A stretch of DNA of 64,000 bases, taken from contig NZ_LWHG01000033.1 of NCBI RefSeq assembly GCF_001625445.1, positions 62,001 to 126,000 of the forward strand, written 5' to 3'. The position numbers and the translations under genes were made by a program. The notes beneath the pieces are model-generated. The model was not told where the DNA came from. It saw only the letters and a program-made list of their open reading frames with translations, and did not search any database. How positions within the stretch are numbered: position 1 is the first letter of the stretch; each line of letters begins with the position of its first letter. Shown here in pieces: positions 1 through 64,000 of the stretch. The stretch is from Haladaptatus sp. R4. Its GTDB lineage: Archaea; Halobacteriota; Halobacteria; Halobacteriales; Haladaptataceae.

Positions 1-428
1 GTATTTCGGCCAGAGATCCGCGCCATCGCGACGAGTCGCCCGTCTTTCATCTCGGCAGAGCCATCGGCGTGGATCCGTTTCACGTCGTGTACAGTCGCCG
101 CTTCATCGCCTGACTGTGGGAACCCGCGTTTGGCCTTCGCGTAGGCGAGCGGGGTTTTGATACGGTCCAGTCCCGTCGAGTACTCACCCGATGAGACGGC
201 CAAACCAACAGCACCCAAGCCGCCGAATACACCGACACCGGCACCGATTAACGAAGGGCCGAGTGGAGCACCGAACAGGGCTGCAAGACCGCTGGCACCG
301 ACGATACCGGCACCAGGCGTACCGTAGAGCAGGTCGTTCACTTTGAACCCGTGATAGTCGAGCCCGGAATCGACGTGTGGCGGGACGAGTTGGCTCGGAT
401 CTTTCGGCGCGTCTGCGTTGTCTGTCAT
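1..428 (-). CDS. Conserved membrane protein of a conjugation-like cluster (3' end outside window)
   Basis: The reading frame starts at the ATG at 426-428 and runs off the left edge of the window, giving about 142 residues. After a short polar N-terminus (MTDNADAPKDPSQLVPPHVD) there is a Gly/Ala-rich hydrophobic stretch at about residues 40-80 that can form two closely spaced membrane segments. A soluble part follows, with a likely TGLDRIKTPLAYAKAKRGFP segment. It lies just downstream of the VirB6-like gene on the same strand. In haloarchaeal plasmids a small two-helix membrane protein often sits in this place before a VirB4-type ATPase. That role is inferred from position; no catalytic motif is visible. 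Confidence 0.6.
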   Translation of the reverse strand, partial: MTDNADAPKDPSQLVPPHVDSGLDYHGFKVNDLLYGTPGAGIVGASGLAALFGAPLGPSLIGAGVGVFGGLGAVGLAVSSGEYSTGLDRIKTPLAYAKAKRGFPQSGDEAATVHDVKRIHADGSAEMKDGRLVAMARISGRN

Positions 429-485
429 AGATAAGCCCCGTTTCCCAGCCTTGCACCGGAATGTCGGCGTGAACCGAAACGGGGG

Positions 486-1838
486 TCAGTCGTATCGCTG
501 GAGTATCTCACGACCTTGATTCAGCTCGTAGTCAGCACACTCCTGCTCTTCTCGTGCTTCTTGGGCGTCGATACCGCCGTCTGCGTTCAGCGCGTTGTTC
601 ACCGACCCGTAGTTCACGGTGTCCTCCCTTGCCGACGTGCCGGTGCTAAACGTTGAATTGTCCGACTGGTCCCAGCTCGAATCGTCGCTGCGATATTCCT
701 GAACTTTCTCGTGAACTTCGTGGCCGACGCGCTCGCCGGCTTCGTCGACGTACTTGCCCGCTTTCCGCTGATTCGATGCAGACGTCCCGAGGGTGATCGA
801 GGCGGCGTCATTGGCGTGGGCCAGCATCTCTTTCGGGAGAATGAGCAACGCGAAGACGAGCCCGCCAACGACAAGAGTGAACGTTTCCAGCACTCCAAGT
901 GCGCCAGATGTCCATGGCAAATCGGCGAGTAACCGAAGGACGAGCGCCTGAAAGAGTTTCGTGACGATCACGACCCCAAAGAGATAGACGAAGGTGTCAC
1001 CGATGCTCTTTAGAAAGCCCGAATACGCACGACAGGCCCAGGAAAGCGGCCACAAAAACACGCATACGTAGATAAGGGCCCGCTCGAGGCCGAGAACGAG
1101 AATCCCGACCGCAATTGTACCTGACTCGATAAACCCGAGGAGGACACCAAGACCGATCCCAACACCGAGTTTCGCGAGCTTCGAGTTCGTTTGGATGAAC
1201 TCAGCGCCGTTAGGAGCAACTGACATCGCGGTCTCGTTCGCCAGGTGGAGCAAAAGCGGCGGGATGATCCAGGTCGTTGCGACCATAACGAAAGCGACCC
1301 CAATGCGTTTCCATGCTTGGCGCTTCTCGTAGGGATCCGACCGATAGAACGACATCCCGAAGGCCGCCATCAACGCAACGCTCGCGAGACCGGCCGTCCA
1401 CGCCGAGGCTTTGTACACGCCTGGCCACAGGCCGTTGTGAGGATTGGCCCACGTACTCGGCTTGTCTGGTTGCCCGGGAGCGGGCACAGCAGCGACGCTA
1501 TCACGAACCATATTCGCGATGCCCTTCCCCACACCGAGGAAAATTCCGGCAATCGCTTTGAGTTGCCCCTTTGCCATATCGATCGGGTTGATCGACGGGA
1601 CGAGTCCACCACCAAGCCCGCCAAGAACACCGTTATCGTTGCCACCGTTTGCGCCGCTCGTCGAATTATTCGATGGTGCCGTCGTCTGCCGGTCATCAGG
1701 ATTACCGATCCAGTGATTCTGGGATGTCGTGGTGTTGTTTGCACTGGCTGACTGTGCCGCGACTGGAGCGGCGAGCGACGCGACTAGCACGACAAGAAAG
1801 AGCGCCAGCAGCCAGCTACTGTGTCTGTTCTGTATCAT
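486..1838 (-). CDS. VirB6/TrbL-like polytopic membrane protein
   Basis: About 450 residues. An N-terminal signal sequence (WLLALFLVVLVASLAAPVAA) is followed by a Ser/Asn/Thr-rich extracellular linker at about residues 30-70. At least six hydrophobic segments then fill residues 90-360, and the C-terminal tail of about 100 residues is acidic and polar. This architecture matches VirB6/TrbL channel proteins of type IV secretion systems. The ATG at 1836-1838 is preferred because it places the signal peptide at the N-terminus; a GTG at 1865, right after the stop of the upstream gene, would add nine residues. Gene order (small pilin-like protein, VirB6-like protein, two-helix protein) supports a conjugation role. 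The assignment rests on topology and context rather than on a conserved motif. Confidence 0.65.
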   Translation of the reverse strand: MIQNRHSSWLLALFLVVLVASLAAPVAAQSASANNTTTSQNHWIGNPDDRQTTAPSNNSTSGANGGNDNGVLGGLGGGLVPSINPIDMAKGQLKAIAGIFLGVGKGIANMVRDSVAAVPAPGQPDKPSTWANPHNGLWPGVYKASAWTAGLASVALMAAFGMSFYRSDPYEKRQAWKRIGVAFVMVATTWIIPPLLLHLANETAMSVAPNGAEFIQTNSKLAKLGVGIGLGVLLGFIESGTIAVGILVLGLERALIYVCVFLWPLSWACRAYSGFLKSIGDTFVYLFGVVIVTKLFQALVLRLLADLPWTSGALGVLETFTLVVGGLVFALLILPKEMLAHANDAASITLGTSASNQRKAGKYVDEAGERVGHEVHEKVQEYRSDDSSWDQSDNSTFSTGTSAREDTVNYGSVNNALNADGGIDAQEAREEQECADYELNQGREILQRYD

Positions 1839-1865
1839 AGTCGGAAGAGAAGTACCTGAAAGCAC

Positions 1866-2357
1866 TCACATTATATTCGCGAAATTCACGCACGAGAGCG
1901 TGCTCACACCGGCCTTGTCGAGGACGACGGCGAACAGTGGGAAGAACCACGCACCACAAAACGTGATTACCGCTCCACGGGCTGCATCGCGACCCTCTTT
2001 CTTCTTATCAGAGCGAGCGCTTCCCATCTTCAACCAGGCCATTGCCCCACGAAAGGCGGCGAGCAGAAACATCCCGATCGTGATCATCCCAAAGGCGAGC
2101 GTAACGACGGGACCAAGTCCAGACGAACACATCACGTCGCTCGCCTCCTGGGTGGCTTGTGCCGCCACTGGCACTGAGAACGCCGCGGTTGTAGCGACGA
2201 TACCGACAGTGCCACGAATGAATCGAGTGGAGACTACTCCACATGTCTCGACCATCAAGCGCTTCAGTGCGTGATATTTCTCGGTCGAATCGTCCGTCAA
2301 TTGGTGAAATCGGTCAGAGATGGGTCTCTGGGCCGATTTCGGCGTTTGTTCATCCAT
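1866..2357 (-). CDS. VirB2/TrbC-like small membrane protein
   Basis: About 163 residues starting at the ATG at 2355-2357; an upstream extension lacks a good start. A charged N-terminus of about 45 residues is followed by a hydrophobic segment with a signal-peptidase-like end (AFSVPVAAQA). Two more hydrophobic segments follow, separated by a basic loop (KMGSARSDKKKEGRD). The short length, cleavable-looking leader and two mature membrane helices resemble VirB2/TrbC pilins, and the gene directly precedes the VirB6-like gene with almost no gap. Pilin identity is an inference. Confidence 0.55.
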   Translation of the reverse strand: MDEQTPKSAQRPISDRFHQLTDDSTEKYHALKRLMVETCGVVSTRFIRGTVGIVATTAAFSVPVAAQATQEASDVMCSSGLGPVVTLAFGMITIGMFLLAAFRGAMAWLKMGSARSDKKKEGRDAARGAVITFCGAWFFPLFAVVLDKAGVSTLSCVNFANIM

Positions 2358-2481
2358 TGTACTCACTTTCACATCTAGAGGGCTAGATAAATACCTTACG
2401 CACACACTGAGATGCCGTCTACCACCGGACACAGTCGGTGTGTCCGTAATCTATTTATGTCATACCCTAGGGCTGTACTAC

Positions 2482-2727
2482 ATGCTCCCACGCAATTCCA
2501 ATCGAACGGTCTCTCTCACTGATGTCGACAAAGAGATTCTCGAAATACTCCGAAGTGGGCGGGCAACCCAATCGTACATCGTCGACGAAACCGGTCGCTC
2601 GCGTCAATACGTCCACAATCGGCTCGGAATCCTCACAGCTGCCGGATATCTCGAGAACATTCATACAAAAACAGCATTGTACGAGCTAGTCGGCGATCCG
2701 CTCGCTAACGAGGAAAATGGAGGATGA
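2482..2727 (+). CDS. Small winged-helix DNA-binding protein
   Basis: 81 residues from the ATG at 2482. The segment LTDVDKEILEILRSGRATQS and the following recognition-helix region (GRSRQYVHNRLGILTAAGYL) form a typical archaeal winged helix, and the protein has nothing beyond the wing. It is transcribed divergently from the conjugation-like genes across a gap of about 125 bp. Its 3' end overlaps the next gene by 11 bp. It is therefore a candidate local regulator of the transfer genes, although no operator was identified. Confidence 0.75.
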   Translation: MLPRNSNRTVSLTDVDKEILEILRSGRATQSYIVDETGRSRQYVHNRLGILTAAGYLENIHTKTALYELVGDPLANEENGG

Positions 2728-3019
2728 AGCTATGCGAATCCCACCCTTGTCAATCGAAGCACCGAATGAAACAGCACGAGATACACTTCGCCGACATGTC
2801 GCAGTACTCGTTGGGATTGGCAAGCTAATTCTCGTCGGGAGTCTCATCCAAATCATCGTCCTCGGGACGACTGGCGCTATTGCCCTATATATCCTCGACG
2901 TCTCGAATTACGCTGGTGGTTGGATGGTGATATTCTCGTGGTTCATCGCCGCGTACTTCATCAAACTCTACGGACGGAGTATTTTCCCAGTGAATGCCGA
3001 CCAATTTATCCAGACCTAA
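2717..3019 (+). CDS. Small two-helix membrane protein
   Basis: 100 residues with two hydrophobic segments, at about 32-60 (LILVGSLIQIIVLGTTGAIA) and 68-85. A short cytoplasmic N-terminus and a polar C-terminal tail flank them. It overlaps the upstream winged-helix gene by 11 bp, so the two are probably translationally coupled. I recognise no family. Pairs of a small HTH gene and a small membrane gene are common next to haloarchaeal transfer clusters. Confidence 0.6.
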   Translation: MEDEAMRIPPLSIEAPNETARDTLRRHVAVLVGIGKLILVGSLIQIIVLGTTGAIALYILDVSNYAGGWMVIFSWFIAAYFIKLYGRSIFPVNADQFIQT

Positions 3020-3029
3020 AAACCAGCTC

Positions 3030-3180
3030 TCACGCTCCTTGCTCGCCATCGAGAAAGACGTTCTTGAGTGTCGCTCCACCATACCGGATGACTTGTGCTT
3101 TCGACGCATTCCACCCGGTGTACCGAGCAGGATCACGCTCGTATGCGATTCCAATTCGTACCGCCACTTTGATTTGGATT
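3030..3180 (-). pseudogene. C-terminal gene remnant of unknown family
   Basis: One reverse-strand frame gives about 49 residues of protein-like sequence (for example YERDPARYTGWNASKAQVIR) ending at a TGA at 3030-3032. There is no start codon before it runs into the 3' end of the TFB gene. The residue mix looks coding, so it is probably the tail of a gene cut off when the neighbouring DNA arrived. The family is not recognised. Confidence 0.3.
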
Positions 3181-3183
3181 TGG

Positions 3184-4143
3184 CTATGCTTCCTTGACGG
3201 CTTTTAATTGCTCTTGATACCGATTTCGAATGGTGACTTCAGTCACCTGAGCGGCTTCTGCCACTTCTGATTGTGTGTGTTTCTCATCACACAATAACGA
3301 CGCAACATAGATCGCTGCAGCAGCGAACCCAACGGGAGATTTTCCAGAATGAAGACCATGACCTAATGTCAGATTGAGAATTTCGAACGCCTTGTTTTCA
3401 ACGGCGGAGGTGGTTCCTAACTTGGAGCAAAACCGTGGGACGAACTCTTTTGGATTCGATGGCTTGATTTCCAACGCCAGTTCTTGTGCGATATATCGAT
3501 ACGTACGACCCAATTCTTTCTCTCCGATTCGTGCAACAGCGACCATTTCGTCAAGACTCCGTGGAATTCCTGCTTGGCGACAAGCAGCATACAAACAACT
3601 CGTTGCAACACCTTCGATCGACCGGCCACGAAGCAAATCTTCTGAGAGTGCACGTCGATAAATCACGCATGCAACCTCTCGATTAGTATCTGGAATCGCA
3701 AGTGCACTCGCCATGCGATCGATTTCACTAAACGCGAATTGTAAATTGCGCTCACCGGAATCGTTCGTGCGAATTCGTTGCTGCCAGGTTCGTAACCGAT
3801 TTATCTGTTTTTGCTTTCGATTGGAGATTGTTCGTCCATAGGCATCTTTGTCTTTCCAATCGATCGTTGTTGTCAACCCCTTATCGTGCATTCGCTGGGT
3901 GATTGGTGCTCCTACACGAGATTTGGAAGCTTTTTCAGTTTGATTAAAAGCCCGCCATTCGGGACCATGATCGAGATTGGATTCCTCAAGAATTAAGCCG
4001 CAATTCTGACAAATTAGTTCGTTTTGATCTGCACTATGTGCTAACTCTTCGGAGTTACATTCCGGGCACTGATCCAGTCGAGCCTGGCTTGATGTCTCTT
4101 CGGTTGATCGTTCTCGGTCGCGTTGATGAGTAGTAAGTGTCAT
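3184..4143 (-). CDS. tfb: Transcription initiation factor IIB (TFB)
   Basis: About 319 residues from the ATG at 4141-4143. An N-terminal zinc ribbon (CPECNSEELAHSADQNELIC then QNC) is followed by the B-finger linker region (GPEWRAF) and two cyclin-like repeats at about residues 120-215 and 215-310. The first repeat contains SIEGVATSCLYAACR and the second contains SPVGFAAAAIYVASLL, the matching cyclin-fold helices. TFB bridges TBP-bound promoters and RNA polymerase. Haloarchaea carry several TFB paralogs, often on plasmids, and use them for alternative promoter sets. Here the gene stands alone next to a conjugation-like cluster and near a regulator-rich accessory region. Confidence 0.95.
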   Translation of the reverse strand: MTLTTHQRDRERSTEETSSQARLDQCPECNSEELAHSADQNELICQNCGLILEESNLDHGPEWRAFNQTEKASKSRVGAPITQRMHDKGLTTTIDWKDKDAYGRTISNRKQKQINRLRTWQQRIRTNDSGERNLQFAFSEIDRMASALAIPDTNREVACVIYRRALSEDLLRGRSIEGVATSCLYAACRQAGIPRSLDEMVAVARIGEKELGRTYRYIAQELALEIKPSNPKEFVPRFCSKLGTTSAVENKAFEILNLTLGHGLHSGKSPVGFAAAAIYVASLLCDEKHTQSEVAEAAQVTEVTIRNRYQEQLKAVKEA

Positions 4144-4159
4144 ACTTGGATCTATCAAA

Positions 4160-5078
4160 TATTCAACAATTATTGATGTATATAACTGATATTTTCTGGT
4201 TATCTACGATCCAGCCCTCCTTATTATTCTCTCGATTCAATCATTTGAATACAGCATATGCTTTGATAAATATTTTTCTGATGTAGTTATTCCGCTGAGT
4301 TATTCCGTGATTCGTAGCTCGTTGGATAAGGAACGTCACCGCAGTATTCAGAGAAGTAAGGAGGATCAGATATATACTTTGTATGAATCGTTGGACACCG
4401 GGCGATGGAGTGACTGCGTATTGTGGACTGTAACAAAGAGGACTGATAGCAGTGATTACTCACCACGAAGCGGGTTCAGCGTCACATCCTAGTGAGGGCG
4501 TGTCAAATGATCAATGTTGATTTCCTACGACAATAAGTGAGAGCGAGTTTGCGGCCGTGATCGCTTGACAAATGGCAGATACGCTTGAGATCGTGCGACC
4601 ATCCGTGTATTGTTGGCTTAATGTGAATGTGCCAGAGTCCAGTAATTCGGTCGCATCAGCGTCAATAGTCTAACTCTTAGGCAGAATACGCATTTTGCAC
4701 CAATACATACTTTTTTGTTTTTATATAACAATTTTTTCCCGGGGAGTAGACGGTGATACTGCTGCTTCCCCATCCGTCGTAGCGGATAGCATCATCCACG
4801 CTACCCGCTTTTGACAGGATACGCGTTCTATGCTCGTGTTGACTGAAATATTTCCCGAATCGGAGAACTCACAGCTAAATTACTCGGCAGTTCCGTCATC
4901 TGCCCCAGTCGCTAGAGGAAGTTGGCAAACGCTTGGTAGCCTCGAGGCGTTAGAGCGAATAGAGTGAGAATTAGAAACCAAATTCGGGAACAGATTTGCA
5001 CGTCTTCCGAATAGTATAGTTGCATAACGAGCACGGAAAGCCACTGACTTTTTGAAAAACTGCGATTATATCACTGGT
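4160..5078. other. Gene-free stretch
   Basis: About 0.9 kb with no convincing gene on either strand. It is AT-rich around 4160-4300 and 4700-4745. Only short frames occur, none with a recognisable motif. It separates the TFB gene from a small HTH gene and may be decayed DNA. Confidence 0.5.
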
Positions 5079-5348
5079 TCATGTGAGTGAGTAACGACGT
5101 TTTCGTGCATCGCAAAATGAGATGCGTGAGTCAACGAGATCGTGGTCCCTAAGACGACTGAGCGCACAGCGAATTGTGCGTTCAGGGAGCCGGGTTTTAT
5201 CAGCGAGTTCAGATTGTGTGAGTGAATCGTCGTTGTATTCGAGCGTTTTTACAACCAATTTTGCACTTGGAGGGAGCTCGGACAGTACGTCAGTCGGTGG
5301 TTTTGTTTGTGAATCGGTAGTGTTGTCCGATGTAGGGGATTGTTGCAT
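5079..5348 (-). CDS. Winged-helix (MarR-like) transcriptional regulator
   Basis: 89 residues from the ATG at 5346-5348. A polar N-terminus rich in Ser, Thr and Asp precedes a winged helix: SAKLVVKTLEYNDDSLTQSE as the first helices, then LPERTIRCALSRLRDHDLVD as the recognition helix and start of the wing. Short single-domain proteins of this kind are abundant in haloarchaea. It stands alone between a long gene-free stretch and rdfA on the same strand, 258 bp from it. No target can be assigned. Confidence 0.8.
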   Translation of the reverse strand: MQQSPTSDNTTDSQTKPPTDVLSELPPSAKLVVKTLEYNDDSLTQSELADKTRLPERTIRCALSRLRDHDLVDSRISFCDARKRRYSLT

Positions 5349-5606
5349 TGCTCATCAAATGTGACCAACAGGTGAAGACACCATTGATATGGCAGGGACG
5401 TCTGTCAGGTTGCAGCTGAATACCTACGAATATTGTTCGGAGTGAGACAAAAAAGTTTGATAGACCGTATTCGACCATCGAATTTGGCAGATATACAGTG
5501 GCGACTGAGTATACAATTCTATACAAACAAACTACTTCCAGAACAGAAGATATGAAACTGCTCTATAGTTTCCCCCAATTAATAGTTAACTGTCAAAAAG
5601 AATAGT

Positions 5607-6230
5607 CTATTCGCAGTCACAGCCTCCACGTTCGATAAGTTCACTCACAGGATATTGCGAGCCACATTTTTCACAGAAGACATTTGCTTCAACCAAGAGG
5701 TAGGTATCACCAAGGGAAATCTGATTCTGTGATTGCAACTGTTCGAGGTTATTTTCACAGACTGATGTAAATCGGGAGCGCAGTTTATTAATGCTGTCGA
5801 CAGTTCTTTTGATTCGTTCCTCGTCAGTCACCGCTTCGTACTCAACTTCTCGCTCATTGTGAAGATAAGATCTAACCGCTTGATATGTAACAAAGTCGCG
5901 TTCGAGTTGATCGACGTCAACCCCTTTCTGTTGGAGCTTTCTGCGGGCGTCCGTCCGTACACCGGATGTCACATCATCATCTGTCAGCAACTCATACATG
6001 TTATCGATTTCACCAGCCAATGTTCCAATTTTTGCATCATTTACTGCTGTAGTTAGAAGTTGGCGGTTAATCTCGTCAGCTAACTCACGGAGACTCTTCC
6101 GCTCAGATTGCTCAGCAGTCCATGCCGATTCGAGTTCCGCACCGTATTCTTCTCCAAGTTGGTACTTTTCGATAAGGCGGCCAACTTTCGTGTTTGGTCC
6201 ATTATCTAGGTCGGATCCACCAGAGTTCAT
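5607..6230 (-). CDS. rdfA: Rod-determining factor RdfA-like protein
   Basis: 207 residues. The N-terminus has the family's KVGRLIEKYQLGEEYGAELE block. A helical core follows with LADEINRQLL, LTDDDVTSGVRTDARRKLQQ and the hallmark DFVTYQAVRSYL. The C-terminus holds a small zinc-binding knuckle (CEKC, then CDC at the end). This matches the haloarchaeal RdfA family, which promotes rod shape and influences the disk-to-rod transition. Many haloarchaea carry extra RdfA copies on plasmids, so this copy may not be the main shape regulator. It stands alone. Confidence 0.85.
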   Translation of the reverse strand: MNSGGSDLDNGPNTKVGRLIEKYQLGEEYGAELESAWTAEQSERKSLRELADEINRQLLTTAVNDAKIGTLAGEIDNMYELLTDDDVTSGVRTDARRKLQQKGVDVDQLERDFVTYQAVRSYLHNEREVEYEAVTDEERIKRTVDSINKLRSRFTSVCENNLEQLQSQNQISLGDTYLLVEANVFCEKCGSQYPVSELIERGGCDCE

Positions 6231-6469
6231 CTATGTGGAGGAAACAAGGGTACAGCTGATATTAAACATATGATGTCTGATTAAGCAATCTCCTTCGCAA
6301 TCAGCATGGACGATACATAGGGACCACAATATGTCCGCTATTAATGTTCTAAAATCTAAATAATATATTTAAAAATATCAAGCTGTGGGGGTATCATAGA
6401 TATATTTTCATTTTCGTGGATCACAAAGAGGACATCTCCGAAAAATGAATAATGTATTTATCATCTCTG

Positions 6470-9175
6470 TCAAATCCCGTCGATTAAACGGTTACAGAGT
6501 AGCGTTGCAAGTGGATGTTCTCCATATGAATCTTGGACCTGGAATGTAAAGGCCACGAATGATCCCTCATCATTTTCTCTCCGTTCAACGAATGGACTAC
6601 CCCAGTTTGCAAGCCATCCTTCAACGTATCCTACATGGAGTCGGTCTGTTGAAAGATCTAGGTTTGTTGCTACAGCACAGGGATAAATTCCTTCAAATTC
6701 CCAGCCAAGTCGTTTATTGTCACAGATGTCTGTCAATATTGGTGAATCTTGATAGAAGATTGAAGCTGCTCCGCGCCAGCTCTCTTCTTCGGGAACCAAA
6801 GAGTAGGTAAATGGGCCACCTTTTGTCATCTCACCATTTATTGTGGGGATATGTATAGCGATACCCCCATTAGCAACATAACTATTGATAGACGAATCTA
6901 TTTGATCAACAAATGCGATATCAACATTCGAATCCAACTGATGTGTTACTGTGATGCCCTCAGTTGCAAACCGAGATGCGAGCGACCCTTCGGCGTAAAC
7001 GATTTCGGACGGTGTTTCTCGATGATCTGAACTGAGTACTGTTATTTGTTCCTCAGTGCAAATACTCTCTCCATTACAGTCAAAGGTTACTTCTAACATG
7101 TCAGTTTCAACTGGCCCTTTAATATCTGGAATATCACATTTGATATTCTCAATCCTGCTAATCGAACAGGGCTTCACATTCTGATATGCCTGATTGGATT
7201 CACCGAACAAAGACCAATTTATTTGTCCGGATAGTGTCTTATGAGAATCGTTGACTATATGCATATTGAAGTTAAGCGTGTCTTTTTCGGACACAATATG
7301 GGACATTGGTTCAGCAACGACTGCAATTGGTGCATTCACTGCTGAATACTCTTCGTGAAATTCCTTCTCTTCACGAAGATAGTTAAGGATGCCATTGAAC
7401 TCCCATTCAATATCTGAGAGTTGAGTTAAGACATATCCAGCTGTCTTTTCTCGAATCCGGACCTGCTCTAGAATAGATTTAATCGAAATATACTCTCGCT
7501 GCTGCCAAGCGAATTCAAGCGCGTCGAAGTCGCCAAAAACACTTTCTAAATTAGTAGCGCTGAATCGCTCTTCAACACCTTCTGGACGCTTAAGAGGGTC
7601 AGTTAAGAAGTTATGAGAAAACCACGGGGGTTCGCCATTGTATCTATCCATGAGTGCAGAGAGATCCCCAAGACCCCAAGTTCCGAGTTCCGAGAGAATT
7701 ACCGGAGCATTGGTATCGCCGGGTTCCGTAGTAGCATAGTTGTCGGCACTATAATGACAAAGATGGTCTAAATCAGCCTCCCAGTTCGCTGCTCGATCAG
7801 GGCTCACAAAATACCGATGGAAATCGTTGATATCGGTCTCGACATGGGCCCACCCAGAGTTGTCACAAATAACTCGTGTTGTATCTCGATCTCGTAGCAG
7901 CTTGTAAGCATCAGAGAGAAATTGCTGTTTTTCCTCGTCGGTCCAAAGAGTCTCATCACCATCATAATGTCCAATTCCCCATTCTTCATTATACAGTGAC
8001 CAAATGACAACACTTGGCCGGTTGTAATCTCGACAAATGAGTCCGTTAAGTTGATTAAATACCTCAGAACGGGAGCGCTTTGTGTACTTAGACGGATTTG
8101 CTGGCTCCTCCCAGACAAGAATTCCTTGATGATCAGCTTCCTTAAGAAATGCTGGGTGTGCGGGTTTGAGGTGCTTTCTGATTAGGTTGAACCCAAGTTC
8201 TTTTGCGACCGCCACTTCCTCCGTAAACATATTTTCATCTGGTGGTCGATAGAGCGTCTTTGGGTAGAATCCCTGCTCGAGCACCCCACGTATATTTACA
8301 GGTTTTCCGTTGAGCAGGAGTTGTCTCCCGTCGCGCTCGAAACTACGCATTCCAAAATAGTCTGTGTACCTGTCTACAGTCTCATCATCGTCTGAGAGTG
8401 TCACCTCAGCATCGTACAGAACTGGAGAGGATGGAGACCAGTACGCAGGGTTGTCAAACGTGAGGTGTGTTTCATATCCATCTTCGGTTTCGTAGGCTGT
8501 AGACTGTGCAACAAGTTTACCATCCTGAAAGGCACAGACTTCGCAGGTCATGTCAGTCGCCATGTGAGGGCTAATATTAGCCCCAACAGAGACATGTGCA
8601 GTGTCAGTTTCTAGATCAGGCGTGATTTCTATTGATGTAACATGAATCTTAGGACGGAATTTTAACTCTACTGACTGCCAAATACCACTTACGCGGGTAT
8701 ACCAGGGATCTCCTTGCTTCCCATGCGGGATCTCAGCTACATTTTCCGGATCAGTCACGCTAACTGCAATAACATTTTTGCCTGGAGATATAGCGTCAGA
8801 TACGTTGAACTCAAAAGGAAGATATCCACCTTGATTATGACCAACTTGAGTCCCATTAATCCAGACAGTAGCCTCGTAGTCTACCGCACCGAACCTTAAA
8901 AATACATCTAACCCCTGAATATTATCAGAGTTCACATCTACGGTACGTCGGTACCAGCCAGTCCCCGTGTAGTCTCGGTAGATGTCTATCTCCTGCCAAG
9001 CGTGGGGGATACTCACCGACTGCGCTCGGTCTGGCCATTCTGCTTCAGGGTCGTACCACTCAGCGTCATAGCCTGTTTCATTTGGGTCTGTGATGAAAGT
9101 CCATTGATCATCTAAACTAATCGAATGACGATACGTATCGTCAGAATGCCCTCGTTCAGTTGTCAAAGTCACCAC
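6470..9175 (-). CDS. Glycoside hydrolase family 2 protein (beta-galactosidase-like)
   Basis: About 901 residues. The N-terminal sugar-binding domain (about 15-180) contains IPHAWQEIDIYRDYTGTGWY and PWYTRVSGIWQSV. An immunoglobulin-like domain follows (about 180-285), then a TIM barrel (about 285-600) with the GH2 acid/base in WSLYNEEWG (Glu397) and the likely nucleophile in ILSELGTWG (Glu496). The last 250 residues are accessory beta domains. There is no signal peptide, so it should act in the cytoplasm. The start is uncertain: GGAGGTG precedes tandem GTG codons at 9175 and is better spaced for a TTG at 9166. It is a paralog of the gene at 18704, and a third partial copy lies at 41595. GH2 members include galactosidases, glucuronidases and mannosidases; galactosidase is favoured by the neighbouring dgoD. 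Confidence 0.9.
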   Translation of the reverse strand: MVTLTTERGHSDDTYRHSISLDDQWTFITDPNETGYDAEWYDPEAEWPDRAQSVSIPHAWQEIDIYRDYTGTGWYRRTVDVNSDNIQGLDVFLRFGAVDYEATVWINGTQVGHNQGGYLPFEFNVSDAISPGKNVIAVSVTDPENVAEIPHGKQGDPWYTRVSGIWQSVELKFRPKIHVTSIEITPDLETDTAHVSVGANISPHMATDMTCEVCAFQDGKLVAQSTAYETEDGYETHLTFDNPAYWSPSSPVLYDAEVTLSDDDETVDRYTDYFGMRSFERDGRQLLLNGKPVNIRGVLEQGFYPKTLYRPPDENMFTEEVAVAKELGFNLIRKHLKPAHPAFLKEADHQGILVWEEPANPSKYTKRSRSEVFNQLNGLICRDYNRPSVVIWSLYNEEWGIGHYDGDETLWTDEEKQQFLSDAYKLLRDRDTTRVICDNSGWAHVETDINDFHRYFVSPDRAANWEADLDHLCHYSADNYATTEPGDTNAPVILSELGTWGLGDLSALMDRYNGEPPWFSHNFLTDPLKRPEGVEERFSATNLESVFGDFDALEFAWQQREYISIKSILEQVRIREKTAGYVLTQLSDIEWEFNGILNYLREEKEFHEEYSAVNAPIAVVAEPMSHIVSEKDTLNFNMHIVNDSHKTLSGQINWSLFGESNQAYQNVKPCSISRIENIKCDIPDIKGPVETDMLEVTFDCNGESICTEEQITVLSSDHRETPSEIVYAEGSLASRFATEGITVTHQLDSNVDIAFVDQIDSSINSYVANGGIAIHIPTINGEMTKGGPFTYSLVPEEESWRGAASIFYQDSPILTDICDNKRLGWEFEGIYPCAVATNLDLSTDRLHVGYVEGWLANWGSPFVERRENDEGSFVAFTFQVQDSYGEHPLATLLCNRLIDGI

Positions 9176-9486
9176 CTCCCCTTAGTAGGATCAGCCCGCT
9201 ATCTCTCCAGGAATTGGTATCCATGAAGCTAATCTGTGAAAATCTCATCTTCCTTTTCAATCACTTCAAAGTCGGGATTGAAGATAATTGTTGGGTATTT
9301 AGTCCACTATTTGATAATAATAAACTAGAGCGTATCCTGTAAGTATGGTCATGTATTACTAAGACTTCTGTAAGCAATGGGATATCGTTGCAAGGACATG
9401 CAGATATTATCTAACTCTTGCTCTGTAGGATTCTGTGTCATAATGGGAAACAACTTAGTCAAGCGAGGATATACTATCTCTAATTG

Positions 9487-10299
9487 ATGTCCTCCCCTCC
9501 TCACCAAGTGAAGTCAGACATTACCGCATTCAGAATTGTCGAAGCTCTCAACCAGTGGGAAGAGATGGGTGTCACTGAAATCTCTCATGAAACCGGAATC
9601 TCAAAGAGTTCGGTATTCAAGCACTTGGACACACTTCGTCACCTTGGCTATGTCACTAAATCTGGATCATCATATATGCTTTCACTGCGCTGGTTCCAGG
9701 CCGGACAACGAATTCGTGACAGACAAGATGTCTTTGAGATCGGTAAGTCGGAAGTAGATCACCTGGCCCGTCGTGTTGGTGAAACAGTTTCGCTGGTCGT
9801 CGAAGAAGGTGGTGATGCCGTGTATCTCTATCAAGTACGTGAAAGTCAACAACTACTCAGTCCCGTTGAAGAGGGGGGTCGAATTCCTGCTCCCATCTCC
9901 ATAGGTGGGAAGGCCATTCTTTCGTACCGACCCCCTGAAGAAATCCGAGCTCTATTTAAACGAACTAATCCTGATAAGGATGTTGATCAATTTCTATCTG
10001 AACTACGCACACTCAGGGACCAGCGTATGGTCATTGGGCAGGGAAACCCTCAACAAGGTGCATTGAGTGCTGGAGCATTCGAAGGTCATCGCCATGTGGT
10101 GGCTCATAACGAACCATACAGAGATCTTAAAAGCGTGGCAGTTCCCATCCGCAACACTGAGGACTATGCTATCGCAGCAATCGAAGTGAGCGGTTCCGAG
10201 TCGAGCCTTGACAGCCGACGGCTTGAAGAGGAGATCGCCAGTGTTCTAGTAAATGCTGGAAAAACTATCGAAACGAACCATCTTCACGCATCTAACTGA
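9487..10299 (+). CDS. IclR family transcriptional regulator
   Basis: 270 residues from the ATG at 9487. The N-terminal helix-turn-helix (TEISHETGISKSSVFKHLDT, about residues 30-55) is followed by the IclR effector domain (about 80-260), with GETVSLVVEEGGDAVYLYQV, SIGGKAILSY and VAVPIRNTEDYAIAAIEVSG. It is divergent from the GH2 gene at 6470 across a gap of about 310 bp. IclR regulators in haloarchaea commonly control sugar or sugar-acid catabolism, so this is the best candidate regulator of the first sugar block. A near-palindromic 24-bp sequence repeated at 10766 and 18357 is a possible operator, though it could belong to another regulator. Confidence 0.93.
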   Translation: MSSPPHQVKSDITAFRIVEALNQWEEMGVTEISHETGISKSSVFKHLDTLRHLGYVTKSGSSYMLSLRWFQAGQRIRDRQDVFEIGKSEVDHLARRVGETVSLVVEEGGDAVYLYQVRESQQLLSPVEEGGRIPAPISIGGKAILSYRPPEEIRALFKRTNPDKDVDQFLSELRTLRDQRMVIGQGNPQQGALSAGAFEGHRHVVAHNEPYRDLKSVAVPIRNTEDYAIAAIEVSGSESSLDSRRLEEEIASVLVNAGKTIETNHLHASN

Positions 10300-10765
10300 G
10301 AAATTACTTGTGGTTCTTACTCGGAATCAGAGGACAACAGGAGAAGCATATAGATATCAACGACAAGTGCGATCAACGTGGATGATGTCCACTACCGATC
10401 ACATCACAAATTCTTAACAGGGGATCGATAATCAAGGCATGGGCTGCACTTAGTGATTGATCTGATTCCATATTATGATCTAATGAATATAAATAGATCG
10501 TAATGATTTAGTATTGCCATTTGAAGATTGAGATATTAACTCGTAATCGCCGTGGTCAAAAAGAAGGAATTAAACGACACTTGTAATTTTAATTTAATTC
10601 ATGGAGTAAAGTAATTAAGTATCCTTGCAGAGATTAGACATGGTCGCATGAACTTCCGTCTGTAAATGTGCTGATGTGGTAGGATCAAACGAGGGTTTCC
10701 CCATGAGAAACAGTTCCACTTTTGAATGATATTTGAGACTACCTTCCTTTCCAGCTCCTAGAAAA

Positions 10766-10789
10766 ATAACAATACTAATCTTGTTATTC
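10766..10789. promoter_or_regulatory. 24-bp imperfect palindrome, candidate operator (copy 1)
   Basis: The half-sites ATAACAA and TTGTTAT flank a 9-bp centre. The whole 24 bp recurs without mismatch, in inverted orientation, at 18357-18380 upstream of the second GH2 gene. An exact match of this length between two non-coding sites 7.6 kb apart suggests a shared protein-binding site. This copy lies about 270 bp upstream of the sugar-kinase remnant, once perhaps its promoter region. Confidence 0.45.
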
Positions 10790-11032
10790 GAATCTTCTAC
10801 TCAAGATATATATTGTTCACAATCCTTGAGAAGGAGGGTGAAACGCTGATAGCGCAGTCTCATATTGTATTCACTGAGCACCTTACAAGTACCTCTGTTT
10901 CTTCTTGGGAAACGAATTGGCTGGCAAGCAGATACCATACTGAAATCTACCGGTCGCATTGGTCACTATGTCTGAATACTGCGGATTCGAAATCACTGCT
11001 ACGGTACCCATTCTATTTCTGAATAATATCGT

Positions 11033-11233
11033 ATTGAAACTGTTATTGTTACACTTGGATCCGATGGAGCTCTGGCAGTTAATCAAGGAGATACTTATAG
11101 AAAAGAGGTATACAAAACTAAAACGATTGATGCTATCGGTACTGGAGATTCCTTCATTGGTGGCTTTATTTATAGAATAGCGACAGACGCCCTGCCACCT
11201 GAAACGTACAGTAGTAGAGTGATCTCGCAATAG
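11033..11233 (+). pseudogene. C-terminal remnant of a PfkB-family sugar kinase
   Basis: The forward frame gives about 66 residues with VIVTLGSDGALAV and the PfkB signature TIDAIGTGDSFIGGFI, including the catalytic Asp of the GTGD loop. It then reads to a TAG at 11231. In-frame stops occur immediately upstream (TAA at 11027), and the N-terminal two thirds are not recognisable. PfkB kinases phosphorylate ribose, fructose or 2-keto-3-deoxy sugar acids. Its position beside galactonate dehydratase suggests a former 2-keto-3-deoxygalactonate kinase, which is an inference. The fragment cannot encode an active kinase. Confidence 0.75.
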
Positions 11234-11390
11234 TGATCCAAGATGTGGTAAAAGTCCAATTTGAGAGAGAAACCAATACAATTCTAGGATAGTGACAATG
11301 ACAACCTGTTTCCGTGGCTGGTGGGTTTTGGTAGACTTGGAGCAAAAGACCACAGTGCAACTGTGGCTCTCTAAAGATAGAACAACGGTA

Positions 11391-12467
11391 TCAACGGTTG
11401 ATTTGAATTTGTTGCTCCGTCTCAGCAGCGCGATGGATGGCTTCGATCGCTTGCAAATCCTCGAGACCTTGCCTCCCATCGGGAGCATCATCAATCCCTT
11501 GGACGATGTTGACGGCAAAAAAGTCGAAAAGCTCGGTCATCTGGTTTATCTCAGGGGTATCGAAATCGACAGTCTGTTCTCCAATTGATAGCGACATATC
11601 TGTCTCTAAGTGATAGGCTGGTTCGATTCTGAGACGGCCGTCAGTTCCAATCACCTCTATATATGATTGAGCGTGCGCATTCTGACTGACAGAGCAGGTG
11701 GAATACAAACCTCCCTCAAACTCCAGAACGAATGATGCTAACTCATCTGGAACATCATCAAATGGCTCTTTGTCTGACCGCATCGACGCATGAACGGCGA
11801 TTGGATCCTTATTAAGCAAGAATCGAGACGTGTTGATGTGGTAAATTCCGAGGTCCATTACAGAAGTTCCATATCCGGTCAGGTCAGAATTAAGTCGCCA
11901 CTGATCTGGGTTTGGAAAAATGTCAAAAATAGATTGGCAGTTGACACCGTTGACGAACCGTGGCTTACCGATTGTCCCACGTTGTATCAGTTCCCGGGCA
12001 CGACGTACTGTTGGCGTGGTCTGCATACGATAAGCAACAAGTAGGTTAATACCTGCAGATTCACATCGTTCAACCATTCTCTGAGCGCGGTCCACATTAG
12101 CTTCTATTGGCTTCTCACAGAGAACTGCTTTTCCGAGTTCTGCCGCGGTTTCTGCATAGTCAAGATGATACGCGTTTGGAGTACATACATACACGGCATC
12201 GTACGCATCTTGTGCATCTCCTTCATGGAATTGTTTGTAGGAAAGGGTTTCAGCCATAGTGGCGATGTCTGTAGCCACACGTTCGCCCTTCTCTCGAGAT
12301 CCGGTAACAAGTACAGATACTTCACAATAATCAGATGCTTCAATGGCTGGAATTACTTCCTCTATAGTCCACCATCCAAGTCCAATAAGTGCTATCCGAA
12401 TTGTCTCATCAGGAGATGTATCCCAATCACGATGCTCAAAAGTATCCAAATATTTGGTTATCGACAT
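11391..12467 (-). CDS. Gfo/Idh/MocA family oxidoreductase
   Basis: 358 residues. The N-terminal Rossmann fold begins with IRIALIGLGWWTIEEVIPAI; here the usual GxGxxG is GLGWWT, so the nucleotide loop is atypical. The family motifs VYVCTPNAYHLDYAETA and AVLCEKPIEAN follow, the latter with the conserved Lys of EKP. The C-terminal half is the alpha/beta substrate domain. Such enzymes oxidise or epimerise sugars with NAD(P). It lies downstream of dgoD on the same strand, about 100 bp away, so the two are probably co-transcribed and act on related sugars. The substrate cannot be read from sequence. Confidence 0.9.
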   Translation of the reverse strand: MSITKYLDTFEHRDWDTSPDETIRIALIGLGWWTIEEVIPAIEASDYCEVSVLVTGSREKGERVATDIATMAETLSYKQFHEGDAQDAYDAVYVCTPNAYHLDYAETAAELGKAVLCEKPIEANVDRAQRMVERCESAGINLLVAYRMQTTPTVRRARELIQRGTIGKPRFVNGVNCQSIFDIFPNPDQWRLNSDLTGYGTSVMDLGIYHINTSRFLLNKDPIAVHASMRSDKEPFDDVPDELASFVLEFEGGLYSTCSVSQNAHAQSYIEVIGTDGRLRIEPAYHLETDMSLSIGEQTVDFDTPEINQMTELFDFFAVNIVQGIDDAPDGRQGLEDLQAIEAIHRAAETEQQIQINR

Positions 12468-12563
12468 CTAATGAAAGTTAAGCAGGCAACTATAAAAAAA
12501 TGAGTGGCTATTTGTGATGAGGAGTTAATTGGAAATACCTATGAACGCCGAATTGGGAATCCC

Positions 12564-13718
12564 TTACCACTCGGCCACACTCCCATCTTTGTGCCGCCAT
12601 ACTGGATTATGCCAATTAACCGATTGCTTGGACTGTTCACGTACATATTCCTCGTCGATATCGATTCCGAGTCCAGGTCCGTCCGGAATCGAGACGAACC
12701 CGTCCTCATAATCGAATACGCTCGGCTCAGCGAGGTAGTCAAGAACGTCGCTTGTCTCGTTATAGTGGATGTCAAGACTTTGCTCCTGAATGAGTGCGTT
12801 TGGTGAGCACGCATCAACCTGAATACAAGACGCCAGCGCTATCGGCCCCAATGGACAATGAGGTGCGAGTGCGACATCGTAGGCCTCGGCCATCGAAGCT
12901 ATTTTCTTAGTTTCAGTGATCCCCCCTGCGTGAGAGAGATCTGGTTGTATTATATCGACTGTTCCACTCTCAAACACTTCTTTGAAATCCCACCGAGAAT
13001 ACATTCGTTCCCCCGTTGCAATCGGAATCGACGTTTGTGTCGCGATAGACGGAAGTGCATCGTTGTGATCCGGAAGCACTGGTTCCTCGATGAACATCGG
13101 CTCGTAAGGCTCGAGTGCCTTCGCAAGCCGTTTCGCCATCGGCTTGGCTACTCGTCCATGGAAGTCGACCCCGATATCAACGTTGTCACCAACCGTCTCT
13201 CGTACATTCCGAAGTCGTTCAACAGCTTCGTTAATAGTGCTAGGATCGTCAACTCGCTCCATTTCTTCAGTTGCGTTCATCTTCAGTGCAGTGAATCCCG
13301 CATCAATTTGCTTCTTGGCTTCATTCGCGACTGCTGAAGGACGATCGCCACCAATCCATTGATAGACGCGGATCTGCTCGCGTGCGGCACCACCCAACAG
13401 TTCGTATACAGGAGCATCGAAGTGTTTCCCCTTGATGTCCCAAAGCGCTTGGTCAATTCCAGCGATAGCAGACATAAGGACAGGCCCTCCTCGATAGAAA
13501 CCCCCACTGTACATCGTGCTCCAGTGATCTTCAATAGGAGCGGCTGGTTTACCGACAAGGTAGTTATCCATTAGTTCCTCAACTGCAGCCCTCACGGTGT
13601 GTGAGCGACCCTCAACGACGGGTTCTCCCCATCCAACAATGCCGTCAGTAGTTTCGACACGCAGGAATAACCATCGAGGCGGCACCTCAAACAACTCGTA
13701 ATCGGTAATTTGGGTCAT
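12564..13718 (-). CDS. dgoD: D-galactonate dehydratase
   Basis: About 384 residues from the ATG at 13716-13718; an upstream TTG adds only three residues. It matches DgoD of the enolase superfamily along its whole length: an N-terminal capping domain (PPRWLFLRVETTDGIVGWGE, FYRGGPVLMSAIAGIDQALW), then a barrel with DFHGRVAKPMAKRLAKALEP, FIEEPV and GERMYSR, the catalytic His in APHCPLGP, and the C-terminal WRHKDGSVAEW tag. It should convert D-galactonate to 2-keto-3-deoxygalactonate in the oxidative (De Ley-Doudoroff) galactose route. It is divergent from the sulfatase at 13944 and probably co-transcribed with the downstream oxidoreductase. The remnant kinase nearby would have used its product. 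Confidence 0.92.
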   Translation of the reverse strand: MTQITDYELFEVPPRWLFLRVETTDGIVGWGEPVVEGRSHTVRAAVEELMDNYLVGKPAAPIEDHWSTMYSGGFYRGGPVLMSAIAGIDQALWDIKGKHFDAPVYELLGGAAREQIRVYQWIGGDRPSAVANEAKKQIDAGFTALKMNATEEMERVDDPSTINEAVERLRNVRETVGDNVDIGVDFHGRVAKPMAKRLAKALEPYEPMFIEEPVLPDHNDALPSIATQTSIPIATGERMYSRWDFKEVFESGTVDIIQPDLSHAGGITETKKIASMAEAYDVALAPHCPLGPIALASCIQVDACSPNALIQEQSLDIHYNETSDVLDYLAEPSVFDYEDGFVSIPDGPGLGIDIDEEYVREQSKQSVNWHNPVWRHKDGSVAEW

Positions 13719-13943
13719 TGTGAGCAAGACCGTAGAGTAAATCGGATACCTTAGTTAAAGATGTATCGTTACAAATCTTTGAGCTGGTTGACATAGAAAC
13801 TCTCCTGGTTGATTTGAGTTGACAGGCATATATGAACTGCTCATAGGATCGACTAGCGACCGTTGTGAGTCTGAGCAAGAAGGTGAATATTGAACTAACC
13901 AAATGGCACAACATACATTCATAGTGGCTCTAATATCATAACA

Positions 13944-15446
13944 ATGCCCGACAAACCAAATATCGTCGTTATTATGACCGATCAGCAACGAGCAGATGCT
14001 TGCTCTCGTGAAGGATTTGAGCTTGATACAACGCCATTTCTCGATGAGTTTGCACAGAATGGAACATGGTTTGATCGTGCCTATACTTCGACTCCAGTGT
14101 GTTCTCCGGCACGGACAAGCTTTCTAACCGGTCGTTTCCCAACCGCAACAAATGTATGGACAAATAAACAATCGGACGCTGTTGTAAATGAACAGGATTT
14201 GTTCGACTTACTAAACGATGCCGGCTATGAGACGGCCCTAATTGGGAAGAACCATAGCTACCTCACACCTGAAAAAACTGACTTTTGGGCGGAGTTTGGT
14301 CACTGGGGAGCGATAGACGAGCAAACAAAGTCTGCTCGGACTGAAGAAGATGAAAAATTGGAAGCATACTTAGATAACTTGTCACTCTTCAACGGTGGTG
14401 GGGGATGGGATTCCAAGCCAGTTCCAACTTCAGTTGAGAGTCAATGTGCTTACCGGTGTGTTTCACAAGCACAAGAGTGGATCAAATCACGTAATAATGG
14501 AGACCCATTTTTTACTTGGCTTTCTCTCCCAGAACCACATAATCCCTATCAAGTGCCAGAACCGTATTTCTCGATGTTCCCATCGGAAGAATTGCCCCCT
14601 ATCTCCGCTGGAACCGAAGTTCTCGAGGATAAGCGGTTCAAATGGAAGTGGCTCCGGAAGATTGGTGTCAAGAGAGCAAAGCGGGAGGCACCCAACGCCA
14701 AATATGACACAGAAATCTTGCCGCGATTACGTTCGTCATATTACGGGATGCTGAGAATGATTGATGACCAGGTACGCCGCTTCGTCGAGTTTCTCGAAAC
14801 GGAGAATCTCCGTGAAGATACACTCATTGTGTTCCTATCAGACCATGGGGACTTTGCCGGCGATTATGGACTCATGCGCAAAGGCGTTGATCTCCCAGAA
14901 GCGACAGTTCGCATCCCGCTCATATTCAATGGACCCGGTGTAGAAGCGGATCGATCACCAAGTACCGCTCACGTCTCGATTGTCGATATCATGCCGACGC
15001 TCTGTGATGTTGCAGGTGGTGACCATCCTCCGGGAACTCAAGGTCGATCATTGTGGACATTACTTTCAGGGACTGATGTTGAATGTTCCAGATTCAACAG
15101 CGTCTATGTAGAAAGCGGGTGGGGAGGACGACACTCTAGTGCTGACGATGTTCCGAGTCTCGATGAGGCTAGGAAAAATGAACTCAATCCACACACACAG
15201 TCAGGTCGGATAGGAATGATCCGTCGAGACAAGTGGAAGTTTGTCTTTGATATGGAAGATGGCCCCGAATTGTACAACCTCGTGGAGGATCCCGCTGAGA
15301 AAAAGGATTTGAGTGCTGATCCTGCTCACGATACGTTGCTTCAAGAACTGTATGCAGATTTCTCAACATGGTCACTATACGCACGCGATACGCTACCCGA
15401 AAAACGCTCAATTCAAAAGGTCGATCCCTCTGCCAAACGACACTGA
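13944..15446 (+). CDS. Type I sulfatase (cytoplasmic)
   Basis: 500 residues. It begins directly with the metal-binding strand NIVVIMTDQQRAD and has no signal peptide. The sulfatase signature is CSPARTSFLTGR with Cys53, the residue to be converted to formylglycine. GKNHSYL and the second metal site FLSDHGDFAGDYGLM are also visible. The C-terminal part (RRDKWKFV, ELYNLVEDPAEKKDL) is the usual small sulfatase subdomain. It should remove sulfate esters from imported sugars. Divergent from dgoD and followed 250 bp later by the GH51 gene on the same strand. Activation needs a formylglycine-generating enzyme, which is encoded at 40562. Confidence 0.93.
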   Translation: MPDKPNIVVIMTDQQRADACSREGFELDTTPFLDEFAQNGTWFDRAYTSTPVCSPARTSFLTGRFPTATNVWTNKQSDAVVNEQDLFDLLNDAGYETALIGKNHSYLTPEKTDFWAEFGHWGAIDEQTKSARTEEDEKLEAYLDNLSLFNGGGGWDSKPVPTSVESQCAYRCVSQAQEWIKSRNNGDPFFTWLSLPEPHNPYQVPEPYFSMFPSEELPPISAGTEVLEDKRFKWKWLRKIGVKRAKREAPNAKYDTEILPRLRSSYYGMLRMIDDQVRRFVEFLETENLREDTLIVFLSDHGDFAGDYGLMRKGVDLPEATVRIPLIFNGPGVEADRSPSTAHVSIVDIMPTLCDVAGGDHPPGTQGRSLWTLLSGTDVECSRFNSVYVESGWGGRHSSADDVPSLDEARKNELNPHTQSGRIGMIRRDKWKFVFDMEDGPELYNLVEDPAEKKDLSADPAHDTLLQELYADFSTWSLYARDTLPEKRSIQKVDPSAKRH

Positions 15447-15471
15447 CAGCACAGTCTACAGCTCGATGAGA

Positions 15472-15654
15472 TCATGCAGAAGCCATCATCGGTATTATTT
15501 CTGGAAATATCTCTCGTTTGAGTGCCTTCCAGAGCGGCTCAATTGCATTCAATGTCTGCCTTCCACCGGAATGGGTAACCTCGACTGTAAAGCTGTCGTA
15601 GCCACTGATGTGGCTCTCGATATTTCTCAGACATCCCTCGACGTCGGATGACAC
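15472..15654 (-). pseudogene. C-terminal transposase remnant (IS630-like)
   Basis: A reverse-strand frame of about 60 residues contains LNAIEPLWKALKREIFPEI. This resembles the C-terminal catalytic block (PxLNPIEPxWxxLKR) that carries the final acidic residue of IS630-type DDE transposases. The preceding catalytic blocks are missing. It lies in the gap between the sulfatase and the arabinofuranosidase and is non-functional. Family assignment is tentative. Confidence 0.4.
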
Positions 15655-15692
15655 AAGGAAACATATTTCACAGCCGGAGCTGAGTTATTTGT

Positions 15693-17834
15693 ATGATCGA
15701 TAGCGATCTGTTAGTTCACACTGAAATTGACGACCCATCAATAGCACACATCAACGTTGACGTGAATCAACGCGCCGAGTTTGATGTTGAGCCAAAACTT
15801 TTTGCGAAATTCTGTGAACATTTAGGGAACAACATCTACCAAGGAAAAGAGGCACAAATTCTGTTTAATCCGACCTTCGGTGAGTGGCATTTCCGTGGTG
15901 TTACACGCCGACCAAGCGGCGGTTTCGTTAGTGAGAGTGATCGTGATCGTATTAAGGAGCGGATTCAAAATCACGGTCATCCTCTAGCGTATCCTCCAGA
16001 GACAGACCCAGACGCACTTTTCAAGGCTTACGAAAGCGCTCTCGCCTTTGGTTGGCAACCATCGGGTGACGTATTGACGAGTCCTGACACTGGTCCGGAC
16101 GGGACGCGTGCCCAGCGAATCCAAGTTAATGAGGCAGGTGGTGGAGTATTCCAGGAAACACATCTCCCCTTGCATCGAGTTACAGATTACGAGTTTAGAA
16201 CGCAGCTTAGAGCCACCCAACCGACAACAGTGAGAGTTAACGTTGGGACCAACGGTGCTGTCTATGATGAGACAGCCCTCACTGTCGGAAAAGAGTGGAA
16301 GACGCTGGAGGGATCGCTTAGTTTACCAGCTGATGTCGAATCCGAGGATGTCTTTGAAGTGACAATAACTGCCGATGAGGAAACCGATATTGTCATCGAA
16401 CGGCTGTTACTGTATCCTAATGACCATGTTGACCACGCTGACCCAGAAGTTGTTGAGTATCTACGTGAATCCGATCTTCCTCTGCTTCGTTGGCCAGGTG
16501 GTAACTTCGTTTCGGGCTATGATTGGCACGATGGGGTTGGCCCTGTTGATAGTCGACCTGAGCGAATCAATCCAGCATGGGACGGGTTGGAACCAAACCT
16601 GTTTGGGACTGCCGAATTCGTTACATTCTGTAAAAATGTCGGCTGTGAACCGTCGATTTGTGTTAATGCAGGAGATGGTACCCCTGCTGAAGCAGCAGCC
16701 TGGGTCGAATACTGTAATGGCGACTCTGAGGAAACGGAGATGGGCGCGCTCCGGGCCAAGCATGGTCATCCTGAACCATTTGATATCAAGTATTGGGAGA
16801 TCGGAAACGAGCTCTGGGGCGAGTGGCAAGTTCACTGGACGACACCAAAGGGAAACTCCGACCGCTACCAACAGTTCCGTGAAGCAATGCATGAAGTCGA
16901 TCCCGAAATCCGCCTCACCGCTTGTGGCGTCGTTGCAAACGAGGATCGTCCGTGGAATCAGGTACTCTTGGACGAGTGTGGAGAGGATGTCTGTGGCATC
17001 TCCTCGCACCCACTTGCAGGAGGGCAAGTCAATGAAAGGACTGACCCAGACGAGCTTTACCATGCATTCATGGGCTACGCTAACCAGCTCAGTGAACAGT
17101 ACGCTGACTTAGAGAATCGAATGCACAAGGCAGGCGTGGAAAAGCCAAAGCTGCACGTAACGGAGCTCCAGTTATTCGCTACTTTTAATGCCGGGGCAGA
17201 AGGCGCTGGCCGAGAAATCGAAGGTGCAGCCGACACCAATGAAAACAAGTTGCTTACCCCCCAAACGATGCCAACACCGAAGACCATCAGTGAGGCAATC
17301 TACGACGCCTGTATTCGCCACAGCCTGATTCGACTTGGGGGTTTTGCTGAAATCCTCACTCACTCAGCCACAGTAAATCACGGGGGAGGTCTTCAGAAGA
17401 AAGACGAGCGTGTCTGGGCAGATCCTTGCTACTACGGGCGAACAATCGGGGGAGTGCAAGCTGATACGAGACCGGTCACCATTGAGCTCGAATGTGACTC
17501 AATTACTACTGAAACCACCTTCCGCGAGATTGACCCCATAGATGTACCGTCGATTGACGCGATGGCGACCATTGACGATGATAAACTCTACATCATCGTC
17601 GTCAACAGAGCCAGTCGAGATGAGCCAATATCTATCGATTTCGAACTTGATGGGTTTGAACCAAGAGAAAAATCAACGCTCACAATGCTTGTGGGCGAAA
17701 CGATGTACGATGAGAATACTCTCAATGAACCGGAGCAAGTAACACCGGATGTCAAGACTATTACCACCGAAGACGGTGTAACACTCGAGCTACCCTCGTA
17801 TTCAATGGTGCGCATCGACTTCGATCGAACGTAG
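15693..17834 (+). CDS. Alpha-L-arabinofuranosidase, GH51
   Basis: 713 residues, starting at the ATG at 15693. The N-terminal region has FAKFCEHLGNNIYQG. An inserted carbohydrate-binding-like beta domain lies at about 118-242. The TIM barrel carries LPLLRWPGGNFVSGYDWHDG (262-281), the acid/base in WEIGNELWG (Glu373) and the nucleophile in HVTELQLF (Glu491). The C-terminal beta-sandwich ends at SYSMVRIDF. GH51 enzymes release terminal L-arabinofuranose from arabinan, arabinoxylan or arabinogalactan. There is no signal peptide, so it should work on imported oligosaccharides. It follows the sulfatase on the same strand and precedes the second GH2 gene. Confidence 0.93.
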   Translation: MIDSDLLVHTEIDDPSIAHINVDVNQRAEFDVEPKLFAKFCEHLGNNIYQGKEAQILFNPTFGEWHFRGVTRRPSGGFVSESDRDRIKERIQNHGHPLAYPPETDPDALFKAYESALAFGWQPSGDVLTSPDTGPDGTRAQRIQVNEAGGGVFQETHLPLHRVTDYEFRTQLRATQPTTVRVNVGTNGAVYDETALTVGKEWKTLEGSLSLPADVESEDVFEVTITADEETDIVIERLLLYPNDHVDHADPEVVEYLRESDLPLLRWPGGNFVSGYDWHDGVGPVDSRPERINPAWDGLEPNLFGTAEFVTFCKNVGCEPSICVNAGDGTPAEAAAWVEYCNGDSEETEMGALRAKHGHPEPFDIKYWEIGNELWGEWQVHWTTPKGNSDRYQQFREAMHEVDPEIRLTACGVVANEDRPWNQVLLDECGEDVCGISSHPLAGGQVNERTDPDELYHAFMGYANQLSEQYADLENRMHKAGVEKPKLHVTELQLFATFNAGAEGAGREIEGAADTNENKLLTPQTMPTPKTISEAIYDACIRHSLIRLGGFAEILTHSATVNHGGGLQKKDERVWADPCYYGRTIGGVQADTRPVTIELECDSITTETTFREIDPIDVPSIDAMATIDDDKLYIIVVNRASRDEPISIDFELDGFEPREKSTLTMLVGETMYDENTLNEPEQVTPDVKTITTEDGVTLELPSYSMVRIDFDRT

Positions 17835-18703
17835 TATCGATCTATTTTGCTGGTTTACCGATAATTTTAGCCTTCATTACTCAACGATGCATGGATGGAA
17901 ATGATTGACATTATAGTAGAGTCAATCGTCTACGACGGTTCAACGTTTGACCACGTAGACGATCTATCCCTTTACACCCGGCGACCTCAGACAACGTGAC
18001 ATTTCCTCCGATGGTGAATAGACTCGTCTCTCCAGTGCCTCTAACCAGGTTATCGTGAGATGATATTAGTCAACAAGACTTACGCTGCTGTATCAATTGA
18101 AACTGATAGCAAAATTGTTTTCTGGACATGTGCGTATCGTAAGATCGATCTCTTAGGGGTACCAGACCATCCACATAATTGGCAAAGCGTGACTCTTGGA
18201 AAACCATCCGCGATAATCAGATTGTTTCCTCAAGAGAAATAGAGCTCTAAGAATGTGAATAAATTTTATGCACTAAACGGGCTTTAGAGGCATTTTTGAA
18301 AGCGATACCGGATGGCAAATAGAGGACAATACTAGCATCGTTAGCAGCGCAATCTAGAATAACAAGATTAGTATTGTTATAGTGGTTTATAATTGTGAAG
18401 TATTTGGGTTGAATTTTACTCTGGAATATACATTCTGCTTGAACTTGTTTCTTCAAGAGAAACAAATGAAAGCTTTGTTCATAACCGAGAAATGGAAGGG
18501 GGATCGACCTACCCCACAATCCGACAACTGTCTTCTCAATTGCCGTAAGGTCTCTTCAGCGAGTTGGACTAACCGAACTCAACATGATGGGTATTGCTAG
18601 GAACGTTACAACGAATACCGCGCAAAACGGATTTTCACAGATGATGTATCAGATAAGTGAACACCGATACAGTTTTGTATAAGTACGGGAATCATCTTTA
18701 TAG
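17835..18703. other. Long leader region with inverted repeats
   Basis: No gene is supported. A perfect 10-bp inverted repeat (ATCGTCTACG at 17925-17934 and its complement at 17954-17963, 19-bp loop) lies about 90 bp after the arabinofuranosidase stop. It may be a transcription terminator or a binding site. Further on lie the candidate operators at 18326-18380 upstream of the GH2 gene. Confidence 0.5.
18326..18380. promoter_or_regulatory. Candidate operator pair upstream of GH2 gene (copy 2)
   Basis: 18357-18380 is the exact inverted copy of the 24-bp imperfect palindrome at 10766-10789. Just before it, 18326-18343 holds a weaker copy in the opposite orientation, matching about 14 of 18 positions (begins ACAATACTA, ends GTTA). 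Two spaced half-palindromic sites upstream of a sugar gene look like a regulator site. The distance to the start codon is about 320 bp. Confidence 0.45.
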
Positions 18704-21373
18704 ATGAGTTTGCTCAATACGCAGACGCGAGAGAGGACCCTACTTGACGGCGAGTGGGTTTTCCTCATCGATAGAGAAGATAATGGTACACAACAAGGTT
18801 ATCAAGAGATAGATAACAATTGGCCGAACGAAGAAACCCAAAAAGTTACCGTCCCTCATTCTTGGCAGGGTTCTGATGCCTATCAAGACTATACGGGGAC
18901 TGCTTGGTACCGAACTACAGTAGACTATCCCAATAATGACGGGCGGATATTCCTCCAATTTAATGCTGTCGACTACGAGGCAACGATTTATGTCAATGGA
19001 ATTGATGTTGGTTCACACCGCGGTGGCTATCTACCGTTCGAGTTGGAAGTGACTGACGCTATCAGTTCTGGAGAGAACACAATCGTTGTAAAAGTAAACG
19101 ACCAAGAGGATATTACCGAGATACCACATGGAAAACAGGGTACGCCCTGGTATACCCGCGTAAGCGGTATTTGGCAGTCTGTTGCACTCGAGAGGCGTCC
19201 TGAGACATTCATTTCGGACATGAAGATAACGCCGAATTTGGAAAACGACTCGGCTACGTTCGATATTGAAATTAATGAGAATTCTAACGCAGAGGTAAAG
19301 ATTCAGGTAACACAGGGAAATGAAGCCGTCGCAGAGAGTACTTGTGATCTTTCCAGCGGGAGCGGATCCTATACAGTCAACCTTCCCGACCCAGAGTATT
19401 GGACACCCGAAAATCCAGTAATCTATGACGTGAGTGTCTCACTTTATATTGCTGGATTATCGGTCGACGAATACTGTGACTACTTTGGAATGCGTAGTAT
19501 CAGCCATGATGGTGACCAACTATATTTAAACGAAGAACCCCTGTACATCCGTGGCGCACTCGACCAAGCCTATTATCCAGATACTCACTATCGACCTCTC
19601 GAGGAGGATATATTCGAATCCGAAATTCGGATGGCAAAAGAGATGGGGTTTAACCTGCTTCGCAAGCATATCAAACCAGCTCACCCCGACTTTATCGAGG
19701 CTGCTGATCGCCAGGGTATTCTTGTTTGGGAAGAGCCAGCAAACCCTACTGTCTACACTGAGCGTTCTAAGCGTGAAGTGAGAGAACAACTTGAGGAGTT
19801 AGTCGACCGGGACTACAACAGCCCTAGCGTTATCATCTGGAGTATCTACAATGAGGAATGGGGGATCGGTCTCGATCAAATAGATCATTCCGATCATTCT
19901 AGCAGGTTATGGAATAGCGAGGAGAAACAGACCTATCTTACCGATCTCTTTTATGATATCAAAGATCTGGACCCAACACGATTGGTCTGCGATAATAGTG
20001 GTTGGGCGCATGTCGCAACAGATCTAAATGACTACCACGAATACTATGTGAGCCCTGATAGGGCAGTGGAATGGGGTGAAAGTCTTGATGAAATTGCGCA
20101 AAATCCAGGCGACAACTTCGCAACCGAGAATATCTCGGCCGACGAGGCACCGATGCTCATCTCGGAGTTCGGTACGTGGGGGCTTTGTGATATCGAGAGA
20201 TTGCGAGATCACTATGAAGGGGACCCACCTTGGTTTTCTCATGAGTTTCTTGATGACCCACTCAAACGAGGTGAAGGGCTCGACAAACGTTACGAGAGTA
20301 CCTTACTTCCCGATGTATTCAACGGGTACGATGAGCTAGCGTCGGTCTGGCAACAGCGTCAGTGGGACTCAATCAAAGATGTAATCGAGCAGATGCGGAC
20401 ACATGATCGGATTGTAGGATACTGCATCACGGAATTCAGTGATATTGAATGGGAATTCAACGGAATGCTCGACTACTTCCGTGAGCCGAAATCCTTCGTG
20501 GACGAACTCCCGAAGGTAAACGGTGAAGTGATTACATCCATCGATCCTGATTCACACGTTGTTGAGCCAGGGGAGACGATAACTGTTGATATCGACATTG
20601 TTAATGACTCAAACGAGCATCTTTCGGGGACGCTTAGATGGAATGCAGTTGGGGACAATGGAAGTCAATCAGTTGATATTGATTCCTTTGGTACGACCAA
20701 GGTCGCTGAGGAACTACAGATCGAGGTACCAGAGGATGTCTCGCCTAACCGACAAAAAATCTCGGTAACTGTTGAATTGGAAGATAAGATAGCGACCAAT
20801 GAAGAACCACTCATCATTATCCCGCATGAAGAACCCGGAGACAGTATAGTTTACGCAGAGGGGGACTTAGCGAATCGACTAGTTGCAGGTGGTATTACAG
20901 TCGTTGAGAACGTCGTGGACGCCGACTTGGCTCTCATTCAATCACTGAATTCAGAAGTTGAGAGCTTCGTTAAAGAGGGTGGCACTGCAGTTGTACTCCC
21001 CAAAGAGGATGGTAGGATGGTCGACAATTCTATCTTTAAGTACCGGAGTCTTCCTGAGGGTGAAAGTTGGAATCTCGTTGCGGCACTTCCTTATCAAGAC
21101 AGCGAGTTACTTGCAGACATTTCTCCGGACCACCGAATTGGATGGGAGTTTGAAGGCCTATTTCCGCATGATCTAGTGGAGGATATAAATCCCGAGACAG
21201 ACACGATACAAGTCGGTCATATAGAAGGGTGGTTAGCTAACTGGGGTAGCCCACTCCTAGTCCGTGAGTTTGGTGATGGACGTATCTGTAGCTGCACGTT
21301 CCGTATTGCAAGTAACTACGGAGATCACCCCACAGCAACGTTACTGACAAACCGACTCCTTGATTCACTCTAA
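18704..21373 (+). CDS. Glycoside hydrolase family 2 protein (beta-galactosidase-like), paralog
   Basis: 889 residues with the same domain order as the gene at 6470: sugar-binding domain (VPHSWQGSDAYQDYTGTAWY, PWYTRVSGIWQSV), immunoglobulin-like domain, TIM barrel and accessory C-terminal domains. The acid/base Glu sits in WSIYNEEWG and the nucleophile in LISEFGTWG. Both copies also share IRGxLxQxxYPxTxYRP and the barrel motif FNLLRKHIKPAHPDF. No signal peptide is visible. The two paralogs bracket the first sugar block and probably differ in substrate or linkage, which sequence alone does not show. Confidence 0.92.
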   Translation: MSLLNTQTRERTLLDGEWVFLIDREDNGTQQGYQEIDNNWPNEETQKVTVPHSWQGSDAYQDYTGTAWYRTTVDYPNNDGRIFLQFNAVDYEATIYVNGIDVGSHRGGYLPFELEVTDAISSGENTIVVKVNDQEDITEIPHGKQGTPWYTRVSGIWQSVALERRPETFISDMKITPNLENDSATFDIEINENSNAEVKIQVTQGNEAVAESTCDLSSGSGSYTVNLPDPEYWTPENPVIYDVSVSLYIAGLSVDEYCDYFGMRSISHDGDQLYLNEEPLYIRGALDQAYYPDTHYRPLEEDIFESEIRMAKEMGFNLLRKHIKPAHPDFIEAADRQGILVWEEPANPTVYTERSKREVREQLEELVDRDYNSPSVIIWSIYNEEWGIGLDQIDHSDHSSRLWNSEEKQTYLTDLFYDIKDLDPTRLVCDNSGWAHVATDLNDYHEYYVSPDRAVEWGESLDEIAQNPGDNFATENISADEAPMLISEFGTWGLCDIERLRDHYEGDPPWFSHEFLDDPLKRGEGLDKRYESTLLPDVFNGYDELASVWQQRQWDSIKDVIEQMRTHDRIVGYCITEFSDIEWEFNGMLDYFREPKSFVDELPKVNGEVITSIDPDSHVVEPGETITVDIDIVNDSNEHLSGTLRWNAVGDNGSQSVDIDSFGTTKVAEELQIEVPEDVSPNRQKISVTVELEDKIATNEEPLIIIPHEEPGDSIVYAEGDLANRLVAGGITVVENVVDADLALIQSLNSEVESFVKEGGTAVVLPKEDGRMVDNSIFKYRSLPEGESWNLVAALPYQDSELLADISPDHRIGWEFEGLFPHDLVEDINPETDTIQVGHIEGWLANWGSPLLVREFGDGRICSCTFRIASNYGDHPTATLLTNRLLDSL

Positions 21374-21530
21374 GACAGGTCAACCCGATTTTTGCAGTTT
21401 GATTTGCTAATTTTTTATTTAGGGCAGATGAGAGAGACTTGCTATTCTAGATCATCAACCGTATCGCTGAATATGCCTCAGATATGTATAACCACACCAG
21501 AGCAGCTCCACGATATATTATTGATTAGAT

Positions 21531-21826
21531 GGGAGGGAGGGGGGCACGTCCAGTGTAACCATAAAACGGAATTGCGGATCAAGAGCTTGGCCCTGAAAAG
21601 ACGGGGGGAGGAAAACATTTATATTATTGTGAAACAAACTACACCGTATTACAGTGAAGTAATAAGTTAGGTTGTAGAAATCATGAGTATAATAGACATC
21701 TCCCAGGATACCTCAGTCGTTACACTAGACACACCCCCCTCCCCCCGGGTGCCAAATTTAAATGGGACCCGTGATAAATATTTTACCCACTGCAGACAGA
21801 GGGGTCTTCACTAGACAGGAGGGTTT
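21531..21826. other. Candidate replication origin next to orc1/cdc6 number 1
   Basis: Two similar sites face each other: 21533-21559 (complement begins GTTACACTGGAC and continues into a C-rich run) and 21719-21745 (GTTACACTAGAC, then a C-rich run). About 160 bp of AT-rich DNA lies between them. Nearer the gene, 21785-21808 (CCCACTGCAGACAGAGGGGT) and 21809-21826 (CACTAGACAGGAGGGTTT) resemble the haloarchaeal origin recognition box, whose core is CACTGGAAACGAGGGGT. A 24-bp imperfect palindrome lies at 21747-21770 (GGGTGCC to GGGACCC). Inverted recognition boxes flanking an AT-rich element directly upstream of an initiator gene is the usual layout of a haloarchaeal origin. Confidence 0.6.
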
Positions 21827-21829
21827 ATC

Positions 21830-23122
21830 ATGGTGGATTCTAACAGATTAATGATGAAGAGATTCGGGGAGACAGAAACAATTTTCCAGGATATGGATCG
21901 ACTGAACCCGAATACACAGACATACAAACCCGAAAGTCTACCGGAGAGAGAATCTGAACTCAATCAGCTTCATTCAGCACTTCGACCAGCGACAATGGGC
22001 TCCACCCCACTCAATGTGTTTGTTTACGGTCCCACTGGCCAGGGAAAGACTGTGGGAATCTCGCTCAAAACTAATCAGCTTCAACAGTACGCCAATGGAA
22101 AAGACATGGATTTGACAGTTGTCACAGTCCGTTGTAAAGGGATGGACAAATCATATCATGTGATGACACATTTAGTAAAAAACATTCGTGAGAAGCGATT
22201 GGGGCCAGGTGAGGAGCTACCATCAGGATATCAACAGAAAACGTTGTTGTCGATGATTATCAGTGAATTGGAAGCAATTAGCGGAACTGTGATTGTTGTT
22301 CTTGACGAGATTGATGCAATTGGCCAAGATGACTATATCCTATATGAACTGCCACGTGCTGAACCAAAAGGTGTACGTCTATCAATCATTGGCATTACAA
22401 ACGATCTTCAGTTCCGAGACAATCTTGATGCAGACGTTCGCTCGTCACTAGGAGAAGATGAAATCGAATTCGCTCCGTATAATGCTGATCAACTCAACAA
22501 CATTCTCTCTCGGAGAGCTGCAGGAGCACTACGCAAGACTGAAGTCCAAGACATTAAGAATCCATTTGAGAGTCTTGATAGCCAAATTCTGGACTCTGAC
22601 GTTGTTCCACTTGCATCAGCGTATGCCGCACAAGAGTCAGGAGATGCACGCGAAGCAATTAAACTAATGTTCCGTGCATGTCGCTTTGCGGACGATAACG
22701 GAGAGCCAGTTGTTCGTGAGGAACACGTTCGACAAGCACATGAATATCTCGAGCGGGCTGCTGTCGAGCGGGGGATTAAGTCACTTCCTACGCAGCGTGC
22801 TACGGCGCTTCTCACAGTCGTTCAGGCAGAGATTTCCGGAAACACCCCAGCGGAGACAAATTACTTATATTCAGTATACAATAAATTTTGTATAAAATCT
22901 GATATAAATAATCTTTCGGAGCGGCGGTTCAGAGATAAGTTAAATGATCTCGTAGATGCTAGTATACTTGCCCGAAAGAGGAAAGGAAGAGGAAGGGGAC
23001 TTGGGATGACAAATCTCTATACGCTTGAAGTACAAGTTGAAACGGTACTAGAGAACCTCGAGGGTGACTCTCGACTTTCGGATCTAATTCCTAATATTAT
23101 TCACCATAGACACAGGCAATGA
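21830..23122 (+). CDS. Orc1/Cdc6 family replication initiator
   Basis: 430 residues. The AAA+ domain has Walker A FVYGPTGQGKTVG, Walker B VIVVLDEIDAIG and sensor-1 SIIGITNDLQF. The lid domain (DAREAIKLMFRACRFA, about 275-300) is followed by a C-terminal winged helix (about 330-430). The initiator binds origin boxes and opens DNA; the candidate boxes end 3 bp before its ATG. Haloarchaea carry many paralogs, each usually paired with its own origin. It has no neighbour on its strand for 1.4 kb downstream. Confidence 0.95.
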   Translation: MVDSNRLMMKRFGETETIFQDMDRLNPNTQTYKPESLPERESELNQLHSALRPATMGSTPLNVFVYGPTGQGKTVGISLKTNQLQQYANGKDMDLTVVTVRCKGMDKSYHVMTHLVKNIREKRLGPGEELPSGYQQKTLLSMIISELEAISGTVIVVLDEIDAIGQDDYILYELPRAEPKGVRLSIIGITNDLQFRDNLDADVRSSLGEDEIEFAPYNADQLNNILSRRAAGALRKTEVQDIKNPFESLDSQILDSDVVPLASAYAAQESGDAREAIKLMFRACRFADDNGEPVVREEHVRQAHEYLERAAVERGIKSLPTQRATALLTVVQAEISGNTPAETNYLYSVYNKFCIKSDINNLSERRFRDKLNDLVDASILARKRKGRGRGLGMTNLYTLEVQVETVLENLEGDSRLSDLIPNIIHHRHRQ

Positions 23123-24531
23123 GCGGACAAGCAACGGATATTTCTTGAACTCTTTGAAAACAACACGCAAGCGCTGCTGTCTCTACCCTAAGGTTTTCTT
23201 CAACTCGAACTCGCAGTTTCCACTCAATATATTTTCCAGAAATCAAGACTAGAATGTAGCACAAAATAAACTATTAAATAGAAGTTCAGATACAATATCT
23301 TCTCTATTAAAGAGATTTTGCACAGAATATCTTTGAATTATATTGATAGGGAAAAGATATACTTCGTGTGCTATTGGAATAGAAGGTGTGTGTTCTTATT
23401 CATGCAACGATGTTTTTTGGTTGAGGTGGTTCCGAGTAACTGTTGAGCCATTTTAATAGTCGAGGTCAGATGAGATCATTGAACGTTCCCCATTGACGAA
23501 CAGGTTCATTACATCAATAGAATTGTAAAGCCATTTGTGTTAGTAAATCCGTGTTTTACTGTGAATATACTCGAGATAGCCGATCACATCCTCAGAAAAA
23601 GGTTCAAAGCGGAGATAGCCGGAGTAGAAATTGTGAGAGACATCATCAATATCAACCATACTAGCGGAGCATTGGAGAAATTCAAGAAAAATAATTGTTC
23701 CCAAGAGAGGAACAGATGATCGGCTAACTAGCCCTTGTTACATGCAATTCGAAATCCAACAACGAGCAGAGATGCGTTACCTCCTGCCTTTTTGCTCCTT
23801 GATACTTACGGAGACACCGTAGTATCTTCCAGTGTCAGCTGTAGAATGCATCCTATGTTCCCTATAGGGGAACAGTTTGTAACAGGAGAGTACGGGTTGA
23901 TCGGGATGATAAACTAGGAGAAAGAAGATCATGAAGTTGGAAATGTATAGGAACAAAATCAAGCAAATTTTATCTGAGAAATACAGTCGAGTATCCTATC
24001 TTGGGAAAGCTAGAGTGGAAGTGGTTGAAACAGCCTTTAGAGGGCCCCCAACATCCACTTTACACGTTATTAATATGGTGGTCGGTTCTTGCTCATCAGA
24101 TAATCACGGACTACAGTTTCAAGCAATAAGGTGAGGACAATTACGAATATCAAGAGCGATACGATGAACTGGAGACAATCTTGGAACGAAGATACAAACC
24201 GCGAACAAAGAGAACATTAGCGGACGTCGTTGTGTTTCGGTGACTATACAAATTGGAGAATCGATACTCGATGCAGTCAGCATCTCTGGTCATCGGGTCG
24301 ATTTAATGACGACCGATTCCACAAAAAATTCATGAACCACGTCCTCCACGCAGCAAACGTCATTGAGATGGATACGAGAGATTCGTACTCACTTCGTTAT
24401 TATTCCTGTATGGGAAGAAACATCAAATGGGAACCAGTGCATTCGCTATCGAGATTGTTCAGGGATACTGCCAGCAGAATGAAAATGTGAGAAATTGTCT
24501 ATAGATGTTTCTCATCGACGCGGGTAGACTG
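23123..24531. other. Gene-poor stretch
   Basis: About 1.4 kb, AT-rich, with no intact gene. A forward frame at about 24143-24240 has protein-like sequence (QERYDELETILERRYKPRTK) ending at a TGA and lacking a start. It may be a relic, but the family is not recognised. The rest contains only short uninformative frames. Confidence 0.45.
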
Positions 24532-25473
24532 TCATTCGACGATGAGGCGTTCGATGTCGTCCTCGAGTTGCCCGTACAACTCCTCAGCCTTCTGCTCGTC
24601 TGCAGGTGACAGCGGTTCGATCGGCTCACGGACATTCCCACCGTGTAATCCGGCGAGATCGAGTCCCTTTTTCACCGCTGAAACGCTGATCGCTCCGGCG
24701 ATCATGTTGTTCTCTCCAGTCTCTTCGCGGAAGTTCTGGTAGGGCACACAGATGTTGCGGATGCGTCTTGCGCGCTCCCAGTCGCCCGCGGTAAGCGCCT
24801 CAAACAATTCGAGGCCAATCTCCGGGCGGAAGTTGCTGACGCCCGCCGAGAACCCTTCGATGCCTTCGTTCCAGAACGGCAGGGCAAACGGTTCGGCGAG
24901 ACCGTTCACCCAAACGACATCGTCGGCACCCGCTTCGACACCCATGCCGAGTTTGACTGCGTCCTCGAGGGCGTACTTGATGCCGACCACACCATCGACG
25001 TTCGTTAGATCACGCAGGTATTCGACCGACGGTTCAAACCCTTTCACGTACGGAACCAAGGGAGCATCGGCGACGGCATCGAGTTTCTCATAATATCGGA
25101 TGAGACCTCGTTCGTGAATGTACGAGTGGTCCGGAGGCATTATCATCATTGCGTCGACGCCGACACGATCGTAACTACGAATGGTGTCCTTTGCTTCCTC
25201 CGTACTCCCACCCACTCCGGCAAGAATACAGGCGTCCGATGGAAGAACATCAACACTTGACTGTGTCACTTTGATCTGTTCATCTTGGGAGAGAGAATGA
25301 TATTCACTAATATTGGCGGACGCCAGAAACGTTCGAATACCGTTATCGTACAGACAACATGCATTTTCCTTGACTTTTTCGTAATCGACCTCGAGGTTAT
25401 CGTCGAACGGTGTAAGGATTCCAGCGGCGACACCACGCAGGTGCTGGCGCACCTCATCGTTTGAAAGTGGCAT
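24532..25473 (-). CDS. Dihydrodipicolinate synthase (DapA) family lyase/dehydratase
   Basis: About 313 residues from the ATG at 25471-25473; the open frame extends 23 residues upstream without a convincing start. It is a single TIM barrel. GVAAGILTPFDDNLEVDYEK is the family N-terminus, AGVGGSTEEAKDTIR follows, and the Schiff-base Lys lies in VVGIKYALED. The family includes DapA, N-acetylneuraminate lyase, 2-keto-3-deoxy sugar-acid aldolases, and the haloarchaeal 2-keto-3-deoxypentonate dehydratase of the oxidative pentose route. In this setting a role on keto-deoxy acids made by the nearby dehydratases is most likely; which one cannot be fixed. Confidence 0.88.
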   Translation of the reverse strand: MPLSNDEVRQHLRGVAAGILTPFDDNLEVDYEKVKENACCLYDNGIRTFLASANISEYHSLSQDEQIKVTQSSVDVLPSDACILAGVGGSTEEAKDTIRSYDRVGVDAMMIMPPDHSYIHERGLIRYYEKLDAVADAPLVPYVKGFEPSVEYLRDLTNVDGVVGIKYALEDAVKLGMGVEAGADDVVWVNGLAEPFALPFWNEGIEGFSAGVSNFRPEIGLELFEALTAGDWERARRIRNICVPYQNFREETGENNMIAGAISVSAVKKGLDLAGLHGGNVREPIEPLSPADEQKAEELYGQLEDDIERLIVE

Positions 25474-25639
25474 ACTCAAGAATCTAAGTGCGTCAGCATA
25501 AAATCTTCGCTTATAATAGTCAAATATCATATATGGGTGCATAGATCATCTGCTTGGGGAACAGAAGTCCATCTATTGACTCCTTCTACAATCAAGATTA
25601 GAAAAATTACAGATATTGTGCATACAACGATTGTGAATT

Positions 25640-25822
25640 GTGCACATCCATCTTATGAATATTAGCGGCCATGCATTCTCATTCTCCATTGTTCCGACCA
25701 GGATCGATACTCCTCAGGAAAACCAGATGGCTGCTCAAACGCGACGTCCTTTCATCATCGAAATCAAGAATGGGGAATCAGACATCGAAATCGTAGGCGT
25801 AAGTGCAGAGAGTACTAAATAG
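25640..25822 (+). CDS. Possible small hypothetical protein
   Basis: A frame of 60 residues, or about 31 from the ATG at 25730, ending in RRPFIIEIKNGESDIEIVGV. It sits in a 430-bp gap between a lyase and an oxidoreductase gene. The composition is plausible, but no family or signal supports it; it may be the tail of a lost gene. Confidence 0.2.
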   Translation: MHIHLMNISGHAFSFSIVPTRIDTPQENQMAAQTRRPFIIEIKNGESDIEIVGVSAESTK

Positions 25823-25904
25823 AAGACCTGAGTCGAACCGAACGACAAAGCGGAAAGCATTGCGTACTTCTGGTTACAAGGCACTGCTTGCCACTGGAAC
25901 ACCA

Positions 25905-26978
25905 CTAATCGCGGTCCTCAGCGCGGACCTGCGGGCCCCCAACTAGGCCTTCACGGATGTCCACAGGGCTAACTGGTTCACCCCGCTCGGCCGCTGCATA
26001 CGCGGCGAGAATGATATCAACCGGTTTACGGGCCTCGTGACCAGTGACTGCTGGGTCATGTCCTTCGTGTAGAGCGTTAACGAAATCTTGCACTACGGCC
26101 TCGTGACCCGTACCGAGTGGGGAAATATCACCGTTGGCGTCGTGATGTTCAGTCTCTGAATGGTAGAAGCTTTCCTCACCAGTGCCAACCTCAAAGTGTG
26201 ATATCTCATCCTCTTTTATCGTGATCGAACCTTCAGTGCCGTTGACTTCTGTCCGAGTCAGACCGCCCTTGACAGCCGTTGTTCCCTCGATGGTTCCGAG
26301 TGTGCCGTTCACAAATCTAACTGCCATCGTGGCAGTGTCCTCGCAATCAAGTATCCGATCAACATTATCGACAGCCGCCCAGATCTCCTCAACGTCACCA
26401 ACCAGCCAACAGAGACGGTCAATCATATGAATAGCCTGATTCATCAGCACCCCACCATCCATTTCGCGGGTGCCACGCCAGTCGCCAGAGTCGTAATATT
26501 CCTGTGAACGGAACCATTTGACGGCTGTATCACCAAGTACAAGATCACCAAAATCACCGTCATCAATCGCTTGCTTAGCTCGCCGAGCTGGAGGGTCGTA
26601 GCGTCGCTGGAACACACCCGCGAGCGTCACACCGGCATCGTCACAGGCCGTAATCATCTTATCCATTCGATCGGCAAATATATCGAGTGGTTTCTCGCAA
26701 AGAATATGCGCACCAGCCTCGGCAGCTTCGATGACAACCTGTGAATGCGTTCCGCTAGGTGTGCAAACGCTGATCGCGTCAATGTTTGCGTCTTTTATCA
26801 TCTCTGTTGTATCTGTGTAGGCGACACAGTCGAATTCCTCAGCAAACGACTGAGCATTTTCAGGGACAACATCCGAGCATGCAACGAGTTCAACACCGTC
26901 AACATTCTGTACAGCCTGCCCATGTGTCTGCCCAATCCCGATACACCCGACAATCCCGTACCTGAGTAACTCGTCCAT
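25905..26978 (-). CDS. Gfo/Idh/MocA family oxidoreductase
   Basis: About 357 residues from the ATG at 26976-26978. The N-terminal nucleotide loop YGIVGCIGIGQTHGQAVQNV is followed by DAISVCTPSGTHSQVVIEAA and HILCEKPLDI, with the EKP lysine. The C-terminal domain includes EMDGGVLMNQAIHMIDRLCW with the family's conserved MxxH pattern. It is closely related in motif wording to the gene at 29154 and probably arose by duplication. Likely role: NAD(P)-dependent oxidation of a released sugar or derivative. It runs away from the isomerase gene at 27221 and may share a divergent promoter region with it. Confidence 0.92.
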   Translation of the reverse strand: MDELLRYGIVGCIGIGQTHGQAVQNVDGVELVACSDVVPENAQSFAEEFDCVAYTDTTEMIKDANIDAISVCTPSGTHSQVVIEAAEAGAHILCEKPLDIFADRMDKMITACDDAGVTLAGVFQRRYDPPARRAKQAIDDGDFGDLVLGDTAVKWFRSQEYYDSGDWRGTREMDGGVLMNQAIHMIDRLCWLVGDVEEIWAAVDNVDRILDCEDTATMAVRFVNGTLGTIEGTTAVKGGLTRTEVNGTEGSITIKEDEISHFEVGTGEESFYHSETEHHDANGDISPLGTGHEAVVQDFVNALHEGHDPAVTGHEARKPVDIILAAYAAAERGEPVSPVDIREGLVGGPQVRAEDRD

Positions 26979-27220
26979 CAACTTAATCAACCTCCAGCCA
27001 TCTACTTAACTTTGCGGTTGTCGGAATAATCAACGACGGACGGTATTACAACGCGTCACATTGCTGTATTGAATTCCTGCTCGATATCGAAGAATGTACT
27101 CTCGGATTAATTGCGAACATGGACAGTATAACATCTAAATAACTGAATTTTAGGCATCTAGAGATAGTGAATTATACCATTAACCCGAAGAATGAAATAT
27201 CTGCTCACAGTATTGGATCC

Positions 27221-27970
27221 ATGGTTCGAACAGCAATCAATGTCTATAGTGTCCGTGATCTCGACGAGTCGGTTCCGGAGGTACTCGAACGGGTCGCGAA
27301 CGCGGGCTACGACGGTGTTCAGTTCTCGGGGCGACATACTCCATTCGAGGGAGATCTAGAGGAAATACAAGAGACACTCGCAGAAACAGGTCTCGACGTG
27401 ACTGCAGCGCATATTGGTGCCGACCTGCTTGAACAAGATCTTGATAACGTCGTCGATACCTACGAAACCGTCGGCGTCTCTGAAGCCGTCGTTCCGTACC
27501 TCCCACCGAAGGAGTTTAGCTCGGTCGAGAGAACCAAAGCGACTGCGGAGAGACTCGAAGCTCTTGCCACTGAACTCGACGTGTATGGTTGGGAACTCCA
27601 CTACCACAATCACGAACACGAGTTTGTCGACTTAGATGGGAGGAAGTCGTTCGAGATTTTCCTCGGAGCGACGGACATCGGTATCGAACCAGATGTGGGG
27701 TGGGTCCTCGCCAGTGGCCACGATCCTGTAAAATTGCTCAAGCGCCTCGACAATCGAGCCCCTTTCGTTCATTTCAAGGATGTTAGGCTCGATCCAGAAG
27801 CGAATCGCGGTGGTCACCCGGTCGAAATAGGTGCCGGGGATGTAGATATGGCAGCATGCGCGGAAGCTGCCCGCAACGCAGGAGCCGATTGGTTTATCTA
27901 TGAACATGATAACCCAGACGACCCAAAAGCATCGATCGAACATGGTGCGGAATTTCTTTCCACATTATAA
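27221..27970 (+). CDS. Sugar phosphate isomerase/epimerase family TIM-barrel protein
   Basis: 249 residues from the ATG at 27221; the frame is open further upstream but without the family N-terminus. It begins TAINVYSVRDLDESVPEVLE and contains GYDGVQFSG, WELHYHNHEHEF with the metal-ligand His and Glu, IGIEPDVGWVLASG and PFVHFKDVRLD. These match the AP endonuclease 2 / IolE-like fold of xylose isomerase-like enzymes. Members isomerise, epimerise or dehydrate sugars, often next to Gfo/Idh/MocA genes, as here. The substrate is unknown. Confidence 0.88.
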   Translation: MVRTAINVYSVRDLDESVPEVLERVANAGYDGVQFSGRHTPFEGDLEEIQETLAETGLDVTAAHIGADLLEQDLDNVVDTYETVGVSEAVVPYLPPKEFSSVERTKATAERLEALATELDVYGWELHYHNHEHEFVDLDGRKSFEIFLGATDIGIEPDVGWVLASGHDPVKLLKRLDNRAPFVHFKDVRLDPEANRGGHPVEIGAGDVDMAACAEAARNAGADWFIYEHDNPDDPKASIEHGAEFLSTL

Positions 27971-28177
27971 CGGGAACAATTGCGGCCAAACGGCCAAAAC
28001 TACATTATCCACATTGTGGATGTTATAGATTGTCACGAGACCGAACCGAGTAAACTCGAATGTGGAAACAGTATTGTTACGCTTCAAACAACAGCTATGA
28101 CGGATTACGTCGGCTGCGAGTTCTCTACAATCTGAATCCGAGTCCCGGACACGTTCGGTCACTTCTCTCAGACGATT

Positions 28178-29053
28178 CTACTCGTAGTTCACACTCGCGT
28201 TGTCGAGGACACCGCGGAATGCATCCACCGCCGTTTCGAAGCCTTCAGGACCGCTCAATCCTGTGCTTCGTCCAGCAAAGGATAGGTGTGGTTCGAGCGA
28301 CGCAAAGCCGCTATAGCCGCGTTGTTCAAGTACGCGCACGAGTTGATCGAACCCACCATCACCGAGGCCAGCTGGTCGGATCTCTCCCCGTTCACCCATC
28401 TCAGCATCTTTTACGTGAAGATACTCGACGTACTCGGCCAGCAGTGCGAACGCATACGGGTACGCCTCAACACCGATTTCGACAAAGTTCGCTGGATCGA
28501 ATGCAGCGCGGAGGTTCGGAGAGTCAATTGTCGTGAGAACGTCTCGACACCGTTCGGCAGTATCACCGTAGATATCCTTCTCATTTTCGTGAATGAGAAC
28601 CACATCTTCTTCCTCTGCGCGCTCTGCTTTCCAACGCATTCGATTCAGAACGGTCGTTCTGTACTCGGTAGGGTCTCCTTCTTCAGGGATGTAGTATGAG
28701 AAGATACGGATGTATTCAGTGTCGAAAAAGTTCGCGACCTCGATAGCTCGTTCGAAGCGTTCCTTGTGGGGTTCGAAATCATCGGTCACATCTATTTTTC
28801 CTATCGGCGATCCGATCGACGAGACACTGATACCGCGTTCGTTGATGGCATTTCGGATACGTTCGAGGTCGTCATCACTGAGGTCCAGAACGTTTGTTTT
28901 ATCGACACCTCTGAGATCGAAGTAGTTAATGTCGAGTTCCTCGAGTAAATCGAGCTGGACCTCTAAATCCGGATGGATTTCGTCGGCGAAGCCGGAGAGT
29001 GTGAAAGTCTTCGTGAGACTCGAAGGTTTGTCCTGTGTGTGGTCTTCTGACAT
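28178..29053 (-). CDS. Sugar phosphate isomerase/epimerase family TIM-barrel protein
   Basis: 291 residues from the ATG at 29051-29053. It begins with a polar tail, then FTLSGFADEIHPDLEVQLDL and YFDLRGVDKTNVLDL. The barrel has IRIFSYYIP, VVLIHENEKDIYGDTAERC with a metal-ligand Glu, RAAFDPANFVEIG, VEYLHVKDA and a C-terminal SLEPHL. The fold is the same as the protein at 27221, but sequence similarity is low, so they probably catalyse different steps. It is divergent from the oxidoreductase at 29154 with 100 bp between starts. Confidence 0.87.
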   Translation of the reverse strand: MSEDHTQDKPSSLTKTFTLSGFADEIHPDLEVQLDLLEELDINYFDLRGVDKTNVLDLSDDDLERIRNAINERGISVSSIGSPIGKIDVTDDFEPHKERFERAIEVANFFDTEYIRIFSYYIPEEGDPTEYRTTVLNRMRWKAERAEEEDVVLIHENEKDIYGDTAERCRDVLTTIDSPNLRAAFDPANFVEIGVEAYPYAFALLAEYVEYLHVKDAEMGERGEIRPAGLGDGGFDQLVRVLEQRGYSGFASLEPHLSFAGRSTGLSGPEGFETAVDAFRGVLDNASVNYE

Positions 29054-29153
29054 AGTCGTCCTTCGTAAGGATGTTCCTGAGCATGTTAACAGTTTCGACG
29101 ATGAGTGGACAACCGGTATTTTTTTGCGGTGACCGGCTAATATAGTTTCGTCA

Positions 29154-30233
29154 ATGACGGAAAGCTACAGTATCGCTATCGCCGGCATCGGAGCGGTAGC
29201 GGAGATGCACGCAGAGTCAATCACCGACCTACCTAACGCCACACTTGTCGCCGGCTCGTGTCGGACCGACGACAAAGGAAAGGCGTTCGCGGACGAATAC
29301 AAATGTACACATTTTACGAACACGGAGACGATGTTGGACGAAATAGACCTCGATGTGCTCATCGTCTGTACGCCAAGCGGTGCGCATCGGGAACCAACGC
29401 TCGCCGCCGCTGAGCGAGGTATTCACGTGTTGTGTGAGAAACCACTTGAGATTACGAGCAATCGCATTGACGAGATGATCTCGGCCTGCGAGGCTGCGGG
29501 CGTTCGACTTGGGGGCGTCTTCCCGCAACGATACAATCCTGTAATCGAAACAGTACAGACTGCGGCTGCCGAGGAACGATTTGGCAGACTCGCCGTTGCG
29601 AACGCGTACGTACCATGGTGGCGCGACGACGCCTACTACGAAGGATCGTGGCAGGGGACCGAAGCACTAGACGGAGGCGGTGCCGTAATGAACCAATCCA
29701 TTCATACCGTTGACGCCATGCAGTGGTTAGCTGGTTCAGGAATGGACATCGCAGCATCCGAGAATCCGGTCGTAGAAGTGACAGCGTACGTGGACACTCT
29801 TGCACATGAAAACGACCTCATTGAGGTAGAGGATACCGCAGTCGCCATCCTTCGGTTCCGAAACGGAGCAATCGGTCAGTTGCTTGGTGCGACGTCTATG
29901 TATCCGGGGTCGCTCAAGCGAATCCAACTCGGAGGGCGTAACGGGACCGCGGAAGTTCTCGAAGACGAACTCGTGACGTGGCAGTTCCGTGAAGAGCATC
30001 AACGGGACGCTGAGATTCGAGAGACCTTCACTGAAACAACGAGCGGAGGCGGAGCTGCTGACCCTATGTCCATCAACTACGAGTATCACCGCCGAAATAT
30101 CGAAGCATTCCTCGACTCCGTAGAATCCGACGAACCGTTCATGCTCGATGGGGTAGAAGCGCGCAAAGCCGTCGAGATTATCGAGGCGATTTACGAATCT
30201 GCCGACCGTGGTGAACCAGTCAGACTGGAGTGA
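29154..30233 (+). CDS. Gfo/Idh/MocA family oxidoreductase
   Basis: 359 residues. The Rossmann start is SIAIAGIGAVAEMHAESITD (GxGxxA-like loop), followed by LDVLIVCTPSGAHREPTLAA, HVLCEKPLEI and GVFPQRYNPVIE. The substrate domain has ALDGGGAVMNQSIHTVDAMQ. Compared with the gene at 25905 the motifs are nearly the same, which suggests paralogs within the locus. It should oxidise a sugar or inositol-like substrate with NAD(P). It converges on the ABC transporter gene with a 40-bp gap. Confidence 0.92.
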   Translation: MTESYSIAIAGIGAVAEMHAESITDLPNATLVAGSCRTDDKGKAFADEYKCTHFTNTETMLDEIDLDVLIVCTPSGAHREPTLAAAERGIHVLCEKPLEITSNRIDEMISACEAAGVRLGGVFPQRYNPVIETVQTAAAEERFGRLAVANAYVPWWRDDAYYEGSWQGTEALDGGGAVMNQSIHTVDAMQWLAGSGMDIAASENPVVEVTAYVDTLAHENDLIEVEDTAVAILRFRNGAIGQLLGATSMYPGSLKRIQLGGRNGTAEVLEDELVTWQFREEHQRDAEIRETFTETTSGGGAADPMSINYEYHRRNIEAFLDSVESDEPFMLDGVEARKAVEIIEAIYESADRGEPVRLE

Positions 30234-30273
30234 TTGCAGCTATTTTGTGGGAATCCCTGCGAATGGAATTACG

Positions 30274-32490
30274 TCAGTCGTCAGCTTCTACTGGTTCCGA
30301 ATCAGACACACTGTCGGTAATTTCGGGGCTTTCCCAGTAGTCGTGGTCTTCGATGGCACGGAAACAAGCCACCGTATGTCCATCATTCTCTGGAGAAGCG
30401 TGTTCCGGTGACTGATGTTTGCAAGCCTCACGTGCGACTGGACATCGTGTGTGGAATCGACAACCGGATGGAGGATTGACCGGGTCTGGAATATCGATGT
30501 TACGGATCGGCGATGCGTCGTCCTCCGCCACATCTGGGTCGATATCGGGAGTTGCCCACATCAGCGCTTTCGTGTATGGATGCATCGGATTTCGTAGCAC
30601 CTTGTCGGCAGGACCGATTTCAACGATTTGACCCAGGTACATGATGCCGATACGTCCGTCGGAGTGTTCGGCGAGATACCGTGCGTTGGAGAGATTGTGG
30701 CTGATAAACACGAACGATGTGCTGAAGATATCCTGTAACTCGATCATGAGATCCATCATATCTACTCGCAGTGAGACGTCAAGAGCCGATACTGCTTCGT
30801 CGGCGAGGATAAGGTCGGGATTCATCAGTAGTGCTCGAACGAGTGCCACACGTTGTTTCTCACCACCGGACAGTTGATGCGGATAACGCATCGCGTAGTC
30901 GTCTGCTGGTTGGAGGCCAACACGTTCGAGCATCCCATAGATGTGTGAACGACGGTCTGCGACGTTGATTTCGGGATGACAAATTTTGATGGGGTTCAAT
31001 AGAGACGACATCACGGTCTTGTTCGGGTTGAGCGAGCTTCCAGGGTCCTGATGGATGATCTGGAGAGACCGGCGAATCTCATCGAATGGAATGTCCACAT
31101 CTCCCCGTCCATCACGTGCCGCCCAAACGTCCTGGCCGTGAAACGAAAGAGTGCCAGCTGTGGGGCGCTGCAGACCGATAGTTGTCTTACCCAGAGTTGT
31201 CTTTCCACACCCAGACTCACCCACGAGCGCGACGACATCGTTTTCGTACACGTCAAGAGCGACGCCATCAACTGCACGAACAGTGTCTGGTTCCTGGAAA
31301 AAGTTCCCGAAGAAACTATTCTCCTTCTCGAAATGGACCTCTACATCATCAAGGGAAACGAGCGGATCGTCAGTATCACGGCTGTGTATCCTTCCCGCTG
31401 ATTGTTCGAGATCTCCTTTCGATTCGAGACTGAGGGGAATGTAGTCGTCCACTCTGTCGGCATAGAAGCATGCCGAGAAATGCTCTTCACCGTCAGTTTC
31501 GAAGAAATCTGGATCACTCGTTTCGCATTGATGGTCTGCCATGGGACAGCGTGGATGGTAGGAACATCCCGAGGGAATGTTTACCGGATCTGGACTCGAC
31601 CCTTCTATCGGTTTCATCTCATCCAATGGAGCGTCGAGATTCGGTGTCGAATTGATCAGCGCTCGTGTATACGGATGCGAGGCGTTACGAACGATGTCGG
31701 AGGCAGTCCCTACTTCGACGAACTCAAAGCCGTATAGCACTGCAATTCTGTCTGCGATGTTCGCCACTAGTTCTAAATCGTGCGTGATGAACACGAGCGT
31801 TAGGTCGTACTTCTCTTTAAGTTCTTCGAGGAGGTTGATAATGGAGCGTTGCATCAAGAGATCCAGCGCTGCCGTCGGCTCATCCATTACAAGTACTTCG
31901 GGTTCAAGCACGAGCGAGAGCGCAATAAGTGCGCGTTGGCTCATCCCACCCGATAACTCATGGGGATATGAAGATAATACGCGGTCCGGGTCGAGGTGGA
32001 GGTCACTGAGGAGCTCCCGAGCTCGATCCATTCCAGCTTCGACATCGTAATTGTGGGCCTTCAAGGTCTCTTCGAAGTGTCCGCGAATACGTTTCGTCGG
32101 ATTAAACGCACTCATTGCCCCTTGGAATACCATTGAGATATCCTCCCAACGTAGTTTCTTTGTCTCTCCCTTGGAAAGGGAAAGAATATCAATAGGATTG
32201 CGACCATCACCTGGAGTGTAGGTGATCTCTCCCGAAAGCTTACCTGGGTCGACGACCGCATCGAGAAGTGCAGATGCGAACATCGATTTTCCCGAACCAC
32301 TTTCTCCAACTATTCCTAGAATCTCCTGGCGGCCGATATCAATGTCGACTGAATTGAGTACTCGTGACTGCCCTCGTTCCATATCGAACCGTACTGAGAC
32401 GTCCCGAGCGCTGAGTATCGGATCAGATTGTTCTAAGGTCCCGACTGAATGCGAATCATCGTTGGACCGCGTATTAACACTCTCACTCAT
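30274..32490 (-). CDS. Fused oligopeptide/oligosaccharide ABC transporter ATP-binding protein (DppD-DppF type)
   Basis: 738 residues with two complete ATPase domains in one chain. Domain 1 (about 20-345) has Walker A GESGSGKS, signature LSGGMSQ, Walker B VLVMDEPTAALD and the oligopeptide-type C-terminal Cys motif (CSYHPRCPMADHQC). Domain 2 (about 375-720) has GESGCGKTT, LSGGEKQ, LILADEAVSALD and CRFHTRCPVAREAC. The Cys-rich tails are typical of the Dpp/Opp subfamily. It is last in the binding protein, permease, permease, ATPase order, about 180 bp after the second permease. Archaeal Dpp/Opp-type importers often carry oligosaccharides, and the surrounding glycosidases favour that. Confidence 0.95.
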   Translation of the reverse strand: MSESVNTRSNDDSHSVGTLEQSDPILSARDVSVRFDMERGQSRVLNSVDIDIGRQEILGIVGESGSGKSMFASALLDAVVDPGKLSGEITYTPGDGRNPIDILSLSKGETKKLRWEDISMVFQGAMSAFNPTKRIRGHFEETLKAHNYDVEAGMDRARELLSDLHLDPDRVLSSYPHELSGGMSQRALIALSLVLEPEVLVMDEPTAALDLLMQRSIINLLEELKEKYDLTLVFITHDLELVANIADRIAVLYGFEFVEVGTASDIVRNASHPYTRALINSTPNLDAPLDEMKPIEGSSPDPVNIPSGCSYHPRCPMADHQCETSDPDFFETDGEEHFSACFYADRVDDYIPLSLESKGDLEQSAGRIHSRDTDDPLVSLDDVEVHFEKENSFFGNFFQEPDTVRAVDGVALDVYENDVVALVGESGCGKTTLGKTTIGLQRPTAGTLSFHGQDVWAARDGRGDVDIPFDEIRRSLQIIHQDPGSSLNPNKTVMSSLLNPIKICHPEINVADRRSHIYGMLERVGLQPADDYAMRYPHQLSGGEKQRVALVRALLMNPDLILADEAVSALDVSLRVDMMDLMIELQDIFSTSFVFISHNLSNARYLAEHSDGRIGIMYLGQIVEIGPADKVLRNPMHPYTKALMWATPDIDPDVAEDDASPIRNIDIPDPVNPPSGCRFHTRCPVAREACKHQSPEHASPENDGHTVACFRAIEDHDYWESPEITDSVSDSEPVEADD

Positions 32491-32668
32491 AGTTGATTCT
32501 CCGTGTGAAACTCCTCGCCATCGGTATTTTCTCGTGTTGCGGTACGGTCTAAGTGCATGTCATTACAGGTCATAGTGGTACTTTGAGCCATATTTTTCTT
32601 ATTGATTTTTTGTGTTTAGTTCGTTCGTTTACGGTACAGATAGTTGGATTCATGCTAGGGTGGCGGTC

Positions 32669-33733
32669 TCAATGTATCTCCTCCGATTCCTCGTCCCCGC
32701 CAACAGTTTGAGAGTGACGAGCACGAATCCGCGGGTTAAAGACACGGTCCAATCCCTGCGAGAACAATACCAAACCGAATGTCAGTAAAATAATTGCAAG
32801 CATGGGTTCGATCAACCAATAAGCAGTATCGAGCGAGGAGAGTGCACCACCAGATGTGTATGCTAGATTCATCATTACCCCCCAGTTCAGATTCGAGAAT
32901 GGTAGAACACCAAGGAAGTAAAGTCCGACAGAGCCGAAGATGACGTTCCGTGCGGATCGAACGAAATTGATACTGATGTAAGACATCAAATTCGGGAGGA
33001 CGTCCTCCCGAATGATACGCGGCGACGACATTCCAATTACGCGGGATGCTTCAATGTACGACTCTTCACGAAGTGTGAGTACCTGTGAACGAATGTTCCG
33101 AGCGAGGCCTGCCCACGCATTGATAGTAAGAACTAGACCGACGACCCACGGATCCTTTGGTTGTAGAATGACCCCGATGACAATCACTAAGGGGAGACCA
33201 GGAATGGTCATCATGATGTCGGTAATGAGCATCAGGATACGATCTGTCCGGCCACCTTTGTATCCCGAAATCGTCCCAACAAGAACTGCGACTGCAGTTG
33301 CGAAGATAGCACCAGAGATGATCATTTCTATCATCGGAGGTGTCGCATGTATGATTTGCGCAAGGATTCCCTGCCCCGAATTATCTGTTCCGAGGGGGTA
33401 GGCAATGTTCTGAAACGGCTTGATGAGGGACGGGTGGGCATAGGTCTTCGGAGCCGGAATAAGGACAACTCCGACTGTCCCCATCAACACATAGAGCGAG
33501 ATGATTATCAGCCCGAGACGTGTCCGAAAGTCACCGTACGCGATGCGGAGAGGTGCAATAACATGAGTATCGAAGAACTCGGAGTATCGTTCGGACCGAG
33601 TGACTGTCGTCTCTGAAGAGATCTCAAGTGGTGACTGAATGCTCTTACTACCGCCATCTGGAACAAGCTCACTTAGATCGTGAGTTGTCATATCGTTAGT
33701 GTGGTCGTGGTCGTCTGGGTTAGTAGGTTTCAC
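32669..33733 (-). CDS. ABC transporter permease (DppC type)
   Basis: About 354 residues. Several starts exist: GTG at 33733 is preferred because GGAGGTG lies seven bases upstream, and an ATG at 33691 would remove 14 residues. An N-terminal hydrophilic part precedes the first membrane helix (LIIISLYVLMGTVGVVLIPA). Five further helices follow, with the EAA loop SYIEASRVIGMSSPRIIRED between them. The 5' end overlaps the preceding permease by about 14 bp, showing translational coupling. It forms the membrane channel with DppB. Confidence 0.92.
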   Translation of the reverse strand: MKPTNPDDHDHTNDMTTHDLSELVPDGGSKSIQSPLEISSETTVTRSERYSEFFDTHVIAPLRIAYGDFRTRLGLIIISLYVLMGTVGVVLIPAPKTYAHPSLIKPFQNIAYPLGTDNSGQGILAQIIHATPPMIEMIISGAIFATAVAVLVGTISGYKGGRTDRILMLITDIMMTIPGLPLVIVIGVILQPKDPWVVGLVLTINAWAGLARNIRSQVLTLREESYIEASRVIGMSSPRIIREDVLPNLMSYISINFVRSARNVIFGSVGLYFLGVLPFSNLNWGVMMNLAYTSGGALSSLDTAYWLIEPMLAIILLTFGLVLFSQGLDRVFNPRIRARHSQTVGGDEESEEIH

Positions 33734-34730
33734 TGTCACCACCTCCGACCCGTGGATCAATAAGACCATACGTTAGATCAGCGATATAAACCCCGATGAC
33801 AACCGCGATTGTAATCACGAGAAATGCACCCATCATTAACGGATAATCCCGTGAGCTAATAGACTTAAATAGATAGTAACCAACACCGGGGTATTTGAAA
33901 ATCTGCTCTAGGATGACTGAACCTCCAAAGAGGAACCCGATATTGATCAACAAGCCAGTATACATTGGCAGGATGGCGTTCCGACCAACATATTCGAGCG
34001 CTATAGACCGAGATGACAGTCCACGGAGCCGGGCGACGCGGAGATAGTCCGCGCCTAGTTCCTGGATACTGTTTCCGCGCATGTTGAGTGCCCACCCACC
34101 AAAACCAGTAATGACGAGTGACATAATTGGAAGTGTTGCATGCGAGAAGACACCGGCGATGAACGGCCAGTTCAGACCTGCATTAGTACCGTTCGCCATT
34201 CGACCACCTGTTGGGAGCCAGTGGAACTGATATCCCAAGAAATAGACGAGGACAAGAGCAAGGACGTAGTATGGTACTGAATTTAAGAATATTGAGATCA
34301 CAGATCCCACGTAATCCAGTCTTGAGCCTTCGCCGTATGCCATTAATGCCCCGAGTGTAATTCCGATGGCGAACGAGAGAATGATAGAGACACTCATGAT
34401 GAAGAGGGTCCAGGGGAGTGCATGAATGAGTATTTCGGAAACTGGTTTGTTGAACCAAATCGATTGACCCAGGTCTCCTTGGGCAAGAGACGTCATGTAA
34501 CTAATGTACTGATCGAGAACTGGTTCTTTAGGGTTGACGTTTGTATACGTCGAAACCATCCGGTTTATGCGCACCATGTCGACGTTACTTCCCTGTTGTT
34601 GAATCAACTGAGCTTTGAGATAATCCATTGGCCCTCCTGGGAGCAATCGGATCATTCCAAAGGCGAGCGATGCTACAAGAAATATAGTCAGGATTGCTTG
34701 CGCAAACCGTTCTATATAACGAGATTGCAT
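33720..34730 (-). CDS. ABC transporter permease (DppB type)
   Basis: 336 residues. The first helix AQAILTIFLVASLAFGMIRL and the periplasmic-type loop are typical of DppB/OppB. The EAA motif is GADYLRVARLRGLSSRSIAL. Six membrane segments are visible and the protein ends in DLTYGLIDPRVG, a common DppB tail. It overlaps the downstream DppC gene and follows the binding-protein gene by about 150 bp. Confidence 0.94.
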   Translation of the reverse strand: MQSRYIERFAQAILTIFLVASLAFGMIRLLPGGPMDYLKAQLIQQQGSNVDMVRINRMVSTYTNVNPKEPVLDQYISYMTSLAQGDLGQSIWFNKPVSEILIHALPWTLFIMSVSIILSFAIGITLGALMAYGEGSRLDYVGSVISIFLNSVPYYVLALVLVYFLGYQFHWLPTGGRMANGTNAGLNWPFIAGVFSHATLPIMSLVITGFGGWALNMRGNSIQELGADYLRVARLRGLSSRSIALEYVGRNAILPMYTGLLINIGFLFGGSVILEQIFKYPGVGYYLFKSISSRDYPLMMGAFLVITIAVVIGVYIADLTYGLIDPRVGGGDSETY

Positions 34731-34883
34731 AATAACAAGGTGAATATCGACCCTATTGAAGCTTTCGCTGGATCTGGATTAAAAATAGCGGTATATAGAT
34801 CGATCTAACGAGACCGTAAACTGGACTCCCTATCGTGCCTGCAACAGCACTGGGAGAACCATCAACTATTGAGGGACTATTGG

Positions 34884-36653
34884 TTACTTTTTTGCCTGAA
34901 TGTCACCACTTCGCAACAGCATCGGGATTAAGTTATAGGACCCTTGATGCATCGCCGCGGAGTTCTTTGCTGGATACTTCCAGTCGTCAGTGGTGTAGAA
35001 GATCTGCCTCTTCTTCTCGACGATTGTGAGCTGCGGTAGTGTCTGATTGAATACCCACGCAATTTTCTTCGTTCTCGACTTGATCTCAGAGTCGTTCTGG
35101 GCTGTCTTGAGTGAGGAAAGTAGTTTTGCAGGCGTAACTGATTCCTTTTTGCTGTCGGGATCACCAAACTTGCTGGGAACCTTAAACTCGTCCGGAATGT
35201 TAATCGCCTCTGCAGTTGATCCCTCCCCGCCGACAAACTCTGGTCGCTCGGAATTGTAAGGGACCCGTGCACCCCAGTAGTTTTGCGCGGCGTCGAACTT
35301 CGAGTTTGGATAAATATCTCCCCAATACGCCGAGTCGCTCACGGTTTCAACCTTGGCGTTCATCCCGAAATCACTCAGAATACTTGCCGCAGCCTTATAG
35401 CCCGAGACGTGATTTGAGGTAGCACTACTAACGGATATCGTAAAACCAAGCGGGCTACCATCTTTCTTCCATGTACCACTATTTTTTGTGTAGCCAGCAT
35501 TCTGCAGAACCTTCGCAGCTTTGTCTGTACTTTGTTCGTACCGCTCAAACTGATCAATCGAATCTCCGAGCACACTTTGGTTTGTTTTGGCGGTCACCCC
35601 AGTGATGTACTTTACTGGAGTACCGACCGGGCCATAGATAGTCTTGGAAACTTGTGGTCGCGGGAGCACGTAAGCAATTGCCTTACGAACGGCTGTTCTC
35701 CCGAGATGTTTGTGATCATGGTTGAGTGCGAGACAGGCGCCCCCGTAATCCGGGATCGTCTGCATTTTGACAGCCTTTGGGAGCGTCTTAAGGACAGATT
35801 CAGGCATGTATGTTTCGAGTGCGTCACATTCACCTCCCTTGATTGCTGCCCACTTCGCTTGGTTGCTCTGCTCGACGTTGACCTGCCAGTTCGAAAAGTT
35901 CGGCTTGTCTGCGAGTGGATAATCGTCGTGCCACTCAAGAAGGTAGCGCTGCTGGTTCTTATCTGAGATCTTCATTGGACCATTTCCAAGCGGGTCATTC
36001 GGTGTGTATTTGAGGAAGTTCTGAAGAGCGCTATCACCTCCGTTTTGGAGCTTTTTGAGCCATTTACCAAACCGACTTTTTGGTGCTTGAACGTATCGGG
36101 ACTGGTTGAACAATTCAGCGTAAATGATTTTCGGACTGACTTTTTTGACTTTTGCTTTTACCGTGTGATCGTCGGTTGCTTCGACGCTGTTGAAGTAATC
36201 CCAGATCGGGTTCTCGAAGAACTTCTCAATCTGGAATTGCGTTATGAGGTCGTCGGCCGTTACTGGGTCGCCATTATGCCAAGTGTATCCGTCTCGAATC
36301 TTCAGCGTCAGCGTACTTCCATCAATTGACCAGTCAGAGACTATGTATCCCTTATATTTTCCCGTTTTGTGGTTATACTGGGCGAGTGGGTCGAAGATAA
36401 GATTTCGGATCTTATCATCCCAGTTCTTCGAGGCGTAAGGGTTGAACTGTGCGTTCGTCGGAATTGTCCACGTGAACGTATCGAACGTATCATCGTTCGA
36501 CCCACCACCACTACTGTTACCCTTCGTATTATTCCCATCTCCCCCGGAACACCCAGCTAATGCAGCCATTCCTACACCAGCACAGCCTTGTAGAACTCTA
36601 CGACGGGGAATGTTGTCAGATCTGTCTCTGCTATTGCCTTTGCTTAATGGCAT
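34884..36653 (-). CDS. ABC transporter substrate-binding lipoprotein (family 5)
   Basis: 589 residues. The N-terminus has a Tat motif (NIPRRRVLQG) and a lipobox (ALAGC), so it should be exported folded through Tat and lipid-anchored outside. A Gly/Ser/Asn linker follows. The mature part is an SBP_bac_5 fold: DPLAQYNHKTGKYKGYIVSD, LTLKIRDGYTWHNGDPVTAD and DYPLADKPNF. This family binds peptides, nickel or oligosaccharides; here a sulfated oligosaccharide is the favoured ligand from context. It is the first gene of the transporter operon and probably the most expressed. Confidence 0.94.
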   Translation of the reverse strand: MPLSKGNSRDRSDNIPRRRVLQGCAGVGMAALAGCSGGDGNNTKGNSSGGGSNDDTFDTFTWTIPTNAQFNPYASKNWDDKIRNLIFDPLAQYNHKTGKYKGYIVSDWSIDGSTLTLKIRDGYTWHNGDPVTADDLITQFQIEKFFENPIWDYFNSVEATDDHTVKAKVKKVSPKIIYAELFNQSRYVQAPKSRFGKWLKKLQNGGDSALQNFLKYTPNDPLGNGPMKISDKNQQRYLLEWHDDYPLADKPNFSNWQVNVEQSNQAKWAAIKGGECDALETYMPESVLKTLPKAVKMQTIPDYGGACLALNHDHKHLGRTAVRKAIAYVLPRPQVSKTIYGPVGTPVKYITGVTAKTNQSVLGDSIDQFERYEQSTDKAAKVLQNAGYTKNSGTWKKDGSPLGFTISVSSATSNHVSGYKAAASILSDFGMNAKVETVSDSAYWGDIYPNSKFDAAQNYWGARVPYNSERPEFVGGEGSTAEAINIPDEFKVPSKFGDPDSKKESVTPAKLLSSLKTAQNDSEIKSRTKKIAWVFNQTLPQLTIVEKKRQIFYTTDDWKYPAKNSAAMHQGSYNLIPMLLRSGDIQAKK

Positions 36654-37213
36654 GTAGTAACATTACTCACCCCCACCTACTTATCATTTCTGGATAATCG
36701 TGAAAATCAGAAAATTGAAAATTAGAGAAATAATAGAAGATATTTGTCGTTAGAATAGAGATCATAGATCAAATTAATAGACGTACACAGAGAAACGTGA
36801 CTTTTCGCGAAAAGTATCCAGGTATACTCCAATGGAAATTTGGTCTCCTTGAGTTGTCTCACGGGTTGTAGCTAAGTCCTGCATGGATAGATAGAACTCT
36901 TAATGAGGGGCAGTCGCCGTCGCTGACGCAATAGAAAGCATCACCATGATGGTCCCATCATGGAGATACTACTCAACCAGATAGGTGAAGTCACGGCAGA
37001 CTCCCACACATCTTGCAATCGCTTCACTTTCCACGCGTACCTGAGGTAGCAATGATCTTCCTCCCCATCCTAGATGGTGTGCTCTTCTTCTCCGAAGGGG
37101 ATCGAATCCTGCCATATCTTGCTCTCACAGTTGATCGAGAAAAGTATTTGAACAGACCAGATAGGATATTAAACTGTCAAATCAAACATATGAGCGATCG
37201 TTTATCGTCTACA
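36654..37213. other. Upstream region of transporter operon
   Basis: About 560 bp without a supported gene. The first 130 bp next to the binding-protein gene are AT-rich and should hold its promoter. I could not pick a specific TATA box or operator. Confidence 0.45.
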
Positions 37214-37501
37214 TCACCCCCTCAGGTTACGTTTTTTGTGGCGTCGGCAGACGTAGATGAGGGGAGCCAAGAAGAGGATACCAAGGAAGTCGGCCACGAT
37301 GGAAAGAAGTGCAACTACCCCACTCGGGTTAGTCAATGGAAGTATGAAAATAATAAATAGATTAAACAGTGCGAAGACGATCAGGATTGACAATCCAATC
37401 ATCATAACCGGGAGATACGGAGAGACGAGATTCAGAAACCGTTCTTGCCACGAGATATTTCCCTTCGCTGTAGCTCTAGAGGAGTCATCAACGGTAACCA
37501 T
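37214..37501 (-). CDS. Small two-helix membrane protein
   Basis: 95 residues from the ATG at 37499-37501. Two hydrophobic segments (MMIGLSILIVFALFNLFIIF and LLSIVADFLGILFLAPLIYV) with a short loop and a basic C-terminus (CRRHKKRNLRG) give a clear membrane topology. The family is not recognised. It lies between the transporter operon and a gene-free stretch, on the same strand as the transporter. Confidence 0.55.
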   Translation of the reverse strand: MVTVDDSSRATAKGNISWQERFLNLVSPYLPVMMIGLSILIVFALFNLFIIFILPLTNPSGVVALLSIVADFLGILFLAPLIYVCRRHKKRNLRG

Positions 37502-38692
37502 GTCGAACCTCCAGAGGGTAAATGGATTCGGCGTCTGTTCCGACGTGAACCCTAAATTTATCCGATTTCATCCTTGTCTTGTGATATTCATCTACATACA
37601 AGAAGATTGTGTTCGTCTCACACTCATTGTCTGGGCGACAAGTGATAATCGTATGTGATGGAGGAAATCACATCGATTTTCCTGGTTAACTGGATTACTT
37701 CTACACTCCCCTAATCGTGAATAGCAGTTATAACAGGTCATTCATAACCACTCATAAGATATTATAATTATTTTTAGTTTGGATTGATGGGGTTTTAATC
37801 GACCAGCACAAAACCAATTTGTTTCTCCACAAGAAACGAGTGCCTGGTCATATCCTCCGTTTGCTAGCGATTCCACCAGTAATCAACCGATATATTCGTG
37901 GCATTACATAGATAGGTTTGTAATAGCAAAAGATAATATTCGATCGGCATATACAGCAGTTTACATCGATATGATTGTAACGGTATAAGCTACACTGCAT
38001 TACTAATTAGGTATCAGAAATCCACTGTGCTGGTTCCATCATTTAGTTGGTGACGGTTCTGCCGACAAACTATCGAGAGATCTGAGGAAAAGATCTGGTG
38101 AGAAAAGGTGAGATTTTTCCCAGCAAGAAACGAGTTTAGCAATAGATGCATTTTGAACCAATTTACAAAGGAGTAGATGGAGATATTCAAGTTCTAAGCG
38201 TAACCGCACGAAATCAATTTCAAGATCATTCGAAGCAGATTTCTTTGACCATTTCATTAGGCCATTATGACAGTAACACTTTTCTACTGACCGACATTCG
38301 GCTTGTGATTCGGCTTCCTCAACAGGGTTGGTCTATCCTGCTCGGCCAGTTGATACAGATAGACCGCAATATCAAGCTCTTCAGCAAGCAATGGAACGAT
38401 CGCGCATGCCCGATGGGACCAGTCAATCGAGGAAGTTCCACAAGATGAAAAACAGTTCGTCATCTCTCAATACATCATAAAATATATTAGATGGCATATA
38501 AGTAATGGGAAGATAGCATTCATGTCTTATGCTTACAACGCTGTTAACGGATCAAATCCGACATTGATGCGCCAGATCCTACTACTTAGGATGCCGAAAC
38601 TCCCCGAAGAATTATCAATCTGATTGTGGATTCTGAGAATTTATGAATCCATTTTATACAGCACACAACTATGAAATTAGCTGAGAAACGAT
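37502..38692. other. Gene-free stretch
   Basis: About 1.2 kb with no supported gene. It is AT-rich around 37680-38050, and short frames lack motifs. It separates the transporter block from the enolase-family dehydratase. Confidence 0.45.
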
Positions 38693-39838
38693 TCAGTCAA
38701 TCCGGTATTGGGCAAGAGCTTGCTCGTCGATTTCGATTCCAAGTCCAGGTCCATTAGGAACAGCGATTGTCCCACCGGTTGGGTCTATCGGATTAACGAG
38801 GAGATCGTCACGTAGCGGATTCTCACTACGATCAAACTCGAACAGGCGCACCTCTGGTGAGATGGTACTGGTGTGAGGATATGATGGGACCGTCGCGAGG
38901 AACTGTAACGCCGCAGCAGTTCCAACAGCACTGTTCCAAACGTGTGGCCGGACGGCGACATTTTCGGTTGTAGCTACGCGAGCAATGTAACGTGCCTCCG
39001 AGAATCCACCACAGCGCCCAAGATTTGGCTGGACAATATCAATTACATTTTCTCGGATTAAATTAGTAAACTCGAAGCGGCCAAAATGAGCCTCTCCAGC
39101 AGCTAACGGAATAGAAGTATTTTGATTAATTTCATGGTAGCCAGCTGTATTTTCCGGAGGGACTGGTTCTTCAACCCAGGTAATCCCATATTTTTCTATA
39201 GCATTGATCGACTTAATCGCTTGTTTCGGGGTATAGTTCCCATTGTAGTCAACCATAATGTGCGCCTCTTCACCGAAAGTCTCACGTGCAGTCTGCACAC
39301 GATGCACATCGGCACTGATGCCACTCCCAAGCTTAATTTTGGCCGCTGTAAATCCCTCTTCATATGCACGATCAACAGATATTGCTGGATCTTGATCCCA
39401 CTCTGTGAAGTACATCGTGGATGCATATGGTGTCACAATATTTTTTGATTCACCACCTAAGATGTCACACACTGGTTTTCTTAGCTCTTTCCCGAGCAAG
39501 TCCCACATTGCTACTTCAACGCCTGTCAGTGCTGCTTGAAAAATTCCTCCGCGCGCAAAGTGATAACCACCGAGATCACCAGAGTATGCTTCGTCAGCTA
39601 GACCGTCGGCATCCCACGGAGATCGCCCGACAAGCGTTTTAGCAAACAGTTCTTCAATGAGCGTTGCAACAGTTTGTGGCGGGGCGAAGGCTTCACCCCA
39701 ACCGACTGTACCATCGTCTCCAGTCAGTTTTACCAGGGTAGCCGTTCTCTTGTTCGTGATTCCACGACTTCCTCCAAAGCCATTCCCAGTCCCCAAGTTA
39801 TATTCAAGTGGTATCGCCTCGACTGACTGGATTTCCAT
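38693..39838 (-). CDS. Enolase-superfamily sugar-acid dehydratase (mandelate racemase/muconate lactonizing type)
   Basis: 381 residues. The capping domain has GSRGITNKRTATLVKLTGDD and GWGEAFAPP. The barrel contains AAKIKLGSG, with the catalytic KxK lysine pair, then the metal ligands in MVDYNGNY, WVEEPVPPEN and AAGEAHFGRF, and the catalytic His in RPHVWNSAVG. The tail IAVPNGPGLGIEID is typical. The KxK-type active site separates it from DgoD at 12564. Members dehydrate xylonate, arabinonate, fuconate or similar acids. With a GH51 enzyme nearby, a pentonate dehydratase is plausible, but substrate cannot be fixed. Confidence 0.9.
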   Translation of the reverse strand: MEIQSVEAIPLEYNLGTGNGFGGSRGITNKRTATLVKLTGDDGTVGWGEAFAPPQTVATLIEELFAKTLVGRSPWDADGLADEAYSGDLGGYHFARGGIFQAALTGVEVAMWDLLGKELRKPVCDILGGESKNIVTPYASTMYFTEWDQDPAISVDRAYEEGFTAAKIKLGSGISADVHRVQTARETFGEEAHIMVDYNGNYTPKQAIKSINAIEKYGITWVEEPVPPENTAGYHEINQNTSIPLAAGEAHFGRFEFTNLIRENVIDIVQPNLGRCGGFSEARYIARVATTENVAVRPHVWNSAVGTAAALQFLATVPSYPHTSTISPEVRLFEFDRSENPLRDDLLVNPIDPTGGTIAVPNGPGLGIEIDEQALAQYRID

Positions 39839-40561
39839 ATCTCATGAGCACTTGGTAAGATAATTAATCTTTTGGGATATCATAATCTGCAACAATTATT
39901 GTCGTCTTTTTGAATGGACTGATCTTTAATGGAATTATTGTGATAGGAATGGATCACTAATTATTGATGAGGTATGGATGACATGATTGCCGCAGAAAGC
40001 TAAGCATTCGTCGTTGTTATTTCATAGATTATATTCGATTTTATGGCGTGCATACTCAAGATCTTGAATTATTATTTAAATATTGGTCATTTGGGGAGTT
40101 TTAAGCAGCGACAGTTGAGCGAACAAACAATATTGACGATTTTATTCATGTGGATAAGATTTGGGAGATCGACTGAGTGTAATTAACGAGGGAACAACCA
40201 ATAACGAGAGGTCAATCTTCGTGCCAAACGCGCATAAAAATGGGATGGCCAACGCAACGTCAAATTGCGATAAGTTCAAGAGTTGATCCGGTACGGGTCT
40301 CGTCAAAAGGACGTTCGGGAAGTAATCTTCTCGGTCACCTAGCGACTATTTCTGAGGATCAAGACCGCACCGAGTTTCGCAGGCTTCGATGGTAGTAGCA
40401 CAGGCAATGACTCTCTTGTGATTGTAGTCGCACCGACACCAGACACACCGTTAGTCGAACCTATGCTCCGTTTTCTTCACTCCGAAACTCTCTCTCTCTC
40501 TATCTGATGTCATCGGCTTTCACATCGTAACATTTAGGCTGGGAATGAAGAGATTAGTGGT
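39839..40561. other. Gene-free stretch upstream of FGE gene
   Basis: About 720 bp with no supported gene. 39840-40160 is AT-rich. A run of CT repeats occurs at about 40488-40502. GC rises towards the formylglycine-generating enzyme gene, consistent with a boundary between DNA segments of different origin. Confidence 0.4.
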
Positions 40562-41569
40562 ATGACTGATGACGATCCGGCGTGCTGTGCTGCCTCTCGG
40601 GGCGAGAACGCTCCACCGCCTGTGGAGGAGTGTATAGACTCCGCCACCATTCATCGTTCAACGACAAATCCAGCGACAACGAAGGACAATCGTACGGCGA
40701 GGATGACCAGATTAAACGGTGGAACATTTACCATGGGGACGGATTCAGACATTGGATTCTCAGCCGACGGGGAAGGACCTGCTCGCGATGTGATCGTGGA
40801 TCCGTTCTACATCGACAAGTATGCCGTGACAAACGTGCAGTTCCTGAAGTTCGTCCGGGAAACAGGATACACAACGGACGCAGAGAGATATGGTTGGTCG
40901 TTCGTTTTCCAGGACTTCCTCACGGACAAGGCGCACGCTTACGTACTTCAGAACGTCAACGATACTCCATGGTGGGTCGCCGTTGAGGGGGCACTCTGGT
41001 TTCGACCGTACGGCCCTGGGTCCAACGTGATAGAGGATGATTTGCTGAAACACCCAGTGACGCATGTTTCTTGGCAGGACGCCGCGGCCTACGCCGACTG
41101 GGCTGGCAAGCGTCTCCCCACGGAGGCCGAATGGGAGTATGCCGCTCGTGGCGGTCTCAAGGATAAGTGCTACCCATGGGGTGACGAACTGAAGCCAGAC
41201 GGTAAACACCGGTGTAACATCTGGCAGGGAGAGTTTCCCGAACGTAATCTCGCCGAGGACGGGTACCACAAGACCGCACCTGTGAACGAGTTTGAACCCA
41301 ACGGACATGGTCTTTACAATGTTTCCGGCAACGTATGGGAGTGGTGCGCCGACTGGTTCAGCGCTAAATACCATACAATAGATGCATACGATCATGACAA
41401 CCCAACTGGTCCCGATAAGGGCGACGAGCGCGTGATGCGTGGCGGATCGTATCTCTGTCATCGGTCTTGGTGTAACCGTTATCGAGTTGCCGCTAGATCG
41501 AAAAACACGCCCGACAGCTCAACCGGAAACATCGGCTTCCGATGTGTTGTCGACGCAGCCACTGAATGA
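40562..41569 (+). CDS. Formylglycine-generating enzyme (sulfatase maturation)
   Basis: 335 residues. It has the SUMF1/FGE-sulfatase fold: [78 protein letters not shown] and [20 protein letters not shown]. The two copper-binding, redox-active cysteines are present at Cys299 and Cys304, spaced as in authentic aerobic FGEs. The segment [14 protein letters not shown], typical of true FGEs rather than other SUMF1-fold proteins, is also conserved. It should oxidise the signature Cys of the linked sulfatases to formylglycine using O2. The N-terminus contains CCAASR, itself resembling a sulfatase motif. No signal peptide, so it acts in the cytoplasm like its likely clients. Confidence 0.93.
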
Positions 41570-41594
41570 GACACCCCCATTTTCCAGCGTGTTC

Positions 41595-41852
41595 ATGATG
41601 CGAGGGGCACGAGATCAGGCGTTTTACCCGGAGACCTACTTCCTCCTGCATGACGTAGTGACGTTCGAACGGGAGATGAGAACTTCGAAAGATCTCGATT
41701 TTAACCACCTCCGGAAACACATTAGGCCGGCTCATCCCACATTTCTCGAACTCGCTGATCGCCTTGGCATCTTCATCTGGGAGGAGAAAGCCAATTCATC
41801 TATCTACAGCGTCCGATCAAAAACCGAAATCCGCGAGTTGGTGTCGTCGTAA
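41595..41852 (+). pseudogene. Internal fragment of a GH2 glycosidase
   Basis: About 86 residues. RGARDQAFYPETYFLLHDVV, FNHLRKHIRPAHPTFLELAD and IFIWEEKANSSIYSVRSK align with residues about 295-380 of the two intact GH2 proteins in this window. Neither the N-terminal sugar-binding domain nor the catalytic Glu regions are present, and the frame ends shortly after. It directly follows the FGE gene. It is a relic of a third GH2 paralog. Confidence 0.85.
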
Positions 41853-41907
41853 CACCACCGAGTCAGGAGTATACCCCGGTGCTGCAGACCCCAGTCGGCA
41901 ATCATCC

Positions 41908-43392
41908 TCACCAGGGTGCTTTCCTCTGGGGCAACGGATCGACCGCGCCGGAGAGTCGGTTAACTAGCCGATTGAGCAGCTCCCGTTTGACGTCGGCGTA
42001 AGCCGGGTCGTTCCATCGGTTGTTCCGTTCGACGGGGTCCTCAGTGAGATCATAGAGTTCGCCGACGCCGTCTCCCCGAACATGGACGAGTTTGTACCGG
42101 TCGGTCCTCAGCATCGTCGCTTGCGCGATAGCTTCGTTCTCGAGTTCGTCGTCAGCGTCGAGGGACAGCGAAGCTCTCCGTTCGTCGATATGCAGCTCAC
42201 TGAGAACCGACTCACGGTGCCGTTCAAGTGGTTCGTCGCCGTAGAGTCGTGGCCAGAGTGATTCTGCTTGCATGCCCGGATGCGGCTCCTCGCCAGCGGC
42301 TTCAAGCAGCGTGGGCGCGAGGTCGGACAGTTCGACCAACGCGTTGGTCTCGATGCCAGTTGGAAGCTCCGTCGGCCAGGAGATGATCAGCGGAACCCGG
42401 ACGGACGGCTCGTAAAAGTAAGGTCCCTTGAGGTAGATACCGTGGTCGCCGAGTAGTTCCCCGTGATCGGAGGTGAAGATCACGATAGTGTCCTCGCGCT
42501 GGTCCGTTCGTTCCAGTGCGTCGAGTAGTTGGCCAACTTGGTCGTCAATCAGGTCGCACATTGCCCAGTACGCCGCCCGGAGCAGACGATGGTCATTGTC
42601 GTCCATCTCCGGAAATGGGAATAGACCGGGCGTATTGTATGCATGGCGGTGGTCTTGGCGCTGGAAGACCGGTTTGTCGTCCAGTTCGCCCGATTCGTAA
42701 TTTGGTAGCGGTATCTCGTCGAGCCGATCGAGGTAACGTTCGAGGTATTCCTGTGGCGGATCGAACGGATGGTGGGGATCGAACATGTTGACCGAGAACA
42801 GCCAGGGCTCGTCAAAGTCCTCGTTCGCCTCGACGAACTCGACGCCTTTCTCGGTGCACCACGTCGTCTGGTGATGTTGTGCCGGGACTGACGTGGTCAC
42901 ATACTCAGAGTCCCGAACAGGCGTCCGCTCGAACTCGACGTTTCGGCTGGCAAGCCACTGGTAGTACTCGTTGGTCGGCCAGTGTCGTTGAGTGTCGTGC
43001 GACCAGTGGAACTGGGCGTAACCGTCGTCGATTCGCCGTTCCATCATTGGTCGTTCTTCCTCTTTTTCCGGGTTGCAGTTCGAGATATGGAGCTTGCCGG
43101 ACAACCCGCACGTGTATCCGTTGTCTGCCAACTGCGCAGTGACCAGCGTCTCCTCAGTAGGGATTGATTGGCCATTCTGTCGGACCCCGTTCGTACGAGG
43201 ATATCTTCCAGTCAAGAAACTTGCACGGCTCGGTGTACAAACAGGGCTCTGACAGTAACAGCGGTCGAACCGGACGCCATCATTTGACAACTGGTCGATG
43301 TTTGGCGTGTCAACAAATTCGTTACCGTAGCAGCCGAGCGTGTCGAAGCGTTGTTGATCAGTACATATCCAGAGGATGTTTGGATGTGTCAT
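41908..43392 (-). CDS. Type I sulfatase (cytoplasmic)
   Basis: 494 residues from the ATG at 43390-43392. It starts at once with NILWICTDQQRFDTLGCYGN, with no signal peptide. The signature CTPSRASFLTGR has Cys52 as the formylglycine precursor. LSGKLHISNC and FTSDHGELLGDHGIYLKGPY give further active-site and metal-site residues. The C-terminal region has LRTDRYKLVHV and ELYDLTEDPVERNN. It is convergent with the FGE gene. Differences from the other three sulfatases along most of the chain suggest different sulfate positions or sugars. Confidence 0.94.
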   Translation of the reverse strand: MTHPNILWICTDQQRFDTLGCYGNEFVDTPNIDQLSNDGVRFDRCYCQSPVCTPSRASFLTGRYPRTNGVRQNGQSIPTEETLVTAQLADNGYTCGLSGKLHISNCNPEKEEERPMMERRIDDGYAQFHWSHDTQRHWPTNEYYQWLASRNVEFERTPVRDSEYVTTSVPAQHHQTTWCTEKGVEFVEANEDFDEPWLFSVNMFDPHHPFDPPQEYLERYLDRLDEIPLPNYESGELDDKPVFQRQDHRHAYNTPGLFPFPEMDDNDHRLLRAAYWAMCDLIDDQVGQLLDALERTDQREDTIVIFTSDHGELLGDHGIYLKGPYFYEPSVRVPLIISWPTELPTGIETNALVELSDLAPTLLEAAGEEPHPGMQAESLWPRLYGDEPLERHRESVLSELHIDERRASLSLDADDELENEAIAQATMLRTDRYKLVHVRGDGVGELYDLTEDPVERNNRWNDPAYADVKRELLNRLVNRLSGAVDPLPQRKAPW

Positions 43393-44251
43393 CTATCGAA
43401 GAACCAGTTACGAGATTACACCTTAATGGTTTCGGAGAGTGAGATTGGTGGATACCAACCTTCATGAAAAGAGGTGGTGGAGCTTTACCGAGTAATGGTT
43501 CTGAGACGACAGTGAACGCATAAATCGCGACCACTCGGTGCTCTGTCGCCGTCGTGGCGTCAGACAGGATTGTGACACAAGCGTTTTTCGTCTTGTTTAG
43601 AGACAAGATATCAAAGTCATGAGTGGTTGACGCTGGTTTCAAAGCTTCTAACGACGTATTTCAGAACCAGTTCTCGGAGCTGACCAAACCAGGTTCACAA
43701 GAAAGATCGTCGCCATATTTGTGTCGGAGCGCGAAAAACGTGGTTCAAACGTTGTTAGCAAACACATCATTATACGTTGTTTACGACGCCATACCTACCG
43801 AATTCGCGGTACTTAATTACGAATATGATATTTCTGCAAGCAATTTTTGACGAAAGAGGCACCAGATTCTCATATAGAGGTTCCGCTTGCGCGTAATCAA
43901 AGTGGTAAAATTGGGCAGTTCAACCAGTTCTACGGGTTTGGCGACAATGCCGTGCATCTCGTGGAACACGTCCAGTAACCGTTCGATACATCTGCTCCAG
44001 ATACTCGTGGGGCTGTGAATCGCCACGATTATCCAGTCTGCGGTGCCTCCGGCACCGTCTTCTAACTGTGGACCTGGCTCGACGACGACAGCTCTTTGAG
44101 CAAGCGAGATTAGCTTAGATATTTTCCGCTCTTACTAACGTCTTTACACGACCCTACAAAGTGGTCTTCGATCTCGTTCGGTGGTACAAATGAGCAATAC
44201 GGGATGGAGGTACACTGTCCACCACGAATATGACAGCGAGAGAGAACCGAC
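43393..44251. other. Intergenic region with transposase debris
   Basis: About 0.86 kb between two sulfatase genes. The right half holds an IS5-like transposase remnant (listed separately). No intact gene was seen in the rest. Confidence 0.45.
43817..44026 (-). pseudogene. Transposase N-terminal remnant (IS5-like)
   Basis: A reverse-strand frame of about 69 residues contains HEMHGIVAKPVELVELPNFT and a TLITRKRNLYMRIW segment. This resembles the N-terminal region of haloarchaeal IS5-type transposases, where an acidic helix, an L(T/V)ELPxFTT block and CTRKQ occur. No catalytic DDE block is visible. It is a degraded insertion remnant; the family assignment is tentative. Confidence 0.4.
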
Positions 44252-45999
44252 CTACTCGGACACTGCCGGAATTTCGATTTCGTCGGAGACCGGCACGTCG
44301 TTGCGTTCGGCCCAATCCAGCCACCGCTCGGCGAGGTCACGTACTCGCTCCAGACAGTCGCCAGCGAGATCGGTCGTCTCGGTGGGGTCGGTTGAGAGGT
44401 CGTACAGTTCCCACTGATGGGCGGGAACGCCGTCGGTGCCCCCGAAGTTCTTCCCAACGAGCTTCCACGGCCCGTTTCGATAGGCGGCGTTGCCCTCGTG
44501 TTCCCAGGCGATGTCACGGTCACCGGATGGCTCGCCCTCGGTCAACAGATCTGCCAGACTTTCGCTAGTCTCGTCAAGGTCCGCCACTTGGTAGGAATTC
44601 CCATTGGCTGCCGTCCACGAGTCTGGGAGGTCGATGTCAAGCAGATCCAAGAACGTCGGCACGAAGTCTCTGGAACTGCCGACGCTCTTGACGATCCCGT
44701 CCCGTAGATCGTCGGCGAGACCTGACCAGTCGACGACAAGCGGCGACCTGACTCCGCCCTCGTGGCCGAAGTGCTTGTAGAGTCGATACGGCGTGCTTCC
44801 AGCGGTGGACCAGCCAGCGCCGTACTTGAGGCCCTGGTCGGCAGCGGCCGTTCCCATGTCCGCGAGCGACTCGTCCGAACGCGGCCCGTCATCGGCTCCG
44901 TGACCGAACTCGTGCCACTCGTAGCACGCCCCGTTGTCGGACATGAAGAGTACAATTGTGTTCTCCCGCTGACCGTGCTCAACCAGGTCGTCGAGTATGC
45001 GACCGACGTTCCGATCGATCATCTCGACCATTGCTGCGAACACAGCCATGCGCCGTGCCAGATCAGTCTGACGCTCTGCCGAGAGAGAGTCCCACGCTCT
45101 CACCTGATGAGTATCCCAGTCCTCGCGAGCGGGTACGTCACTTCGCGGGGGTAAAACGATGTCGTCGGGAACAACGCCACGCTCGATCATCCGCTGAAGA
45201 CGGTCCTCTCGAATCACGTCCCACCCCGCCTCGTAGGTCTCGACATACTCTTCGATCAGCGACTGCGGGGCTGCCAATGGGAAGTGTGGTGCGCCGTAGG
45301 CGAGGTACAGGAAGAACGGCTGTCGCCCCTCGCTTTCGTCCTGAGAGCGGTCGTATTCGAGGAAGTCGATTGCATAGTCCGTGATGGCGTCAGTCTGATA
45401 GAACGTTTCTCCCTGTTCGTACTCGGTCGATTTCGGGTCGTGCTGGTAGGAGCGTTCTTCGACGGCGTCCGATAGGAGTCGGTAGGTGTCTGAGGAGTGG
45501 GAGAGCAAGCAGGTATCGGGGTCCCACGGCGACTCGGCATACCCAGTAAATCGGAACGAGTGATCGAAGCCGCGGACCCGCGGTCCCGGGGGGCGTCCGA
45601 TTCGCCGAAGTTTGCCGTCGAACCCAGGTGCCACTTTCCCGAGTGGTACGTTCGGTACCCCTCCTTGCCGAGTAGTTCCGGTAGGAAAACGTGATTCTGC
45701 CGCAGTTCGCCGTCCCCAGTCAGTACGTCGAAACCCAGACGATGGTTCGTGTGACCGGTCATGATCGATGCTCGCGTCGGCGAACAGCGTGGCTGGACGT
45801 AGAAGTCGCGAAACTGTACACCACTCTCGGCAATGTCGTCGACGTTAGGTGTCGATATCTCGCCCCCGTAACAGCCGAGGTCGCTGTATCCCAGGTCGTC
45901 GACAAGGGCGAGGACGACATTCGGCCGGTTATCCTCGCTCGTTGATGGTGCTGCCGTCGTTTCTGACCGATCAGCGGTGTCCGAGGAGTTGTCAGTCAT
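44252..45999 (-). pseudogene. Type I sulfatase gene with a frameshift
   Basis: Two overlapping frames together give a full sulfatase of about 580 residues. The N-terminal frame (from the ATG at 45997-45999) has RPNVVLALVDDLGYSDLGCY, the signature CSPTRASIMTG with Cys72, and HSGKWHLGS. The frame then shifts, and the second frame continues with RGFDHSFRFTGYAESPWD, FFLYLAYGAPHFPLAAPQ, IVLFMSDNGACYEW and ELYDLSTDPTETTDL to the stop at 44252. The break is between about 45560 and 45625; loss of one base in the C/G run near 45592 would explain it. Either a real inactivating mutation or a sequencing error in a homopolymer. No signal peptide. Confidence 0.88.
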
Positions 46000-46460
46000 C
46001 GGTAGACACCGCTCTTGTTTGCCAAATCAGCTGTCGGTACGCCTTGCTTCAGAGCCTCACGAAACATGAGTTAACATTTCACAGACAGACCATAAATATG
46101 TACCGTTCCTCTCAGTATCGACGGTAAGAACGTCTCACCAGCCAGATCTGATACAGTCAATCACGAATATGGTGCGACGTCGCATCAGAAAATGCCTAAC
46201 TATCAGAAATGAACAATTCCGAGACACAGCAGAAGTCGATGCTGCCCGTAGTGCTAACTGGAGAATTCTTCGAACGGGCTGTGGCCCAGTAGCGGTTGCA
46301 CACGATCGGTAACAGAGGAACCATCCGCCTCATGTGACGCACTTCTCCCTCTCCGTCGGATTCTCCGAATCGGTGGGCATATTTGTTGTGTGATAGTCTA
46401 CGCTAAATCAATCATGGCACCATTCCCATACGTTCCCCAAAACGTTGTATAGACCGGCAC
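46000..46460. other. Gene-free stretch
   Basis: About 460 bp between the frameshifted sulfatase and the IS6-family element. No coding frame with recognisable sequence was seen. It should hold the sulfatase promoter on its left side. Confidence 0.4.
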
Positions 46461-47201
46461 GGCACTGTCTAGTCAACGATTCTGCACCTCCTCGACAGGC
46501 GTGCGGTTGTCAAGCGCTTGATTCGGTCGCTGGAAATTATAGTAGTAGACGAAGGCGGCGAGCCAGCGCACAGCGCTGCTCGGGCGCCCATCTACGTCTG
46601 ATGAAATCGGTCGATTCGAATGGTGAGCGTCTGGAACCACTTTTCGATCAGATTCCGATCGACGTAGTCGAGGTGACCACGCAGATCGCACCGCGCTCGC
46701 GCGGTCAAATGTCCCATCCCGTCGACGAGAAACGTCGTCTCAGAGAAGTCGTGTTTCTTGGCCAGCTGGCCGAGAAACGCGGCGGCTGGGTTCCGTTCCC
46801 TGCAGCTCTGAAACGACCGCACCGAGCAGCAGTTTCGTCTCAATATCGATCGCGGCGTACAGCCAGTGCTGCTTGGTACCTATTTTCACCGCTGTTTCGT
46901 CGACCGCGACCCGCGACGGCGAAGCCGTCAGAGGGTCTGGGGTGGCCTCCACAGTGCAGTGAACCCACTGCCACACCGCTTGATGTGACCGGACCACACC
47001 GAACTGCTCGAGCGCGGCGGCCGTCTCACGAAGCGAGATTCCTGTCGAGTGAAGTCGCACCGCGAGCGCTCTCAGGGCACTCGCGGTGCTCTCGTCGTCC
47101 CAGCATTCAAGCGGATTCGAATCCAGAGAGACAGTGAACGGTTCTTGGGCAGCCCTAACATCTGTCTCCAAGAACTGTTCGTTCTTTGCCTAGACAGTGC
47201 C
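46461..47201 (-). mobile_element. IS6-family insertion sequence (degenerate)
   Basis: About 741 bp bounded by terminal inverted repeats: GGCACTGTCTAG at 46461-46472 and its complement at 47190-47201. The match extends imperfectly inwards (CAA then GA). The interior holds one IS6-type transposase frame broken by frameshifts. Size and single gene fit IS6. No clean 8-bp target duplication is visible at the edges, so one flank may have been rearranged after insertion. It lies between two sulfatase genes and cuts the 5' end of the zinc-ribbon gene to its right. Confidence 0.8.
46473..47171 (-). pseudogene. IS6-family transposase, frameshifted
   Basis: Three successive reverse frames read as one IS6 transposase of about 230 residues. 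The N-terminal part (LRALAVRLHSTGISLRETAA, HQAVWQWVH) leads to the first catalytic Asp in SRVAVDETAVKIG. The second frame has FLVDGMGHL with the next Asp, then RNLIEKWFQTLTIRIDRF with the catalytic Glu. The third frame ends FVYYYNFQRPNQALDNRTPV. Frame changes fall near 46740-46845 and 46600-46690, so no intact protein is made from this copy. It could move only with a helper transposase. Confidence 0.82.
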
Positions 47202-47518
47202 ACGGCAACGAATATCTCATCCTCTCTAATGAAACGGACGGGGGAGAGAGGGAATCGTGGCTTACACGGCCGGTAGCCATCGCAGAGATTGCCGCAGGAG
47301 AGCTGCTCGAAAGTACGTCCATACCAAATCACGAGCGAGCCCCGTCCGCCTATATTTTTGGAATGTTTTTACGATCGTGCCCTTCATGTGGAGCAGACGT
47401 AATCCAAGAAAACGCGGGAAGTTGCTGTGGTCCTTCACAACGAGGTCCTGATGGTGAACCGTTGAAAGCGTTCGTCTGTAAGAATTGCTCTGTTCAGCTC
47501 TTTGTTTTTGAAAGATAG
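47202..47518 (+). pseudogene. Zinc-ribbon protein truncated by the IS6 element
   Basis: About 105 residues remain, beginning HGNEYLILSNETDGGERESW. The C-terminus has two Cys pairs (CPSCGADVIQE, then FVCKNCSVQLFVFE), consistent with a small zinc ribbon. The frame is open back to a TTG at 47186, but that codon lies inside the insertion sequence. The original start therefore seems to have been lost. I do not recognise the family. It is tail-to-tail with the sulfatase at 47527, leaving only 8 bp. Confidence 0.55.
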
Positions 47519-47526
47519 GGCCTCGT

Positions 47527-48924
47527 TTAGCGCACGTTGGGGGCTTCAAACGGCTCTGTATATGGGTGGAGAACATCTTGCTTGTCGACGACAGCACCGT
47601 CAGGCTTAGAAACGGCTCCTTCAAGAAGTGGGTCGTTGGTCCGCTCCATCCAGTTTCTCAAGCGATTTCGAAGATCTTCGTAGACGTCCTCGTATCTGGA
47701 ATCGTCTACAAGGTTATTTCGCTCGGTTGGGTCGTGAAACAGGTCATAGAGTGCCTCGGTAGGGGGCTGTTGCTCGAAGAATCCAAGATCGAGGAAGAAT
47801 TGTTTCGTTGGCCCGTTGTCCGTGTTTGGGGCGACGTGCTGATCGTAGTTTTCGTCGAATCGCCGAACATACCGGTACCGTTCTGTTCGGATAGATCGCT
47901 TTGGCTCGTATGCAGCATGATACGTAACCTCGCTGAAGACCTCGTTCCGAATCGAGTCAACGGTGCCGTGGAGTAACGGAAGTATCGATTCGCCTTCTAC
48001 CCAATCTGGAACCGGTAATCCAAGAAAGTCACAGAAGGTGGGGAATAGGTCGATTTGAGAGACGAGTTCGTCCACGATGGTTCCTCGTTGCAAATCCGCT
48101 TCATCGGGGAACCGGGCAATCAACGAAATCCCGGTGCCCCCTTCCGAGAGATTGCACTTCATCGTTGGAAATGGGATTCCGTGATCGGTCGTGAATAAAA
48201 ATAGTGTCTCTTCGAGTTGGTTCGTCGCAGTAAGCGTATCGATTATCCGACCGACGCATGTATCGACGTACTGAGCTAGAACGTGGTACGCAGCCATCTC
48301 CTCCCGTACTGGTGGAACATCGGGTAATGGTTTCGGTGGCCCCACGTAGTTCGAATCCATTACGTCTTGGTCAAGTGGCAACGGCTGGTGGGTATTGTCG
48401 AGCCCAACCGAAAGGAAAAACGGGCGATCGGCGTTCTTAGTGCTGGATTCTTGAAGATAGTTAACTGCAGCCTCGGTGATTGCGAGATCGTGTCGAGTAT
48501 GGTCGTGATCGATCGGTAGTTCGCCAATTGCTGACTCGTCACCCTCAAGAACACGGTCGTAGCCTAATACTCCTCCAACGTTGACTCCCTCCTGGGCTGA
48601 TGTTGCGATTTCGTGTTGCTGGCCGGCGAGTACCGTTTCGAATCCCTGGTGCGAGAGATAGTTCGCAAGGTGATGATCGTAGTTATCTATTTCAAACCCA
48701 CGGTGGGCTAATCCGATTAGTCCATTTGAGTGTGGACTGGAGCCAGTGAGAAGTGCCCCTCGACTTGGTGAACAGGTTGGTGCAGCGCAGTATGCATTCC
48801 TGAAAAGGGTCCCTTCATTGGCGAGTCGCTGTAGGTTTGGTGTATCTATATCATGGCCATAGGGGCCTATGTATCGACCAGTATCGTCTGTGTGAACGAT
48901 TACGATATTTGGATCCGTGCTCAT
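47527..48924 (-). CDS. Type I sulfatase (cytoplasmic)
   Basis: 465 residues from the ATG at 48922-48924, beginning NIVIVHTDDTGRYIGPYGHD with no signal peptide. The signature CSPSRGALLTG has Cys51 as the formylglycine precursor. LAGQQHEIATS replaces the usual GKWH motif, so the active-site His is kept in a changed context. The second metal site LFTTDHGIPFPTMKCNLSEG is typical of heparan N-sulfatase-like and related families. The tail has LYDLFHDPTERNNL. The fourth sulfatase in the window. Confidence 0.93.
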   Translation of the reverse strand: MSTDPNIVIVHTDDTGRYIGPYGHDIDTPNLQRLANEGTLFRNAYCAAPTCSPSRGALLTGSSPHSNGLIGLAHRGFEIDNYDHHLANYLSHQGFETVLAGQQHEIATSAQEGVNVGGVLGYDRVLEGDESAIGELPIDHDHTRHDLAITEAAVNYLQESSTKNADRPFFLSVGLDNTHQPLPLDQDVMDSNYVGPPKPLPDVPPVREEMAAYHVLAQYVDTCVGRIIDTLTATNQLEETLFLFTTDHGIPFPTMKCNLSEGGTGISLIARFPDEADLQRGTIVDELVSQIDLFPTFCDFLGLPVPDWVEGESILPLLHGTVDSIRNEVFSEVTYHAAYEPKRSIRTERYRYVRRFDENYDQHVAPNTDNGPTKQFFLDLGFFEQQPPTEALYDLFHDPTERNNLVDDSRYEDVYEDLRNRLRNWMERTNDPLLEGAVSKPDGAVVDKQDVLHPYTEPFEAPNVR

Positions 48925-49100
48925 CCGTGCCTAGTTTCGTTTTGTTATTCCAGTATATTCTTTCCGCTCTTAGGTAGAGGATTGTTGGTCTGTTCTCAGC
49001 AGTAGCTGGAAGTCACAGCGGACAAGGGTGACGCGTTAGGGTCTAGCGCAAGTTCTTGACCTTTGGGCGCGTATTTCTCTGAATAGGAGCGCGACGAGCT

Positions 49101-50015
49101 GTCGTTGAACGACACCTATCAGACGAAGAGCTACGAATAGAAATCAAGAAGGCGGACGACCCGAAAGTCGTCCGCTGGCTCTGTTTCGTTAATAATCTCG
49201 ATGCTGAAGATACGATCAAAGAAGCCACTACACGATTCGGCGCGAGTCGCAGCATCTGAAGTCAGTGGCTCGAACGCTGGGATGAAATCGGACTGAATGG
49301 CTTGATTCCACGCTTCGGGGGGCGGTAGGCTTCCGAAGCCCTCACACCAACAATCACGCGACCTCCAGCGACTCCTTGAAGAAGGTCAACCGTGGACGAC
49401 CCGCGAAATCACACGCCTGATTGAGGACGAGTTCGGTGTCAGCTACCATCCTGGCCACGTTCAGCGAATTTACCGAACTGTGTATAGTATGTCGTATGCA
49501 ATTCCACGGCCAGAGACACCGTCTCAACCGGCGAACGCTGACGAGATTCTCGGCGAGGAGAACGATAAGGAGGCCGCTGATCCCGGAGAGACAGTTCTCG
49601 GCTTCTTTCGATGAATCATGGCCGATGTCGACAGAAAATCGGCATCGGCTCTGGGGCTTTGGCACGCCACGCATCGTGAAGCACATGCCGCGTGTGAAAA
49701 CGACAACTGTCAGTTTCTACGCGATCAACGGTGTAAGCGTTCTCAGATCACTCGAAAGTCTCCACAAGGAACGAATCGTGGAGATGTTCGAAGCAATCCG
49801 CGAACAGAATCCGGCCGGTCAGATTCTGCTCGTCTTGGATAACTTCTCCTCACACGTCTCTCAGCACACACGCACGCGAGCCAAAGAACTCGGCATCACG
49901 TTGGTCTTTCTGCCCATCGCCTCGCCGCATCTCCAACCAATCGAACCCGTCTGGAACAATCTCAAATGAATTAAGGAGACGTGATGTTATTCGAACCCAA
50001 TTCGAAGATTTCTGA
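49101..50015 (+). pseudogene. IS630-family transposase, heavily mutated
   Basis: Joined frames give an IS630 transposase. The N-terminal helix-turn-helix part (LSDEELRIEIKKADDPKVVR, RFGASRSI, then an in-frame TGA, then SQWLERWDEIGLNGLIPRFG) leads to DLQRLLEEGQPWTTREITRL and DEFGVSYHPGHVQRIYRT. The catalytic core has GFFRFDES-like residues, VLDNFSSHVSQHTRTRAKEL and SPHLQPIEPVWNNLK. At least one stop and three frameshifts are present, so it is inactive. The element ends were not resolved. Confidence 0.82.
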
Positions 50016-50374
50016 GTGTGATGTTCGTCGCGAGTCCCTGACATTCGAACGGGTGACAAAGATTACTCAGTTCAGTCCCAATGGCAGTGAATCGCTGAAC
50101 GCATCAACTCTCGATAGCTAAACAATTGTAGTTGATTCGAAGCACACTCACTACGCACAGATCGATGTGGGGGTCCCGGGGGTTGGTTACTTCCGCTTAG
50201 AGACCAAAGCGGCAGTAACTCGGACACCATTACTTCCAGTGTAATTCACCAATAGAACAGCTCTATCTGCCAGAATCAGCCACATAACTGTTGGTAAAGT
50301 GTATACCGCGATATCAAAATCCATCCTACGGAGTGGTACCAGAGTTTATCACATCATAGAGTCGAGGACGAACT
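50016..50374. other. Gene-free stretch
   Basis: About 360 bp between the decayed transposase and the TrmB gene. A frame from about 50017 (DVRRESLTFERVTKITQF) could be the tail of something else, but is not recognised. The right end should hold the TrmB promoter. Confidence 0.4.
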
Positions 50375-51184
50375 ATGACGTCGCTTCGTGATCTCGGACT
50401 CTCAAGCTATGAAGAAAAAGCATATCGTGGGCTTTTGACGCTCAGGTCCGGTACCGCAGAAGAAATCTCAGAGGCAAGTGATGTCCCAATGGGCCGTATC
50501 TACGATGTCCTTTCCAGTCTTGAGTCACAGAACGTTATCCGTCGGCAACCAGACCGCCACCCACGAACATACATTGCTGTCGAACCTGAGCGCACTGTTG
50601 ACCGCTTGCTCACGGCTCGTCGCCGTGATCTTCACCAACAACAAACGCAGTATGAAACGGTCGCAGCGGAAGTTCTCACCGAGTTAGAAACTATTGCTCC
50701 GGTGGAAGGCCATTTCTGGCCTGCGACTGTCGGTCAGGGTGAAATTGCAGAGCTATTGGCTGATCGATTGGATGCCGCTACTAACAACCTCGTAATTACC
50801 GCAACCACGACCGCTGGCGGACTCTTCGGCTTTGAAGAAGTATATACACAGACGATTGACCGTCTTACCGATACGCTCAATCGAGGTGTGAGCGTTCGAT
50901 TCCTATTCACAGACCAGCTTGTTATGGAAATGCCTGACCCACTCGTGACAGAACTCGACCACCTTCTAGATGTCCACGAGAACTTTGAACTTCGAACGAC
51001 AGCTACGCTCTACAACACCTACGATGTTGTTGATGAGGAAAATATCTGTGTATACGTCGCGAATCCATTTGATCAAAATTCGATCCTTGGGACGGTCCAA
51101 GTGACCAATGAGAACATCGTTCAGTTCGTCCAGAAGCAATGGCAGCCCCGATGGGAAGTTGCCTCCAATAATGAGAGTAGCTGA
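50375..51184 (+). CDS. TrmB family transcriptional regulator
   Basis: 269 residues. The N-terminal winged helix (LGLSSYEEKAYRGLLTLRSG, then EISEASDVPMGRIYDVLSSL) is followed by a coiled region (about 80-110). The C-terminal TrmB effector domain has NNLVITATTTAG and VRFLFTDQLVME. TrmB-type regulators in archaea respond to sugars or other metabolites. It ends 5 bp before the convergent SMR gene. It may control neighbours or sugar genes elsewhere; no operator was recognised. Confidence 0.92.
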   Translation: MTSLRDLGLSSYEEKAYRGLLTLRSGTAEEISEASDVPMGRIYDVLSSLESQNVIRRQPDRHPRTYIAVEPERTVDRLLTARRRDLHQQQTQYETVAAEVLTELETIAPVEGHFWPATVGQGEIAELLADRLDAATNNLVITATTTAGGLFGFEEVYTQTIDRLTDTLNRGVSVRFLFTDQLVMEMPDPLVTELDHLLDVHENFELRTTATLYNTYDVVDEENICVYVANPFDQNSILGTVQVTNENIVQFVQKQWQPRWEVASNNESS

Positions 51185-51189
51185 ACCGG

Positions 51190-51510
51190 TCAGTGACCGC
51201 CAGTGAGTTTTAACCCGGCAACACCAGCGATGATGAACCCAATGAAGAGAAACCGGGGGACATTTCGTGGTTCTCCAAAAAGGAGAATTCCAGCGATAGC
51301 AGTCCCAACTGCTCCGATGCCGGTCCAGACAGCATAGGCTGTTCCGATTGGGAGCGTTTTGACCGCTTGTGCGAGTAGTCCCATACTGAGAACCATCGCA
51401 AGAATAGTCAATACGCTGGGAACGGGGCGAGTAAACCCTCCTGTGTATTCAAGACCGACCGCCCAGCCAACCTCAAAGACGGCAGCGATGAGGAGATACG
51501 TCCATGACAT
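51190..51510 (-). CDS. SMR family efflux transporter (SugE/Gdx-like)
   Basis: 106 residues with four membrane helices. It starts [20 protein letters not shown], with the membrane-embedded catalytic Glu of the EVGW motif. [20 protein letters not shown] and GILLFGEP are the diagnostic SugE/Gdx motifs, so guanidinium or quaternary-ammonium export is the likely function. Normal length for the family. Convergent with TrmB. Confidence 0.93.
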
Positions 51511-51688
51511 GGCTAAAAATCAGGGAGAAGAAAGAATAACGATTGTCAATTTTATCGCATCTTGTTGTTTGTTTATTGAGAAATATAGAAAACGTCCACC
51601 AACACCAGCAAATGGACATGTTGCCATGTACCTGTCCAACAATACTTCTACCCGTACGCTTATACTCCTGTCAAACAGCATAGCACAC

Positions 51689-52180
51689 ATGACCGGAAGT
51701 GGCACCGTCGAACGGATTTTTACTGCACCAGAGGCCGAAGTTGAGATGGAAGAGCGGACTGATGTTGAAGCAATTGCCAAGAAGGGGCTCCGAGGAGATC
51801 GCTATTTTAGCGAGATTGAGACGGGAACCTTCGTCGACTGGGAGCCAGATGAGGAACGCCACGATGGATACGACCTTACGTTAATCGAGCAAGAAGCTGT
51901 TACAGCAATCGAACGTGAAGCGGGAATCGAACTCGCACCGGGAGAGCACCGACGGAACATCGAGACTCGTGATGTCGCACTCAATCATCTCGTTAGACAA
52001 CGATTCCGTATCGGTGAGGCCATCTGTCGAGGGGATCGGCTGTGTGAACCATGTAATCATCTTCAGCGTATCACTCACGATGGCGTATTGCAGGCACTCA
52101 CTCATCGCGGAGGACTCCGAGTGGATATTCTTGAGGATGGAATAATTCGTCCCGGAGACGTCATCAAACCGCTTGAGTAA
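51689..52180 (+). CDS. MOSC domain protein
   Basis: 163 residues from the ATG at 51689; the open frame extends upstream but that part is antisense to the SMR gene. It has GTVERIFTAPEAEVEM, then KGLRGDRYF, the MOSC-typical DLTLIEQEAVTAIERE, LAPGEHRRNIETRDVALNHL and a conserved Cys in GDRLCEPCNHL. Small stand-alone MOSC proteins are linked to molybdenum-cofactor sulfur chemistry or N-hydroxylated base reduction. It stands alone here. Confidence 0.88.
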   Translation: MTGSGTVERIFTAPEAEVEMEERTDVEAIAKKGLRGDRYFSEIETGTFVDWEPDEERHDGYDLTLIEQEAVTAIEREAGIELAPGEHRRNIETRDVALNHLVRQRFRIGEAICRGDRLCEPCNHLQRITHDGVLQALTHRGGLRVDILEDGIIRPGDVIKPLE

Positions 52181-52293
52181 TCCGTACTTTTTCGGTTAGA
52201 AATGATTCGTATTCCCGCTTCACGGCTGTCACGACCAGTAGACAACCGACTCGCTTGCGGATCGGGATAGTTGAGTGGAAAGAGAATACGCGC

Positions 52294-52557
52294 CTACGGC
52301 AGCGCTGTCCGGAGGTCCTCACACAGGTTATCGGCGTCTTCGAGGACAACTGACACCCGAACCAACGTCTCCGGGGTCTCTGCCGTTGTCTCTCCGTAGC
52401 CAATTTTGCGGAAATCATCAAGGATGGTACCTCAATCAAACTCTCCGTTCCACCAAGACTCCCCCAGCGTAAACACCTCAAGTCCTTCAATGAATGCTTC
52501 AAGCTCGACGATCGTCCCATCAAACTCGAACGAAAATATCCCACAGTACCCCGACAT
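52294..52557 (-). pseudogene. Small protein gene with an in-frame stop
   Basis: From an ATG at 52555-52557 a frame reads SGYCGIFSFEFDGTIVELEA and on to WWNGEFD, meets a TGA at 52432-52434 (codon 42), then continues in the same frame with TILDDFRKIGYGETTAETPE, VRVSVVLEDADNLCEDL to a TAG at 52294. The residues on both sides look coding, so a single nonsense mutation split a gene of about 87 codons. Family not recognised. Confidence 0.45.
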
Positions 52558-52636
52558 ATTATTACTCACAAGCTCGTGTTGCAGGTGATTCTCCAGTCCC
52601 GAATAATAGACACGACTTGGAAGACGAGAAATCAGA

Positions 52637-52882
52637 AGCTAAACACACTGTTGTTTTTATCCACGAATCCAGAGTGTATTTCCGTGAGAGCCGTTCTTCC
52701 CCATTCTTCCGACGTGAATATGAGTCGAAGAATGGGGAAGAAAACACACTCTGCAGTAGTCAACCAATGATTCCACATCGGATGGGGTCGCAATTTGCGA
52801 CCCCCTCGTCATCTGTGTATTCTGGGTTCAGCCCAAGAACACACGTCCATCATCCGGGAGAAAAACAACAGTGTGTTTAGCT
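52637..52882. mobile_element. MITE-like element with nested inverted repeats
   Basis: A 246-bp unit bounded by 22-bp perfect terminal inverted repeats (52637-52658, beginning AGCTAAACACACTG; complement at 52861-52882). The outer AGCT may instead be a palindromic 4-bp target duplication. Inside is a strong hairpin with 16-bp perfect arms (TTCTTCCCCATTCTTC at 52694-52709 and its complement at 52727-52742), framed by CAGAGTGT (52670-52677) and its complement (52746-52753). A second hairpin lies at 52784-52804 (GGGGTCGCAA, one-base loop). No coding frame is credible. The right end supplies the stop codon of the neighbouring gene. Confidence 0.7.
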
Positions 52883-53752
52883 CCCCTCCGTCGTTGCGTT
52901 CAATAATGTATCCATCTGTTCGTCCGCCTCGGCTCCTACTATATCGTCAGAGTCGTCTTGTGTGTCAGTCTCGTCGTTTTCACTGTCTGTGACGTCCATT
53001 CCGGACGCTTCCCGAGCAAACTGCTCAAACTCTCCTGCATCCGCAACAAGCCGTGCTGGCGACTTTCCCCGTTCGCCCGGTTCGAACCGGATTAAGTGCT
53101 CTTCGTGATTTGGATCGTCGCGGTTGCCAGAGAGCCGAGCAACGAACCGCATTGCCCGCTTCGTCGTCTCATTATCGTGTTTGACGCCAGCTTCTGCGAG
53201 GATATTTGCTGCATCGGGCGTCGTCACGATGAGATTCCCGCCAGAGGTTTTCCGTGATCGCGCATAGAATTCAGGCCAGATAAACGTAGAACGCTTCTTG
53301 TTTCCTCTCAGCGCGTCCGGATTCGTTTTGCGCTCTTTGGTACGCGTCTGAATGGGCAGATCATTCGTCCCAGCGTCGATCACGTCTTGGACGTCGATCT
53401 CTCCCGTTTCGAGATCCCAGAGCCGCTCATCGAATCGTTCGCGGCGAGATTTGAGAGCGTCGTGAAGCCGATCGTGTTTTCGCATCCATTGTGCATGTTC
53501 TCGTGCATGGCCGACAGCGGTATACCCAACACGTTCAATGCGGTCGGTACGCTCGCGAATGGTAGCGAATTCTTGTGTGACGTGCGTTTCAAGTGTCTCA
53601 ATGCGCTCTGCTTTGCGCTCATTCGCGTCACGGAGAGCAGCGTTTTCTCGTTGAAGGCCGGCCACTTCGTCTCGGAGGGTGGCTAGTTCTTCACGGAGTT
53701 CGGCGACTGCGCGTGCGCACTCGCATGTTGCTGTGCTATCCGTTGTGCTCAT
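52877..53752 (-). CDS. Coiled-coil plasmid protein of unknown function
   Basis: 291 residues. The N-terminal third (about 10-75) is a strong coiled coil (LREELATLRDEVAGLQRENA). The middle is basic (KSRRERFDERLWDLETGEID; TRTKERKTNPDALRGNKKRS). A possible small DNA-binding or winged domain follows (GGNLIVTTPDAANILAEAGV to VARLSGNRDDPN). The last 50 residues are highly acidic. It overlaps the upstream HTH gene by 4 bp (ATGA), so they form an operon. The final codons and stop lie in the terminal repeat of the MITE-like element. Such pairs occur on haloarchaeal plasmids and may take part in replication or maintenance, which is an inference. Confidence 0.7.
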   Translation of the reverse strand: MSTTDSTATCECARAVAELREELATLRDEVAGLQRENAALRDANERKAERIETLETHVTQEFATIRERTDRIERVGYTAVGHAREHAQWMRKHDRLHDALKSRRERFDERLWDLETGEIDVQDVIDAGTNDLPIQTRTKERKTNPDALRGNKKRSTFIWPEFYARSRKTSGGNLIVTTPDAANILAEAGVKHDNETTKRAMRFVARLSGNRDDPNHEEHLIRFEPGERGKSPARLVADAGEFEQFAREASGMDVTDSENDETDTQDDSDDIVGAEADEQMDTLLNATTEGS

Positions 53753-54165
53753 CGACGCTCACCCAGTGGAGAGAGTCCGAGATCCTCGGGTGACAGCTCT
53801 TCCAGCTGGTTTGCAACTTGAGAAAGTCCCTGTCTCTCAGGATCGTACATCTCGTAGCAAATCAACCAGAGACGGATTGTCGTCGGTGACACATTGAAAT
53901 GGGTGGCGGTGCCAGCGATTGTTCCAGCTTGCTTGTAGGCTGTCTGCAATCGATCTGGGTCCCGGTACGGATGTTGCTCGAGTTTGTCGACTGTCGTCAG
54001 CGACGATAGTGCCGTTGAAAAGCCAACATTCGAGGCGGATTGGTTAGATGAACGTGATCTACTCTTGTCGGTCGTGTCTGTCCACCGATCTAGTCGGCAC
54101 TGCGTGTCCGGTAGCGGGGAACCTTTACAAGAATGGGTTTCGAAGCTTTGGGTACTCTGGGACAT
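53749..54165 (-). CDS. Helix-turn-helix plasmid protein
   Basis: 138 residues. A disordered Ser/Thr-rich N-terminal half precedes a helix-turn-helix region (AGTIAGTATHFNVSPTTIRL followed by WLICYEMYDPE). A short acidic tail ends SPEDLGLSPLGERR. It is translationally coupled to the coiled-coil gene by a 4-bp overlap. Probably a small DNA-binding partner. Its promoter should lie in the 54170-54510 region. Confidence 0.7.
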   Translation of the reverse strand: MSQSTQSFETHSCKGSPLPDTQCRLDRWTDTTDKSRSRSSNQSASNVGFSTALSSLTTVDKLEQHPYRDPDRLQTAYKQAGTIAGTATHFNVSPTTIRLWLICYEMYDPERQGLSQVANQLEELSPEDLGLSPLGERR

Positions 54166-54514
54166 AATCTAAGTGTGATGCTTGGGTGTGTTCTGTACCA
54201 GAGATGGCCGGTGCGCCGGCGAACGAGTGATTAGAGCCCACGTACGTTCGCTGCTTTGCGCACCGGTGATACCGACCCGAGAGCCATACGTATCCAGGAA
54301 CAATTCAAGTCCCGTAGAGTGACAATTGTCGCTTAACGACAGTCATCGGGCGGTGATCTCTGGTGTGATTTGCGCTTCTCACTGGGGTGTATTATTTGCA
54401 CCGCCGTTTACGATGTAAAAGCATATGAAATGTTTTAGAAACACAGCAGTATTTCCCACCGATTTATTAAAACAGGAATGAACGACAGAAGGGCTTCTGA
54501 ACTACCTAGCACCC
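54166..54514. other. Upstream region without genes
   Basis: About 350 bp. Two GTGCGCCGGCGAACG / TTTGCGCACCGGTG segments near 54210-54270 form partial inverted matches (GCGCACCGG). A short symmetrical GACAATTGTCGCTTAACGAC lies at 54321-54340. These could be regulatory or iteron-like sites; I see no clear repeat family. Confidence 0.35.
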
Positions 54515-55303
54515 CTATTCGAGCAATATCTCGGAAGCAGGCCGTGCCTTCACTCGATAGGATTCATACAGCTCTGACCCCCAGTCAACGAGCTGATCGT
54601 TCGAACTGATGATCATCGCAATATGCCGCCCGCTTCCTGCCTCATTGTACGCTGCAACAGCGACCTTGCGGTCGTCGTAGAGTCCAATTCCGAGCGTCTG
54701 GGGCTCTTCTATCACGAGCGGCCGATAGTTATCGTACTTACCGCTCTTGACTGCATACCGTGTCCCTCTAGTGGCGGCGGCTTCTTTGGCCGTTGGCCAG
54801 TCTAGAATGGCCTCTGCTTCGATACCGAGTTCCAGCAGCCCACGATATGCTTGAAAGAGAACGGGATTATAAACCGAACAGAGGCATCGGAACTGGCTGA
54901 TGTTTCGGTCATCCAGTTTGAGACACGTTTCGAGAACCGACGCTGGATTACGTGGATTGGAAACGACAAGGTCAGCATCGACGAGTGCTGCGACTGGGAA
55001 CGTTGCAGCATCCAGCGGAAGTCGCTGCAGCCACGGTGCTTTTTCGATGAGTTGCTCAACGGCCGTGCACAGTTCACCGTATGCACAACAGACGTCCTTT
55101 CCAGTGGCTGTGATTCGTTGGAGGCCTCCCTCCTCAGAGATCCATTCGTACTCCGCAAAGGTCGCAAGAATACGCCGAATCGTCGATTGAGACGGCAAAT
55201 CGCTCGAAATAGACTGTAGCTCGCTCAGTTGATACGGATGCTTCGTAAGCTCCTGTAACCACACTCTCGGTTTCGCTCGCGACCCATTCGAGTTCACGTA
55301 CAA
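54515..55303 (-). CDS. FilR1/HTH-type transcriptional regulator, N-terminus altered
   Basis: Up to 262 residues. After the first 17 residues, the protein shows a winged-helix region (TKHPYQLSELQSISSDLPSQ, STIRRILATFAEYEWIS) and a FilR1-like C-terminal effector domain (LVDADLVVSNPRNPASVLET; FQAYRGLLELGIEAEAIL; LGIGLYDDRKVAVAAYNEAG). No ATG is available; only a TTG at 55301-55303 or GTG at 55297 opens the frame, and those codons lie in DNA that on the other strand encodes cytochrome P450 sequence. The true N-terminus was therefore probably lost at a deletion junction near 55245-55268. Whether the chimeric start is used is uncertain. Confidence 0.65.
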   Translation of the reverse strand: MYVNSNGSRAKPRVWLQELTKHPYQLSELQSISSDLPSQSTIRRILATFAEYEWISEEGGLQRITATGKDVCCAYGELCTAVEQLIEKAPWLQRLPLDAATFPVAALVDADLVVSNPRNPASVLETCLKLDDRNISQFRCLCSVYNPVLFQAYRGLLELGIEAEAILDWPTAKEAAATRGTRYAVKSGKYDNYRPLVIEEPQTLGIGLYDDRKVAVAAYNEAGSGRHIAMIISSNDQLVDWGSELYESYRVKARPASEILLE

Positions 55304-56542
55304 TGCAATCGAAGAGTGTGGCGATATCTACCGGTTGGTTCTTCCAACCGAAGAAATCTATGTGTTAGCCCACCCCGAATTTTTTAGACAAGTCTTGATC
55401 GACGACGTTGAGGCATTCGGTAAGACAGAGGATTTCCAGATGGCATTCGGTCAAGGAGTGCTCGCTACCGAGGGCGACCAATGGCGCCGACAGCGGAACA
55501 TTCTCCAGCCATTGTTTCACCGCAAGCAAGTCGCTGGCTACGGAGACTACATGGTTGAGGCAACACAGCGGCGTCTCGAGACGTGGTCAGCGGGGAAGAT
55601 TCGGGATATCGAATCAGAGATGCAAATCTCACCCTCGAAATTCTCTTTGCGACACTCTTCGGCCGTGAGCTAACACCAGGAGACGGAAACGAACTTCGAG
55701 CCGCATCGGATGGTCTCAATAGTTGGGTTGCACCAACGTCCTGGTTGCTACCGAATTGGGTCCCGACACCGTCACGTCGCCACTTTTCCGAATCAAAGGA
55801 ACAGCTTCGATCGGAAATTCGCAGACTGCTTTCTGAACACGGTGAGAAGTCGAAGCCTGACAGCCTCGACCAAGAAACACTCTTGTCAAAACTTGCAGAG
55901 GCTCGTGAAGCGAGCGGTCAAGATCACCTGAGTACCGAGGAAGTCGAAGGACAGCTGCTCACAATGCTCTTTGCAGGCTATGAGACGACTGCGGCCGCTC
56001 TTGGGTTCACCTGGTACGCCTTATCCCAAAATCCCGAGAGTCAACAGGCGTTTCACGAGGAAGTCGATGCGGTACTAGGCGGTGAGCCACCAACACATGC
56101 CGACATCACTGACTTAGAACTCACACAGCGGATTGTGACCGAGACACTTCGCATGTACCCGCCGGTGCACACAATCCCTCGCCAAACTACACAGGATATG
56201 AACGTCGATGGATATCGAATTCCAGCGGATACACAAGTTCATCTCCCACTGTTAGCGATACACCGTGATGAGCGATTCTACGACGATCCATCGTCATTCC
56301 GTCCAGATCGGTGGACAGGTGAGTTTGAGGACTCGCTGCCTGACTACGCATTTATTCCATTCGGTGGAGGACGTCGGACGTGTATCGGGCGAGAATTTGC
56401 GACATTGGAAGCAACGCTTGTGTTAGCGACGATCGGTCAACACTGGACGCTTGAATGGATGGGTGAGGAAGCGGTTTCAATCGAACCAGAAATGACGATG
56501 AAGACACAAAATGGACTCTCCATGCAACTTCGGCCACGGTAA
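55266..56542 (+). pseudogene. Cytochrome P450 gene, 5' truncated and frameshifted
   Basis: The first frame reads LGFARDPFEFTYNAIEECGD, then IYRLVLPTEEIYVLAHPEFF and GVLATEGDQWRRQRNILQPL. A single-base loss at about 55618-55626 moves the reading to a second frame with NLTLEILFATLFGRELTPGD. That frame contains the I-helix FAGYETTAAALGF, the ExxR region TETLRMYPP, DRWTGEF and the haem ligand FIPFGGGRRTCIGREF, and ends at 56542. The proline-rich N-terminus and start codon are missing; the sequence merges with the divergent regulator. Function before decay would be a bacterial-type class P450 mono-oxygenase. Confidence 0.88.
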
Positions 56543-56622
56543 GTAGACTCGTCGGCTCTTTTGTCGGTAGATTCGGTCGGTGTGTGAGAAAGAACTATTA
56601 ATAATCACTAGTCCACTCACGT

Positions 56623-57042
56623 ATGAAGACAGAAGATGATGAGTTGGCAGAGGGGACAGTACTCCCAGATGAACGTGTAGCGAGATTCGAACAGCTACTG
56701 GATGAAAAATCCGAGTTAGAGCTCACGGAGACGATGGCCACGGTATGTGGAGTGCATATAGCAGCATTCCGTGTATATCTTACTGTCCTCGATCATCCAC
56801 ACAGCACGATCGCTGAAATCGCTGAAATTCTCGACCGTGATCAGAGTACGATTGGGAAGCAATTGCAACCGCTATACGAACAAGAATTGATCACTCGGTA
56901 TCCACGCACTGTCAGTAGTGGTGGTGTCAAGTATTTGCATGTCGCCCAACCACTTGCAGAAACCGCGGAGTGGCTACAGCAGGAGCTGGACAGATGGACA
57001 GATGCAGTCATGGCACAACTATCACGACTTGGCGCAAACTAG
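56623..57042 (+). CDS. Winged-helix transcriptional regulator
   Basis: 139 residues. An acidic start precedes a winged helix (GVHIAAFRVYLTVLDHPHST, then EIAEILDRDQSTIGKQLQPL, EQELITRYPRTVSSG) and a C-terminal helix (AEWLQQELDRWTDAVMAQLS) likely used for dimer formation. The domain resembles haloarchaeal TrmB/MarR-type DNA-binding modules without an effector domain. It lies 80 bp after the P450 remnant and before the partition region. Confidence 0.8.
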   Translation: MKTEDDELAEGTVLPDERVARFEQLLDEKSELELTETMATVCGVHIAAFRVYLTVLDHPHSTIAEIAEILDRDQSTIGKQLQPLYEQELITRYPRTVSSGGVKYLHVAQPLAETAEWLQQELDRWTDAVMAQLSRLGAN

Positions 57043-57277
57043 CATATGGGATGAGTTTGGGTATATCGCTAATTGCGATGTGAGAAGTTCGTTCGATGTT
57101 CACGATTCGTACGAATTGTAGAATTCGTTGGAACGGCTTTGTTTCCCACCATATAGATCGACGACAGAAGGCCTTGCACTGTGTGTTTCGTACGAATCGT
57201 ACAGTTCGCTAGAATAGCTTTGTTTCTTAGCCCCTGAACCGACGACGGCAAGTCTCGTAGCTTAAGATTCATGCGGG

Positions 57278-57375
57278 GTTTACGATTCGCGAGATTCGTA
57301 CGATTCGCACATAACGGTTATACAATCCTGATGTGATGGTTGGAACAGAGGCACTCGCGAAGTTTACGAACTTCG
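57278..57375 (+). repeat. 98-bp direct repeat, copy 1
   Basis: Starts GTTTACGATTCGCGAGATTC and ends AAGTTTACGAACTTCG. Matches 57520-57617 over the full 98 bp with about eight substitutions. The right end is a perfect 14-bp palindrome, CGAAGTTTACGAACTTCG-like, that could bind a dimeric partition protein. Confidence 0.75.
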
Positions 57376-57519
57376 CGATTCGTACGACTCGCAGAGTTCG
57401 TTAGGGGCAGCCCGTCTCTCAGCTTGTGAACTGGTGAAGGAGAGTTCGTACAATGAACCGTCTCGGGGTCAAGTCCCGAGGGTGAAGCCCGTACGCTCCA
57501 CCTGTAGACATCATACGAT

Positions 57520-57617
57520 GTTTACGATTCGCAAGATTCGTAAAGTTCGCACATAACGTTTATACAATTCTGATGAGATGGTTGGAACAGAGGCACTCGC
57601 GAAGTTTACGAACTTCG
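57520..57617 (+). repeat. 98-bp direct repeat, copy 2
   Basis: The second copy begins GTTTACGATTCGCAAGATTC and ends AAGTTTACGAACTTCG, 241 bp after the first. Located 74 bp upstream of the parA start codon, so it overlaps the probable parA promoter and could allow autoregulation. Confidence 0.75.
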
Positions 57618-57690
57618 AAATTCGAACGATGTTTGCGAATCGTACGAATCGAACGATTCGTAAAGTTCGTTGAGTGCAGGAGAATCAATC

Positions 57691-58572
57691 ATGGCAGAGG
57701 AACACAACAGCGGAGAACCGCGCGCCGTTTCTGTCGGCGTACTCAAAGGCGGGTTCGGAAAGACAACGACGGCGATTAACCTCGCTCGTGAATTAGCTCA
57801 TCGAAACGGCTCAGCTCTCGTTGTCGATCTCGACGACAACGGCCACATGAGCCAGAACCTCGGATTCACAGAGCAATATAGTGCCGAAGAGAATCACGCC
57901 GAAGCCGTTCTCATCAACGGTGAGGATCCAACGCAATACATTCAAACAGTAAGCCACGGGCTCGATATTTTCCCTGCCCACGTGCAACTCGAAGACGTCC
58001 AGAGTGGGCTAAAGGAAGCGACAATGGGAACGACACGACTCAAGGAAAATCTCATCAATCCGCTACTCGGTGATGAGTACGAGTACATTGTGGTCGACTG
58101 TCCAGCAAATCGAGGGAAGCTGAACGACAACGCAATGTACGCGACAGGGAATATCATCATCCCTCTTCGTGCAGAGAGTGGATACGAAAGCGGCCTCTCC
58201 AGTACCGTTCAACGGCTCGTTCAAGAAGCACGGCAGTACTTTGAGTTGAACATCCTCGCGATCACCCCCACAGACTTACAAGATCGCATCGACCAGGACA
58301 CGCGCGACCGTTCACTCCTCCAGGAGATCAATAATCGAGATGGTGTCTCGAAACTCGTGCCAAACTATGCGCGAATAACCAATGATGATTGGGAAGCGAT
58401 TGATCAAGGGAAACAAAACGGTAATCTGCCGGGGATTCGACACCGAGCGGCGATCGATCGTGCGCACGATGAAGGCGTTCCACTTCGAGACTACGATGAG
58501 ACGTGCGATCAGCTCGAAGCCTACGACGAACTCGCTCAAATCGTCGAGCAGGGGGAGGTGGTGCACAAATGA
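57691..58572 (+). CDS. parA: ParA/Soj-type partition ATPase
   Basis: 293 residues from the ATG at 57691; an upstream ATG-like start at 57670 lies in the repeat-rich leader. The deviant Walker A is VGVLKGGFGKTTTAIN, with the two lysines typical of MinD/ParA ATPases. SALVVDLDDNGHMSQNLGFT is the A' motif and YIVVDCPANRGKLNDNAMYA is Walker B. It should form dynamic filaments or gradients that segregate the replicon. It overlaps the next gene by 4 bp (ATGA). Repeats on both sides of the pair are candidate binding sites. Confidence 0.94.
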   Translation: MAEEHNSGEPRAVSVGVLKGGFGKTTTAINLARELAHRNGSALVVDLDDNGHMSQNLGFTEQYSAEENHAEAVLINGEDPTQYIQTVSHGLDIFPAHVQLEDVQSGLKEATMGTTRLKENLINPLLGDEYEYIVVDCPANRGKLNDNAMYATGNIIIPLRAESGYESGLSSTVQRLVQEARQYFELNILAITPTDLQDRIDQDTRDRSLLQEINNRDGVSKLVPNYARITNDDWEAIDQGKQNGNLPGIRHRAAIDRAHDEGVPLRDYDETCDQLEAYDELAQIVEQGEVVHK

Positions 58573-58973
58573 CGGCGTTTGACGATCTCGAAAATGCAAT
58601 CAACGAGGGAACAGAGAAGACATCAACTTCGAGCAGTTCGTCCGAGTCTGGCGCTTCGGAAGAATCGCAAACATCGAACGAATCTCACGACTCGCGCGAA
58701 TCGAAAACATCTGAAGAACCAAAAGATCCACGAAAAACACCTGCATTCGAGTTTTCTTCAAATCTACGACGGAGTATCTACACACGCGAAGAATCGTGGC
58801 AGGAGTTTGAGGATGCACGAGATCTAGAGATGACGCGAGAGTTGCGGGATGCTGGTGTCCGGAATCACGAGAGTCGTGAAGTTCACGATGCGATGGTTCG
58901 GTTAGCGGCGGAAAATCCCGAAAAGATGGCACAGTTAATCCTTGACGCACGCGGTGTCGACGAAGAACAGTAG
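58569..58973 (+). CDS. Putative ParA partner (centromere-binding adaptor)
   Basis: 134 residues. A Ser/Glu/Thr-rich, probably disordered region (about 15-57) is followed by KTPAFEFSSNLRRSIYTREE and a helical C-terminus with ESREVHDAMVRLAAENPEKM. The 4-bp overlap with parA is the usual gene order of a partition operon, where the second gene binds the centromere. No HTH or ribbon-helix-helix fold can be proven by eye, although the KTPAFEF and SIYTREE region could be a short ribbon-helix-helix or arm motif. Confidence 0.7.
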   Translation: MTAFDDLENAINEGTEKTSTSSSSSESGASEESQTSNESHDSRESKTSEEPKDPRKTPAFEFSSNLRRSIYTREESWQEFEDARDLEMTRELRDAGVRNHESREVHDAMVRLAAENPEKMAQLILDARGVDEEQ

Positions 58974-59170
58974 CTAAGGGAGTGCTTCAGCACATTCCAA
59001 AAGATCGTCCTCAGTCTGACAGATACACAGACTATCTGCTTCATCTAGCATATCAAAGATTGCAGTCTGCATTCCATGATACGGCTTCTCGAGATTGACA
59101 TTCGTATCAACTTCATCAGGATCGATGTCGGAAAAGTCACGCTGGAAAACAGCGTCTTTGTGAAATACCC
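58974..59170 (-). pseudogene. C-terminal gene remnant, unknown family
   Basis: One reverse frame yields about 65 residues of protein-like sequence (FQRDFSDIDPDEVDTNVNLE, MQTAIFDMLDEADSLCICQT) ending at a TAG at 58974-58976, directly abutting the stop of the partition gene. No start codon or N-terminal domain is found before 59170, so it is probably a truncated gene. Confidence 0.4.
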
Positions 59171-59248
59171 TACCCTACACGCTCGCTGACGCTCCCCTCT
59201 TAAGGCGGACGAGAATGTCACAGTCGTTTAACCGTTTGGATGTTTAAA

Positions 59249-59299
59249 CATCGTACGATTCTACCGACTCGTACGATTCGTGCGAATCTCAAACATCGC
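59249..59299. repeat. Downstream centromere-like repeats
   Basis: About 50 bp with ATCGTACGATTC, CTCGTACGATTCGTGCGAAT and AAACATCG. The motif family is the one upstream of parA. Its place just after the partition operon supports a two-sided centromere. Confidence 0.6.
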
Positions 59300-59462
59300 A
59301 GCAGTCAGGAAATTTGCGAAATACGCTTACTACCAGTTCTCGCCCGATCTGACGGAGAGCAAATTCGGGAACAAAACTATTCGAAGTTAGTATTGGATAC
59401 TAACTTCGGATGGTATAGATTATTTGAACCATCAACAGCTTTCTTGAATGTTCAACGTAGGA

Positions 59463-60725
59463 TCAGCTGCTTTGAAGATCAGACACGATACTCTGCTTCG
59501 TTTTTGGCTGTTCAAATACAGTATCGAGAACCATATCCGAGTCGCGCAAGAGGGAGTGTTCCCGATAGCTCCCTTCACTCTTGCCACCACCGGTATGCCG
59601 ATTTTCAGTGACGTCACTAAAGGCCCATTCTTTCAACAGTTCCAGCACTCGCTGGTGACTGAGGGGATTAGTTCCCTCACTCTTACAGACGTCTTCATAC
59701 ACACGGTAGATCTCGCCTGTGCTGAATGCTTGTTTCAGGGAAGATTTCTGTAGATAGGCGAGCGCGAATAGGACATATTTCGAATGGGGAGTCGATCCCC
59801 GAATTAGCTCTTGGAACCGCGACATTTCCGCATAATCCTGTGCTGCATCAACATGCTCCTCTGTGACACTAGAATCGCCATTCCGAGCAGCCAGCTTTCC
59901 AGCGCTCGAAAGAATTTCAATTGCTTTCCGTGCGTCACCATGCTCACGCGCGGCAAGCGCTGCTACGCGTGGGATAACACCATCTTCGAGAACATCGGGT
60001 TGGAATGCATCTCGCCGTTTACTCAGAATTTCACGGATTTGCCCGGCATCATACGGATGGAAGACGAGTTCATCGTCTTGGAAGCTGGATTTCACCCGCT
60101 CGTCAAGATTCTCGTAATACTCGATTTTGTTGCTGATTGCAACGACACCGATATAACAATCCGTTTTACCACTCTCTTCGGCTCTCGAGAGTTTAAATAA
60201 TATCTCATCGTCACCCAGTTTGTCAATCTCGTCGATAATAGCAATGAGAACATCAGCATCGTCAAGGAGCGTATAGAGATAATCCATATACTCACTAGAT
60301 CCGATCCCCTTATCTGGAATATTGAGTGAGCGGGTAGACTGGAATTCAGCTTGTTGGGAGAGAGACCGAGCGACGCGAGTAATAGTGTTTGCTTGATCGC
60401 AATCAATATAGGCAGAAATGAGAGAGACGTCGTTAGTTTGGGCGATTGCTCGAACACGTCCAGTGACGTGTCGGGAGACTAGCGATTTTCCTGATCCTGT
60501 TTTCCCGTATACAATCGCATTTCCGGGTGGATCGCCGAAAACACCTGGTTGGAGCAACTCTTCTATATCTTTGATTTCCGCGTCGCGACCGACGATGCGG
60601 TCGCTGTCAGGAACATGACCGATTCGAAGTAGCTCACGACGCGCGAAAATAGAGTCATTACGCTTGGTAAGTGGATCGTCAGCGAGGTCTTCTGGATCCG
60701 GCGTGGGGATAGGATCGTTTGGCAC
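59463..60725 (-). CDS. Orc1/Cdc6 family replication initiator
   Basis: About 420 residues. No ATG is available; the GTG at 60723-60725 gives a normal N-terminus (PNDPIPTPDPEDLADDPLTK). The AAA+ domain has RIVGRDAEIKDIEELLQPGV, Walker A IVYGKTGSGKS, Walker B VLIAIIDEIDKLG and sensor VVAISNKIEYY. The lid (HGDARKAIEILSSAGKLAAR) and a C-terminal winged helix follow. It is divergent from a cluster of canonical origin boxes at 60768-61183, the nearest only about 45 bp upstream of the start, so it is the obvious initiator for that origin. Confidence 0.94.
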   Translation of the reverse strand: MPNDPIPTPDPEDLADDPLTKRNDSIFARRELLRIGHVPDSDRIVGRDAEIKDIEELLQPGVFGDPPGNAIVYGKTGSGKSLVSRHVTGRVRAIAQTNDVSLISAYIDCDQANTITRVARSLSQQAEFQSTRSLNIPDKGIGSSEYMDYLYTLLDDADVLIAIIDEIDKLGDDEILFKLSRAEESGKTDCYIGVVAISNKIEYYENLDERVKSSFQDDELVFHPYDAGQIREILSKRRDAFQPDVLEDGVIPRVAALAAREHGDARKAIEILSSAGKLAARNGDSSVTEEHVDAAQDYAEMSRFQELIRGSTPHSKYVLFALAYLQKSSLKQAFSTGEIYRVYEDVCKSEGTNPLSHQRVLELLKEWAFSDVTENRHTGGGKSEGSYREHSLLRDSDMVLDTVFEQPKTKQSIVSDLQSS

Positions 60726-60767
60726 GTTATTACAACCCTTCAAGAAGGAGCATCTTAGTTCTACCGC

Positions 60768-61183
60768 ACCCCCGGTTTTCAGTGAAAAGCGTAGAACGAG
60801 TATCGAGAGCGTGTAAATATGGGCGGTTGGTAGTCAAAAAGCGACGAGAGACACCCCTCATTTTCAGTGAAACCAGTCGAGTGAGTAGCTACTTGATTCG
60901 ACCTGAACACGAGAACTTAAAAGCGGAGAAGTGACTTCATTGTCAGACACCACGTTTTCAGTGTAAAACACGACGACTACAACCGATTTTCACCCGCATA
61001 ACCACGTCACCAATATTGCTTCTACCCATAATTACTTATTATACTTTCTAGTTAAACTAGTAGAGTAGTTGAGAATCAGCTAGCGGTTCTGTTTTCACTG
61101 AAAACGAGGGGTCTCTCTAGTGGAATGCGTTCGATTTTCACGAGAGTAGAAACCGACTCCTGTTTTCACTGAAAACGAGGGGT
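60768..61183. other. Candidate replication origin with inverted ORB repeats
   Basis: Two perfect 22-bp boxes on the plus strand (61091-61112 and 61162-61183, TTTTCACTGAAAACGAGGGG) face three minus-strand boxes on the left: 60768-60788, 60853-60872 and the weaker 60948-60967 (each with TTTTCAGTGAAA or a close variant preceded by a C-rich run). Between lies an AT-rich block at about 61005-61075, the likely unwinding element. Core CACTGAAAACGAGGGGT closely matches the established haloarchaeal ORB. Inverted boxes around an AT-rich element next to orc1/cdc6 is the standard archaeal origin layout. Confidence 0.88.
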
Positions 61184-61468
61184 GTACGCATTCGTCGGAA
61201 GTGTTTCTAAAGAAAATATGGCGAGAGCTCTACGGGTGTCCCAGCTCGTAGTACTTCACATCAATAGCTGTGTAAAAATCGTAGGTAATCAAATCGGTAT
61301 TACTTACCACCCCTCGTCAGACACCACTGTACAAGTGAAGCTAGGAAGAGAGAGCCTAGTAAGAGATCATGGACCGACGCAACCTTGTTCTCAGCGAGAT
61401 CTGTTCTGAGATTGCGGATTCCTTCCATTCTACCGCGAGCAAGCCCTCGTGCCATCTGTTTCCGGCGG

Positions 61469-61620
61469 TCACTGAGAATCATTTGTTGTGGGATTGATCG
61501 CTGGAAGCTTCATTGATTGTGCAACGTCAGCAAGATTCTTGTCCGCACAAACGAACATGAGATCTTCTACAGGCAGGTAGGCCGAGTGCTTCGGGGCTTG
61601 ACCTCGAGGCGGTAATGAGA
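61469..61620 (-). pseudogene. C-terminal remnant of a PIN-domain protein
   Basis: A reverse frame gives about 50 residues with HSAYLPVEDLMFVCADKNLA and DVAQSMKLPAINPTTN, ending at a TGA at 61469-61471. The pattern (F/LVxAD..L...A...GLPVINP) resembles the C-terminus of VapC-like PIN-domain toxins. No N-terminal part or antitoxin is seen. Confidence 0.5.
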
Positions 61621-61661
61621 GAACCACCTAAGTCATTATCACGATAATCATTATCGTAAGA

Positions 61662-62558
61662 ATGTTCTATGACCGCGCCGACGAACTCGAGGGCACTCCA
61701 GACGGAACACGAACGGAATGACTTCAGTCTCGTCATCATCTATGGCCGTCGTCGAGTCGGAAAACAGAGCTGATCAAGGCGTTCTGTGAGAACCGCACCC
61801 ATCTCTATCACCTCGCATCGCAAGACTCGGCGAAAGTCCAACAAGAAAAATTGGTCGAGGAGTTAGCAGCCTACCAAGACGAACGAGTTCCACGTATCGA
61901 GGACTGGCACGATGCAGTCGATTACCTGGGAGAGACTCTCACAGGAGGCAAGCAAATCGTGGCTATCGACGAGTTTCCGTATCTCGTCGAATCGAGCGAT
62001 ACAGTGCTCTCTGCGTTCCAGAATCTCGTAGATACAGTGAAAGCGACATCGACCTCAACGCTCATTCTGTATGGATCGAGTATTAGCGTGATGGAATCGG
62101 AGATAATGGGACACGAGAGTCCACTGTACGGGCGGCGAACGGCACAAATCGACCTTCAGCCATTCACGTTTGCCGAGGCGAATGAGATTATCGACTATCC
62201 GTTTGAAGAACGCATCCGCTCGTTCGCAGTGACTGGCGGCATGCCGATGTACCTCACGCTCTTTGACTACGACGAGTCACTCGAAGCGAATCTCCTCCAG
62301 AATCACCTCTCGAAAACGTCGATCCTCTACGATGAACCTGAATTCTTACTTCGGACGGAACTACGCAACGCCCCCGTCGGCATATCTCTGGTAGAGGATT
62401 TGCGCGAGAAAGCGCATGAAGTCCGGTGGAAGACGAGTGAACGTGAGGAAGAATACGTACTTTTCTCGAAGTCTTGCTTCGAAAACGGGCTGCGAGATAA
62501 TCTTGATGATCGCTGGCAGTTGGTAGACCTCCAACAGCTTGCAGATATATTTGATTGA
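61662..62558 (+). pseudogene. Archaeal AAA-type ATPase (DUF234-like), degraded
   Basis: From ATG at 61662 the frame reads MFYDRADELEGT and then is broken; a second frame gives FSLVIIYGRRRVGK, the Walker A region, and a third continues with TELIKAFCENRTHLYHLASQ. It then reads VAIDEFPYLVES, the Walker B, and LILYGSSISVMESEIM, LYGRRTAQIDLQPFTFAEA. After about 62385 it jumps to a C-terminal segment (EDLREKAHEVRWKTSEREEE). Intact relatives are about 450 residues, so about 150-200 residues were deleted. It also lacks an intact N-terminus because of two frame changes. Confidence 0.78.
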
Positions 62559-62629
62559 TCAGTAGTTTGATTTCCACCACTATTTCAAGTCGAGTGGAGG
62601 TCTCACAAAGAGGAAAGCACCAACCCGGA

Positions 62630-62951
62630 CCAGTGCTTCCAACCACGTGTTTCTTTATAACCCCCTCCCACCCCACTGTTTCCAACTTCAGCGATCGACG
62701 AAACGCAATGCTCGAAGAAACAATGGAAGAAATACGTACTAACCACTTCTGAGGTTCACTAGCTACTCTTTTGTCGCTAGTACGGATATGGTTCTACTCT
62801 CTAATAAATAAATCTTTCCTATTATAATACTCGATGTATAGCTGCTCCACTTGTTCTGGTGGTGAAGTTGGAAATGGTGGGGGGAGTGTGTTTTATAAGT
62901 AAACGGCTAGTTGGAAGCGGTGGTATGGGGTGGAAACGTTGGAAGCGGTGG
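62630..62951. other. Candidate replication origin with a third repeat family
   Basis: Five copies of a 14-bp motif, GTTGGAARCRSTGG-like. Two lie on the minus strand on the left (62630-62643 and 62673-62686). Three lie on the plus strand on the right (62867-62880 GTTGGAAATGGTGG, 62910-62923 and 62938-62951 GTTGGAAGCGGTGG). An AT-rich block at about 62795-62835 lies between. The inverted layout and the downstream orc1/cdc6 start at 62984 match a haloarchaeal origin, but the motif differs from the ORB used at 60768-61183. Confidence 0.72.
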
Positions 62952-62983
62952 CTTTATTATGACATCCCGTGAGTAAAACTCAC

Positions 62984-64000
62984 ATGGGCTACTTTGACGA
63001 TGATGGGTTTCTCGATGAATACATCATCAAGGATCGGAGCGTCCTGAAACCGGAATACAAACCCAAGAAACTGGAAGAACGAGACGAGGAACTCGAAGAA
63101 TACGTGAAGCTCCTTCGACCACTGTTGAAGGGTTGGGATCTCGACAATATCTTTCTCTATGGACACTCGGGTGTTGGCAAGACCGTTGCAACCCGGACCC
63201 TGCTCCCCGACCTTCGAGGGACTGCTGAGGAGCAGGATATCGATGTCGATCTGCTTGAGATCAATTGTTCGTCAGCAAATACCTCGTATCAGTCGACAAT
63301 CGAACTCATCAATGAGGCACGGAGTCCCGAGTACCCACTGACGACACTCGACCTCGATAAACCTGAATTAAGTAAGACCGGCTACCCTGCTGAACAGGTC
63401 TACGATGAGCTTTTCGATGACCTCAACGAGGCTGCGGACAACATCATCCTCGTCCTTGACGAAGTGAATACGCTCGGCAGTGATAGTGAACTCCTCTATC
63501 AGCTCACGCGGGCTCAAACGATGCACAAACTCGAGGCTGAACTCTGTATTATCGGCATCAGCAACGACTTCAATTTCAGAGATGACCTTCCTGCTCGGGT
63601 GAAAGACACGCTCTGTGAAACCGAGCTTCACTTTCCCGCGTACGAACAGAGCGATCTCATTTCAATTCTGTCCCGCCGAGCCGAACAAGCGTTCTATGAG
63701 GACACGACTGAGACAGGGGTTATCGAACTGTGTGCAGCACTGGCATCTCGCGATCGTGGTTCTGCCCGTCAAGCAATTCGGCTGCTGCGTAAAGCGGCCG
63801 AACTTGCGGAGAACGAAGCCGTAGAATCGGATGATCTCGATTGCATCGAAGAGCAGCATGTCCGTGACGCTGAGGAGATCATCGAGCGAAAACTGGTGAC
63901 TACTGGGATTCGAAAGCTCACCACCCACCGAAAGTACGTCTTGCTCGCTGTAACGAATCTCGCTGCCCAGGGAAAGACGCCTGCACAGACGAGGGACATC
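62984..64000 (+). CDS. Orc1/Cdc6 family replication initiator (3' end outside window)
   Basis: 339 residues are visible from the ATG at 62984, and the frame runs off the right edge. The AAA+ domain has RSVLKPEYKPKKLEERDEEL, Walker A FLYGHSGVGKT, Walker B IILVLDEVNTLG and sensor-1 CIIGISNDFNF. The lid has DRGSARQAIRLLRKAAELAE. The final winged helix should be beyond the window. The first of the plus-strand motifs of the third repeat family ends only 33 bp before its ATG. Confidence 0.93.
   Translation, partial: MGYFDDDGFLDEYIIKDRSVLKPEYKPKKLEERDEELEEYVKLLRPLLKGWDLDNIFLYGHSGVGKTVATRTLLPDLRGTAEEQDIDVDLLEINCSSANTSYQSTIELINEARSPEYPLTTLDLDKPELSKTGYPAEQVYDELFDDLNEAADNIILVLDEVNTLGSDSELLYQLTRAQTMHKLEAELCIIGISNDFNFRDDLPARVKDTLCETELHFPAYEQSDLISILSRRAEQAFYEDTTETGVIELCAALASRDRGSARQAIRLLRKAAELAENEAVESDDLDCIEEQHVRDAEEIIERKLVTTGIRKLTTHRKYVLLAVTNLAAQGKTPAQTRDI

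Follow-up and report, generated by a model that had tools for sequence, protein, structure and literature searches.

Bacteroidota polysaccharide utilization loci (PULs) bring together sulfatases, glycosidases, a regulator and a transporter, SusC/SusD. In Agrobacterium, the galactarolactone route consists of a galactarolactone cycloisomerase followed by a keto-deoxy-galactarate dehydratase. Among haloarchaea, formylglycine (FGly)-sulfatases were noted in Halobacteria in 2016 (PMC5066984), Haloferax volcanii has a DeLey-Doudoroff pathway for galactose (Tastensen et al. 2020, via PMC11219438), and a chondroitin/hyaluronan locus with a sulfatase was described in Natronoarchaeum and Haloarcula (Sorokin et al. 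2026, PMC13260240).

We analyzed a 64,000-nucleotide stretch of Haladaptatus sp. R4 DNA (the window), which probably lies on a plasmid. Profile scans of 40 window ORFs against Pfam and 20 against NCBIfam, together with ORF lists, recovered in place all genes that an earlier note on this DNA had named, including GH51, two GH2, DgoD, enolase-family, DapA-family, three Gfo/Idh/MocA and two TIM-barrel proteins and an importer. The Natronoarchaeum/Haloarcula loci resemble the stretch in that they are plasmid regions of up to 46 kb with a sulfatase, an ABC oligosaccharide importer and mobile elements, and at least one of them also has a GH2 gene (PMC13260240). However, as described there, they rest on a PL8 lyase, GH88 and GH154, for which we found no Pfam match among the 40 scanned ORFs; the stretch has GH51, DgoD, Gfo6 and a formylglycine-generating enzyme (FGE) instead, and the main text on those loci contains no match to "formylglycine". 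The stretch shares the sulfatase, glycosidase, transporter and regulator logic of Bacteroidota PULs but has ABC import and, as predicted from sequence, cytosolic sulfatases, and the same 40 ORFs held no SusC/SusD-type Pfam match.

Sulfatases and a putative maturation enzyme

The presence of four type I sulfatases, one of them frameshifted, was borne out: all four combine PF00884 above its cut-off with CxPxR, as in type I (FGly, S1) sulfatases. Sulfatase 1 (13944..15446, + strand; CSPAR; 175 bits) has a 67% identical orthologue in the haloarchaeal genome G161. Sulfatase 2 (41908..43392, - strand; CTPSR; 174 bits) has orthologues (55-62%) near an FGE in other haloarchaea, and sulfatase 4 (47527..48924, - strand; CSPSR; 151 bits) has one (67%) 11 kb from the FGE of Halomicrobium urmianum. 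The nearest PDB relatives of sulfatase 4 are an S1_8A sulfatase and N-sulphoglucosamine sulphohydrolase. In sulfatase 3 (44252..45999, - strand; CSPTR; GC 61%), PF00884 is split between the overlapping ORFs 45256-45999 and 44252-45634. The frame shift is thus real in this assembly, with the break near 45577-45600 and CxPxR in the first reading frame only. Across the compared loci, 56 of 59 sulfatase-like ORFs carried CxPxR and none the Ser form alone, overlapping loci being counted twice. The sulfatases are predicted to hydrolyze sugar sulfates.

The FGE (40562..41569, + strand; PF03781, 278 bits) has both catalytic cysteines, as the earlier note had stated: its CHRSWC corresponds in alignment to CHESYC of the PDB FGE 6s07 and to CHRSYC of the human enzyme, where a hand count puts the pair at 336/341. 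Residues 47-331 of 335 matched FGE 6s07/5nxl (presumably from Thermomonospora curvata) and human SUMF1, with 387 and 364 bits and the same cysteine pair. FGE-domain homology and the putative copper-binding pair suggest an aerobic FGE. CxxxxC was kept in 35/35 haloarchaeal and 72/72 bacterial relatives retained for the tree, in which the haloarchaeal FGEs formed a group of their own beside the bacterial ones.

Glycosidases, sugar oxidation and import

The left block contains a GH2 glycosidase, GH2a (6470..9175, - strand; Pfam Glyco_hydro_2 domains), with NEE (acid/base) and SELG (nucleophile) motifs, and a divergent IclR-family regulator (9484..10299, + strand; IclR_C, HTH_IclR). GH2a orthologues (56%) in Halorhabdus amylolytica and G161 both adjoin an IclR orthologue (57-58%). 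A Gfo6-type sugar 1-dehydrogenase of the Gfo/Idh/MocA family (11391..12467, - strand) scored 532 bits with NF041392, the model for the D-xylose 1-dehydrogenase Gfo6 (curated cut-off 350), and may also act on galactose. Next to it, the D-galactonate dehydratase DgoD (12564..13727, - strand) scored 677 bits with NF010624 (curated cut-off 311). The genome carries a second DgoD outside the stretch, so galactose use need not rest on this one. Both DgoD and oxidative galactose entry are shared with H. volcanii. Here, however, DgoD sits with sulfatases and glycosidases, and the complete DeLey-Doudoroff pair of KDGal kinase and KDPGal aldolase was not found at the locus, where the 40 scanned ORFs included no kinase.

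The block also encodes a long-form GH51-type alpha-L-arabinofuranosidase (15693..17834, + strand; Alpha-L-AF_C, ASD1_dom), whose top PDB matches are alpha-L-arabinofuranosidases, and a second GH2 enzyme recognized by Pfam, GH2b (18704..21373, + strand). The predicted GH2b model came closest to a Bacteroides beta-glucuronidase (Z 29.1), with beta-glucuronidases rather than galactosidases nearest. NxK, which we take to be the carboxylate motif of E. coli GH2 beta-glucuronidase, is absent from GH2b; GH2a has it at 289, 666 and 677, unaligned to the E. coli site. Inspected by eye over the first 45 residues, GH2a, GH2b, GH51 and sulfatases 1, 2 and 4 had no signal peptide, and for this reason they are presumably cytosolic.

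A peptide/oligosaccharide-type ABC importer occupies 30274-36653 on the - strand. It comprises a fused two-domain OppD-OppF-type ATPase (30274..32490; two ABC_tran and two oligo_HPY stretches), permeases of the OppC/DppC (32669..33769) and OppB/DppB (33720..34730) types, both PF00528, and an SBP_bac_5 substrate-binding lipoprotein (34884..36653; PF00496) with a twin-arginine, lipobox-like N terminus (RRR...AGC). The binding protein is only 24-28% identical to those of the comparison loci, so the importer's cargo may differ between loci.

The middle block

In mid-stretch lies a non-catabolic Orc1/Cdc6 replication gene (21830..23122, + strand; Cdc6_lid, Cdc6_C). The middle block includes a DapA/KdgD-type lyase or dehydratase of the DHDPS/DapA family (24532..25542, - strand; PF00701; Lys in GIKYA). 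It stayed below the cut-offs of the KdgD models PRK03620, the nearest in NCBIfam (137 against 278 bits), and TIGR03249 (113 against 374 bits), and with the model for archaeal KD(P)G aldolase it reached 48 of 390 bits; KdgD stands here for a putative likeness in function. Pfam further identified Gfo/Idh/MocA oxidoreductases B (25905..26990, - strand) and C (29154..30233, + strand) and AP_endonuc_2 TIM-barrel proteins a (27167..27970, + strand) and b (28178..29053, - strand). In Haladaptatus pallidirubidus, an orthologue of protein b (76%) is present and one of oxidoreductase C (75%) adjoins the TIM barrel.

The remaining member, an enolase-superfamily cycloisomerase/dehydratase (38693..39838, - strand), falls together with the cycloisomerases of galactarolactone and of 3,6-anhydro-D-galactonate; the KxK and His positions are taken to be the catalytic ones. 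Sequence fits both activities about equally well and structure does not decide between them: 5olc, the 3,6-anhydro-D-galactonate cycloisomerase of Zobellia galactanivorans, scored 243 bits and 4ggb/4hpn, the Agrobacterium galactarolactone cycloisomerase, 238 bits, while the structural Z values were 46.3 for 4hpn, 43.7-44.8 for three Bordetella entries, 43.2 for 5olc and 42.0 for 4ggb. With the Agrobacterium route the stretch shares this candidate cycloisomerase of the enolase family (36% identical) and a KdgD-like DapA-family protein. It differs in the lyase, which scores short of both KdgD models, and in that one haloarchaeal query for uronate dehydrogenase gave no close match in the genome (at best 42% over 174 residues).

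In 31 of 32 loci, no more than 40 kb separated the lyase gene from its enolase-family partner; six of the 32 enolase loci had a different DapA-family paralogue (38-39%) as their direct neighbor and not the window type. A pectin- or uronate-labelled gene occurred in five of six annotated plasmid regions examined. Because of this pairing, these neighbors and the lack of a significant tie between the enolase-family gene and FGE (see below), the middle block looks separate from the sulfatase set. Gene GC was 45-51% in the left block, 47-56% in the middle one and 52-61% in the right one, as expected of a mosaic. A motif search found no regulatory motif common to the blocks.

Recurrence in other haloarchaea

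Two haloarchaea of other families, G161 and Halosolutus gelatinilyticus, share the arabinofuranosidase, sulfatases, DgoD, IclR, Opp-type importer and FGE. In G161 the set spreads over about 44 kb at 51-77% protein identity (GH51 and DgoD 77%, FGE 72%, sulfatase 1 67%, fused ATPase 63%, sulfatase 2 62%, IclR 57%, GH2a 56%, OppB 52%, OppC 51%), with a binding protein at only 24%. On the Halosolutus plasmid it is packed into about 18.5 kb (DgoD 73%, FGE 71%, ATPase 64%, GH51 and OppB 57%, OppC 53%). For IclR (31%), the sulfatases (27-33%) and the binding protein (27%), however, the likeness to Halosolutus stays at the family level. Partial sets were found in Saliphagus, Halomarina oriensis, G156 and Halomontanus rarus, the last with 10 annotated sulfatase genes and dgoD in the surroundings of its FGE.

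Related FGEs occurred in 31 of 292 sampled genomes, which, with the reports of 2016 (PMC5066984) and 2026 (PMC13260240), speaks against calling such systems rarely described. DgoD lay within 30 kb of FGE in four of these 31 genomes (0.81 expected, Poisson P 0.009; three against 0.76 without the window genome, P 0.04). FGE shared eight of the 292 genomes with GH2b homologues (P 0.001; seven without the window genome, P 0.0035), 12 with the lyase (P 0.001) and six with the enolase-family gene (hypergeometric P 0.09, not significant). PF00884 counts were only modestly higher in FGE genomes (mean 9.3, n=31) than in 20 hand-picked FGE-free ones (6.65; Mann-Whitney P 0.017). None of these P values takes the relatedness of the genomes into account. 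The co-location of sulfatases, FGE, GH51, DgoD, IclR and importer looks greater than chance, and since the set recurs in G161 and Halosolutus, it is probably one system of import followed by cytosolic desulfation of arabinose/galactose oligosaccharides.

Proposed pathways and alternatives

We consider the stretch to be, with a probability of about 0.58, a mosaic of two catabolic systems: a set for sulfated arabinose/galactose oligosaccharides (left and right blocks with the importer) and one for uronate-derived lactones (middle block). In the first, under IclR control, the Opp-type importer would take in sulfated oligosaccharides with L-arabinofuranose and D-galactose, cleavage of the extracellular polymer being supplied from elsewhere. 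The FGE would turn the cysteine of the CxPxR motif into formylglycine in the cytosolic sulfatases, of which the intact ones (1, 2 and 4) would take off sulfate, and GH51 and both GH2 enzymes would trim the chains from their ends. Gfo6 might then oxidize the free sugar and DgoD dehydrate D-galactonate to KDGal, as in the DeLey-Doudoroff route. In the second, the cycloisomerase and KdgD-like lyase, fed by the Gfo/Idh enzymes and TIM barrels, would degrade an aldonate or aldarate lactone from the uronic acids of the same or of another polymer. Of the single pathway proposed earlier, the co-conserved sulfatase/FGE/GH51/DgoD/IclR/importer part stands, whereas the middle block, with its pectin/uronate neighbors, probably falls outside it. 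To call the set complete was too strong: neither the 40 scanned window ORFs nor 10 chosen flanking proteins included a secreted endo-enzyme, the scanned ORFs held no KDGal kinase, and downstream steps are missing.

The two sets could also be plain neighbors, a sulfated arabinogalactan set and a pectin/hexuronate set (the middle block, perhaps with the importer) that reached the plasmid separately and serve unrelated substrates. We give this serious weight, if less than even odds. It agrees with the middle-block genes of H. pallidirubidus and H. urmianum plasmid 2, whose surroundings have no annotated sulfatase, with the few genomes sharing FGE and the enolase-family gene, with the Orc gene and unequal GC between blocks, and with the circular Halosolutus plasmid, where over 240 kb in either direction separates the lyase and enolase-family genes from the FGE cluster. 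However, genome G073 has homologues (51-59%) of a TIM barrel and of the Gfo/Idh pair no more than 5.2 kb away from its FGE, in Halocatena marina about 17 kb separate the lyase from an FGE, past which GH88 and two sulfatases follow closely, and lyase and FGE share their 12 genomes.

The remaining alternatives concern the substrate. Sulfated, hexuronic-acid-rich S-layer or wall glycans of neighboring cells could replace an algal or plant polymer, as Halobacterium salinarum produces a sulfated hexuronic-acid N-glycan (PMC11980604). The uronate block, the GH2b model near uronidases and a GH2 beta-D-galactofuranosidase as second PDB match of GH2b would fit. GH51 in the core set and the GH43 and two GH127-type proteins beside the GH2b homologue of H. 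amylolytica point instead to arabinose, which is not known to us from such glycans; with no hexosaminidase match among the 40 ORFs, we hold this unlikely. A carrageenan-like substrate, with the enolase-family enzyme as 3,6-anhydro-D-galactonate cycloisomerase and its KDGal meeting that of DgoD, accords with 5olc as best PDB sequence match but appears improbable given the near-equal 4ggb/4hpn score, the indecisive Z values, the KdgD-like partner, the pectin genes next to it in other genomes and the lack of any carrageenase or GH127/129-type match among the same ORFs. Least probable are general arylsulfatase/choline-sulfatase-like scavengers without a tie to the glycosidases: sulfatases 1 and 2 are indeed nearest to 4upi and 4upl ("sulfatase family protein"), with choline-sulfatases among the next, but sulfatases cluster repeatedly with GH51, DgoD and the importer, and in brines, usually rich in free sulfate, little would be gained.

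Beyond the two-system mosaic, we tentatively propose, as a possibility short of probable, a recurrent, partly plasmid-borne haloarchaeal locus that imports first and desulfates inside, acting on sulfated uronate-bearing arabinogalactan: a horizontally acquired FGE would activate cytosolic sulfatases, and sugars would be oxidized by way of non-phosphorylating dehydratases (DgoD and the lactone cycloisomerase/lyase pair). Archaea would thereby have an equivalent of sulfated-glycan PULs that differs in topology. Haloarchaea would then share in sulfated algal/plant polysaccharide breakdown in brines, a role for which we found one published precedent, on glycosaminoglycans (PMC13260240). FGE, cytosolic sulfatases, GH51, DgoD and Opp importer would form a searchable, testable gene set and a source of halophilic sulfatases with a matching maturase.

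Gene remnant and insertion element

Beside the broken sulfatase 3 lies the C-terminal part of a second FGE (46223..46455, - strand), with stops and a frame change. It adjoins IS6-type insertion element DNA (46461..47225), which in megablast matched two annotated IS6 transposases of haloarchaea at 87-88% identity and four unannotated plasmid places at 77-87%. The remnant, the IS6-like DNA, the Orc1/Cdc6 gene and the IclR regulator beside GH2a are additions to the earlier note.

Sulfatases, their maturation enzyme, and a decayed second FGE

Pfam and NCBIfam searches together with ORF lists recovered, in place, every gene that the earlier note had named. The four sulfatases carry the motifs CSPAR, CTPSR, CSPTR, and CSPSR, and the third is indeed frameshifted, being split across two frames near 45577-45600. 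Alignment of the window FGE (residues 47-331 of 335) with solved FGEs likewise bore out the presence of both catalytic cysteines, since the CHxSxC pair is kept as CHRSWC. A second cysteine located after RYR was considered and rejected: this position is a valine, and both the alignment and the residue count place the pair in CHRSWC. By motif inspection, we found the GH2 acid/base and nucleophile motifs, the GNE/TEL pair of GH51, and the lysine of DapA, all of which we take to be the catalytic residues.

Two features were absent from the earlier note, namely, a decayed C-terminal portion of a second FGE (46223-46455) and IS6-like DNA (46461-47225). The broken sulfatase therefore probably once adjoined an FGE of its own, since decayed beside the IS6-like element.

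Conservation of the gene set in other haloarchaea

In the sampled Halobacteria genome G161, the set takes up about 44 kb within a contig of 4.48 Mb. It comprises a GH51 (77% protein identity to the window counterpart) and two more long-type GH51, GH2 enzymes including GH2a (56%) with an adjoining IclR (57%), DgoD (77%), FGE (72%), sulfatases 1 (67%) and 2 (62%) plus other sulfatases, and an importer with a fused Opp ATPase (63%), permeases (51-52%), and a binding protein (24%). Within three 20-kb stretches of this genome, the lyase, the enolase-family enzyme, Gfo/Idh B and C, and the two TIM barrels of the middle block were never the best hit. Halosolutus gelatinilyticus harbors, in about 18.5 kb of annotated sequence, an importer, GH51, a sulfatase, dgoD, two SDR genes, IclR, FGE, and a sulfatase. 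Identity to the window proteins is 53-73% for its DgoD, FGE, GH51, ATPase, and permeases. DgoD lies about 0.1 kb from FGE in Halomarina oriensis and about 1.1 kb in genome G156. Among the 31 FGE genomes, four encode a long-type GH51 and four have DgoD within 30 kb of FGE, versus 0.81 expected (P values ignore relatedness).

The window is best explained as a mosaic of two catabolic systems, one predicted to import sulfated oligosaccharides (left and right blocks with the Opp-type importer, 30274-36653) and one uronate module (middle block). We give this reading a probability of roughly 0.6, lowered slightly because the IclR, sulfatases, and binding protein of Halosolutus match at the family level only (27-33%). 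The earlier note had proposed a single polymer pathway over 42 kb. Co-conservation lends fair support to its predicted sulfated arabinose/galactose part; a single system across all 42 kb, like any one polymer as the substrate, would be tentative.

The middle block and its substrate

We read the middle block as a uronate/aldarate module. Counting lyase rows with at least 55% identity over most of their length (23 weaker or partial rows dropped) and, for the enolase-family enzyme, 32 of 41 rows (those from about 49% identity upward; 9 weaker ones dropped), we found the lyase in 47 of 292 genomes, the enolase-family gene in 31, and both in 30. The two genes are at most 40 kb apart in 31 of 32 loci, and at most 5 kb in 14 of them. 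Six of the dropped lyase rows are DapA paralogues (38-39%) located 135-1060 bp from the enolase-family gene, one of them in G100, the sole locus otherwise unpaired. These six loci, with the paralogue as the next gene, speak against a tight lyase/enolase pairing. A pectin- or uronate-labelled gene was annotated in five of six plasmid regions examined: GH28 in H. pallidirubidus; glucuronate isomerase and GH2 in H. urmianum (lyase only); glucuronate isomerase and aldehyde dehydrogenase in Natrinema; mannonate dehydratase in Haloarcula marina; and pectate lyase, GH28, and rhamnogalacturonan acetylesterase in Halopiger. The annotated H. caseinilyticus region had no gene so labelled.

Across the 292 genomes, with relatedness ignored, the enolase-family gene was not significantly tied to FGE (6 genomes in common, P 0.09); the lyase alone was (12 genomes, P 0.001). 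Genome G073 has a Gfo pair and a TIM barrel no farther than 5.2 kb from its FGE. For uronate dehydrogenase, the best match within the window's own genome reached only 42% over 174 residues. This match could belong to the related short-chain dehydrogenases, e.g., haloarchaeal glucose-6-phosphate dehydrogenase, which passages of PMC8506132 describe as modelled on uronate dehydrogenase.

A carrageenan-like substrate, with the enolase-family enzyme acting as a 3,6-anhydro-D-galactonate cycloisomerase, was prompted by the sequence match to PDB entry 5olc. We consider it improbable, because the partner lyase is KdgD-like and galactarolactone cycloisomerase fits equally well by sequence (238 bits for the Agrobacterium enzyme, 243 bits for the Zobellia 3,6-anhydro-D-galactonate enzyme). 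Its odds rose slightly, as the structure comparison no longer counts against it: the predicted model (10 sequences, mean pLDDT 82) matched 4hpn (Z 46.3), 5olc (43.2), and 4ggb (42.0), with three Bordetella enzyme entries between, and ranks neither cycloisomerase activity above the other. An absent match in these tables, or in those for GH2b, excludes nothing.

GH2 genes and their upstream regions

The GH2b model (mean pLDDT 80) was nearest to a Bacteroides beta-glucuronidase (Z 29.1, 26%), and in Halorhabdus amylolytica the GH2b homologue adjoins a GH43 and two GH127-type proteins. An identical 13-bp word, GATTTTCACAGAT, occurs in the same orientation at 9232-9244 and 18630-18642, preceding the two GH2 starts by 56 and 61 bp. 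It is a possible IclR site, although orthologous positions lack it.

Twelve intergenic stretches share 16 11-mers, several being overlapping words from the same few matches, versus a mean of 9.6 and a maximum of 15 in 50 single-base shuffles. The strongest candidate is ATCTGTGAAAATC, which lies upstream of each GH2 gene; with up to two mismatches allowed, it is matched 6 times (2.5 expected). A shared regulatory motif was rejected; in three stretches from other loci, ATCTGTGAAAATC was missing from the orthologous positions.

Importer and sulfatase topology

Permease and ATPase identities to left-block loci resemble those to middle-block loci, so that the owning block is not separable. The fused ATPase also occurs in Halosolutus, G161, Haloarcula marina, H. 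turkmenica, and H. pallidirubidus; it is split in H. urmianum, and H. turkmenica carries a split pair besides the fused form. Of 54 distinct sulfatase ORFs with CxPxR in the compared loci, a nonrandom sample picked mostly via FGE, 44 carry the motif no more than 75 residues past the most upstream start, so that little room is left for a signal peptide. Start calls of the other ten may be over-long; 4 ORFs have a twin-arginine-like stretch. With regard to a secreted depolymerase, no glycosidase was present among 10 contig-flank proteins chosen from the larger ORFs; one marginal GH43 lies on another contig.

All 51 genomes counted had some PF00884 match; the 31 with FGE averaged 9.3, somewhat more than the mean of 6.65 in a hand-picked set of 20 lacking FGE (P 0.017). 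Among open-licence papers, we found one haloarchaeal study, PMC13260240, on acidic-polysaccharide use, and none linking haloarchaea, sulfatases, and arabinogalactan. The locus is real and probably working; its general type is known, but the group to which it belongs is under-described.

Distribution and phylogeny of FGE

Of the 292 Halobacteria genomes sampled, 31 have FGE relatives (E <= 1e-20), the window genome among them; these represent 18 of 77 genera. In a midpoint-rooted tree of 108 rows (rows L011 and L060 left out for internal stops), the 36 haloarchaeal rows fall into two groups. The group containing the window FGE (26 rows, support 100/98) sits among Chloroflexota, Actinomycetota, Acidobacteriota, and Bacillota FGEs at forks of middling support (84-91); the second, distant group has 10 rows (100/100). 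Two label changes are needed, only one being compelled by strongly supported branches. This fits horizontal gain, as put forward for archaeal FGly-sulfatases in passages of a 2016 paper (PMC5066984).

The second type of FGE (45-50% against that of the window) and its sulfatase are a separate pair: in 10 of 11 genomes (G082:C3, G078:C2, G245:C3, G044:C5, G267:C3, G274:C2, G109:C2, G228:C1, G223:C2, and G026:C1), a sulfatase frame of 776-844 codons lies within 6 kb, whereas G262, an assembly of 720 contigs, has them on separate contigs. Halomicrobium urmianum has a decayed second FGE with 5 stops (G265:C2:319368-319898) near its intact one, whose surroundings hold the closest sulfatase 4 relative seen and three Gfo/Idh genes.

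Genomic setting

The window spans bases 62001-126000 of its source contig. This contig (187,799 bp of a 4.9-Mb draft genome) encodes Orc1/Cdc6 genes, a ParA-type ATPase, and TFIIB in the window and a TrwB-like coupling protein in its left flank, which suggests a putative plasmid. Gene GC is unequal among the left, middle, and right blocks. Between the binding protein and the enolase-family gene, about 2 kb (36654-38692) hold no ORF above 133 aa and a perfect inverted repeat, CCATGATGG, at 36944. Immediately to the right of the finding lie a short DDE-transposase ORF (49421-49969), a MOSC-domain protein (51359-52180), and a cytochrome P450 (55583-56542).

Elsewhere, a 176-kb plasmid of Halomontanus rarus (NZ_CP119798.1) packs FGE, dgoD, and ten genes annotated as sulfatases into 31 kb. 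A plasmid region of Halocatena marina (NZ_CP109982.1, 92000-140000) encodes GH78, sulfatases, FGE, GH88, a DapA-type lyase, L-rhamnonate dehydratase, and 2,4-diketo-3-deoxy-L-rhamnonate hydrolase. In this intertidal haloarchaeon, the region resembles a utilization locus for a sulfated polymer of rhamnose and uronate, for example ulvan.

Follow-up and report, generated by a model that had tools for sequence, protein, structure and literature searches.

Tandem short palindromes are known from the met-box operators of the bacterial regulator MetJ, which are bound cooperatively and have an 8-bp period. In plasmid partition, the parS of pSM19035 consists of six sites of 7–10 contiguous repeats, of which at least four contiguous ones are needed to activate ParA, and it serves as both operator and centromere (PMC9499535). 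Two further papers describe archaeal par sites, those of Sulfolobales (PMC5120986, PMC12284271): the sites of SegB, 13-bp TCTAGASTCTAGA motifs, are dispersed around the chromosome (PMC12284271), and in the AspA-ParB-ParA cassette of pNOB8 the winged-HTH protein AspA binds a 23-bp palindrome (PMC5120986). We found no description of a haloarchaeal par site in the open PubMed Central literature. Haloarchaea are rich in megaplasmids and amenable to genetics. Here we analyze a 64-kb stretch (the window) of a 187.8-kb contig of Haladaptatus sp. R4, in which a parA gene and its small partner gene are accompanied by a 9-bp repeat array. From its sequence, we propose that this array is a centromere-like site belonging to a partition system found across the haloarchaea, a variant that appears new within the open PubMed Central literature although its kind is known.

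The array and its cassette

The product of parA has a deviant Walker A motif and no N-terminal HTH, as in small type I ParAs, and matches ParA/Soj structures in a PDB search; it is 93–96% identical to the ParA of cassettes on Haladaptatus plasmids. A small partner gene lies in the same operon, as in pSM19035, and the overlap of the two genes noted in the initial annotation is correct at 4 nt (58569–58572). An Rfam search gave no match.

The same annotation had reported dense motifs around parA, and the cluster is real. Exact matches to TTCGTACGA on both strands number eight in the window, seven of them at 57106–57648, and with one mismatch there are 37, including 13 in 57050–57690 and six in 59200–59320. 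Across the whole genome (4.9 Mb) 66 matches are scattered, and the par locus is the sole dense cluster. By autocorrelation the period is exactly 9 bp: lags 9, 18, 27 and 36 have z scores of 5.6, 5.4, 2.4 and 3.9, respectively, and lags 7, 8, 10 and 11 show no signal. The unit is a degenerate odd 9-bp palindrome, ACGAWTCGT, and TTCGTACGA is therefore the junction of two units. Six clusters of units, each approximately 30–90 bp long and spaced by approximately 100 bp, flank the parA TATA box between 57074 and 57685. Most blocks span 40–90 bp, that is, about 5–10 units, so that at least four contiguous short repeats lie over the par promoter. The features of the locus are as follows, with block limits in the window taken from the posterior of a cyclic 9-state HMM.

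57074–57132, + strand: array block 1, TTCGATGTT CACGATTCG TACGAATTG TAGAATTCG (HMM posterior; profile E 1.2e-23)
57187–57215, + strand: array block 2 (HMM posterior; profile)
57257–57310, + strand: array block 3, within the older promoter-segment copy (HMM posterior; profile)
57269–57387, + strand: older copy of a 119-nt promoter-proximal duplication, TATA mutated to GGTTATA (89% to 57511–57629)
57355–57404, + strand: array block 4 (HMM posterior; profile)
57510–57552, + strand: array block 5, directly 5′ of the parA TATA box (HMM posterior; profile)
57511–57629, + strand: promoter-proximal copy of the 119-nt duplication (89% to 57269–57387)
57559–57564, + strand: putative TATA element of parA (TTTATA, part of CACATAACGTTTATACAAT), located between blocks 5 and 6 and conserved throughout Haladaptatus
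57597–57685, + strand: array block 6, presumed 5′ leader of parA (HMM posterior; profile)
57691–58572, + strand: parA, 293 aa, deviant Walker A KGGFGKTT, no N-terminal HTH (Pfam AAA_31 3.7e-28)
58569–58973, + strand: presumed centromere-binding partner, 134 aa, with an N-terminal FDDL motif, a disordered Ser/Glu linker and a conserved C-terminal domain
58628–58727 (about), − strand: gene-internal array block, encoding the (E/D)-S-X repeats of the partner linker (block profile best on the minus strand)
59238–59300, − strand: downstream array block, in the opposite orientation to the upstream ones (profile E 7.2e-8; HMM posterior)

The array hence begins near 57074 and not at 57108, where it had been placed initially, and the two near-identical 98-bp repeats of that description are the two copies of the 119-nt promoter segment, not a repeat unit. 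The segment occurs once in six of seven Haladaptatus relatives and has a decayed second copy in the nearest one, G090; with respect to the repeat family, its duplication is an incidental feature. A 71-bp stretch with the hairpin CTCGGGGTCAAGTCCCGAG, situated at 57440–57510 between the promoter copies of the window, is 86% conserved in G090, and its core of approximately 28 nt recurs dispersed in most Haladaptatus genomes. This stretch looks like a mobile-element relic and presumably resembles an IS200/605-like end.

The array adjoins a TrmB/Lrs14-like HTH gene (56623–57042) that is intact in the window. On the other side, 0.5 kb downstream of the operon, orc1/cdc6 lies on the opposite strand (59463–60728) and is adjoined by TTTTCACTGAAAACGAGGGG repeats at 60768–61183, which are inverted around an AT-rich stretch, are unrelated to the 9-bp array and probably represent a replication origin. 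A second Orc1/Cdc6-like reading frame, with 33% identity to the first Orc1, is found at 63107–63961.

Conservation across Haladaptatus and other haloarchaea

Related plasmids, named by the initial annotation as the place to look for the repeats, do carry them: the array is present on seven other Haladaptatus plasmids (eight including the window), and its 9-bp register extends across many haloarchaeal genera. Autocorrelation gives a 9-bp period in the window and six other Haladaptatus plasmids, and the eighth plasmid, that of G090 (L047), agrees. A larger-repeat profile of approximately 91 bp is found in 3–7 copies upstream of parA in all eight.

The partner family occurs in 149 of the 292 sampled haloarchaeal genomes and in 52 of 76 genera, and it stands beside parA in 54 of 57 ParA loci examined. 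Upstream of parA in other genera the 9-bp register recurs with different letters, such as ACCTNAGGT in Halobacterium and Halolamina, CTANNNTAG in Halorubrum and Halobellus and ACAANTTGT in Halorussus, and others also, these unit models being approximate per-locus fits. Among periods from 6 to 13, period 9 is the best in all 19 loci tested.

A naive 9-state HMM score is inflated by codon periodicity in GC-rich coding DNA (controls up to 119), and we therefore replaced it with a period-3-robust statistic, D = LLR(9) − max(LLR(6), LLR(12)). In 274 control segments D has a mean of −6.6, a 99th percentile of 7.6 and a maximum of 18.3, and the control with this maximum itself adjoins another ParA of the Haladaptatus sp. 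R4 genome and has a 9-bp period. D lies above the control maximum in 41 of 57 cassettes and above the control 99th percentile in approximately 45 of 50 distinct partner-bearing cassettes (by our count). All 18 out-of-sample cassettes have D values of 9–66, and every parA-body control is negative. Approximately five of the 50 cassettes show no array within 600 bp, among them L034 (D 0.6), the second cassette of Haladaptatus sp. R4. ParAs of this genome without the partner have no upstream 9-bp array (D = 5.2 for L035, −62.9 for L036 and −4.6 for L037).

Two of these ParA cassettes have repeats of their own. The unrelated L037 (G000:C30) has a 9-bp-period array downstream, approximately 760–1620 from the parA start, with a unit of about GTCTTAGAT. 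The linker-coding DNA of its partner fits GTCTTAGAT better than 497 of 500 synonymous recodings do, and L037 may be another example of a binding-protein gene that contains an array. L036 (G000:C10) is a third ParA cassette, with a 130-aa partner of its own. A 12-bp lattice (GGATAGATATCCAGA...) lies to either side of its operon, approximately 350 bp upstream and 1240–1340 downstream of the parA start.

The partner protein and the array inside its gene

The product of the gene at 58569 has no match in Pfam, NCBIfam or the PDB, and profile searches at E up to 10 return chance matches only. The N-terminal CTPase/HTH domain of ParB is absent from it according to Pfam and NCBIfam, and Foldseek finds no PDB match with either the full-length or the domain model, nor did a second structural comparison yield one. 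AlphaFold2 models the conserved domain, as a monomer and from 48 aligned domains, as an extended segment with helices at 22–42, 50–63 and 65–76 (pLDDT 89.8, pTM 0.74), a model that is compatible with a ribbon-helix-helix monomer, which is a guess at the fold.

Across loci, unit distances and the distances of the partner C-terminal domains are correlated (r = 0.654), a value reached by none of 5,000 permutations (permutation maximum 0.241). The partial correlation of unit and partner given ParA is 0.534 (0 of 2,000 permutations), and that of unit and ParA given the partner is 0.011. Because the unit sequence tracks the partner, and does not track ParA once the partner is accounted for, these comparisons point to the partner as the protein that binds the array. 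Co-divergence of unit and partner is also expected from co-inheritance, but the ParA partial correlation argues against that as the whole cause. The partner segment around the conserved QxxIYxR, modelled as extended, explains the unit sequence better than the helices do, and we take this as evidence for DNA contact by the extended segment. Co-resident cassettes share a unit in none of 15 within-genome pairs, compared with 12% of between-genome pairs; with approximately 1.8 expected, this is not significant in a sample that is too small, and it is suggestive in that it fits an avoidance of incompatibility.

The array continues inside the partner gene. A block profile built solely from upstream regions also hits the DNA that encodes the partner linker. 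It does so in each of the eight Haladaptatus plasmids, with E values down to approximately 1e-7 and in most cases with the better match on the minus strand. The linker encoded there is a repeated (E/D)-S-X, for example GAA TCG CAA, and its indels are largely multiples of three residues. A three-residue peptide repeat alone yields a 9-bp DNA period, and acidic Ser-rich linkers are frequent among haloarchaea; the gene-internal periodicity could accordingly be a by-product of the peptide repeat and codon bias that owes nothing to protein–DNA binding. We regard this as rather unlikely, given how synonymous recodings of the linker behave. With local codon usage, only 0–6 of 300 recodings per species reach the observed linker score in the eight Haladaptatus species, and with a unit model trained on the upstream array of the window only, none of 200 per species reaches the observed fit in any of the eight, although these are tests on related plasmids and not eight independent events. 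Moreover, partners in other genera have neither the linker array nor the (E/D)-S-X peptide repeat. Because synonymous recoding destroys the array match, and array and peptide repeat are both missing from the partner genes of the other genera, selection in Haladaptatus appears to act on the linker stretch at both the DNA and the protein level. The gene-internal block is an unusually clean candidate for DNA-level selection that shapes a disordered protein segment.

The site had been described initially as a two-sided centromere repeat. The downstream cluster on which the two-sidedness depends is real, but it is found only in the window and G090, with a weak match in L050, and cannot be taken as general. 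The layout is instead upstream, gene-internal and downstream, with the upstream part nearly universal and the gene-internal part constant in Haladaptatus. What holds of the centromere reading is that the array is conserved with the cassette and that its unit covaries with the partner; the 98-bp repeats are incidental to it.

Proposed function and known partition systems

On this sequence evidence, 57074–57685 is probably the parS-like centromere of a type I partition cassette and at the same time its operator. The 58569 product would bind contiguous 9-bp palindromic units as a dimer, cooperatively and via its C-terminal domain, and several bound, separated clusters would gather into one partition complex. 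The disordered acidic arm of the partner and its conserved FDDL end would then reach ParA on the nucleoid, leading to plasmid segregation. Because the clusters flank the parA TATA box, we also infer that partner binding on both sides of it represses the operon. In Haladaptatus, where the array continues into the DNA that encodes the linker of its own binder, this stretch would be dual-use.

The flanking of the TATA box would also fit if the array were only a transcriptional operator for autoregulation of parA and its partner, with the segregation site elsewhere or absent. Such a restricted role is quite unlikely, given that clusters occur far from the promoter, up to approximately 600–750 bp upstream, within the partner gene and, in the window, downstream of the operon as well, and that the number of separated clusters exceeds what a simple operator needs. 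Furthermore, in pSM19035 the same sites do both jobs (PMC9499535). With the locus on a plasmid and orc1 only 0.5 kb away, the repeats might also be replication iterons bound by the neighbouring Orc1/Cdc6. However, orc1 is accompanied by separate repeats that are unrelated to the array, the annotation of H. halobius shows no Orc1 within 6 kb of parA, the array goes with parA and the partner, and the Orc1s neighbouring the cassettes of relatives are different paralogs or undetected. As the unit sequence moreover tracks the partner, we hold a role as iterons to be very improbable. The remaining candidate reader is the upstream HTH protein, by analogy with AspA in pNOB8: its gene adjoins the array, and the gene or its remnants are present in all eight Haladaptatus plasmids. 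However, the gene is frameshifted or contains stops in H. salinisoli, DYF46 and G090, and in other genera that retain the 9-bp register no copy of it was found next to the cassette. Because these three relatives keep the array intact with a broken gene, binding of the array by the HTH protein is exceedingly improbable.

The reading of the array as centromere and operator can be widened, and on the wider version we are evenly divided. Haloarchaeal plasmids would share a partition system with a fixed 9-bp palindromic register, the letters of which diversify with the binding-protein family so that each replicon has its own address. In one genus the centromere would have spread into the coding sequence of its own binder, and the (Glu/Asp)-Ser-X linker would be a side effect of that spread. 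With a conserved register, diverse letters and a single cognate protein family present in about half of the sampled haloarchaeal genomes, such a centromere would offer ready orthogonal protein–DNA pairs, and hence a means to test the evolution of centromere specificity and plasmid incompatibility.

Compared with described systems, the array may be likened to the MetJ met-boxes in its tandem short palindromes, and the met-boxes differ in their 8-bp period and in serving a bacterial regulator. The pNOB8 cassette is likewise an archaeal plasmid partition cassette with a site upstream, but the gene order and the binder differ, with the partner downstream of parA here, and three relatives carry the upstream HTH gene in broken form. 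SegAB of Sulfolobales has in common with this locus an archaeal ParA-type ATPase, a small partner, the gene for which starts within the end of the ATPase gene, and palindromic sites upstream (PMC5120986). Here, in contrast, long tandem 9-bp arrays with the unit ACGAWTCGT, not 13-bp TCTAGASTCTAGA, lie at one locus, and a profile search of PDB sequences found no similarity of the partner to SegB. The delta-omega system of pSM19035 (ParA and a ribbon-helix-helix ParB) is alike in its small ParA, the small partner in the par locus and the contiguous short repeats overlapping promoters. Its units are 7-bp non-palindromic WATCACW, whereas those described here are 9-bp palindromes; in addition, the partner here is without detectable homology to any solved structure and the Haladaptatus array also lies inside the binder gene. 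Judged by its anatomy, the array most likely works like the parS of pSM19035, except that its units are 9-bp palindromes and its presumed binder belongs to an undescribed family.
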